Shown: positions 1 through 36,460 of the stretch, one piece after another | Numbering within the stretch: position 1 is the first letter of the stretch | Layout of the letters: every line of letters starts with the position of its first letter | NCBI GenBank assembly: GCA_030622115.1 | Contig: JAUXGN010000025.1 | Span: 1-36,460 of the forward strand | Length of the DNA: 36,460 bases | Reading direction: 5' to 3' | Source: Candidatus Eiseniibacteriota bacterium | Lineage (GTDB): Bacteria; Joyebacterota; Joyebacteria; Joyebacterales; Joyebacteraceae | Made by a program: the position numbers and the translations under genes | Notes under the pieces: generated by a model | Database searches by the model: none | What the model was told of the DNA's origin: nothing | What the model saw: the letters and a program-made list of their open reading frames with translations, nothing else

Positions 1-1366
1 CGGTGAGGAACACCCTGCTCCCGTCGATCACGATGTCCGTTCCGACGATCTCGATTCGTCTCTCCGGCGGGTCGGGTGGCGGTCCGCCCTGAATGACGAT
101 GGGCCCCTCGTTCTCAACGTGGAAGATGTTCGTCCCGTCTCTCGGATTGCGGGATCCGTCCATGAAGCACTCGAGCCACACATCGCCATGTTCCGAAGCA
201 AGAGGCGCTCTGAACTCGAACTGGAACGTATCGGCCGCGGACGGGTCCCATTCGATCTTTCTCTCTATGGGAGTTCCGTCGGCGCCGTTCATATCGCAGA
301 CGAGATAGGGGAAGATGGTGTTCTCTCCCGGAGTGATTTCGTAGTCGACGATCACTTGGAAGAGTGAATCCTCCTGCGCTGCGGCCGGATACGACAGATT
401 CACCGTCGCCTCGAAATCCACGTGCCGGATGATCGTTCGGTCGGCCGACGTTGTGACGTAGGCGGTCTGGCTGCCCCACGTGCCGTCCGGGGTGAGATAG
501 GCGCCGAAGTAGATCTCCGGGGTGAGCACCTCCGGAGGCGCCACGTACTGGATCTCGACCACACCCTGGCCGCTGACCTTCACGTCACACTTGTTGAGCG
601 TCTCGCCACCGTCGTCCTTCATTCTCGTGTTCAGCCACATCTCGTCCGGAATCGACTCCAGATTGTAGGCCAACTCGATCTCGAAGACCGTGAACTCGTT
701 CACGGTGTCGGGGTACGAGGAGATGAGAAGCTCCGGCACGACATTCCGCAGTTCGACGACGTCAAACCAGACTGCGTCACCCGGGCTGTTCCCCGAGATG
801 CTGAAACCAAGCCTGGCTTCTTCCGAGGCGGACTGAGTAGCATCGAAGACACACGAGTACTGCTCCCACTCCGTCCCGATCTGAAACGAGCGCATGAGAC
901 CATAGTTCTGCCCGGTCTGCGTGTCGTTGACGGCCTTGGCGACCACGAAGTAGTTGTCCCGAGACGCCTTGCTCCAGAAGGACAGCTCGTAGTAGTCGTC
1001 CTCCTCGAACGAGAGTCCTGCCTGTTTCAGCTCCGCGCACGTCCAGCCGATACCGGGTTCTACTATGGTGACTCTGGCGGAGTTCACTCCCTTCGCCGAC
1101 GTCGTCGAGTCGATCTCAAGCAGACCCTCTGCGGGCGGGAAGGACACGAGCGCCCAGAAATCGAGACTGTCCTCAAAGCCCGGGTTCAGGATGAGATTGC
1201 TGTCGTAGTACGCGGGCTCAAGTGGAAGCTCCCGGCCGGCGTCGGAGGCGCCGCGGCTTCCCGGCAACCCGGTCGTGTCACCGGAACATGGCAGAGCGGT
1301 CCAGAGGATCGCCGTCACAAGGAGGCCGCCGAATCCGGTCGCCGACAGGCAGTGAATCCTATTCAT
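1..1366 (-). CDS. Secreted protein with CBM4/9-like module, probable glycoside hydrolase (3' end off window)
   Basis: The reading frame is open from an ATG at 1366 to the window edge (455 codons, no stop), so the C-terminal part is missing. A strong ribosome site (AAGGAGG, 1374-1380) lies 7 bases upstream of the ATG. The first ~28 residues form a signal peptide (hydrophobic run, then PCSGD). Residues ~55-215 open with NLILNPGFEDSLDFW and continue as a jelly-roll carbohydrate-binding module of the CBM4/9 type. Two beta-rich Ig-like segments follow. The last visible residues (RIEIVGTDIVIDGSRVFLT) resemble the 'I.iDG.pf.l.G' strand that precedes the TIM barrel of GH2/GH5-like enzymes, so a catalytic domain probably lies beyond the window; that part is inference. 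It is divergent from the small secreted gene at 1619. The exported location is likely; the substrate is unknown. Confidence 0.8.
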   Translation of the reverse strand, partial: MNRIHCLSATGFGGLLVTAILWTALPCSGDTTGLPGSRGASDAGRELPLEPAYYDSNLILNPGFEDSLDFWALVSFPPAEGLLEIDSTTSAKGVNSARVTIVEPGIGWTCAELKQAGLSFEEDDYYELSFWSKASRDNYFVVAKAVNDTQTGQNYGLMRSFQIGTEWEQYSCVFDATQSASEEARLGFSISGNSPGDAVWFDVVELRNVVPELLISSYPDTVNEFTVFEIELAYNLESIPDEMWLNTRMKDDGGETLNKCDVKVSGQGVVEIQYVAPPEVLTPEIYFGAYLTPDGTWGSQTAYVTTSADRTIIRHVDFEATVNLSYPAAAQEDSLFQVIVDYEITPGENTIFPYLVCDMNGADGTPIERKIEWDPSAADTFQFEFRAPLASEHGDVWLECFMDGSRNPRDGTNIFHVENEGPIVIQGGPPPDPPERRIEIVGTDIVIDGSRVFLT

Positions 1367-1442
1367 GGCAGCGCCTCCTTCATCCATCGCTGATTCTGTT
1401 CCGGTACTCCGGGGTCGCGAGTCGTGTTCGCCCTATATCACA

Positions 1443-1471
1443 ATACTATCACCAAGGCCAGATACACTCAA
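1443..1471 (-). promoter_or_regulatory. Sigma70-like promoter for the 1366 minus-strand gene
   Basis: Read on the minus strand, TTGAGT (1466-1471), a 17-base spacer and TAGTAT (1443-1448), about 75 bases upstream of the ATG at 1366. It lies back to back with the plus-strand promoter at 1498. Confidence 0.5.
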
Positions 1472-1497
1472 GCAGCGGGTTGGCCCCACAGCTATCC

Positions 1498-1526
1498 TTG
1501 ACAGCCGGAGTTTGGCTTGATACCAT
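1498..1526 (+). promoter_or_regulatory. Sigma70-like promoter for the 1619 gene
   Basis: TTGACA (1498-1503), 17-base spacer, TACCAT (1521-1526). The -35 is perfect and the -10 matches 4 of 6. It gives a leader of about 85 bases before the ATG at 1619. Confidence 0.6.
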
Positions 1527-1618
1527 AAGCATCTAGCGCTGTGCAGGCGTGACGTCAGACGTCTGCCTCATTGGCGGAGGCCCGAGGGTCTCCATCACAT
1601 TGTGGCAAGGAGGATGGA

Positions 1619-2149
1619 ATGAGGAACCTGCTATTGGTTCTCATGATCCTGGCCGTTGCGACGTGCGCAATGGCTGACCGTAGTCTCGAGGGCTCCATGG
1701 TCACCCTGGTAGAGCCGGTTGGACCGGTGAATGTGAACGAGGTCTACACGTTCACATTCTTTGTCGAGAACATGTCCGAGGACTACGAGTACGTTGCCGA
1801 CATCACCATCGGCTTCCCCTATGGATTCACACCCTATGGCGACTCGATCGGTTGGGATCCTGGACCCAACTGGTTCTACTCGACCGGCAACTGGACGATG
1901 GAGACCATGGAGGGCGACGTATTCTGGCTGGACGCCGACGGAGGCTGGGGCGAGCTCGAGGACTACGAGGACTGCTTCGTGTACGTGGATGTGCTGGTTG
2001 AGGCAATACCGTCGCGCGAGGTGATCACCTGGGGGCTTCAGGGTGACATCTACGGCGAAGAGCCTCACTACGTGAGCGGCGAGATTGAGATCGGCGTGAC
2101 GCCGGTCGAGGTCGAGACCTGGACTGCGATCAAGGCACTGTACAGGTAG
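1619..2149 (+). CDS. Small secreted protein with SWGxIKxLYR-type C-terminal tag
   Basis: A protein of 176 residues. The ATG at 1619 is chosen over an upstream in-frame start at 1571 because AAGGAGG (1607-1613) sits 5 bases before it and the signal peptide (MRNLLLVLMILAVATCAMA, cleavage before DRSLEG) starts there. The mature part is an acidic, aromatic, beta-rich domain of about 140 residues resembling Ig-like/CARDB-type folds (TLVEPVGPVNVNEVYTFTF, then repeated Tyr/Trp/Asp strands); I do not recognise a specific family. The last 15 residues, TPVEVETWTAIKALYR without a FlgD-like domain, match the ends of the proteins at 5603, 6777 and the fragment at 17190. It is followed by a strong stem-loop. 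Role unknown; a surface or exported location is inferred. Confidence 0.85.
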   Translation: MRNLLLVLMILAVATCAMADRSLEGSMVTLVEPVGPVNVNEVYTFTFFVENMSEDYEYVADITIGFPYGFTPYGDSIGWDPGPNWFYSTGNWTMETMEGDVFWLDADGGWGELEDYEDCFVYVDVLVEAIPSREVITWGLQGDIYGEEPHYVSGEIEIGVTPVEVETWTAIKALYR

Positions 2150-2181
2150 AGAGCACGTTCAACAAAGACTCGGAACTACTC

Positions 2182-2213
2182 AGTAGGGCGGTCGCTTCCA
2201 TGGCCGCCCTACT
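2182..2213 (+). terminator. Stem-loop terminator after the 1619 gene
   Basis: Perfect 10-bp stem AGTAGGGCGG (2182-2191) with CCGCCCTACT (2204-2213) and a 12-base loop, 33 bases after the stop at 2149. No U-run follows, so it is an intrinsic-like or transcript-stabilising hairpin. It would also overlap the 3' end of the doubtful minus-strand ORF at 2209. Confidence 0.65.
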
Positions 2214-2397
2214 TCACGGTCATCGCGTTGTCGAAATCGGTGTCGGTGTACATTTTCTTCGTGTCGGCGTCGAACAGCGGATGCGGCGGTGGATCGTAGT
2301 CAGCCAGCGCGCAAGCCGGCAGCATGACAGCGATGAAGATAACGGCGGCGGTTGGCCGTCCGGAAATGTGTGCCACGGTCGGGGTCTGTGCAGCCAT
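2209..2397 (-). CDS. Possible small lipoprotein or gene remnant
   Basis: A short frame of 62 residues from ATG 2397 (a GTG at 2472 would give 87). Codon use is GC3-rich like real genes here. After the motif PTVAHISGRP comes a hydrophobic stretch with a lipobox-like LPAC, then a polar tail rich in Pro and Asp (DYDPPPHPLFDADTKKMYTD). No ribosome site precedes either start, and the stop lies inside the terminator hairpin of the opposing gene. The PTVAHI.GRP segment is 27/30 identical at DNA level to part of the membrane-protein gene at 4648. It may be a decayed or recombined relative rather than a working gene. The rest of the 2214-2561 stretch shows no other gene; the promoter of the 2562 gene was not identified. 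Confidence 0.3.
   Translation of the reverse strand: MAAQTPTVAHISGRPTAAVIFIAVMLPACALADYDPPPHPLFDADTKKMYTDTDFDNAMTVK
2354..2383. repeat. 30-bp near-repeat shared with 4733-4762
   Basis: 27 of 30 bases match 4733-4762. On the minus strand both copies read as the peptide PTVAHI(S/F)GRP. Confidence 0.7.
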
Positions 2398-2561
2398 AGC
2401 AGCAATCTTGGCACGAGTTCGGTTCGAATGCTCATCCTGCAGGACAGATGTGCTAGTATGGCAAGCAGACACTGGGTGCTTTCTTCAGGAACCAGCCGCC
2501 ACACTCGTGGGGTCAAAGAAGAGAGGACCGACGCACCGCATCCTGCACACAGGGGGGCACC

Positions 2562-4553
2562 ATGCGGATGACCGCCACGGAATGCTCTCACCGAGCGCCC
2601 ATTCTGCTCACGATCTCCTTGATTCTGCTTGCCTGTGTTCCGGCTCACGCCGGCGCCGATCCGTCATTCTGGGGTGTGGACGGTCACATGGTCTGGCCGC
2701 CGCGGGGCTTCCTGCCCGCACACATGGCGAAGATGAGCGACGCGGGCGTGACCGCGTACGGGATCGAGTTCCTCGATTGGGACACGGTCGTCGAGGACAC
2801 GCTCATTGCTGCGGCCGGACCCGATTCATTCGACTGGTTCTGGCCCGATCTGCACGTCCAGGCGGTCGAGGACCAGGGCGGCGACGCTCTCATCAAGATC
2901 TGGTGTCGCGCCGACTGGGCGACCGGGGGCGACTCACTGAACCCCCAGTGGCTCTGGCCGCCGAAGGACGGCCCGACTGGTGACCCTGACCGCTATTGGG
3001 ACTACTGGGGCGTTTTCTGCCGTGAGCTGGTTGAGCGCTATGATGGTGACGGAGTGCGTGACATGGGCCACGACACCGACGAGCCAGAGGATGACCTCGA
3101 CCACCCGCACCTCCATTTCCAGATACAGGGCGAGAGCGAGTGGCGCTGGCAGTCGACGGCCGCGGACTACGTGCGGCTCCTCGGGGTTGCTCACGACAGC
3201 ATGAAGGTCGCGTGCGATGACGTGCAGGTCTTCTACTCATCGTTCAATCTCGGCAACTACTTCGACGACAACCCGAGTCTGGAGGAGGCCAGACAGGCGT
3301 TCGCCCAGTCCGGCTCACTTGCCGTGGCGTTCGTCGAGACGATGCTCTCGGCCCCGCAGTACTTCGATGTCGCGCCGACGCAGATGAACCACGACTACAC
3401 CGGGATTCCCTCCAGGCTCCGCTGGCTCAACTGGGCGATGCAGGATTCGTTCGGGTACGACAGACCCATCTGGTTTGTCGATGCTGCGGCGGGCTACATG
3501 CTGAACAGCCATCCGCTCGGCGCGGTCGAGCCGAACCCCCACTACGCGGCGGTGAACCTGCCGCCCGACGTTCTGGCGTCGATCCAGACGCACCCGCAGT
3601 ATGCCGATTCACTGGTCGAGGGAATCATGGTCGACATTCTGCAGCGAGGGAGCGGGGCCGTCGCACCGGGTGACTACCGCGTGATCAAGGACTGGTGGGA
3701 GGCGGACAAGGCTGCCTACGCCCTCAAGAAATCGGCGATCTCTGCGGGGCTCGGCGTGAAGCACATCTACTCGCAATGGACATTCGAGAACAGCGCAGAT
3801 CCGTGTGTCGAGTTGTCGGGGTGGGCCACGTGCGGTCTCCTCGAGGACAAGGACCCTGACGACGAGTCGGACCTCGGGACGGCCAGACCCGTTTACTACA
3901 CCATGGCGCTCTTCAACAGGATCGTCGGCTCCTTCGACAGCGCCGAGGTCGTCCTGCCTGGTGGCCCCGGCGTGCTCGATGGGCTCGGCCCGCTCTGGTA
4001 CGAGACCTGGGTCATTGAGTTCGATCGTGGCGGAGACCCGCTCTTCATTGCGTGGGCCGACGAGGGCGCGGACACCGTGGACCTCACAGGTCTTGTCTCG
4101 GCCGATGATGTCATTGTGTCACACATCGTATCCGACCTCGACGGAAACGACGACCCTGTCTATCTCCCGGAGGAGACGTTCCCCGTCGACGAGGTCATCC
4201 TGAGCAGAGTACCGGTTTTCATCACCGGGTACCACGGAACATCGGTGAATGACGATCCCGCAGGCTTAGCGAGTCTCTTCCAGAGCATGCCGAATCCGTC
4301 GAGTGGCGCGGCGGCGATCCGTATCGCCTTCGCGCGGCCCGCTGAGCGCGACGGAGCCATTGTCAGGATCTACGATGGGGCCGGGCGTCTCGTGCGCGAA
4401 CTCGTGGTTCCGGTTGAAGATGATCCCGAGGCTGAGGTGATCTGGGATGGACGCGATTCGCTCGGGAGCCGCGCGTCGAGCGGCGTCTACTTCTACCAGC
4501 TGGTCACCGGCGGAGTGGCCGGACGGGGAAGGAAGCTCCTGCTGATCCGGTAG
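2562..4553 (+). CDS. Secreted TIM-barrel glycoside-hydrolase-like protein with FlgD-like C-terminal domain
   Basis: A protein of 663 residues starting at ATG 2562, with a G-rich ribosome site (GGGGGG) just upstream and a signal peptide ending near PAHAG (residue 31). Residues ~34-480 read as a (beta/alpha)8 barrel of the GH39/GH5-like (clan GH-A) type: WPPRGFLPAHMAKMSDAG, IKIWCRADWA, then QIQGESEW (188-194) followed by DYVRLL, which is where these families carry the acid/base 'NE..W...DY' motif, and RPIWFVDAAAGY (301-312), where the nucleophile Glu motif is expected. Here the Asn before the first Glu is Gly and the second Glu is Asp307. A beta-sandwich follows, and residues ~569-663 form the FlgD-like sorting domain (SMPNPSSGAAAIRIAF, WDGRDSLGSRASSGVYFYQL, ending KLLLIR). 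It is probably exported and cell-surface. The exact family is uncertain and the protein may be a non-hydrolytic homologue. Confidence 0.8.
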   Translation: MRMTATECSHRAPILLTISLILLACVPAHAGADPSFWGVDGHMVWPPRGFLPAHMAKMSDAGVTAYGIEFLDWDTVVEDTLIAAAGPDSFDWFWPDLHVQAVEDQGGDALIKIWCRADWATGGDSLNPQWLWPPKDGPTGDPDRYWDYWGVFCRELVERYDGDGVRDMGHDTDEPEDDLDHPHLHFQIQGESEWRWQSTAADYVRLLGVAHDSMKVACDDVQVFYSSFNLGNYFDDNPSLEEARQAFAQSGSLAVAFVETMLSAPQYFDVAPTQMNHDYTGIPSRLRWLNWAMQDSFGYDRPIWFVDAAAGYMLNSHPLGAVEPNPHYAAVNLPPDVLASIQTHPQYADSLVEGIMVDILQRGSGAVAPGDYRVIKDWWEADKAAYALKKSAISAGLGVKHIYSQWTFENSADPCVELSGWATCGLLEDKDPDDESDLGTARPVYYTMALFNRIVGSFDSAEVVLPGGPGVLDGLGPLWYETWVIEFDRGGDPLFIAWADEGADTVDLTGLVSADDVIVSHIVSDLDGNDDPVYLPEETFPVDEVILSRVPVFITGYHGTSVNDDPAGLASLFQSMPNPSSGAAAIRIAFARPAERDGAIVRIYDGAGRLVRELVVPVEDDPEAEVIWDGRDSLGSRASSGVYFYQLVTGGVAGRGRKLLLIR

Positions 4554-4647
4554 CCTCATCGGATGGGGAGGAGACTCCTGATGTCTCACCGAACGGGGGA
4601 GGACACAGTGCTGTCTGGTCGCACCGCGGCGCTTGCAGTCCGCCCGC

Positions 4648-5010
4648 CTACGCCTTCTTCGTGATGCACTTGCAGAAGCCGTGGTAGTTGGCGCAGATCC
4701 CGCCGAAGATCGAGAACAGACCCCAGAAGAGAGGCCGTCCGAAAATGTGTGCGACGGTCGGATCAGAGTGCGGAAGCAAGTAGATGCCCCACGTGACCAT
4801 GTAGCATCCGAGAGCAATGGCTATGTGGCCGAAGACGAGCGTTGCGATGCGCCCGCCGCGCCAGCCGAGGTAGATGAGTGTAAGACCGATGCCGAGCGGT
4901 ATGATTCCCGCCGTCAGTCCCCCACTCGCGCTGGTGAGGACTCCGAGCACAAACAGAATCGTTCCCAGAATCAGCGTGACCCAGCTATTGACGTGCTTGC
5001 CTTCAGGCAT
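4648..5010 (-). CDS. Small polytopic membrane protein, unknown function
   Basis: A protein of 120 residues from ATG 5010 with a good ribosome site (GGAGGAAA on the minus strand, just upstream). It shows about four hydrophobic segments: NSWVTLILGTILFVLGVLT, GLTAGIIPLGIGLTLIYLGW, IATLVFGHIAIALGCYMVTW and FWGLFSIFGGICANYHGF. A polar loop HSDPTVAHIFGRP precedes the last helix, and the tail is Cys/Lys-rich (CKCITKKA). I do not recognise the family. It is convergent with the glycoside-hydrolase-like gene ending at 4553; the 94 bases between contain an imperfect hairpin around 4561-4597 but no further gene. The loop motif recurs in the small frame at 2209-2397. Confidence 0.75.
   Translation of the reverse strand: MPEGKHVNSWVTLILGTILFVLGVLTSASGGLTAGIIPLGIGLTLIYLGWRGGRIATLVFGHIAIALGCYMVTWGIYLLPHSDPTVAHIFGRPLFWGLFSIFGGICANYHGFCKCITKKA
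4733..4762. repeat. 30-bp near-repeat shared with 2354-2383
   Basis: Partner of 2354-2383 (27/30 identical). It encodes the PTVAHIFGRP loop of the membrane protein at 4648. Confidence 0.7.
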
Positions 5011-5200
5011 TGCTCTTTCCTCCAGTTCAGGAAGACCGGGTTCCGGTGCACATCTGCATGATTATTGCCACTCAAGTGCAGGCGGATTCTAGCATGAGGG
5101 AGGGGAAGAGTCGCGAGTTGGAGTTGCGATGCGACCGGTTGGTTTCCGAATCCAGAATCAGGAGTCATTGCCAATATAGGGGATCCTGTGCAAATGGTAC

Positions 5201-5229
5201 TTGCCAATCTCGCTCATAGATGGTATGAT
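5201..5229 (+). promoter_or_regulatory. Sigma70-like promoter for the PPC/adhesin tandem genes
   Basis: TTGCCA (5201-5206), 17-base spacer, TATGAT (5224-5229; 5 of 6). It lies 373 bases upstream of the ATG at 5603, implying a long untranslated leader. Confidence 0.6.
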
Positions 5230-5235
5230 GGATTT

Positions 5236-5602
5236 GGTTGAGTCGGTGTAGGCGTGATGCTTTCTGGCCTACGTCGGACTCATAGAGTCCCACACCCGGG
5301 GTTGCGGCGGTTCCCGACTTGGTCGGATTCGCTGACGGCGTCGGGCGTAGAAGCGCAGACCTGCATCAAATCGAATTCGTGGTCGAGGGTTCGGTCCGAC
5401 TCGTTGGTGTGCCTGTGTGTGGAAACGGGTGCTTAGACGCGCGTCGGAGCGCGACCGGAATCGGCGTCTGTCTGTCCCACAGCATGAGGAGGTGACAACC
5501 GAAGATACGACGCGTGGGAAGAGAGTGTGACTGCGGTCGTGCACCGTTTGCGCGGCCGCGTGGAGATCAGAGATTGTTGGCCCCGCATCAGGAGATGTGA
5601 AA
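5236..5602 (+). promoter_or_regulatory. Long (~365 nt) 5' leader without a gene
   Basis: Between the predicted start of transcription and the ATG at 5603 there is no convincing coding frame. A hairpin GTAGGC/GCCTAC (5248-5253 with 5267-5272) lies near the start, and an orphan ribosome-site-like GAGGAGGTGA occurs near 5486-5496 without a start codon at the right distance. No known riboswitch was recognised. The stretch 5011-5200, upstream of the promoter, shows no gene either. Confidence 0.4.
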
Positions 5603-6634
5603 ATGCGTAGAGTTCTGATTGTATTCATGGTTCTGGCCGTCGCGGCAATGGTGTCGGCGAAGGTCGATGATGTCCATCCGATCGCCACCCGTGGCCTTCT
5701 GGATTGCTCAAATGCGATCCCGATCGCGTGCGGTGACATCGACATTCCCGGCACGACTGTCGGCAGCGTCAACAATGTTGAGAATTATAGTGGCTGTGGC
5801 TGGACTGAGAGTGGTCCCGAGGTCGTCTACGAGTTCGTCATCCCGGAAGGCATCTGTCAGGAAATAGCGATCACAATCGACCCGGATGGCTGTGACCTGG
5901 ACGTCTTCCTCCTCGGTAGCTGCGAAGAGGCCGACTGCTTCGACTACGGCGATTCGTCGATCGTGAGCGATTGCCTCGAGGCGGGCACGTACTACATCGT
6001 CGTCGACGGCTACGGCGGAGCCGAGTGTGCCTTCACAATTACCGTCGAGTGTGTCGAGTGCGCGTGTCCCGAGCCGTGTCCCGAGGAGCAGAACTACCTC
6101 CCGCTCTATGAGGGATTCGAGCGCGGCGAGTGCTTCCCGCCGGCAGGTTGGACGATTCTGAACCTCGGCGATGATCCCGCCGGCGCGAGCTGGATCTGGG
6201 CCGACAACAGCTACATCTGCGACGGTCTTGGTGCCGCTCGCTGTACCTACGGTGGCTCGAGCGAGTACCAGGACGAGTGGTTCATCTCGCCGATCATGTA
6301 CCTTGAGGGTGAGACTGAAATCGTCGTGAGCTTCCAGCACAACATGGCCAGTTGGAGCTACTGCACGCATCCGATGCAGGTTCTCTACTCGACGACCGGA
6401 AGCGCTCCTGAGGACTTCACGCTTCGCCTGGACTACACGTGCGAGCTCCCGAATCCGCTCTGCGGGACGTCGATGCTGGAGATCGTCGGTCTGACAGGCG
6501 ATCACGTCTACGTCGCATGGCGTTACCAGGGTCTCTGGGCCGGTAGCTGGTACGTCGACAACGTTGCCGTTGAGGCGCTGGGAAATCCTGTCGAGGAGTC
6601 AAGCTGGGGTTCGATCAAGGCTCTGTACAGGTAG
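5603..6634 (+). CDS. Secreted PPC + cleaved-adhesin protein with SWGxIKALYR tag (copy 1)
   Basis: A protein of 343 residues. The ATG at 5603 has AGGAG (5590-5594) 8 bases upstream; a GTG two codons earlier is too close to it. Signal peptide: MRRVLIVFMVLAVAAMVSA. Residues ~32-150 form a bacterial pre-peptidase C-terminal (PPC) domain: DCSNAIPI, VVYEFVIPEG, CDLDVFLLGSC, GTYYIVVDGY. A Cys/Pro-rich linker (CVECACPEPCP) leads to residues ~165-325, a cleaved-adhesin/MAM-like jelly roll (EGFERGECFPPAGWTILN, DEWFISPIMYLEG, VAWRYQGLWAGSWYVDN). The protein ends NPVEESSWGSIKALYR in place of a FlgD-like domain. It has many paired Cys, consistent with an exported, disulphide-bonded protein. The next gene is a close tandem paralogue. 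No catalytic residues are seen, so an adhesin or structural surface role is inferred. Confidence 0.88.
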   Translation: MRRVLIVFMVLAVAAMVSAKVDDVHPIATRGLLDCSNAIPIACGDIDIPGTTVGSVNNVENYSGCGWTESGPEVVYEFVIPEGICQEIAITIDPDGCDLDVFLLGSCEEADCFDYGDSSIVSDCLEAGTYYIVVDGYGGAECAFTITVECVECACPEPCPEEQNYLPLYEGFERGECFPPAGWTILNLGDDPAGASWIWADNSYICDGLGAARCTYGGSSEYQDEWFISPIMYLEGETEIVVSFQHNMASWSYCTHPMQVLYSTTGSAPEDFTLRLDYTCELPNPLCGTSMLEIVGLTGDHVYVAWRYQGLWAGSWYVDNVAVEALGNPVEESSWGSIKALYR

Positions 6635-6684
6635 ACTGTAGGATTGCGTACGTGGCACTACTGCGTGCGCGAAGCAATGGGAGA

Positions 6685-6711
6685 GGGTGGCGGCGCACAT
6701 CGTCGCCACCC
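6685..6711 (+). terminator. Stem-loop (GGGTGGCG family), copy 1
   Basis: GGGTGGCGGCG (6685-6695), loop CACAT, CGTCGCCACCC (6701-6711): an 11-bp stem with one G-U pair and no U-run. Identical in stem and loop to 7859-7885 and related to 12491-12520. Confidence 0.65.
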
Positions 6712-6776
6712 TTGATCTCCCGCGGAAATCGGCACGGGCGGCAACACGTCCGTTCCCAGCTCAGAGGAGGCAGAGA

Positions 6777-7811
6777 ATGCGGAGAGTTCTAGTTGTTCTT
6801 ATGGTTCTGGCCGTTGCTTCGATGGCGATCGCCAAGGTAGACAGTGATGCCAAGGTGGAGCGGACACGTGGGCTTCTGGATTGTTCGGCAGCGATTCCGA
6901 TCGTCTGTGGCGACATCGACATTCCCGGCACGACTGTCGGCGCTCCGAGCAACGTCTCGAGCTACAGCTGCAACAGCTGGAACGAGAGTGGTCCGGAGAT
7001 GGTCTACGAGTTCGTCATTCCGGCCGGCATCTGCTACGAAGTAGCGATCACCGTTGATCCGGATGGCTGCGATCTGGACCTGTACCTCCTCGGTAGCTGT
7101 GACGAGGACGACTGCCTTGACTACGGCGACTCGTCGATCGTCAGCGATTGCCTCGAAGAGGGCACGTACTACATCGTTGTTGACGGCTACAACGGAGCCG
7201 AGTGCGCCTACACGCTCACGGTCGAGTGTATCGAGTGCGAGTGCCCCCTGCCATGCCCGGACGAGGACAACTACCTTCCGTTCAGCGAGGGCTTCGAGCG
7301 CATGGAGTGCTTCCCGCCCGCAGGTTGGACGATCCTGAATCTTGGTGACGACACGGCAGGCGCGAGCTGGGGTTGGAACAACAACAGCTACTACATCTGC
7401 GACGGTCTCGGCGCGGCCAAGTGCTCGTACGGCGGCTCGAGCGAGTACCAGGACGAGTGGTTGATCACCCCGATAATCTATCTCGAGGGCGTGGCGGCGA
7501 TCGATATCAGCTTCCAGCACAACATGGGTATCTGGGGCGACTGCACGGATCCGATGCAGGTCCTCTACTCCACGACGGGCATTGCCCCCGAGGACTTCAC
7601 GCTGCGTCTGGACTACACGTGCGACCTCCCCAACCCGCTGTGCGGCACGTCCGTGCTGCCGGTGGACGGTCTCGGCGATCACATCTACGTCGCGTGGAGA
7701 TATCAGGGTACATGGGCCGGTATCTGGTACGTCGACAATGTTATTATCACTGAGCAGGTCAACCCCGTCGAGAACACGAGCTGGGGTTCGATCAAGTCTC
7801 TGTATAGGTAG
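6777..7811 (+). CDS. Secreted PPC + cleaved-adhesin protein with SWGxIKSLYR tag (copy 2)
   Basis: A protein of 344 residues. The ATG at 6777 has GAGGAGG (6764-6770) 6 bases upstream; a longer in-frame version from 6687 would run through the preceding hairpin and is rejected. Architecture and length are the same as the 5603 gene: signal peptide (MRRVLVVLMVLAVASMAIA), PPC domain (VVYEFV replaced by MVYEFVIPAG; CDLDLYLLGSC), Cys-rich linker (CIECECPLPCP), cleaved-adhesin domain (ERMECFPPAGWTILN, DEWLITPIIYLEG, AWRYQGTWAGIWYVDN), and the end NPVENTSWGSIKSLYR. By eye most positions are identical to copy 1. The gene plus its 3' hairpin look like one duplicated unit. Function as for copy 1: exported, probably adhesive or structural. 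Confidence 0.88.
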   Translation: MRRVLVVLMVLAVASMAIAKVDSDAKVERTRGLLDCSAAIPIVCGDIDIPGTTVGAPSNVSSYSCNSWNESGPEMVYEFVIPAGICYEVAITVDPDGCDLDLYLLGSCDEDDCLDYGDSSIVSDCLEEGTYYIVVDGYNGAECAYTLTVECIECECPLPCPDEDNYLPFSEGFERMECFPPAGWTILNLGDDTAGASWGWNNNSYYICDGLGAAKCSYGGSSEYQDEWLITPIIYLEGVAAIDISFQHNMGIWGDCTDPMQVLYSTTGIAPEDFTLRLDYTCDLPNPLCGTSVLPVDGLGDHIYVAWRYQGTWAGIWYVDNVIITEQVNPVENTSWGSIKSLYR

Positions 7812-7858
7812 GTTGTAGGATAGCGTACGTGACGCCACGTGCGTGAATCAGAGGGAGG

Positions 7859-7885
7859 GGGTGGCGGCGCACATCGTCGCCACCC
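7859..7885 (+). terminator. Stem-loop (GGGTGGCG family), copy 2
   Basis: GGGTGGCGGCG (7859-7869), loop CACAT, CGTCGCCACCC (7875-7885), 47 bases after the stop at 7811. Same sequence as 6685-6711; duplicated with the gene. Confidence 0.65.
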
Positions 7886-7927
7886 TCGACCTCGACACTG
7901 TGGATGCGAGAAGGAGGTCGCTGCGCC

Positions 7928-9400
7928 ATGTTGGAAAACAAAGGTGCTGTGTTGTCCTTGCTGATCGTTCTGATGATCTGCGGGACAGCGGTGGCCGCCC
8001 GGACGATTGTGGGAGAGAGCTTCGAGAGCACGGCGACGGAGCGAAACAATGCGCGGCTGGTCGTAGAGGATCTCGCGGGTGATCTGCACGTGGTCTACTA
8101 CGACTACGATGGAATCTACCACTCCATCGCGAACGGCATTGGCGCAAGCTGGTCTCTGCCGGAGCCTGTGGCGCTCGGCGGCAGGAATCCCTCGATCACG
8201 GTCGATTCCGAGAACGTGCTGCATCTCGCATATCGGCAGGGCACTCTTACATCGTTTGACATCATGCACAGGACATTCGATGGAGACTGGAGCGAGGCGG
8301 AGACCATCCATCACGATGGCTTGTCGGGTCTCTCGCGACCGGTTATTGCCGTGGATTCGGAGGACGGCCTCCATTGCGTGTGGCAGAGGCAGGGCTACGG
8401 ATCGACTCCGAATTCCGAGGTCTGGTACAAATACGCCGCCCCAGGTGGCGGATGGGCCGGCACGGCGATCAATGTCAGTAGTTCGTACGGGGCTTCCGAG
8501 TATCCGACGCTGACGATCGATCCTGGCGACAATATCTACGTTTTCTGGAAGGACTCGGGAGAGGTCATATCCTCCGACAAGAAGGTGCTCTTGAGGAAGT
8601 ACACCAAGGGCGCAGGATGGGACGCGGAGTACACGAACATCAGCAACACGACCGGGAACGGCAGCTACGCAACGATGGATCCCTGCGCTGTTGCCGACGC
8701 CGGGGGTACTGTTCATCTGGTCTGGAAGGACTCACAGACGGGAAACAGGGAGATCTTCTACAAGGCCTGTGTAGATGGTGTGTGGGATGCTTCCCCCCTG
8801 AACATCAGCGCGACATCGACAGCATCCGGCAGACCAAGTATCAGTGTGGACAACAGAGGTTGCCTGTACGTTGTCTGGGAAGAGAAGACAGACGGGGTCT
8901 ACTACGACATCGTGCGCAAGACGCGTGGAAGCGGCGGCGGTTGGTCTGAGATGGTCAACATCAGCGAATCGGCGGGAGTCGATTCGCGGTCCGCGAGCGC
9001 CCTTCCGATGACTGGACCGGCCTTCTGCTGCGTTTGGACCGAGGGCGAATCCGTGCCGTACGACATAGCTTTTCACTATGAAGAGACGACGGGCGTGGCC
9101 GAGACGGAGACTGGAGACAGCAGTGTCCTTCTCCTGAGGCGTAATCACCCCAATCCCTTCAGCTCGACAACAACGATACAATATGAGCTTCCCGAATCGG
9201 GCAGCGTGACTGTGACGCTCTACGATCTGTGTGGACGGCGAGTGAGAATACTCGTTCCCGGACAGACAGCGGCGGGCGTGCACGAGGTTGTCTGGGATGG
9301 GAAGAACGACAGCGGAGCAGATCTTGCGGCAGGCGTCTACTTCTGCACGGTAGCATGTGAAGGCAGAAGGGCGACTGCACGAATGGTCATTGTCCGGTAG
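7928..9400 (+). CDS. Secreted beta-propeller (BNR/sialidase-like) protein with FlgD-like C-terminal domain
   Basis: A protein of 490 residues. AAGGAGG (7911-7917) precedes the ATG at 7928 by 10 bases; the ATG eight codons earlier lies upstream of that site. Signal peptide: a hydrophobic run ending GTAVAA. Residues ~40-390 contain five or six repeats of the type 'P.i.vD..g.lhvvW.......eiwyk' (for example NPSITVDSENVLHLAYR, RPVIAVDSEDGLHCVWQR, YPTLTIDPGDNIYVFWK, RPSISVDNRGCLYVVWEE), typical of BNR/sialidase-like propellers. No catalytic Arg triad or Asp box can be assigned, so enzyme activity is not claimed. Residues ~405-490 form the FlgD-like domain (RRNHPNPFSSTTTIQY, LYDLCGRRVRILV, WDGKNDSGADLAAGVYF, ending ARMVIVR). 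It lies 20 bases before the next gene, so the two are very likely one operon. Confidence 0.85.
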   Translation: MLENKGAVLSLLIVLMICGTAVAARTIVGESFESTATERNNARLVVEDLAGDLHVVYYDYDGIYHSIANGIGASWSLPEPVALGGRNPSITVDSENVLHLAYRQGTLTSFDIMHRTFDGDWSEAETIHHDGLSGLSRPVIAVDSEDGLHCVWQRQGYGSTPNSEVWYKYAAPGGGWAGTAINVSSSYGASEYPTLTIDPGDNIYVFWKDSGEVISSDKKVLLRKYTKGAGWDAEYTNISNTTGNGSYATMDPCAVADAGGTVHLVWKDSQTGNREIFYKACVDGVWDASPLNISATSTASGRPSISVDNRGCLYVVWEEKTDGVYYDIVRKTRGSGGGWSEMVNISESAGVDSRSASALPMTGPAFCCVWTEGESVPYDIAFHYEETTGVAETETGDSSVLLLRRNHPNPFSSTTTIQYELPESGSVTVTLYDLCGRRVRILVPGQTAAGVHEVVWDGKNDSGADLAAGVYFCTVACEGRRATARMVIVR

Positions 9401-9419
9401 AACACCTGAAGGAGGTTGT

Positions 9420-12400
9420 ATGAGAACGGCAGTATTGGTGATGGCGATCCTTCTTGTCACGGCTCTGGCGGCCACGGCCGACTGGGTGATCGAGGAGGGG
9501 TTCGAGGGCGGTGTTATTCCCGCCGGATGGACAGTTCATGATGTGGACGACGACGGACGGACGTGGCGCGCCCTTGAGAGCGACTACAGCCACTCCGGTG
9601 CGTGGCTTGCGGTTACTGACTGCTATGAGAGCGGCGGCGAAGACTGGTTGATAACGCCGCAGGTTGCGGTGGCGGCCGGTGACTCGTTCGTGTTCTACGC
9701 GAGAGCTTGGTACGGCACCGAGGATTTCGAGGTCAGACTCTCGACTACGACGACATCGATTGGTGACTTCGACTATGTTCTGGGCACAGTGAGCGGCGCC
9801 ACCACAACGCACGTGAGGTACTCATACGACCTGAGCACCTACGCCGGTGAGGACTGCTACCTCGCCATCAGATGGCAGCAGGACGCGTTTGGTCTGGTAG
9901 TGGACGACGTCAAGGTCGGGTGGGGCATCTATGAGACGACCGATGTCGGCATGCTCTCCATAGAAGTTCCCGAACCCTACCAGCTGATTGACACGGGGTC
10001 GTATCCCTCCGGCACGATCCAAAACTACGGAACGGCCGAGATCACCGAGAATTTCGACATCGTCTGCGAGATCGCCGACGAGACCCGGGCGATCGTCTAC
10101 TCCGATACGGTCACTCACACCGGAACCATGGCGTACGAGGAAACGGCAGTCATCACGTTCGCCGTTGAGTGGGTACCGAGCGTGGCGGGCGACTACACGA
10201 TAACGATGGCGACGTCCCTGGCGGGGGATTCGGAGCCCGCGAACGATTCAATGGACAGCGAGACCGAGGTCGTGCTCCATTATGGAACCGGCGGCCCGGA
10301 TCCCTTCGGATACTGCTGGATCGACAGTGACGAGCTGGACGGTCCCGTCTACGACTGGATCGAGATCTCCACGAGCGGCAGGTCGGCCATCACGTACGAG
10401 GCCCCGTACTTCCATGGGGACGATAACATGTCGCCGCCGATTGCCATCGGATTCTCGTTCCCCTTCTACGGAATCGACCGCACGGAGATGTATATCGACA
10501 CGAACGGTGAGATCCTGCTCGCGGACAATCTCTGGTTCAACCATTATCCGAATGTTGGCTGGGAGTCGGATGGGAACATGTTCAACTACGTGTATCCCAT
10601 TCCCGGCTACTCGCAGATGCCCGGGCTCATTGCGGCCTACTGGGACGACCTCCTTGTGAATGAGGGCGTCGGTGATGTGTACTATGAGACCTTCGGCGAC
10701 GAGCCGAACCGCTACTGCGTCATCGAGTGGTACAACTTCCGGTACTGCTACGGTACTGTCGAGACGGAGACTCTCACCTTCGAGATCATACTTCACGAGA
10801 GCGGTGAGATTGTCTTCCAGTATCTGGACACAAACATTGGTCAGACAGGAAGCGTATGTCCTCACGATGATGGCAGGAGTTCCACCATCGCTATCCAGAA
10901 CGACACCGCAACCATCGGTCTCTGCTATCTAAGGGAGATCGTCGAGGGAATGTCCTACATCGGTGTCGAGCCGCCTGGGAACATCCTACACGATGAACTG
11001 GCGATCCGGTTCTACCTGGGTGAGGACGAGCAGCCGCCTGTCTTCGTGTATGAGGAGATGGGCAACACATTCGATACGACCCCGGAGATCACCGTCACGA
11101 TCGTGGACGCGACGGGCGTCGCGAGTGACCTGCTCCACTACAACGACGGCAGCGGCTGGGAGACGATGGCCCATACATCGTTCGAGGCGCCGGACATCTA
11201 TCATTACGTTGTTCCTCAGCTTCCGACGGGTGCGGAACTGAGCTACTACTTCGAGGCGACCGACGGTTCTGCGGCGGCAAACAGTGGAACGTGGCCGGTC
11301 GGGGCGCCGGGGGATGTGTACTCCTTCCGGATTCTGCCCACGAACGAAGTCAGGACGCTTCTTGCCTATCCTGGTGGACAGGACTACAACGGCATTGAGT
11401 TTGCGGAGTTCGAGGCAGGGCTTGATGAGGCAGACGTCGTGTACGACGTCTACAACTGGTTCGAGTATGAGAGCTATCGTTTTCCGCACAAGTACGAGGC
11501 CATCTTCATCTACGGCAACTCCTCGAGCGGCGGCTCGGAGCATGACACGCTCTCGGTGGCGCTGATGGACTATCTGGACAGCGGTACGAATGAGGAGCCC
11601 CGGAATCTCTTCTTCGCCTCCGATGGGTTTGCATACTCCCAGCATGGCGGGTCGAACGACGATCCGATGGTGAAGTTCTACACGGCCTATATCAGGGGTG
11701 GGTACATTCCCATCGGAAACCCGATCGAGCCGCCATTCGGCGGTACCGATGGTATCGGTGGCCCAGACACCTGGGACTACTCCTCCGGCAGTATCATCGG
11801 TCTCAGTGGCTCGCCCATTGGCCAGTACGGAGTTGAGCTTCCCGTCTACTCGAACACTCCCGATGTCCTCAGGAACGGGGATTGTCCCGCGTGGTACTGG
11901 GAACAAGTGACGAATCCGGAGATAAGTTCCTGGGCCGCGTTTGCATTCGAGGACGGTCCGATCAGCGGGAACGCGTACGCCCGTGGCAACGCGGCAGCGC
12001 TCTGGCTTAACAACTATATCTACAAGTCATTCTTCATCAGCTTCGATCTGTCGCAGTTTACGGGCAGCACGGTTGCGAAGATGCTGATCGCTGACGCTGT
12101 TGCCTGGTTTGGCGTCCCGACCGGCGTGACGGATCCGGGTGACGATGTGGTCGCCGCCGGGGTTGTGCTCATGCAGAACCGGCCGAACCCGTTCAACCCG
12201 ATCACCAGCATCGCCTACTCCATTCCGACTGAGGGGCACGTGACGATCGAGGTCTTCGACGTCAACGGCCGGAAGACGACGACGCTTGTTGATGAGCTCA
12301 AGTCCTCCGGTGCACATCAGATTGTCTGGGATGGAACCGACGACGGTGGGAACGCTGTCGGCAGCGGAGTCTACTTCTACAGGATCGACTCAGGCGGGTC

Positions 12401-12434
12401 GACCTCGACGAAGAAGATGATCCTGCTTAAGTAA
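9420..12434 (+). CDS. Large secreted multidomain protein (cleaved adhesin, Ig-like, NIDO-like, FlgD-like C-terminus)
   Basis: A protein of 1004 residues. The ATG at 9420 follows AAGGAGG (9409-9415); the upstream in-frame start at 9357 overlaps the previous gene and is rejected. Signal peptide ends near TALAATA. Residues ~20-190: cleaved-adhesin/MAM-like domain (EEGFEGGVIPAGWTVHDVDD, DWLITPQVAV, VVDDVKVGW). ~195-290: CARDB/Ig-like domain. ~300-530: a beta domain with 'IGFSFPFYGIDRTEMYIDTNGEI', 'GLIAAYWDDL' and 'FEIILHESGEIVFQY', as in NIDO-like and similar extracellular modules. ~540-640: Ig-like with an 'ISYYFEATD'-type strand. ~645-905: a segment reminiscent of extracellular peptidase-associated domains (LLAYPGGQDYNGIEF, ALMDYLDSG); I cannot name it. 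~915-1004: FlgD-like (QNRPNPFNPITSIAYSIP, WDGTDDGGNAVGSGVYFYRI, ending KKMILLK). No catalytic motif was found. Confidence 0.85.
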   Translation: MRTAVLVMAILLVTALAATADWVIEEGFEGGVIPAGWTVHDVDDDGRTWRALESDYSHSGAWLAVTDCYESGGEDWLITPQVAVAAGDSFVFYARAWYGTEDFEVRLSTTTTSIGDFDYVLGTVSGATTTHVRYSYDLSTYAGEDCYLAIRWQQDAFGLVVDDVKVGWGIYETTDVGMLSIEVPEPYQLIDTGSYPSGTIQNYGTAEITENFDIVCEIADETRAIVYSDTVTHTGTMAYEETAVITFAVEWVPSVAGDYTITMATSLAGDSEPANDSMDSETEVVLHYGTGGPDPFGYCWIDSDELDGPVYDWIEISTSGRSAITYEAPYFHGDDNMSPPIAIGFSFPFYGIDRTEMYIDTNGEILLADNLWFNHYPNVGWESDGNMFNYVYPIPGYSQMPGLIAAYWDDLLVNEGVGDVYYETFGDEPNRYCVIEWYNFRYCYGTVETETLTFEIILHESGEIVFQYLDTNIGQTGSVCPHDDGRSSTIAIQNDTATIGLCYLREIVEGMSYIGVEPPGNILHDELAIRFYLGEDEQPPVFVYEEMGNTFDTTPEITVTIVDATGVASDLLHYNDGSGWETMAHTSFEAPDIYHYVVPQLPTGAELSYYFEATDGSAAANSGTWPVGAPGDVYSFRILPTNEVRTLLAYPGGQDYNGIEFAEFEAGLDEADVVYDVYNWFEYESYRFPHKYEAIFIYGNSSSGGSEHDTLSVALMDYLDSGTNEEPRNLFFASDGFAYSQHGGSNDDPMVKFYTAYIRGGYIPIGNPIEPPFGGTDGIGGPDTWDYSSGSIIGLSGSPIGQYGVELPVYSNTPDVLRNGDCPAWYWEQVTNPEISSWAAFAFEDGPISGNAYARGNAAALWLNNYIYKSFFISFDLSQFTGSTVAKMLIADAVAWFGVPTGVTDPGDDVVAAGVVLMQNRPNPFNPITSIAYSIPTEGHVTIEVFDVNGRKTTTLVDELKSSGAHQIVWDGTDDGGNAVGSGVYFYRIDSGGSTSTKKMILLK

Positions 12435-12489
12435 GAGCACACGGACCGTCGCACACGGTCCAAGGTGTCACTAGTGGAGTCAAAGAAGA

Positions 12490-12521
12490 AGGGTGGCGAC
12501 GTGGGGATCAGTCGCCACCCT
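12490..12521. terminator. Bidirectional stem-loop (GGGTGGCG family), copy 3
   Basis: Perfect stem GGGTGGCGAC (12491-12500) with GTCGCCACCC (12511-12520), 10-base loop, extended by one A-T pair. It lies between convergent genes ending at 12434 (+) and 12592 (-), so it can stop both. Its stem resembles copies 1 and 2, but the loop differs. Confidence 0.7.
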
Positions 12522-12591
12522 CTCTTCGTTTGGATCCGGAAGTTGCCGCCGTGCGAAAGGACGTGTAGCGATAGCGCCGTGAACGGATGCG

Positions 12592-14064
12592 CTACCTGAT
12601 GAGGACCAGCTTTGCCGATGCGCTCTGGCTGCCCGCCTGCAGGCGACAAAAGTAGACGCCTGCGGCGATAGGTGCGCCGGTCTCATCTCTGCCGTCCCAC
12701 ACAGTCTCGTGTGATCCCGCCGGGCATTGCCCCGTGAGGAGCGTTCTGACACGCCGACCGCAGAGGTCGTAGATCTCAACGGTCACGTCGCTGGCGACGG
12801 GAAGCTGGTAGTGGATGTTCGTCGCATGGCCGAACGGGTTCGGATGGCTGCTCGTGACGGCAAGAGTTGTGTGTTGCGGTCCGGGACTATCAGGGACGCC
12901 GGTCTCGGAGTCGAGCTTCACGAGTCTAACGTTATACTCACCGTTGAAGAAGTCGTATGAATCACCCACAACGATGTAGCCGCCGTCCGGAGACTGGCGC
13001 GCGAATCTTGCCCAGTCGTGACTGTCGTCCCCAAAGGCGAGGGTCCACAGACTGTCGCCATCGGCATCGATTCTGACGATCCACATGTCGTCGTGACCCG
13101 CCCCGAAGGATTCAGTGTGCCCGGCGATGATGTATCCGCCGCCCGTGCACGGCGCTATCGACTCAGCTCCGTCATCCTCAGTGCCACCATGGGTCTTGGT
13201 CCAGAGAGTGTGACCGGAGGAGTCGGTCTCGACCAGCAGGAGATCATCGTCTCCCGCTCCATACGACTTCGTGCACCCGGCGAGTATGCAGCCGCCGGTG
13301 TCTGTCTCCAGAACGGATCTTCCGCCGTCCGAAGCGCTTCCGCCGAAGGTCCTTGTCCAGAGAGTATCGCCCACGCTGTCCGTCCGGATGAGCCACGCGT
13401 CACGGCTTCCGGCGCCGAATGAATAAGTGTCTCCGGCGATGGCGAAGCCGCCGTCGCTGCACTCGACGATCGACTGACCCCAGTCGGAGCTCGTGCCGCC
13501 GTACGTTTTCGTCCAGAGCGTATTGCCTTCGTCATCTGTTCTGATGAGCCAGGCCGCGCTCATTCCCGGGCCGTACGACTCAGTATATCCGATGACAGCG
13601 TAACCGCCATCGCTCGTGATCTCGACAGAGTATCCCCAGTCCCAGGCGCTTCCACCAAACGTCTTATCCCAGCTTGAATAGCCATCGGAGTCTGTCTTGA
13701 TGAGCCATATGTCGTACGCGCCGGCTCCATACGAGCCGGTCGTTCCGACGATGATGAACCCGCCGTCCCCAGTCTGTCGAACTGCGAATCCGCGCTCCTC
13801 ATAGAGGCCGCCGAACGTCCTCGTCCAGAGTTCGTTGCCGTATGCATCGGTTTTGATCAGCCAGACATCGTAGCCGCCGGGGCCATAGGATTCTGTGTCG
13901 GCGACGATGATGTATCCGCCGTCGGTGGTCGCGATCACGTCGCGTCCCCATTCGAACTGCCCGCCGCCAAACAGCTGTGTCCACATGACACCAGTGGAAG
14001 CCACCACAGGTGGGGCGACCGCGAGGAGCAGAGCACAACAGAGAACACCCACGATTGGTTTCAT
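12592..14064 (-). CDS. Secreted seven-repeat beta-propeller-like protein with FlgD-like C-terminal domain
   Basis: A protein of 490 residues. The ATG at 14064 has GGAGG 8 bases upstream on the minus strand. Signal peptide: MKPIVGVLCCALLLAVAPPVVAS. Residues ~28-390 hold seven copies of a ~52-residue repeat of the form 'FGG...D.G.SV..T.DGGYII.G.T.SYGAG..D.WLIKTD..G..LWTKT', the first six near-regular and the seventh diverged (FGDDSHDWARFARQ). Seven such blades fit a closed beta-propeller, as in the PQQ/'delta-60' repeat families. Residues ~400-490: FlgD-like domain (SSHPNPFGHATNIHYQLP, YDLCGRRVRTLL, WDGRDETGAPIAAGVYF, ending AKLVLIR). Exported, probably surface-bound; a binding role is more likely than catalysis. 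Convergent with the 9420 gene and divergent from the 14310 gene. Confidence 0.88.
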   Translation of the reverse strand: MKPIVGVLCCALLLAVAPPVVASTGVMWTQLFGGGQFEWGRDVIATTDGGYIIVADTESYGPGGYDVWLIKTDAYGNELWTRTFGGLYEERGFAVRQTGDGGFIIVGTTGSYGAGAYDIWLIKTDSDGYSSWDKTFGGSAWDWGYSVEITSDGGYAVIGYTESYGPGMSAAWLIRTDDEGNTLWTKTYGGTSSDWGQSIVECSDGGFAIAGDTYSFGAGSRDAWLIRTDSVGDTLWTRTFGGSASDGGRSVLETDTGGCILAGCTKSYGAGDDDLLLVETDSSGHTLWTKTHGGTEDDGAESIAPCTGGGYIIAGHTESFGAGHDDMWIVRIDADGDSLWTLAFGDDSHDWARFARQSPDGGYIVVGDSYDFFNGEYNVRLVKLDSETGVPDSPGPQHTTLAVTSSHPNPFGHATNIHYQLPVASDVTVEIYDLCGRRVRTLLTGQCPAGSHETVWDGRDETGAPIAAGVYFCRLQAGSQSASAKLVLIR

Positions 14065-14115
14065 GTTCAGAACCTCCAGAATACGGCGCGGCCATTAGAA
14101 TGCGACTACTACACA

Positions 14116-14144
14116 AGTATAGCAGCTTGGAGAGAATAATTCGA
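14116..14144 (-). promoter_or_regulatory. Sigma70-like promoter for the seven-repeat protein
   Basis: On the minus strand: TCGAAT (14139-14144), 17-base spacer, TATACT (14116-14121; 5 of 6). The -35 is weak. It lies 51 bases upstream of the ATG at 14064. Confidence 0.45.
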
Positions 14145-14235
14145 TGGGGTAGAACCGGATATGCCAAGTGAATCCACACATCACTGCGGGCGCAGGCGAG
14201 CCGGCGGCTTCGTTTCCGGAGTTCAGCCATCATCG

Positions 14236-14264
14236 TTGACACGCTGCAAGGAAGGTGCTATTCT
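14236..14264 (+). promoter_or_regulatory. Sigma70-like promoter for the 14310 gene
   Basis: TTGACA (14236-14241), 17-base spacer, TATTCT (14259-14264), 45 bases before the ATG at 14310. Confidence 0.65.
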
Positions 14265-14309
14265 GATTGGCACATGAGCACTACTCTCTCAGGCCGAGAG
14301 GAGGACACG

Positions 14310-14834
14310 ATGAGGTGGTCACTGACGTTTCTGGTCGCGCTTGCTGTTGTTCTCGCGCTCATCCCTCCGGCGTACGCGGACTACACGATATCAGAGAGCG
14401 TCATAGGAAATGGGGGGGGCGAGGCGAGCGGCGGAAGCTACAGCGTTCTCGGCACCATCGGCCAGCCGGCGATCGGAGTTGCGAGTGGAACCTCGTACCT
14501 GACCGAGATAGGGTTCTGGTACCAGCCCGGCTGGATCCTGACCGATGTGTCTGATGGAGAGCTTTTCCCGACGGTCTTCTCCCTGGGACAGAACTTCCCG
14601 AATCCGTTCAACCCCGTGACGAACCTGCGCTTCAGTGTTCCTGAGCGCGCGCGTGTCACGGTGATACTCTACGACGTTGCGGGTCGCGAGGTCCGCACGC
14701 TGGCCAACGACGAGTTTGAGCCCGGGTTCCACGCTCTCGTTCTCAATGGCGCCGGCCTGCCGAGCGGAGTCTACTTCTGCCGGATGGTATCCCCCGACTT
14801 CACGGAGACCCGCAAGTTCGTGCTTCTCAAGTAG
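14310..14834 (+). CDS. Short secreted protein with FlgD-like C-terminal domain and internal G8 tract
   Basis: A protein of 174 residues. The ATG at 14310 has GAGGAGG a few bases upstream; an in-frame ATG at 14274 precedes the ribosome site. Signal peptide: MRWSLTFLVALAVVLALIPPAYA. Residues ~24-75 form a compact N-terminal motif (YTISESVIGNGGGEASGGSY, VLGTIGQPAIG, TEIGFWYQPGW) that recurs in small FlgD-tailed proteins of uncultured FCB bacteria. Residues ~85-174 are the sorting domain (GQNFPNPFNPVTNLRFSVPE, LYDVAGREVRTLA, LPSGVYFCRMVS, ending RKFVLLK). Eight consecutive G bases (14412-14419) lie early in the frame (Asn-Gly-Gly-Gly-Glu codons). The final 41 bases are repeated exactly at 15425. 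The protein is almost all sorting domain, so its own function is unknown. Confidence 0.85.
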   Translation: MRWSLTFLVALAVVLALIPPAYADYTISESVIGNGGGEASGGSYSVLGTIGQPAIGVASGTSYLTEIGFWYQPGWILTDVSDGELFPTVFSLGQNFPNPFNPVTNLRFSVPERARVTVILYDVAGREVRTLANDEFEPGFHALVLNGAGLPSGVYFCRMVSPDFTETRKFVLLK

Positions 14835-14877
14835 AATCACCACGTATAGAAACACCACAGTCGAGGTTTGGACGAGG

Positions 14878-14921
14878 CGGACAGGATTGTTCCCGCAACG
14901 GGTTCAGGTTCTGTCCGTTTT
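14878..14921 (+). terminator. Rho-independent-like terminator after the 14310 gene
   Basis: CGGACAG (14878-14884) pairs with CTGTCCG (14911-14917). An inner hairpin CCCG-CAA-CGGG lies in the loop, and TTTT (14918-14921) follows the stem. Confidence 0.65.
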
Positions 14922-15066
14922 CCTGTGTGTGAACGTGGATGCAGTATAATACGGCAGCTGCGCCATTGGAACGCATACCCAGCTATCACAAGGTAAACAG
15001 ATGATGTACATAGCGAGACACGAGGCAATGGCTAGCCCCAGCGTTCATGGTGTGCTATCATACCTA

Positions 15067-15085
15067 ATTAGCGCGTAGCGCTAAT
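15067..15085. repeat. Perfect 8-bp inverted repeat (palindromic element)
   Basis: ATTAGCGC, three bases GTA, GCGCTAAT. It lies in the gene-poor stretch and is not followed by a U-run. It could be a protein-binding site or an end of a lost element; nothing decides between these. Confidence 0.6.
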
Positions 15086-15302
15086 ACTGGAGCCGGCCCA
15101 TTCCTGAACTGCCGCAGGCGCTGATAGGAGGCTGCGCCGCGTTGGACAGGGCCGCATCATAGAAACCAGCCACTAGCCGCCCGCTGCATCGGCCCGGCCT
15201 TGCGTCGCCGGATGCCCCTCATGTGAGCCACACCGCCGTATTCGGGGATCCGGCTTTCTCAGAGAGAGTAGCGATTCGGAAGGAGGCGACTTATGGGCGC
15301 GC

Positions 15303-15389
15303 GTTTTCGGCCGCGTGGACGCGTGGTTCGCGATGGGAGACAGCCTCTTCGCTCACTCGGGGCCCGTGTATCTGACGGTGGACGGCCAG
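15303..15389 (+). pseudogene. Remnant resembling the C-terminal beta domain of CehA/McbA-type metallohydrolases
   Basis: In the frame starting at 15303, 29 codons read VFGRVDAWFAMGD then SLFAHSGPVYLTVDGQ. The 'W.A....... FAHS.PVYL.V.G' pattern is what I associate with the C-terminal beta domain of PHP-type CehA/McbA-like proteins. There is no matching upstream domain, and the frame ends in unrelated sequence, so this would be a truncated relic. Recognition is from a short motif only. Confidence 0.35.
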
Positions 15390-15424
15390 CGCGAAAGTGG
15401 TCCTTGTGAGGTGAGGCAGAATGG

Positions 15425-15465
15425 CCGACTTCACGGAGACCCGCAAGTTCGTGCTTCTCAAGTAG
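15425..15465 (+). repeat. Exact 41-bp copy of the 3' end of the 14310 gene
   Basis: Identical to 14794-14834, including the stop codon. It encodes the last residues of the FlgD-like domain (DFTETRKFVLLK). Sequence after the stop (ATCACC..CAGT.GAGGT) also partly matches. An ATG at 15421 gives only a 14-codon frame, so this is a relic of a lost FlgD-tailed gene or a partial duplication. Confidence 0.85.
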
Positions 15466-15508
15466 TATCACCGCAGTTGAGGTCCAGATGATGAGGCCAC
15501 TTCTATGA

Positions 15509-17176
15509 ATGCTGGAGTCATCTCCGATGATTGATGAGACAAGACCTGAGAGCAGCCGGAGTAGCAGCCCGAGCTTGGGGCGATTCGACCGCGGACTGTG
15601 GGCTGCCGTTTCGTTGGCACTCAGCCTCTGGATCTTCAAGGTCGCTGTGATAGCGTTCTATCCTCTTCGGAAGCTGGTGATGACCGCGTGGCTATCGGAC
15701 GATGCGTTCATCTTCATGCGCATAGCTCGGAATGTAGCTCTCGGGCGGGGCTACTCGTTCGACGGAGAGCGACTGACCTCAGGGGCTCCGCTGCTCTGGG
15801 TGTGGTTGACGCTTCCCTGGCAGATGTTCCTCAACAGGGGGTCGGCCGCGAAGGCCACGCTCATGACCTCGGGGTTCTTCGGTGCTCTCTCCACCGTCGT
15901 CGTCTTCTGGATTGCAGACAAACTCTTCGGTCGGCTCGCCGCGTGGGTGGCGTTTGTATTAAGCGCTCTCAGCCTCCCGCTGGTGCTCAACGGCATGAAC
16001 GGTATGGAGACGTCGGTCTTCACCTTTCTCGGCCTTCTTGCAGTTGCGCTCTACCTGAGAGTGCGGGCATCGCGGTCGACTTGGAGGGGCTACCTGCTGC
16101 TCGGTTGTCTACTTGGTCTTCTTCACCTCACGAGGACGGACGGAATCTTCCTGACGTTCGCGGTCCTGCTAGCCGAGTTTGCGCGACTCATAGCGCTGGC
16201 CCCGGAAGAGCGGCGGCACGCGGCCGGAGAGATTGCTGCTCTAGTGGTAGGTGCGGCAATCCTGACGGTTCCTGTTCTCGTGCTTACCTTCAGTGCGACG
16301 GGGAAGTTCGCTCCTGCGAATCAAGTAGGCCGTCGGGCTCTCGCGTGGCAAGCCGCCGCCGGTGCAGATGGACGGATTAGCATCGTGGAATACGCGGCGC
16401 GAAGCGTTTTTCAGATGCTTTCACTGCAGCGACTCATCTCGATCGCGACGGGTTCGAGCGTTCTTACCGCGCTTGTGCTGTTCGTGGCTGGCTGGCGCGG
16501 ACGCGGGAGGCTCCTTGCCCGCATCATCGGGGTCTACGCGGCTGGCTTTTTCGGGGCCCTTGTGTTCTACCAGTGGTACTTCCCCGATGTTCACGGTCTG
16601 CGCTATCTGAATCTGCCATCCCATCTTGTGGCGGTCCTCACGGCCGGCTTCCTGACGTATGTAGTCAGGCGCGTCGCTTGCGGGAGGCTTGGGCAGACGG
16701 CCATCCTTACAGTTGTCGTCGCGTTGACACTTGGCACCACCGCGTTCCAATACCGGGAGCTGACCTCATCCATGGATCCAGTGATCGGGAAGCGGCTCGT
16801 GCCCAGCTACTCTTCTGCAGAGGTGGCTCGATGGTGGCAGTTGATCGACTGGATGGCGGTCGAATTGGAGCCAGGGACGGTCGTGGCAGCGACGGATCAT
16901 GGCAGGATCGCCTACTTCACGGATGTGAAGGTACTCGACTTGGACGGCATTCTACTGCCCGAGATCATCCGGCATCTTGAGGAAGGGAGTGTGGAGTCGT
17001 ACTTCGACGAGAACGAGGTTGAATACGTACTGCTGCCGAACAGCAAGAAGAAGCTGATTTGCCGCTATCTCACCGAGACGGGGCGCGTTGTTCCCGCTGA
17101 GGGTGTTCCACCTGACCTGGGCCGCGTGCTCTACTACTGGAAGCCGCCTCCGGCCGCAGAGGCGACCTCGTCCTGA
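15509..17176 (+). CDS. Polytopic GT-C-fold glycosyltransferase-like membrane protein
   Basis: A protein of 555 residues with about ten predicted membrane helices and a short soluble C-terminal part. After the first helix it carries WLSDDAFIFMRIARNVALGRGYSF (split here: SDDAF, NVALGRGYSF), the Asp-Asp loop used by GT-C enzymes of the ArnT/PMT/AftB kind, followed by TSGAPLLWVW, NGMETSVF and RTDGIFL, motifs shared by this superfamily. Such enzymes transfer a sugar from a lipid-phosphate donor on the outer face of the inner membrane. The acceptor cannot be told. Starts at ATG 15509 or ATG 15527 are both possible; ribosome sites are weak for both. The downstream phosphatase-superfamily genes suggest a shared envelope-modification role (inference). 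Confidence 0.75.
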   Translation: MLESSPMIDETRPESSRSSSPSLGRFDRGLWAAVSLALSLWIFKVAVIAFYPLRKLVMTAWLSDDAFIFMRIARNVALGRGYSFDGERLTSGAPLLWVWLTLPWQMFLNRGSAAKATLMTSGFFGALSTVVVFWIADKLFGRLAAWVAFVLSALSLPLVLNGMNGMETSVFTFLGLLAVALYLRVRASRSTWRGYLLLGCLLGLLHLTRTDGIFLTFAVLLAEFARLIALAPEERRHAAGEIAALVVGAAILTVPVLVLTFSATGKFAPANQVGRRALAWQAAAGADGRISIVEYAARSVFQMLSLQRLISIATGSSVLTALVLFVAGWRGRGRLLARIIGVYAAGFFGALVFYQWYFPDVHGLRYLNLPSHLVAVLTAGFLTYVVRRVACGRLGQTAILTVVVALTLGTTAFQYRELTSSMDPVIGKRLVPSYSSAEVARWWQLIDWMAVELEPGTVVAATDHGRIAYFTDVKVLDLDGILLPEIIRHLEEGSVESYFDENEVEYVLLPNSKKKLICRYLTETGRVVPAEGVPPDLGRVLYYWKPPPAAEATSS

Positions 17177-17189
17177 ATCGCAGTTCAGG

Positions 17190-17425
17190 CTACTTGTACA
17201 TCGGCTTGATCACACCCCAGCTCGCCGGGTTGACCGGCGTTCCGCATGCCGGACAGCCTTCATCAAACGCGCCGAAGAGGAGTTCGCAGTCGTTGAATGC
17301 GGGCAGAGACGGCGAGTCCGCGCAGAGGTAGAGGTCGTAGAAAGCCGGCTCGCAGAAGAGCGGGTCGGCCGTCATGTTGCCGCCTGTTGACTCCTGCCCG
17401 GCGATGCAGTCTACCCAGTCGGCAG
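17190..17425 (-). pseudogene. C-terminal fragment of a right-handed beta-helix protein with SWGxIKxMYK tag
   Basis: Minus-strand frame ending at 17190. From about 17425 it reads DWVDCIAGQ, then NMTADPLFCEP, LYLCADSPSLPAFNDC and LFGAFDEGC, the terminal coil of parallel beta-helix (PbH1/pectate-lyase-like) surface proteins ('ADPLFC....Y.L..dSPc.......C..iGA...GC'). It ends with GTPVNPASWGVIKPMYK, the short tag seen on three intact proteins here. The beta-helix body and signal peptide are missing; upstream lies the promoter of the opposite-strand gene at 17519. An open frame of 96 codons starts at 17480, but its first ~19 residues do not look like protein. It is therefore a truncated gene rather than a functional one. 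Confidence 0.65.
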
Positions 17426-17451
17426 ACGTGGGTATTGAGGTGGCTCGGCGC

Positions 17452-17480
17452 TTGTCGCTTGGGTCCCCGGCCTGTATCAT
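17452..17480 (+). promoter_or_regulatory. Sigma70-like promoter for the 17519 gene
   Basis: TTGTCG (17452-17457), 17-base spacer, TATCAT (17475-17480; 5 of 6), about 38 bases upstream of the GTG start. It lies just beyond the upstream edge of the beta-helix fragment on the other strand. Confidence 0.5.
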
Positions 17481-17518
17481 CGGCGTAACAGTTCGATTCT
17501 CAATACGCGGGAGGCACA

Positions 17519-18847
17519 GTGGGACTCTTCGGACGGAAGAAGAAGCGCACGCTTGTCATCGGGCTCGACGGCGTGCCGTACACGCTTCTCAAGGAACTCA
17601 CCTCGAACGGTACAATGCCGAACGTGGCACGACTGGCCTCGCTCGGTCACTTGTCCCAGATGAAAGTCACGCTCCCCGAGATCTCGGCCGTGAGCTGGCC
17701 TTCCTTCATGACCGGTACGAATCCGGGAACACACGGTATCTACGGGTTCATCGACCCGAAGCCGGGAAGCTACGACATTCGTTTCCCCAACTTCAGAGAT
17801 CTCAAGGCGCCGACATTCTGGGACAGGATCGGGGAGGAGAAGAAGCGAAGCGTCGTCATCAACCAGCCGTCGACCTATCCGGCGCGCGAGATACCCGGTG
17901 TGCTTGTCTCAGGATTCGTGGCCCTCTCCCTCAAGAGGGCCGTGTCACCTCTGCGCATTCTCGCCGACCTCGAAGGAATGAACTACAAGATCGACGTCGA
18001 CACGGCGCGTGCGCGCGAGGACCACGACTTCCTCTTCGAGGAGCTGGAGTCGACGCTCAAGACGCGGAAGGCGGCAGCACTCCACTTCTGGGAGAAGGAA
18101 AACTGGGATCTCATGCAGATCGTCGTCACCGGCACCGACCGGCTCATGCACTATCTATGGTCGGCGATCGAGGACGAGTCGCACGAGCGGCACGGGCAAG
18201 CGATCGACTACTTCCGCATGATCGATGACTTCATCGGTGGGTTCTACGCGAAGTTCCGGAACGACTCGGGCCGCAAGAATGAAGGGGAGGGCTTCTTCAT
18301 GCTCTCCGACCACGGGTTCTGCGGCATCAAGCAGGAGGTTCGCGTCAATCGATGGCTGGCCGACAACGGGTTCCTCTCATTCGAGAAGGACAAGCCATCG
18401 AACATGGAGGACATCGCGGAGGGCTCGAAGGCGTTTGCCATAGCTCCCGGGCGCATCTTTCTCAATCGTTCAGGCCGCTTCCCCAAGGGGAGCGTCGATG
18501 ACGCGTCCGCCCGCTCCATCATGGACGAGATCAAGTCGGGGCTTCTGAGCCTGACGCATGACGGCGACCCGGTCATCCAGCACGTCTTCGAGCGCGATGA
18601 GGTCTACGCGGGCCCCGAGACGCGGAATGCGCCCGATCTCATCCCGGTTGGACACCACGGGTACGATCTCAAGGACACGGTCAAGGAAAGCGAACTCTTC
18701 GGTCGCACGAATCTCACCGGCATGCACACGTGGGACGACGCCTTCTTCTGGTCACTCGAAGCTGCGCCCGCCGGCTCCCCGCCGGACGGCGGCAACGAAC
18801 TCGAGATTACGCAGCTGGCCGGGATCATAATGGAGGCGATAGGGTAG
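17519..18847 (+). CDS. Alkaline-phosphatase-superfamily phosphodiesterase/phosphotransferase (cytoplasmic form)
   Basis: A protein of 442 residues from a GTG at 17519, with GGGAGG five bases upstream. It belongs to the type I phosphodiesterase/nucleotide pyrophosphatase branch. Metal and catalytic positions visible: VIGLDGVP (Asp17), SAVSWPSFMTG with predicted nucleophile Ser56, GTHGIYGF (His72), GTDRLMHYLW (Asp207, His211), LSDHGF (Asp264, His265) and TGMHTWDDAFF (His403). There is no signal peptide or membrane helix; the N-terminus is basic (GRKKKR), so it is probably cytoplasmic, unlike its neighbours. The order of motifs is complete for a two-metal enzyme. The substrate is unknown: nucleotide, phospholipid or sugar-phosphate esters are all possible. 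Convergent with the next phosphatase-like gene, with an 18-base gap. Confidence 0.85.
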   Translation: MGLFGRKKKRTLVIGLDGVPYTLLKELTSNGTMPNVARLASLGHLSQMKVTLPEISAVSWPSFMTGTNPGTHGIYGFIDPKPGSYDIRFPNFRDLKAPTFWDRIGEEKKRSVVINQPSTYPAREIPGVLVSGFVALSLKRAVSPLRILADLEGMNYKIDVDTARAREDHDFLFEELESTLKTRKAAALHFWEKENWDLMQIVVTGTDRLMHYLWSAIEDESHERHGQAIDYFRMIDDFIGGFYAKFRNDSGRKNEGEGFFMLSDHGFCGIKQEVRVNRWLADNGFLSFEKDKPSNMEDIAEGSKAFAIAPGRIFLNRSGRFPKGSVDDASARSIMDEIKSGLLSLTHDGDPVIQHVFERDEVYAGPETRNAPDLIPVGHHGYDLKDTVKESELFGRTNLTGMHTWDDAFFWSLEAAPAGSPPDGGNELEITQLAGIIMEAIG

Positions 18848-18865
18848 CGCGTTCGGTCGCTCACT

Positions 18866-20815
18866 CTATTCCAGATACCCCATCGCCCTGAGCTTTTCTT
18901 TGAGGCCTTCGTCCATCGCAGCGTTCGTGGAGACCGACGCCGATGGGGCGGGATAGAGGGCTATCTTGAGGGCCTCCGGTGACAGGTTTCCGATTACCGG
19001 GCGTCCGATCCAGTTCGGAGCCGATGGAAGGTTGAGTAGGGCTGCCACCGTAGGAGCCACATCGAGCACGTGGAGTGAATCGCCCACATTCGCGCGATCA
19101 GACGACGGACCCGCCAGAATGAAGATGCCGTCGGGGTGGTGTTCCCCGGAGAACCGGGCCTCGATTCTCATCGCGATGAGTTCCGCCACAGGCCTGGCGT
19201 CGCTTCCGATGATGAGGCGGGCATCGGGAGGGAGCTCATTGCGATCCTTGATTTCGAGACGCAAGCTTGGACCGTCGCGGGTCACCGTGAAGAATGGAAC
19301 GTTCTCATTCGAGAGATGGGCGTCGGCGAGTCGCGCGTTGAGGCGATCGAGGGCGGTTTCGCGCAACGGTCCCGACTCGACGGTCGGCCTCAGATGGACG
19401 GCGCGGTCGACGTTCGTCCCGAACACTTCGTCTTCCATTCCCAGCACCTTGATGAGATTCTGCGTCCGGATACGGCAGAAGCGCCCTGCCGTTCTCCTGA
19501 GGGCCGGACGGAAGCCGTGATCTGAGACGACAACAATCTCGGCATCGAGCGGGGCGGTGTCGAGGATTCTCCCGAGACATGCGTCCATCTCTACGTAGAG
19601 TTCGTCGATCACGCCCGAATATCGCGCACGATCATCAGCGGGTACGTGCTCAAACCCTTCCGGCTCCATGTACTTCCAGTAGAGATGTGACACCTTGTCT
19701 ACCTGATTGAGCAGGACGGCGGCGAACTCGGGACGACGCGTCCGGAGGAGTTCACAGAACACGTCCGTCTGGAGCGCAGCTGAGAGCCGACGGTCTCGCC
19801 AGGTCTGGTCGAGGGGCGTCGCCGGGCTCAGCTTGCGGGCAACCACGCCCGTGACCGCACGCCTGAGAGTCGAAAGGCGCACGCCGTTTCTGAAACCTCT
19901 CAAGGCGGCGAGGTGGTAGGGAACGGTCTCATTGCTTTTGTACGACTCACGCGCCCAGAGCTGCCAGTAGAAGGAAAAGCCTGGCGGGTACGTTCGATCG
20001 TCAGGCGCGAGAGTGCTTGGGACAACGAAGTCGTTCGGTCCGAGGTCCGGGTTGGGTGGCCACGTGAAGTACCATCCGGAGAGGCCGCACGAGCGGCCTT
20101 CGACCCACATGCGGTCCCATACGCGACCGACGCGGAAGTCTGCCTGACGGCAGCCGAAGTCGTAGATCCCGTGCTCGTCGGGGAGGCAGCCGGTCGCTAT
20201 CGTGCTCCAGATCTGCGGTGAGTACATGCTGGGGATCGTCCGGAGCCGCGCCGTGTGCCCGCGCTCGATCAACCGTTTGAGGTTTGGGAGCTGCCCGTCC
20301 GCGACAAGCGGTTCGATTCTGCCCCAGCTGGCGCCGTCGATGCCGATCAGAAGGACGTGTGGCGTCGCGCACGTTGGACGAGGTGGGGGTGCAAGCAGAA
20401 CCACAAGAGCGACCGCGAGCGCCGGAAGAAGCACTCGAATGGAAGAACGGCGGCTCCCTGTTGTGCGGTGTCGACTCCCGGCTGCGCCGCGTGTGCAGTA
20501 GATCGCGGCGATGACCAGCGCGGATGCGATCGGGATCAGCGAAAGAAGAGGGCTGTCGGCTGAGCCGCGCGCTGCGAGAAGCCAGACGCCCGGCATCGCA
20601 ACAGCGGCAATGACGGCCGCGACGCGGGAGATCGCTTTGAGTATGAGAAGCAGTGCAAACGGGAGCACGAAGAAGAGGGCTGCGGTTGTCGGAAGCTCAT
20701 CCAGAGCAGCCGGACTGGCGAGTCTGACAGCCAGGACGGAGGCGGTTCCGGAGACGAGGGCCAGAGTCGCCCACAGCGGGAATCTTGCACGGCCGGCCGC
20801 ATGTGATGTGCGCAA
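18866..20815 (-). CDS. Membrane-anchored alkaline-phosphatase-superfamily protein
   Basis: The frame is open upstream to a TTG at 20935, but that start runs into a tandem repeat. I prefer TTG 20815, which has GAGG 6 bases upstream and starts just before the first helix (649 residues). The start is uncertain. Residues ~10-145 hold about four membrane segments (FPLWATLALVSGTASVLAV, ALFFVLPFALLLILKAI, VIAAVAMPGVWLLAA, LLPALAVALVVLLAPP), followed by an outward-facing catalytic domain: LLIGIDGASW (Asp160), MYSPQIWSTIATG (predicted Ser199), DEHGIYDF (His215), NQVDKVSHLYW and VVSDHGF. The C-terminus is KEKLRAMGYLE, a motif shared with the 25631 protein. Probably acts on an envelope or periplasmic phosphoester; substrate unknown. 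Confidence 0.78.
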   Translation of the reverse strand: MRTSHAAGRARFPLWATLALVSGTASVLAVRLASPAALDELPTTAALFFVLPFALLLILKAISRVAAVIAAVAMPGVWLLAARGSADSPLLSLIPIASALVIAAIYCTRGAAGSRHRTTGSRRSSIRVLLPALAVALVVLLAPPPRPTCATPHVLLIGIDGASWGRIEPLVADGQLPNLKRLIERGHTARLRTIPSMYSPQIWSTIATGCLPDEHGIYDFGCRQADFRVGRVWDRMWVEGRSCGLSGWYFTWPPNPDLGPNDFVVPSTLAPDDRTYPPGFSFYWQLWARESYKSNETVPYHLAALRGFRNGVRLSTLRRAVTGVVARKLSPATPLDQTWRDRRLSAALQTDVFCELLRTRRPEFAAVLLNQVDKVSHLYWKYMEPEGFEHVPADDRARYSGVIDELYVEMDACLGRILDTAPLDAEIVVVSDHGFRPALRRTAGRFCRIRTQNLIKVLGMEDEVFGTNVDRAVHLRPTVESGPLRETALDRLNARLADAHLSNENVPFFTVTRDGPSLRLEIKDRNELPPDARLIIGSDARPVAELIAMRIEARFSGEHHPDGIFILAGPSSDRANVGDSLHVLDVAPTVAALLNLPSAPNWIGRPVIGNLSPEALKIALYPAPSASVSTNAAMDEGLKEKLRAMGYLE

Positions 20816-20856
20816 ACCAAGCCTCGCTATCCTGCAGGTTACCAAACTGCGTCGAT

Positions 20857-21010
20857 TCAAGAATAACAGAGACGGGTCCGATGTGAAACTGCATTCCCGG
20901 CGACAACGTGAAGCGCGCGTAGCGCAGCCTGTCAAGGATGGCAGAAACGGGTCCCAACGTGAAACCGTGTTCCGACGTCAGCGCCGACTCGATCTGAGCT
21001 GCGCGAGAAT
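20857..21010. repeat. Imperfect tandem duplication, ~76-bp unit, two copies
   Basis: Copy 1 begins near 20857 and copy 2 near 20933. Both carry CAAG.AT..CAGA.ACGGGTCC followed by A.GTGAAAC.G..TTCC. It lies between the divergent phosphatase-superfamily genes. The minus-strand frame across it repeats the peptide F.(L/I)GPVS(A/V)IL, so it may be a degraded coding or regulatory repeat. Confidence 0.6.
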
Positions 21011-21073
21011 GGCTCCCCCCAGCATCAGCGCGCACCCGAGGAGCGCACAGCGTGAGTTCTGTTGCGCTCGGCA

Positions 21074-21102
21074 CTTGAATGACCCCAGCTGAAGCATTAT
21101 GA
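21074..21102 (+). promoter_or_regulatory. Strong sigma70-like promoter of the 21183-27670 operon
   Basis: TTGAAT (21074-21079), 17-base spacer, TATGAT (21097-21102; 5 of 6), in a locally AT-rich patch. The ATG at 21183 follows about 75 bases later. Confidence 0.65.
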
Positions 21103-21182
21103 TATTATAGTTATGAGGGAAGTACCCCGCGCAGGCAGTAGCCGCCGGCCGGGAAGTAGCGGTCACTCAAGACAGAGGCGCC

Positions 21183-23384
<2,202 letters not shown>

Positions 23385-23417
23385 GCGAACGTTTCTTCGT
23401 AGACGGGAGCAAGGAAG

Positions 23418-25610
23418 TTGAGAAGCACGAGAGTGCATAGAGGTGGATACAGGTTTCGGCCATGGGCGCTTCCGCTTGCTCTCTTGCTTGGCGCGGCGAT
23501 CGCGCTTGCTTCCGTGCTTGCGGGCTGCACGGCTGATGAGCCCGATGACGCTTGCATGACCGACGAGGACAGAGCGGCGCTGGCCTCGCTTGGATACATC
23601 GAGATCGATTCCGGCCTGCGAGAGGCTGTCCGATCGGGGAAAAGAAAAGTCCTCGTGCTCGGCATCGACGGTATGGACTGGGTTATGACCTCGCGGCTCA
23701 TGGATGAAGGCAAGCTCCCGCACTTCCGAGAGCTGGCAGGGACCGGCGGTTTCGGTCCGCTCCTCTCGAGCATCCCGCCGCAAAGCCCGGTTGCCTGGTC
23801 GAACTTCATCACAGGGGCCGACCCGGGAGGGCACGGCATCTTCGACTTCGTCCACTGTGACAGGACGACCTACATGCCGTACCTCTCGACGTCACAGGTC
23901 ATACCTGCACCGGAGCGCGCGAATCTCCTTGGGTTCATACCCGTGAAGAACGAGTTCGCATTGCCCTTCAGCGACTACATCTTCCCGCTGGTGGGGGGCG
24001 GCACCATGAATCTGAGACGGGGCGTTGCGTTCTGGCAAGTGCTTGAGGCGGCCGGAGTCCCGTGCACCATTTTCAAGATCCCGTCGAACTTCCCGCCGGT
24101 GCCGAGCGAGACCGGTACGACGCGGAGCATGTCGGGCATGGGTACGCCCGATATCCTGGGGACGTACGGAACATTCTCATTCTACACGACTGATCCGTGG
24201 CCCGGTTCGGATGACATCTCGGGTGGCTATGTCTACCCCGTGCGCGTCGTGAACGGTGTTGTTCAGGCAGCACTTTACGGACCGCCGAACGACTTCAGGG
24301 ACTACGAGAGAATCGAAGAGCGGACGGGGGAGAGAGTCTCGTACAGCGAGAAGAAGGTCGCTCTTGATTTCCAGGTTCTCGTCGATCCTGAAAACCCGGT
24401 TGCCAAGGTCGTCATCGGCGATAGTGAGGTCATTCTCACGGAAGGCGAGTTCAGCGATTGGATCGAGGTCGATTTTGAGATGGTGCCTGCCACCGTGACC
24501 GTGAGCGGCGTTGTGCGGCTTCTCCTCAAGTCGGCTCACCCGGAGTTTGAACTCTACATCACGCCGGTCCAGATCAACGCCGCCAACCAGGTCCTTCCCA
24601 TCACGGACCCACCAGAGTACGGGAAGGAACTCGTCGATGCGGTTGGGCATTTCTACACACAGAACATGCCGGAGGACACAAAGGCGCTCGAGCACGGCGT
24701 GTTCGGGAACGAGGAGTTCACGAAGCAGTCCAGCATCGTCTTCGATGAGCGTTTGAAGCTGTTTGACTACGAGCTGTCACGTTTTCATGAGGGGCTTCTC
24801 TACTTCTACTTCGGTTCCCTCGACCAATGTTCGCACGCCATGTGGCGTTGCATGGACCCGTCGCATCCGGCCTACAACGCGGAGGAAGACGCGGCGTTCG
24901 CCGACTACCTCGAGGGTCTCTACGTGAAGTTCGATGCCATCCTCGGTGACGTGGTGGCGGGACTCGATGAGAACACGACGCTTATCGCTCTTTCGGACCA
25001 CGGGTTCGCCCCGTGGTACCGGGAGTTTCATCTGAACAGGTGGCTCTACGACGAGGGATACCTTGTTCTCAAGCAGGGTACGAGTCCGGAGCAGGTTGAG
25101 TGGCTGATTGGGGTCGACTGGGGTCGCACTCGCGCGTTCGGGCTCGGTATCAACGGACTCTACATTAATACGAAGGGACGGGAGGCGCAGGGCATAGTGA
25201 AGCCGGGTGCAGAGGCACAGGAGCTGATCGATGAGATCGCGGCCAGGCTTGAGACACTGCGGGATCCGAAGACGGACGAGAGGATGATCGTCAAGGCGTA
25301 CAAGGCGACGGAGGCGTATCACGGTCCGTACAAGGCGACGGCGCCGGACATCATCATGGGGTATGGCTGGGGCTACCGTGGTTCGGACCAGACGGCCGGC
25401 GGCCAGGTTCCCTCAAGCGTTGTCAGCGACAACACGAAGAAATGGAGCGGCGATCACTGCGCCGACTATCATCACGTGCCCGGCGTGCTCTTCACGAACA
25501 GGGCGTTCTCGCACGAGGAGCCGTCGCTCTACGACATGGCTCCAACGATTCTCAAGGAATTCGGTATCGGCAAGCGGGAGTGGATGGTCGGACGCTCGGT
25601 GTTCGAGTAG
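23418..25610 (+). CDS. Alkaline-phosphatase-superfamily lipoprotein
   Basis: A protein of 730 residues with a TTG start at 23418 (AAGGA close upstream); a GTG at 23433 is an alternative. The N-terminus is a lipoprotein signal (ALPLALLLGAAIALASVLAGC, with lipidated Cys at 37 in the TTG numbering). Just after it comes a short LASLGYIE segment also seen at the ends of two neighbouring proteins. Catalytic motifs: LGIDGMDW (Asp84), QSPVAWSNFITG (predicted Ser123), GGHGIFDF (His139), SLDQCSHAMW, ALSDHGF and WSGDHCADYHHVPG. Length and motif spacing match the gene before it, so the two are tandem paralogues with different anchors (helix versus lipid). The next gene follows after 20 bases. It probably acts on the outer side of the membrane; substrate unknown. 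Confidence 0.83.
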   Translation: MRSTRVHRGGYRFRPWALPLALLLGAAIALASVLAGCTADEPDDACMTDEDRAALASLGYIEIDSGLREAVRSGKRKVLVLGIDGMDWVMTSRLMDEGKLPHFRELAGTGGFGPLLSSIPPQSPVAWSNFITGADPGGHGIFDFVHCDRTTYMPYLSTSQVIPAPERANLLGFIPVKNEFALPFSDYIFPLVGGGTMNLRRGVAFWQVLEAAGVPCTIFKIPSNFPPVPSETGTTRSMSGMGTPDILGTYGTFSFYTTDPWPGSDDISGGYVYPVRVVNGVVQAALYGPPNDFRDYERIEERTGERVSYSEKKVALDFQVLVDPENPVAKVVIGDSEVILTEGEFSDWIEVDFEMVPATVTVSGVVRLLLKSAHPEFELYITPVQINAANQVLPITDPPEYGKELVDAVGHFYTQNMPEDTKALEHGVFGNEEFTKQSSIVFDERLKLFDYELSRFHEGLLYFYFGSLDQCSHAMWRCMDPSHPAYNAEEDAAFADYLEGLYVKFDAILGDVVAGLDENTTLIALSDHGFAPWYREFHLNRWLYDEGYLVLKQGTSPEQVEWLIGVDWGRTRAFGLGINGLYINTKGREAQGIVKPGAEAQELIDEIAARLETLRDPKTDERMIVKAYKATEAYHGPYKATAPDIIMGYGWGYRGSDQTAGGQVPSSVVSDNTKKWSGDHCADYHHVPGVLFTNRAFSHEEPSLYDMAPTILKEFGIGKREWMVGRSVFE

Positions 25611-25630
25611 GGCAACAAGGAGGACTCAAG

Positions 25631-25822
25631 ATGTTCGGTGGAGGTATCAAGATCGACAAGGGCCTTCTCGAGAAGGTGAAGAAGTACGCAGAGATGGCGG
25701 GCTATTCGTCGGTGGAGGAATTCGTCACGCACGCGCTTGAGAAGGAGATATCTCAGCTCGAGGAGTCGGACTCCGAAGAGGAGATCAAGGAGAAGCTCAA
25801 GGGTCTCGGGTACATCTCGTAG
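25631..25822 (+). CDS. Small ribbon-helix-helix-like protein with LGYI tail
   Basis: A protein of 63 residues from ATG 25631, with AAGGAGG ending 7 bases upstream. A longer frame from 25442 overlaps the previous gene and is rejected. The fold pattern IKIDKGLLEKVKKYAEMAGY then SSVEEFVTHALEKEI (one strand, two helices) is that of RHH/CopG-type dimers, although the DNA-contact strand is not strongly basic. The C-terminal third is acidic (QLEESDSEEE) and ends IKEKLKGLGYIS, resembling the end of the 18866 protein. It is translationally close to the lipoprotein gene (20-base gap), so it is probably an operon-linked regulator or small partner. Which of these is correct is unknown. Confidence 0.75.
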   Translation: MFGGGIKIDKGLLEKVKKYAEMAGYSSVEEFVTHALEKEISQLEESDSEEEIKEKLKGLGYIS

Positions 25823-25910
25823 CTTCTGGGGCGGGTGATCGTCCGGCCGTTCTGTGAAGGGGGTCGGAGGGCAGCCGCTCCTCAGTTGGTCAGACTAGTG
25901 AGAGAGACAC

Positions 25911-26741
25911 ATGTGGCCAGTGCTTAGAGTCATGACGAAGGCGTTCGATATCGTTCTCGCACCGTTCTCGGGGATGCACCCGATTGTGGGGCTTCTCATC
26001 GTCTCCGTTGTGACCGGCGTCGTGATGCTATTCATCTTCGGCAAGACGTCGAACCAGAAGATGATCGCGGCGACGAAGAACAAGCTCAAGGCACACATCA
26101 TGGAGATGTGGATCTTCAGGAACGCTCCTTCGGTCATGTTCCGCGCAATGGGCAACGTGGTGCGCTTTAACCTCCAGTACCTCAAGCATTCGCTCAGGCC
26201 GATCGTGTTCCTCTTCATTCCCGTGCTCTTCATCATGGTGCAGCTCGGCATCAGATATGCGCACGAGCCTCTGGTCCCCGGGGACGTGACCGTGGTTACG
26301 GTCGTGCTCGCGGATGCCGTGCGCGCGACCGAGGCCGACGTCACGCTTGAGACTCCGGACGGCATCCGCATCGTTTCGCCCCCGCTCAGGATGGACGCGG
26401 CAGGTGAGATCGAATGGAAGGTAGCGGCCGATCGCTGCGGCACGCGAGTGCTCTCGATCGTCACGCCGGGCGGCACGATCGACAAGGTGATCGTTGTCGG
26501 CGAGGATCTCGGTACTGTGAGGTTCGCTTCACTCAGGCCGAGGGCCGGGACGTGGAGCGCATTCCTCTATCCCGCCGAGCAGCCGATTCCGAGGGACTCC
26601 ATCGTGCACTCGATCACAGTTCACTATGAGGAGAAGCAGGGGCTTCTCTTTGGTCTCACGTTCCACTGGCTCTGGATCTTCTTCGGGGTCTCCGTCATCG
26701 CGGGCTTCGCCCTAAAGGGCTTCTTCGGAATCGAGGTCTAG
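25911..26741 (+). CDS. Polytopic membrane protein of uncharacterised family (Oxa1/EMC3-like appearance)
   Basis: A protein of 276 residues from ATG 25911 (weak ribosome site). The N-terminal half has two helices (HPIVGLLIVSVVTGVVMLFIF and SLRPIVFLFIPVLFIMVQLG) separated by a basic cytoplasmic helical region (GKTSNQKMIAATKNKLKAH, EMWIFRNAP). That arrangement, with 'SNQ..I...K.K..AH..E', resembles the coiled-coil hairpin of DUF106/EMC3/YidC-superfamily insertases, but this is only a visual analogy. A soluble beta domain (~115-225) and a C-terminal helix (FHWLWIFFGVSVIAGFALKGF) follow. It overlaps the operon direction; the next gene starts 5 bases after its stop, so the two are co-translated or tightly linked. 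Role in insertion or assembly of the envelope proteins is speculative. Confidence 0.72.
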   Translation: MWPVLRVMTKAFDIVLAPFSGMHPIVGLLIVSVVTGVVMLFIFGKTSNQKMIAATKNKLKAHIMEMWIFRNAPSVMFRAMGNVVRFNLQYLKHSLRPIVFLFIPVLFIMVQLGIRYAHEPLVPGDVTVVTVVLADAVRATEADVTLETPDGIRIVSPPLRMDAAGEIEWKVAADRCGTRVLSIVTPGGTIDKVIVVGEDLGTVRFASLRPRAGTWSAFLYPAEQPIPRDSIVHSITVHYEEKQGLLFGLTFHWLWIFFGVSVIAGFALKGFFGIEV

Positions 26742-26746
26742 CGCTC

Positions 26747-27670
26747 ATGACCGATGCTCGCATCGACCTTCATCTTCACACGACGGCGTCCGACGGAACT
26801 CTCACTCCGGAGGAGGTCGTTCTTCGTGCGAAGGAGCGAGGACTTGCCGCCATAGCCATCACGGATCACGACACGATCGGTGCGGTGAAGAACGCAATGG
26901 TGGCGGGGAAGGAGCACGGCATTGAGGTCGTGGCGGGCACGGAGATCGGTATTGCGCACGATCCCAAGCGGCATCTCATCGAGACAGATATCCTCGGCTA
27001 CTTCGTTGACCCCGACCATGCCGAACTGATCGAGGCGTTCGACCTTCTTCAGAAGGCCAAGAACGACAAGCTCTACAAGCAGCTCGCCGTGCTTGCGCAG
27101 AACGGCTACGAGATAGAAAGCACGGAGGTGCTTTCTACGGCGGGCGGTGATACGGTCCGGCGTCCGCACATATGGAAGATCCTGAGAAAACACTACCCGA
27201 GCTTCCGCGCCGACGTCTTCTTCGAAAAGACGTCGTTCGGCGGAGACTGGTACGTCACGAAGGACTTCAGCCTGTCGCTCGAAGCGGCGGTGGACATCAT
27301 TGAGCGGGCGGGCGGCATTCCGGTTCTCGCTCATCCCGGCGCATACAACGAGGTTTTCACGAAGCACGGCACGCTCATCGATCCTGATGTCGACAAGACG
27401 ATCGCGACGTGTGTTGGAGCGGGAGTGAAGGGGATCGAGGTTTACTACAGCTACAACAAGAACAGACCCTACTGGGACGGCGATTCCCTGATCAGTGGAG
27501 AGCAGTTCTCGGAGCTCGTTGATCACTACGCGTCACTGGCCGAGAGCCACGGCGTCCTCAAGACGGGCGGGACCGATTTCCACGGCGCGAACAAGCCGCA
27601 GATCGAGGTGGGAGAGGTCGAGGTTCCGTATTGTCTGCTGGAGGAGCTTCGCGCCGCACGGCCTCGGTGA
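26747..27670 (+). CDS. PHP-domain phosphoesterase (RNase AM/YciV-like)
   Basis: A protein of 307 residues from ATG 26747, 5 bases after the previous stop. It is a complete PHP domain: DLHLHTTASDG (His9, His11, Asp16), ITDHDT (Asp40, His41, Asp42), GTEIG (Glu66), RRPHIW (His141), VLAHPGAY (His196), GIEVYY (Glu231) and GGTDFHG (Asp277, His279). This is the trinuclear metal site of the family that includes E. coli RNase AM (YciV/TrpH) and 3',5'-bisphosphate nucleotidases, which act on RNA 5' ends or small nucleotides. Length fits that family (~290 residues). The conserved 'H.LGY' motif is present as HLIETDILGYF with three extra residues between. Cytoplasmic. Its last codons fall inside a 38-bp tandem repeat. 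Confidence 0.85.
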   Translation: MTDARIDLHLHTTASDGTLTPEEVVLRAKERGLAAIAITDHDTIGAVKNAMVAGKEHGIEVVAGTEIGIAHDPKRHLIETDILGYFVDPDHAELIEAFDLLQKAKNDKLYKQLAVLAQNGYEIESTEVLSTAGGDTVRRPHIWKILRKHYPSFRADVFFEKTSFGGDWYVTKDFSLSLEAAVDIIERAGGIPVLAHPGAYNEVFTKHGTLIDPDVDKTIATCVGAGVKGIEVYYSYNKNRPYWDGDSLISGEQFSELVDHYASLAESHGVLKTGGTDFHGANKPQIEVGEVEVPYCLLEELRAARPR

Positions 27671-27751
27671 TCTCACCCGGCAGGTTCCGCGCCGCACGGC
27701 CTCGGTGATCTCACCCGGCGGAATCTGCGCACGCCCTCGGTGATCCGCTAG
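27651..27751. repeat. 38-bp tandem repeat (2.6 copies) over the end of the PHP gene
   Basis: Units at 27651-27688, 27689-27726 and a partial unit from 27727 share GCGC(CG)CACGGCCTCGGTGATC-type sequence. The stop codon of the PHP gene (TGA at 27668-27670) lies inside unit 1. The unit is not a multiple of three. Confidence 0.85.
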
Positions 27752-27763
27752 AACTCCGAATCA

Positions 27764-30265
27764 TCAGTAGTGGGGGGTGATCGACTCGAGGGCGGCACGG
27801 GCCGGCGTGAAGGATGGGTTGATCTCAAGGGCGAGGAGATACTGTCTCCTCGCTTCGTCATTTCTTCCAAGCTTCTCGAACAGCCGGCCGCGATTGTAGT
27901 ACGGGTCGACCATGCCGGGCGCCAGGTCGCCGGCAGTATCGAGGGCTGCGAGCGCCTCTTCGAACCGTCCGGCCTCTCGCTCTGCGACTCCCAGGTTGTT
28001 CCAGAAGACCGGCTCGTCGGGGTCGAGTTCGGTCGCCCGGATGAACTCATGTGCGGCGAGATGCGGTTTCCGTGAGATGTTGTGGAGCCTCCCGAGCGCA
28101 TCGTGCGCCTCGGCCGATGACGGCCTTCGATCGACGGCTGTTTGGAGCTCGGCGCGCGCCTCTTCCATTCTGCCCATCGCAATGAGTGCTTCACCAAGCC
28201 GCAGGCGGGCCGGAATCTCCGGTTGTCCTGCTCTGAGGGCTCGCGAAAAGGCCTTCGATGCTGCGAGATGGTCGCCGCGATCTGCCAGCTCATCACCCAG
28301 GAGCGAGAGGAAGACGCGTGGACGCATCGCCCTTTCCACCGCTTCGTATATGAGGCTGACTGCCGAATCCACCCGTCCGAGGCGGGATTCCGCCAGCGCC
28401 AGGTACTGAAGCGCGACCGGCCGGGACGGGTCAAGATCGACGGCCATCTCAAGAAACGGCAAGGATCTGCCGGGGTCGCCACTCTGGAAGAGCGTGCTCC
28501 CGGCGCGTTCCTGTATGTCGGGATCGTTGGTGAAGACTGCGGCCGCTGTTGCGTAGAGAGGTCCGGCGCGCTCGAAATCGTGCCATGCTTCCGCTCGCCT
28601 GGCAGCGAACTCAGTGGCCTTGGCTTTGATGAGCGGGATGTGGTCGGGAAGGACCTGGTCGATGTTGAGCACGGTGATGATGCCTATGGCGAGCGTGAAG
28701 GCCAGACAGACGGCCAGGAGGATCCGGTCGAGGTGGGGGCGCTTCCAGAGGAGGACCATGATGGCGCTCCCGATACCAAGTACGAGTGCGGGGGCAATGA
28801 GCACGCGATATGGAAGGAAAAGGGGCACGACAATGTAGCCGGCCAGCACAAGCACGGCCGTCGCGATGCGACCCGCACGTTCACCCAGGAGGACCGGCAG
28901 CGTGACCACACCGGTTGCGCCATCGCCCTTGATGTCCTTCAGGTCCTTGGCGGCGAATCCCAGCCCGAACGAGAGAACGATGAGCCAGGCAAGCCGCGGA
29001 GGAAAGAGCGCGAACGAGCGTTCCTCGGCGAATGCGGAGAACCCGATCATACAGACGAGCACTGATATGACCCCGAGACTGAGATTCGAGATCAGCGGGA
29101 TTCGCTTCAGGCGGATGGGCGGCGCAGAGTAGAAGAAGGAGAGCGCCAGAGTGAGGAGCATGAGAAGGAACGTGGAGTACTTGACGTTGAGCGCCGCCAG
29201 AAGCGCGCCAAGTGCGAGAACGGCGGCAGCTGTGGCCACGTCCTTCCTTCCGACCGTTCCGCGGACGAGGGGTCGGGAAGCACCCACTATTCTGTCGCTT
29301 TCTTCATCGAAGAGATCGTTCAGGTTGACGGACGCCTGGAATGCAAGGAGAACGGCCAGAGCGATGCCGATGATTCCAAGAACGTCGCCCCCGCCGGTGA
29401 ACGAGAGGCCGACTGGAGAGAAAATGGCCCACCCGAGTGCTATGCCGAAGGCGGCCATCCCCAGATAGTGAAGCGTTCTGAGCGGGCGAGTGTTCAGGCG
29501 CAGAGCCCGCTCCTTCTGCGGCGCGTAGCGTCGGAAGGCAACCCACCCGAGCGCGTACGATGCGAGGATGAAGACAAGCGCCAGCTTCCTGCTCTCGTCG
29601 GGAACTATGCCGCCCGCCCGGTAGGTGACGTTGTAGATGAACGCGAGCGGGGCGGCGGTGCCTTCGGTGATGGCCCACGAGAGTCTGGCGAGTGCGTTTG
29701 GCAGAATGCCGTGCCCGAGCAGGAGAAGATAGGTCAACAGAAAGGTCGCCGCTGCGCGAAACCAGCTCAGTGTCTTGATGCGAACGTACGCTACTGCAAG
29801 AAGGCAGGCCGCCAGGATCTCGACGCGCTGTCCCGGAGAGACGCGGTCAAGTGCGATAGTAGGGTTGAAGAACCGGAACGCCACCGACCGGAGGTCGAGG
29901 AGGTACGTTATCCTCATACCCTCACCCGATGTGATTATGTAGTCCAGAACGGGTGGGATGAGGATGATGACCCATGCGGGCGTCATCACCTTCATGACAG
30001 ACCCGATACGCTCTCGCGCGAGCGCGGAGAGAAGGATAGAGAAACTGAGAAACAGACTGACGTAGAAGAGAAGAAAATGATCGAGTACCATCAGCGCGGA
30101 AGGGGAGGAGAAGTAGACAAAGCCGATGGAGCCTCTGGGTCCCAGAGCGCCCTCAAGGAGGTTTCTCGCGACAACGAGTGCGAGAAAGGCGAGTGCGAAC
30201 ACGCTCCAGTGGTGTGGGGAGCGTTCAACTTCGCGGATGGCCTCAAGGAGCGTTTTCTTCTTCAC
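27764..30265 (-). CDS. UbiA-type prenyltransferase fused to a C-terminal TPR domain
   Basis: A protein of 833 residues from a GTG at 30265 (GAGG 4 bases upstream). Residues ~20-250 form a first set of membrane helices without a recognised family. Residues ~262-540 are a UbiA-family intramembrane prenyltransferase: NDLFDEESDR (Asn316, Asp317, Asp320, Asp324) is the first Asp-rich motif, KDLKDIKGD (Asp441, Asp444, Asp448) the second, with the typical YSAPPIRLKR loop after the first. The enzyme would join a prenyl diphosphate to an aromatic, sugar or lipid acceptor. Residues ~545-833 are at least seven TPR-like repeats (LYATAAAVFTNDP, LPFLEMAVDLDPSRP, FWNNLGVAEREAGRFEEAL, YYNRGRLFEKLGRNDEARR). 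UbiA proteins are usually ~300 residues, so the extra N-terminal membrane part and TPR tail are unusual. Convergent with the PHP gene, divergent from the 30512 gene. Confidence 0.82.
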   Translation of the reverse strand: MKKKTLLEAIREVERSPHHWSVFALAFLALVVARNLLEGALGPRGSIGFVYFSSPSALMVLDHFLLFYVSLFLSFSILLSALARERIGSVMKVMTPAWVIILIPPVLDYIITSGEGMRITYLLDLRSVAFRFFNPTIALDRVSPGQRVEILAACLLAVAYVRIKTLSWFRAAATFLLTYLLLLGHGILPNALARLSWAITEGTAAPLAFIYNVTYRAGGIVPDESRKLALVFILASYALGWVAFRRYAPQKERALRLNTRPLRTLHYLGMAAFGIALGWAIFSPVGLSFTGGGDVLGIIGIALAVLLAFQASVNLNDLFDEESDRIVGASRPLVRGTVGRKDVATAAAVLALGALLAALNVKYSTFLLMLLTLALSFFYSAPPIRLKRIPLISNLSLGVISVLVCMIGFSAFAEERSFALFPPRLAWLIVLSFGLGFAAKDLKDIKGDGATGVVTLPVLLGERAGRIATAVLVLAGYIVVPLFLPYRVLIAPALVLGIGSAIMVLLWKRPHLDRILLAVCLAFTLAIGIITVLNIDQVLPDHIPLIKAKATEFAARRAEAWHDFERAGPLYATAAAVFTNDPDIQERAGSTLFQSGDPGRSLPFLEMAVDLDPSRPVALQYLALAESRLGRVDSAVSLIYEAVERAMRPRVFLSLLGDELADRGDHLAASKAFSRALRAGQPEIPARLRLGEALIAMGRMEEARAELQTAVDRRPSSAEAHDALGRLHNISRKPHLAAHEFIRATELDPDEPVFWNNLGVAEREAGRFEEALAALDTAGDLAPGMVDPYYNRGRLFEKLGRNDEARRQYLLALEINPSFTPARAALESITPHY

Positions 30266-30402
30266 GTCACCTCGCTTCTGTGCTCCATGCCGTCAGTGCA
30301 CGAAACATCGTCCGAATCCATCGCTGGCTGACGACACTACAACAGGTCTCGTGTATTCGTCCACCCGTAGATGAGGGGAATCCAATGCTGCCGTATTGGT
30401 TC

Positions 30403-30432
30403 TTGACAACCAAGTAGCTAGGGCCCTACTGT
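30403..30432 (+). promoter_or_regulatory. Sigma70-like promoter for the 30512 gene
   Basis: TTGACA (30403-30408), 18-base spacer, TACTGT (30427-30432). The -35 is perfect and the -10 weak. It lies 80 bases before the GTG at 30512. The rest of 30266-30511 contains no gene. Confidence 0.45.
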
Positions 30433-30511
30433 GCGGCTGACAAGGTGTAACGGTAGATAAACAGGCCACAGCGCGGTTCGCAAGTGCCGCGTGCGGAATG
30501 AGGAGGAGCGT

Positions 30512-31312
30512 GTGAGAACTTCGTGCATTGTTTTGGCGTTGGTTCTTCTGGCGGCCGTTGTCGTGCCTGCGTCCGGGGCTTTCGAGCTACGTACCTGGGC
30601 AACGCCTGCGGCAGCACCTGCTGATGGCAGTCCACTCTGCACCTCTACCAGTTTCACGCTTCGTTCGAGGCTGGGAGGTCCCTTCGCCGGTAGCGCGGAG
30701 AGCGCATCCTTCTCGCTGTGGGGATGCAGCGCCTACACGCCGGTTGAGGGCATCTTCTTTGCGTCCATTACCGATCCTCTGGTTGTGACGCTTCGCTGGT
30801 CGGTCGACTACCTGGGGCAGGCAGAGGGATTCAACATCTACCGTTCGACGTCCGAGAACGGGCTGTTTGAGAGAGTCAACGAGAAGCTTCTCGAGCCGGA
30901 CCTCCCAGGAGTATATGTGGACAGGACCGTCTGGCCCGAGACCGAGTTCTGGTACGAGCTCTATGTCGTGCGGGATGGTTTTGAAGAGAAGGTGGGCTTC
31001 GAGCTCGCGAGCGTGACGACCGGAGGCCGATTGGTGACACGTCTCTTCCCGCCGTCCCCGAATCCGTTCCGCGGCGAGACGGTCATCATGCACGACATCG
31101 CGGCTGATGCCGGTCCTCCAAGGCTTACGATCTACGATGTGTCCGGCCGGGTCGTCAAGACATTCGCCGGCACGCCCGAGAGGTCGGGCAGGTACGAGGT
31201 GACCTGGAACGGCACCAACGACAACGGGCAGCACGTCGGGTCGGGCGTCTACTTCTGTTCCCTCGAGACCGGGGAAAACCGGGAGACACGCCGCATAGTG
31301 CTGCTCAAGTAG
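30512..31312 (+). CDS. Secreted fibronectin-III-like protein with FlgD-like C-terminal domain
   Basis: A protein of 266 residues from GTG 30512, with GAGGAGG (30500-30506) five bases upstream; a longer in-frame start at 30491 lies before the ribosome site. Signal peptide: MRTSCIVLALVLLAAVVVPASG. Residues ~23-85 are low-homology (SFTLRSRLGGPFAGSAES). Residues ~90-175 form a fibronectin type III-like domain (VVTLRWSVDY, GFNIYRSTSENGLFERVN, FWYELYVVRDGFEE). Residues ~180-266 are the sorting domain (SPNPFRGETVIMHDIAA, IYDVSGRVVKTF, WNGTNDNGQHVGSGVYFCSL, ending RRIVLLK). Exported and surface-attached by analogy with type IX-style cargo. Function unknown. Confidence 0.85.
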   Translation: MRTSCIVLALVLLAAVVVPASGAFELRTWATPAAAPADGSPLCTSTSFTLRSRLGGPFAGSAESASFSLWGCSAYTPVEGIFFASITDPLVVTLRWSVDYLGQAEGFNIYRSTSENGLFERVNEKLLEPDLPGVYVDRTVWPETEFWYELYVVRDGFEEKVGFELASVTTGGRLVTRLFPPSPNPFRGETVIMHDIAADAGPPRLTIYDVSGRVVKTFAGTPERSGRYEVTWNGTNDNGQHVGSGVYFCSLETGENRETRRIVLLK

Positions 31313-31380
31313 CGCTGCGGCCTCTGTCTGGGGAGTGGCGATTCTGTTCTTGTTTGTCTTGCTATGACGGAGGGAGAACG

Positions 31381-33036
31381 ATGTCTAAGCGAAGCTTTGT
31401 GAGTATGGCGCTGGCTACCGTACTGGCGGCCGGTCTGGTCTTTGTCGGAATCGCTTCAGCGCAACCAGTGGGTCTTGAGGCTGGGATCATTCAGGTGGCT
31501 CCCGGAACCGACAGAGATGTCGCCGAGACTGTGTGGTTCCAGGGCTTCCTGGCCGACGAGGTCTCCGGCGATCCCGTCAATGATGTCTATATGATTGAGG
31601 CTCGTCTGTACGACGCTGCCATGGGGGGGAACACCCACTGGGGTCCTGAGACCCACGGCGCCGTCACGATCACGGAAGGGTGGTTCAGCATAGAGCTCGG
31701 GAGTATTGTGAGCCCGCTTCCTGACTTTGACAACCCACCATACTACCTCAGACTGATCATCAATGGTGAGATCCTGGCCCCGAGGTTGAAGCTCGCGAGC
31801 GTACCGTCTGCGCTACAGTCGCATGAGGCTGACGAGGGCGACGGGGACTGGACGATCGGGAGCGGGATTCTCTGGACGACGGATGATGTGCAGATCGGAA
31901 CGTCCGGGGTGTCTGATGCTGAGCTTCACATCCACAGCAGCTCGCCGTCGATTCAGTTGACGAACGGGGCATTGAACGAGGGCCTTCTCGTCGCTCTGAA
32001 CTCGTCCGGCCACGGGTTCCTTTGGAACTATGAAACCGATGGAAAGCTGTTCCTCGGGACCGAGACCGCGAACAGAATGACTATCGACGCGAGTGGACTC
32101 GTAGGAATCGGGACAACGCTCCCGGATGCTCAGCTCGAAGTCGAGACGTCCAAGGAGTACGGAGTTGCCGTCTACTCAGATGCGGTTGGGGATCCGGATG
32201 TTATCCACGCCGAGTACACCGGCACCGATGACACCGCTGTAGCAGTCTACGGTGACGCCACGGCCAGCGATCCGTGGGGCGTCGGCGGCAGGTTCAAGGG
32301 AGCGATGATAGGAGTCGAGGGGACGGGAGTGAGTACTACGAGCACTGCGATTGTCTATGGACTCCTTGGTTACGCTGACAACAGCACCAGTACCGCTACA
32401 TGCTACAGCGTCTACGGGGAGGAGCCGACCGGCGCCGGTACGTGCTACGCCGGTTACTTCAATGGCGATGTCCACGTGGACGGCACACTGACGAAATCGG
32501 CCGGCTCATTCAAGATCGACCATCCTCTGGATCCGGCAGGCATGTACCTTTCTCACTCGTTTGTCGAGAGTCCCGACATGATGAATGTCTACAACAGCAA
32601 TGCCGTGCTTGACGGTTCGGGTGAAGCCTGGGTGGAGCTTCCTGAGTGGTTCGATGTTTTGAACAGGGATTTCCGCTACCAGCTCACGGCGATCGGCGCA
32701 CCGGGTCCGAACCTCTACATCGCCGACGAGATCTCAGGCAACCTGTTCAGGATCGCGGGCGGCGAGCCTGGGATGAAGGTTTCATGGATGGTGACGGGCA
32801 TCCGGCAGGACAAGTATGCCGAGGAGCACAGAATCGTCGTCGAGGAGCGCAAGACCGGGACGGAGCAGGGGAGATACCTGCATCCGGAGCTCTACGGTAT
32901 GCCCGAGACGATGGACGTTACCTACAACGAGGACCTGGAGAAGGTGAGAGCGGCGCAGGCCGAGGCTATCGCTGAGAAGAAGGCCCTTCGCGCAGAGGCC
33001 GCGGTGAATGAAGAGGAGCTTCGCCCGACGCCCTAG
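31381..33036 (+). CDS. Secreted tail-fibre-like/adhesin-like protein 1
   Basis: A protein of 551 residues. ATG 31381 has GGAGG ~10 bases upstream; an ATG nine codons earlier precedes the ribosome site. Signal peptide ends GIASA|QP. Residues ~45-150 carry the shared N-terminal module (VAETVWFQGFLADEVSGDPV, ARLYDAAMGG, EGWFSIELGSI, RLKLASVPSALQSHEAD). The middle has 'GIGTTLPDAQLEVE' signatures typical of phage-fibre-like and trimeric surface proteins, and a Gly/Thr/Ser-rich body. Residues ~375-500 form a conserved C-terminal domain (GSFKIDHPLDPAGMYLSHSF, WVELPEWFDVLNRDFRYQLT, GEPGMKVSWMVTGIRQD), followed by a charged helix (KVRAAQAEAIAEKKALRAE). A run of seven G bases occurs at 31623-31629. No FlgD domain or short tag is present. 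Function unknown; probably an extracellular fibre. Confidence 0.8.
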   Translation: MSKRSFVSMALATVLAAGLVFVGIASAQPVGLEAGIIQVAPGTDRDVAETVWFQGFLADEVSGDPVNDVYMIEARLYDAAMGGNTHWGPETHGAVTITEGWFSIELGSIVSPLPDFDNPPYYLRLIINGEILAPRLKLASVPSALQSHEADEGDGDWTIGSGILWTTDDVQIGTSGVSDAELHIHSSSPSIQLTNGALNEGLLVALNSSGHGFLWNYETDGKLFLGTETANRMTIDASGLVGIGTTLPDAQLEVETSKEYGVAVYSDAVGDPDVIHAEYTGTDDTAVAVYGDATASDPWGVGGRFKGAMIGVEGTGVSTTSTAIVYGLLGYADNSTSTATCYSVYGEEPTGAGTCYAGYFNGDVHVDGTLTKSAGSFKIDHPLDPAGMYLSHSFVESPDMMNVYNSNAVLDGSGEAWVELPEWFDVLNRDFRYQLTAIGAPGPNLYIADEISGNLFRIAGGEPGMKVSWMVTGIRQDKYAEEHRIVVEERKTGTEQGRYLHPELYGMPETMDVTYNEDLEKVRAAQAEAIAEKKALRAEAAVNEEELRPTP

Positions 33037-33066
33037 GTGTCACATTGGATATGGACAGGAGGAGTG

Positions 33067-34896
33067 ATGTCAAAGCTCGTAATGGTGGTTACAGCCATCG
33101 CGGTTGTGCTCGCGGCGGGTGTTGCTGCGCCGGTCTTGGCTGACGGCGGCGAGAGAAGTGTAGCTGAAACGGTGTGGTATCAGGGTTTTCTCGCCGACGT
33201 CGATACGGGGGATCCCATTGACGGAGTCGTGACCGTTGTAGCTACGCTCTACGACGCGGTCGTCGATGGCAGTATTCTCTGGGGTCCGGAGACCCACACC
33301 GGGACCGTTGTGACCGAGGGGTGGTTCAACATCGAGCTTGGCGCCACGGTTTCACTCGTCGCCTTCATCGATCCTCCCTACTACCTTGAGCTTATGGTAG
33401 CGAGCGAGGTTCTTGAACCCAGGCAGAAGCTTGCCAGCGTGCCGATGGCGCTTCGTTCGGCGGCGGCTGACTCGGGGGACGGCGACTGGACCATTAGTGG
33501 GACCACCGTCTACCGCGAGGTGGGCCGCGTCGCAATAGGGACGTCCGTGACGAATGGCCTGCTGACTGTCAGGGACGACGGTAACGCGGCCACGAGGATC
33601 ACGATCGAGAACCAGAACACCGGCGCGAGCTCGGCCGAGCGGCTCAGTTTCAGCAATGAGGACGGCGATGTTGCCTACATCTCCTGCTACGATGACGACA
33701 GCGCAGGCTACAAATCGATGATGGTCATCGCCAACAACCGTCCCGGCGGCCGGATCATGCTTAATGCCAACGGTTTCTCAACTGTCATGGTCGACAGCAC
33801 CGGGAATGTCGGGATAGGGCTCTCCTCACCGGAGTCGAAACTCGATATCGACGGCACCGCGGAGATGCTTGGATTCAAGCTGACGACCTCGCCATCCGAC
33901 GGCTACGTGCTGACCTCCGACGCAAGCGGTGTCGGGACGTGGCAGATCGGAGGAGGCGGAGGCGGCGACAGCGATTGGACCATCGTCGGTGACAACATGT
34001 ATGCGGCCGTGTCGGGAAGCTTGGGTATTGGGACGAGCACACCCGACAGCAAGCTGCATCTCGTCAGCAACGCCCAGGAAGATGTGATCTTCGAGTCGAC
34101 CGAGAACTCGGCGTCCGTTGAGATCATTGCTAGAACGTCGGGAGGAGTGAACGACTACCTCAGGCTCTACAAGGGCGGACCCACCGCTGGAGGAACGGCC
34201 GCCGGGATTCCACTTGCAGGTCTCGGGAGGGTCATGTCGGGCGTATCATCGGACGGGCTGATGCTTCAAGTCGCCAGTGCCGACCCGATGTACTTCGTCA
34301 CCAATGCCGTCGAGCAGATGAGGATCTCATCTGATGGCGATGTTGGCATCGGGACGGTTACACCGGGTTCCAAGCTTGACGTCGACGGCACGGTCGAGGC
34401 CACAGGGCTCAAGATGACGGATTCGCCCACCCACGGCTACGCACTGACCTCCGATGCGTCCGGGACGGCCACGTGGCAGCCCCAGCACCTTGTCGACGTG
34501 CACGATGAGGAGACGGTGACGATGATCGGGGGGACGGCGACGCAGTTTGATGACACCCAGGTGAGCTTGACGGTTCCGGGTCCGGGCTACATCATCTGCA
34601 CATCGACGGTTTGGGTCGGGATCAACCATGCGAACAACACGTCGGCCGACCACCTGCAGCTGAATCATTCTACGAGCCCTACTGACATGGGGAGTGCTCC
34701 CACGACAGTGGCTTACCTCATGATGGCGAGTGAGCCAATCGGGAGCTACTACAGATCGTTCAGCGTTCACAGCACGCATTCAATCGTGAGCGCCGGCACA
34801 TACACGTACTATCTGGTGGGCAAGATGCTGAGCGGACAGGATGCATGGGACCAGTTCGTCAAAGCTCAGATGACGGCCGTCTACTACCCGCGCTAG
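33067..34896 (+). CDS. Secreted tail-fibre-like/adhesin-like protein 2
   Basis: A protein of 609 residues; ATG 33067 has AGGAGG just upstream (the longer frame from 33037 has none). Signal peptide: MSKLVMVVTAIAVVLAAGVAAPVLA. It carries the same N-terminal module as its neighbours (SVAETVWYQGFLADVDTGDP, LYDAVVDGSILWGPETH, RQKLASVPMALRS), then repeated 'DWTI.G' and 'GIG...P.SKLDIDGT.E..G.K.T.SP' modules (three SKL(D/H) repeats), each followed by 'GY.LTSDASG..TWQ'. The last ~130 residues form a C1q/TNF-like or phage-tip-like beta domain (GPGYIICTSTVWVGINHA, SAGTYTYYLVGKMLSG, ending VYYPR). It directly follows gene 1 (30-base gap), so is probably co-transcribed. Likely trimeric surface fibre; no enzymatic motif. 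Confidence 0.8.
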   Translation: MSKLVMVVTAIAVVLAAGVAAPVLADGGERSVAETVWYQGFLADVDTGDPIDGVVTVVATLYDAVVDGSILWGPETHTGTVVTEGWFNIELGATVSLVAFIDPPYYLELMVASEVLEPRQKLASVPMALRSAAADSGDGDWTISGTTVYREVGRVAIGTSVTNGLLTVRDDGNAATRITIENQNTGASSAERLSFSNEDGDVAYISCYDDDSAGYKSMMVIANNRPGGRIMLNANGFSTVMVDSTGNVGIGLSSPESKLDIDGTAEMLGFKLTTSPSDGYVLTSDASGVGTWQIGGGGGGDSDWTIVGDNMYAAVSGSLGIGTSTPDSKLHLVSNAQEDVIFESTENSASVEIIARTSGGVNDYLRLYKGGPTAGGTAAGIPLAGLGRVMSGVSSDGLMLQVASADPMYFVTNAVEQMRISSDGDVGIGTVTPGSKLDVDGTVEATGLKMTDSPTHGYALTSDASGTATWQPQHLVDVHDEETVTMIGGTATQFDDTQVSLTVPGPGYIICTSTVWVGINHANNTSADHLQLNHSTSPTDMGSAPTTVAYLMMASEPIGSYYRSFSVHSTHSIVSAGTYTYYLVGKMLSGQDAWDQFVKAQMTAVYYPR

Positions 34897-34927
34897 GTTC
34901 TGTGTGGGAGATTGAGGATCAGCAGAG

Positions 34928-34960
34928 GAAGCCGGCCGGCGTACTTCGCCGGTCGGCTTC
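34928..34960 (+). terminator. Strong terminator after fibre gene 2
   Basis: 14-bp stem GAAGCCGGCCGGCG (34928-34941) with CGCCGGTCGGCTTC (34947-34960), one G-U pair, 5-base loop, then GTTGT. Confidence 0.75.
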
Positions 34961-35057
34961 GTTGTATGGCGGAGTCCACGGGTCGCGGCTGCTGCGGGGC
35001 AGAGCCCACAGGCTGCGGCAGACGTGCACTGGGATTTGCGGGGTCGATGTGTCGGCC

Positions 35058-35080
35058 TGGTGCATTGACAAAGTGCACCA
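35058..35080 (+). promoter_or_regulatory. Candidate operator overlapping the -35 box
   Basis: Perfect inverted repeat TGGTGCA (35058-35064) and TGCACCA (35074-35080) with a 9-base centre that contains the -35 TTGACA. Its position would let a bound regulator block RNA polymerase. The regulator is unknown. Confidence 0.5.
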
Positions 35081-35093
35081 CTTGGGAGATAAT
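35065..35093 (+). promoter_or_regulatory. Near-consensus promoter for fibre gene 3
   Basis: TTGACA (35065-35070), 17-base spacer, GATAAT (35088-35093). This is one of the best promoter matches in the window, 40 bases before the ATG at 35133. The remaining 34961-35057 shows no gene. Confidence 0.75.
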
Positions 35094-35132
35094 GGAGCCA
35101 TGAATCGTGTGGTTCTCGCCAAGGAGGGCATG

Positions 35133-36460
35133 ATGAGAGCGACAGCAACGGCGATTGTGTTCATGCTTGCAGCGGTGGCGGTCGTAGCCGCGGTGCCGGA
35201 GACCATGAGCTACCAGGGTGTGCTCCGCGATGACACAGGCAACATAGTGCCGGATGACGCGTACCCGATGGTCTTCATGCTCTACAATGCCGAGTTTGGC
35301 GGCAACAGCGTGTGGGCGGAGTCACAGACCGTAGATGTCGTCGATGGCATATTCAGCGTCATACTGGGCGAATTCGAGTCACTCGATGCGTCGTTCGACA
35401 AGCAGTACTGGCTTGAGATCGAAGTTGAGGCGAACACTCTCTCGCCGCGAGTCAAGCTGGCATCCGCGCCGTATGCCCTACGCGCGGCTGTGGCCGATTC
35501 GATCTTGGGCGGTATCCCGGAGGGAGACGATGACTGGGAGATCAACGGAACCGATATCTGGCATGAGGGCGATGTTGGGATCGGTGCAGGTTCCGCAGAT
35601 CCCGTTGACGCACTTGAGGTCAGGGGAAAGGTTTCCTTCTACAACGATCTCGATGTGTTGGGACCGACTCAGTTCAGCGATGATGTGGGCATCAGCGGCA
35701 CCTTGAATGTCGCGGGCGCCGGCGGCATCGTGTGTACGGCTCCGTTCAGCTGCGACGGTACGATTACGGTAGACGGCTTCAAGATGAGCACCGGCGCATC
35801 GGACGGGTACATCCTCGTGACCAATGCCATGGGTACGGGAACGTGGCAGCAAGCGCCGGCGAGTGGCGACGAAGACTGGGTCATCAATGGTACGGACGTG
35901 TGGCACAGTGGGAACGTTGCAGTCGGACCCGGCTCAGCGTATCCGTCAGAGGCGCTCGAGGTCGAAGGCAACATCCTTGTTCATGGAAATGCTGTCGCGA
36001 CCGGGACAATGACAGTGAATCAGAGCACTCAGCTCGAAAGCGGTCTGGCGGTTTTTGGACCATCTGAGTTCGTGGGCGCCTCGTTCTCCGGATATGTCGG
36101 CATCGGAACAGGAATTCCTGCGCACGCTCTGGATGTCACCGGTGATGCGGGCGTCCAGGGCGTGATCCATGTAGGCGGACAGGTACTGTCCACTCTGCCT
36201 GGTGGGCTCGCGCCGGTAGTCGTTACCTCCACCACCGAATGCACGAACCTCAATGCCGATATGGTCGACGGCTACGGAGCCGGCAACGGGAGCGGCGAGA
36301 TCGCTGTGAGCAACGGCACTGTCTGTACGAATCTCAACGCAGACATGCTGGATGGGTACAGCGCCGGGAACGATAACGGTCAAGTCGCCGTGAGCAATGG
36401 CGCAATGTGCGACGATCTCAATGCCGACATGCTGCATGGCGACGTTCCCGGCAACAGCAG
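35133..36460 (+). CDS. Secreted tail-fibre-like/adhesin-like protein 3 (3' end off window)
   Basis: A partial frame of 442 codons to the window edge without a stop. The second of two adjacent ATGs (35133) is chosen because AAGGAGG (35121-35127) is 5 bases upstream. Signal peptide: MRATATAIVFMLAAVAVVAA. N-terminal module: ETMSYQGVLRDDTGN, FMLYNAEFGGNSVWAE, GIFSVILGEF, SPRVKLASAPYALRAA, a clearer form of the 'YQG.L.d..G' module of the two genes upstream. The middle has two 'DW.INGTD.WH.GNV.(I/V)G.GSA.P..ALEV.G' modules. The C-terminal visible part has 28-residue repeats (CTNLNADM(V/L)DGY.AGN..G..AVSNG), three copies so far. Own promoter and upstream terminator, so it is transcribed separately. 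Likely repetitive surface fibre. Confidence 0.8.
   Translation, partial: MRATATAIVFMLAAVAVVAAVPETMSYQGVLRDDTGNIVPDDAYPMVFMLYNAEFGGNSVWAESQTVDVVDGIFSVILGEFESLDASFDKQYWLEIEVEANTLSPRVKLASAPYALRAAVADSILGGIPEGDDDWEINGTDIWHEGDVGIGAGSADPVDALEVRGKVSFYNDLDVLGPTQFSDDVGISGTLNVAGAGGIVCTAPFSCDGTITVDGFKMSTGASDGYILVTNAMGTGTWQQAPASGDEDWVINGTDVWHSGNVAVGPGSAYPSEALEVEGNILVHGNAVATGTMTVNQSTQLESGLAVFGPSEFVGASFSGYVGIGTGIPAHALDVTGDAGVQGVIHVGGQVLSTLPGGLAPVVVTSTTECTNLNADMVDGYGAGNGSGEIAVSNGTVCTNLNADMLDGYSAGNDNGQVAVSNGAMCDDLNADMLHGDVPGNS
36237..36460 (+). repeat. 84-bp in-frame tandem repeat (28 residues), at least 2.7 copies
   Basis: Units start at 36237, 36321 and 36405. Each encodes a Cys followed by LNADM, Asp/His-Gly and AVSNG. 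It continues beyond the window. Confidence 0.85.

Follow-up and report, generated by a model that had tools for sequence, protein, structure and literature searches.

Tagged and CTD-ended secreted proteins in the window

The window, that is, the whole 36,460-nucleotide stretch of the Candidatus Eiseniibacteriota contig that was analysed, encodes four proteins ending in the same short C-terminal tail, called the tag here, and six ending in a FlgD-like/Por_Secre_tail domain (Table 1). All four tails were found at the ORF ends where they had been predicted (2149, 6634, 7811 and, on the reverse strand, 17190). The original prediction also held that the tagged proteins differ in architecture; two of them, with ends at 6634 and 7811, are closely related paralogues, and there are therefore three independent tagged architectures rather than four. 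The fragment at 17190..17480 has no recognisable N-terminus and is similar to the body of a CTD-ended beta-helix protein, G000:C58 (L266) (49% identity over 59 aa, E 1.5e-12).

The assignment of the FlgD-like domain to six window proteins was confirmed by profile search. This domain is the type A T9SS signal of the window's genome, where the T9SS type A sorting domain has 98 matches. The proteins at 9414..12434 and 5603..6634 have a domain class in common (choice-of-anchor J) and different tails, type A CTD and tag, respectively.

Table 1. Tagged proteins, their tags, and type A CTD proteins of the window.
Feature	Position	Strand	Evidence
Secreted protein, 176 aa, tag-ended	1619..2149	+	ORF, signal-peptide-like start; 0 Pfam families
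Tag TPVEVETWTAIKALYR plus stop	2099..2149	+	Sequence; pattern match C30:2120-2149
Secreted protein, FlgD-like type A CTD	2562..4553	+	PF13860 27.5 bits; TIGR04183 18.8 bits, under cutoff
Secreted protein, PPC-like region and choice-of-anchor J domain, tag-ended	5603..6634	+	NF038128 51 bits (cutoff 30); PPC weak
Tag NPVEESSWGSIKALYR plus stop	6584..6634	+	Sequence; pattern match C30:6605-6634
Paralogue of the 5603..6634 protein, tag-ended	6777..7811	+	NF038128 50.8 bits
Tag NPVENTSWGSIKSLYR plus stop	7761..7811	+	Sequence; pattern match C30:7782-7811
Secreted protein, type A CTD	7904..9400	+	PF13860 46.5 bits; TIGR04183 over cutoff
Choice-of-anchor J protein, type A CTD	9414..12434	+	NF038128 76.9 bits; TIGR04183 36.4 bits
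Beta-propeller-like secreted protein, type A CTD	12592..14064	-	Profile matches
Short secreted protein, type A CTD	14274..14834	+	PF18962 30.1 bits; TIGR04183 35.4 bits
96-aa beta-helix protein fragment, tag-ended	17190..17480	-	Homologue G000:C58 (L266)
Tag TPVNPASWGVIKPMYK plus stop	17190..17240	-	Sequence; pattern match C30:17190-17219
Secreted protein, type A CTD	30491..31312	+	PF13860 42.5 bits; TIGR04183 36.2 bits

Copy number and conservation of the tag

In the window's genome, the tail follows the consensus [ST]PVExxSWGxIKx[LM]YR-stop, about 16 residues long. The stop-anchored pattern matched 40 times genome-wide and its reversed control not once; removal of the stop requirement added only 10 further sites, for 50 in total, in line with the dozens of protein-end matches predicted. 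Nine of the 50 sites end 1–12 residues before the stop of the protein, and a single one (G000:C42:291) is internal, so that the tag is not a mostly internal motif. Signal peptides, likewise foreseen, were found on 40/44 tagged proteins vs 61/415 control ORFs (15%). All 20 genomes of the window's phylum that were searched contain the tag, in 22–64 copies per genome.

Codon-level comparison revealed that the conservation of the tail stops at the stop codon and that third codon positions vary, so that selection acts on the peptide. This codon pattern and the spread across phyla rule out a DNA-repeat or mobile-element origin. Close tandem paralogues do exist (the 6634/7811 pair and the G000:C95 cluster), but the codon pattern, the diversity of the bodies, and a tail that is common to several phyla and was recovered by a body-only search make it most improbable that a spreading repeat or recent paralogy merely left like letters at these protein ends.

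No Pfam or NCBIfam model covered the tail on the scanned proteins, as expected of a tag without a named domain. No named tag of this kind turned up in literature searches, and the motif strings were absent from the 5.39 million papers searched.

The residues W, I, and K are near-invariant, and the tail also has L/M, Y/F, and R. In AlphaFold models, which have low confidence here, it forms a helix at the end of the chain, apart from the body. The helical hydrophobic moment was weakly above that of shuffled sequences, 24% of which reach the mean; this result for an amphipathic helix was not counted as support. A terminal helix with these residues on Sec-exported proteins would suit a membrane- or receptor-binding anchor that holds periplasmic proteins at the outer membrane, independently of secretion and of the T9SS. 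We regard such an anchor as unlikely: the hydrophobic moment is weak, a generic amphipathic anchor does not need near-invariant W, I, and K, and the SprA co-occurrence, the tag/CTD exchange, and the second PorU described below are left unexplained.

Exchange between the tag and the type A CTD

Homologous passengers were found to carry either the tag or the type A CTD; for example, one such pair shares 40% identity over 470 aa (E 1e-83). None of the 98 type A CTD matches in the window's genome has a tag site in frame directly behind it. The claim that the tag and the FlgD-like domain never occur together holds for the tagged proteins of the window and fails genome-wide, as one protein, G000:C16 (L052), combines a signal peptide, a CTD-like domain, and the tag.

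Co-occurrence with the T9SS

The window's genome encodes SprA (TIGR04189, 547 bits vs a cutoff of 200), PorU (NF033707, 534 bits vs 420), and PorV (NF033709, 243 bits vs 90), with 16 PorV-family proteins in all. The PorD profile had no match in the 20 genomes of the phylum, and none in the controls either.

The search in related phyla that had been proposed found the tag in many FCB phyla. The wide stop-anchored pattern matches by chance in AT-rich genomes, and a tighter WG pattern was therefore used to compare tag and SprA. Outside the phylum, SprA was present in 24/25 tag-bearing vs 46/245 untagged genomes (p 6e-15, a value that ignores shared ancestry); there are thus 46 SprA genomes without the tag. 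The tag was not found in G222, the single classical Bacteroidota-like SprA genome searched.

The tag and SprA could both be old FCB features, joined by descent, with an unrelated role of the tail in the envelope. Every tag carrier identified by name does belong to the FCB group, and the statistic above takes no account of phylogeny. The exchange of tag and CTD on homologous passengers and the positional equivalence of FN3-tag and FN3-CTD proteins do not, however, depend on co-occurrence by descent, and together with the porD and second-PorU neighbourhoods they make a mere lineage trait very unlikely.

In the other FCB phyla, the tag mostly occurs once per genome, on a small FN3-like secreted protein with a nearly invariant tail and a divergent body. 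Cultured carriers of this protein include strains of Ignavibacterium, Melioribacter and Caldithrix. A fold search with this protein returned generic FN3-like matches only. Part of the tail conservation across the 80 scanned loci follows from the pattern used to find them, and a profile of the body only was searched to avoid this circularity. In large proteins, the FN3-like domain that it recovered precedes a type A CTD; all small ones (12/12) have the tag in this place. In seven loci, porD, an extended-translocon gene of the T9SS, immediately precedes the single-copy tagged gene.

The porD neighbourhood, and a tail kept nearly invariant on a divergent body, would also fit a tail by which proteins dock onto a T9SS-associated complex; the tagged proteins would then not be cargo but accessory factors, periplasmic or bound to the translocon. 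In the window's phylum, however, dozens of surface-type proteins of different kinds, among them beta-helix and choice-of-anchor J proteins, carry the tag and have CTD-bearing homologues, and we consider the accessory-factor reading quite improbable.

A second PorU-type sortase

The co-occurring processing-enzyme family that had been anticipated was found as a second clade of PorU-type sortases. It is present in 6/7 outside genomes with at least three tag copies and absent from genomes with a single tag. Tagged genes lie near the second PorU-type gene in four lineages, and across the window's phylum this gene adjoins tandem tagged genes. Like PorU (NF033707; C25 family), the protein has a propeptide, a C25 peptidase domain, a CTD, and the HE motif, and the catalytic His and Cys are kept in 14/14 sequences. 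It differs from PorU in forming a clade of its own: the NF033707 score (269 bits) lies below the 420-bit cutoff, and NCBI's PorU2 model (114 bits, cutoff 450) does not accept it, so that it is neither a PorU equivalog nor PorU2. Another C25 protein, beside tagged genes at G153:C161, carries FG-GAP and beta-helix domains; this locus was not counted because the protein is cargo outside the PorU-type clade.

Comparison with known sorting signals

The CTD is the usual means by which T9SS cargo is recognised. The tag resembles the type A CTD (TIGR04183, PF18962; here FlgD_ig PF13860) in standing at the C-terminus of many unrelated Sec-exported proteins, in taking the equivalent position on homologous passengers, and in occurring in genomes with SprA, PorU, and PorV. 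It differs in size and predicted structure, with about 16 probably helical residues in place of a 70–90-residue Ig-like beta-sandwich, and has no GxY motif; neither TIGR04183 nor PF18962 matched any of the four tagged window proteins.

Type B CTDs (TIGR04131, CHU_C PF13585) are folded domains of about 80 residues. They are comparable in that they offer the T9SS an alternative to type A, and lead to a different destination; neither model matched the tagged window proteins. LPXTG, PEP-CTERM, and MYXO-CTERM signals are also short conserved tails of many exported proteins with a candidate processing enzyme, but there the motif is followed by a hydrophobic transmembrane segment and then a basic end, whereas no hydrophobic or transmembrane segment follows the tag motif and WGxIKxLYR-stop is itself the protein end.

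Like the type A CTD, the tag has a basic last residue; it also tolerates short C-terminal extensions, as T9SS CTDs do (PMC11285876). T9SS signals far shorter than the classical CTD are known: the last 22 residues of HBP35 are one (PMC11285876), and the short CTDs of Prevotella intermedia have 40–51 residues (PMC11969387). The latter form a three-stranded sheet with motifs B, D (GxY), and E (PMC11969387), none of which is found in the 16-residue tag.

Proposed role of the tag

The original prediction of a sorting, anchoring or cleavage-type signal is supported, on purely genomic grounds. As the tail replaces the type A CTD and co-occurs with the T9SS and, in genomes where it is common, with a second sortase, it has the appearance of a very short sorting signal not described before. 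On balance, the sequence comparisons suggest that it is probably a non-CTD signal for a T9SS-linked outer-membrane route, alternative to the type A CTD. Several observations count against this reading: SprA genomes without the tag, the lack of the CTD fold and motifs, and single-tag genomes without a second PorU. The one protein with both signals and the one internal tag do so as well.

Judging from their signal peptides, tagged proteins would be exported by Sec. The flexible, probably helical tail may then be recognised by an outer-membrane component of the T9SS, perhaps of the PorV family, before passage through, or docking at, the SprA machinery; the co-occurrence with SprA, the porD neighbourhood, and the exchange of tag and CTD on homologous passengers point to this step. 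In tag-rich lineages, the second PorU-type sortase may process or attach at least some tagged proteins, as suggested by its co-occurrence with the tag, its preserved catalytic residues, and the closeness of the genes. Perhaps the single-copy FN3-like protein came first and the tag was later copied onto many passengers.

More tentatively, FCB phyla outside the classical Bacteroidota could have in the tag a third T9SS signal class, helical, 16 residues long, and with no relation to known CTDs; in several lineages it would have come to serve dozens of cargo proteins and have its own PorU-type sortase. If the tail is a second signal, current cargo lists overlook some 20–60 exported proteins in each genome of the window's phylum, the FN3-like protein that adjoins porD in some lineages becomes a candidate undescribed T9SS-associated protein, and a 16-residue peptide could serve to study cargo recognition.

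Sequence and location of the tag

All four tails that the original prediction placed at the ends of secreted proteins in the window are present (see the table). The assembly of the window's genome, G000, comprises 2.63 Mb in 98 contigs. It contains the expected dozens of tags at protein ends, with 40 matches to a stop-anchored pattern and none for its reversed control. Removing the stop requirement gave 50 tag sites; at nine of the ten gained, the protein continues for another 1-12 residues, and the tenth is within a longer frame. A mostly internal tag, the outcome that had been named as refuting, is thus not what is seen (1/50). The sole internal copy, in locus L056, reads WGAIKTLYR and runs on into ESATPESQGEARDERP within a longer frame of exported type, an arrangement resembling an inserted tagged end or a joining of two genes.

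Conservation in 49 aligned tails extends beyond the search pattern to P (41), V (44) and E (38), with S/T before W (46), G (43) and A (35) also kept, and the full tag therefore reads [ST]PVExxSWGxIKx[LM]YR. Selection acts on the tag as a peptide. The last ten codons hold 1.36 bits of information per base, against 0.086 for the 60 bases past the stop (chance, 0.068), and third codon positions are less constrained; this drop and this freedom rule out a DNA repeat.

Tagged proteins are exported-type proteins, as predicted: by a home-made rule applied alike to both sets, a signal-peptide-like start was scored in 40 of 44 tagged ORFs (those with a stop upstream in the available sequence) vs 61 of 415 other ORFs. 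Their bodies are not merely close paralogues, but include beta-helix, choice-of-anchor J and no-Pfam-match proteins.

Coordinates of the features discussed
Feature	Location	Strand	Description
Tag	ends at 2149		window
Tag	in protein 5603-6634		window; choice-of-anchor J
Tag	in protein 6777-7811		window; choice-of-anchor J
Type A CTD	in protein 9414-12434		window; choice-of-anchor J
Tag	ends at 17190	-	window; beta-helix fragment
Four long ORFs	17519-25610	three on +	window; alkaline-phosphatase/phosphodiesterase-like starts (LGLDGxDP/LGIDGMDW)
L052	G000:C16:9-620		signal peptide, CTD-like domain and tag
L056	G000:C42:291-316		internal tag
Cytochrome c554-like gene	L292 11674-12774		equivalents in L294, L297, L299, L300
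Glutaminyl cyclase-like gene	L202 7098-8003		equivalents in L205, L207, L208

The tag takes the place of the type A sorting domain

TIGR04183, the type A C-terminal sorting domain (CTD), has 98 matches in G000, none with a tag directly behind it in the same protein. That no protein has both signals, as the original prediction stated for the window, holds for these matches but not for L052, the only dual-signal protein found, a minimal protein whose mature form is scarcely more than the CTD-like domain and the tag. Over up to 470 residues, tagged beta-helix proteins share homology (E 1e-83) with a CTD-ended G000 protein, which the window fragment ending at 17190 also matches, and choice-of-anchor J proteins of the window carry either tail. 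Passengers of the same kinds therefore end in either the tag or the CTD.

Scanning GTDB genomes with a TWG-S/T-IKA-FR-stop pattern gave at least 80 loci. Nearly all of the 80 matches listed belong to one family, a secreted FN3-like protein of roughly 130 residues, with record titles from Ignavibacteria, KSB1, Neomarinimicrobiota, Delongbacteria, Caldithrix, Zixibacteriota, Chlorobi and Bacteroidetes. Among these matches, the same-strand gene just upstream encodes DUF4835 (PorD) in 7 loci (PF16119, E 4.5e-25; NF052317, E 1e-25, below its 170-bit cutoff), while many Ignavibacteria have a SpoIID-like protein and Maf as neighbours instead. In Flavobacterium, PorD is a component of the extended T9SS translocon (PMC10994853). 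A body profile, from which the tail was left out to avoid circularity, was searched in 60 genomes and recovered the same FN3-like domain in two settings: in large proteins, ahead of a type A CTD, and in 12 small proteins of that one domain, each with WGSIKA[MLI] and then FR or LK at its end. Behind the FN3-like domain, the tag occupies the place of the CTD.

AlphaFold models the FN3-like protein as an FN3-like sandwich (mean pLDDT 90) and its tail as a helix (121-132, pLDDT about 66-73). For a tandem family near the sortase described below, it gives a beta-rich body and a tail helix (168-180, pLDDT about 45-50). The tail is probably flexible, taking up its fold on a partner.

Co-occurrence with T9SS genes and a second PorU-type protein

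G000 encodes SprA (TIGR04189, 547 bits; cutoff 200), PorU (534; cutoff 420) and an adjoining PorV-family protein (243; cutoff 90). PorV-family outer-membrane proteins have 16 matches in this 2.6 Mb genome and 9-19 per relative. All 20 genomes of the phylum carry the tag (22-64 copies), and 17 have SprA_N, the other three being 57-78% complete. The tag also spreads beyond the phylum: a tight pattern, WG..IK..[YF]R-stop, matched 25 of 270 other genomes from across the domain, in 19 families. It co-occurs with SprA, SprA_N being found in 24/25 of these vs 46/245 of the others (Fisher p 6e-15, which ignores shared ancestry). In several phyla, an M28-type glutaminyl cyclase-like gene, judged by eye, adjoins sprA.

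Where abundant, the tag co-occurs with a second PorU-type protein. In the window's phylum this protein is about 1,250 aa long and consists of a propeptide, a C25 peptidase and a CTD. Its gene adjoins two to five tagged genes in tandem, all of one roughly 190-residue family; in several genera a multihaem cytochrome c554-like gene separates the two. Among 33 C25 proteins, a quick tree places it in one clade with proteins from G117, G255, G153, G213, G226 and G085 (14 rows, support 100), separate from both canonical PorU and C25 cargo; all 14 retain His and Cys. The anticipated processing-enzyme family thus has a candidate, present in these six of the seven other genomes with at least three tight tags; none was seen in the seventh, G044, and no member of the clade was found where a genome has one or two tags. 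In G153, G213 and G255, too, tagged genes are found no more than about 5 kb away from it, with a WGxVK variant in the latter two. Because independent events are few, its link to the processing of tagged proteins is only suggestive.

Comparison with known short signals

Known work allows short T9SS signals: that of HBP35 sits in the last 22 residues (PMC11285876), and P. intermedia has CTDs of 40-51 residues (PMC11969387). These keep the CTD motifs, whereas the tag lacks them and so does not qualify as a CTD, although it may work like one. By inference, tagged proteins would be secreted, with the tag bound by a receptor and cleaved.
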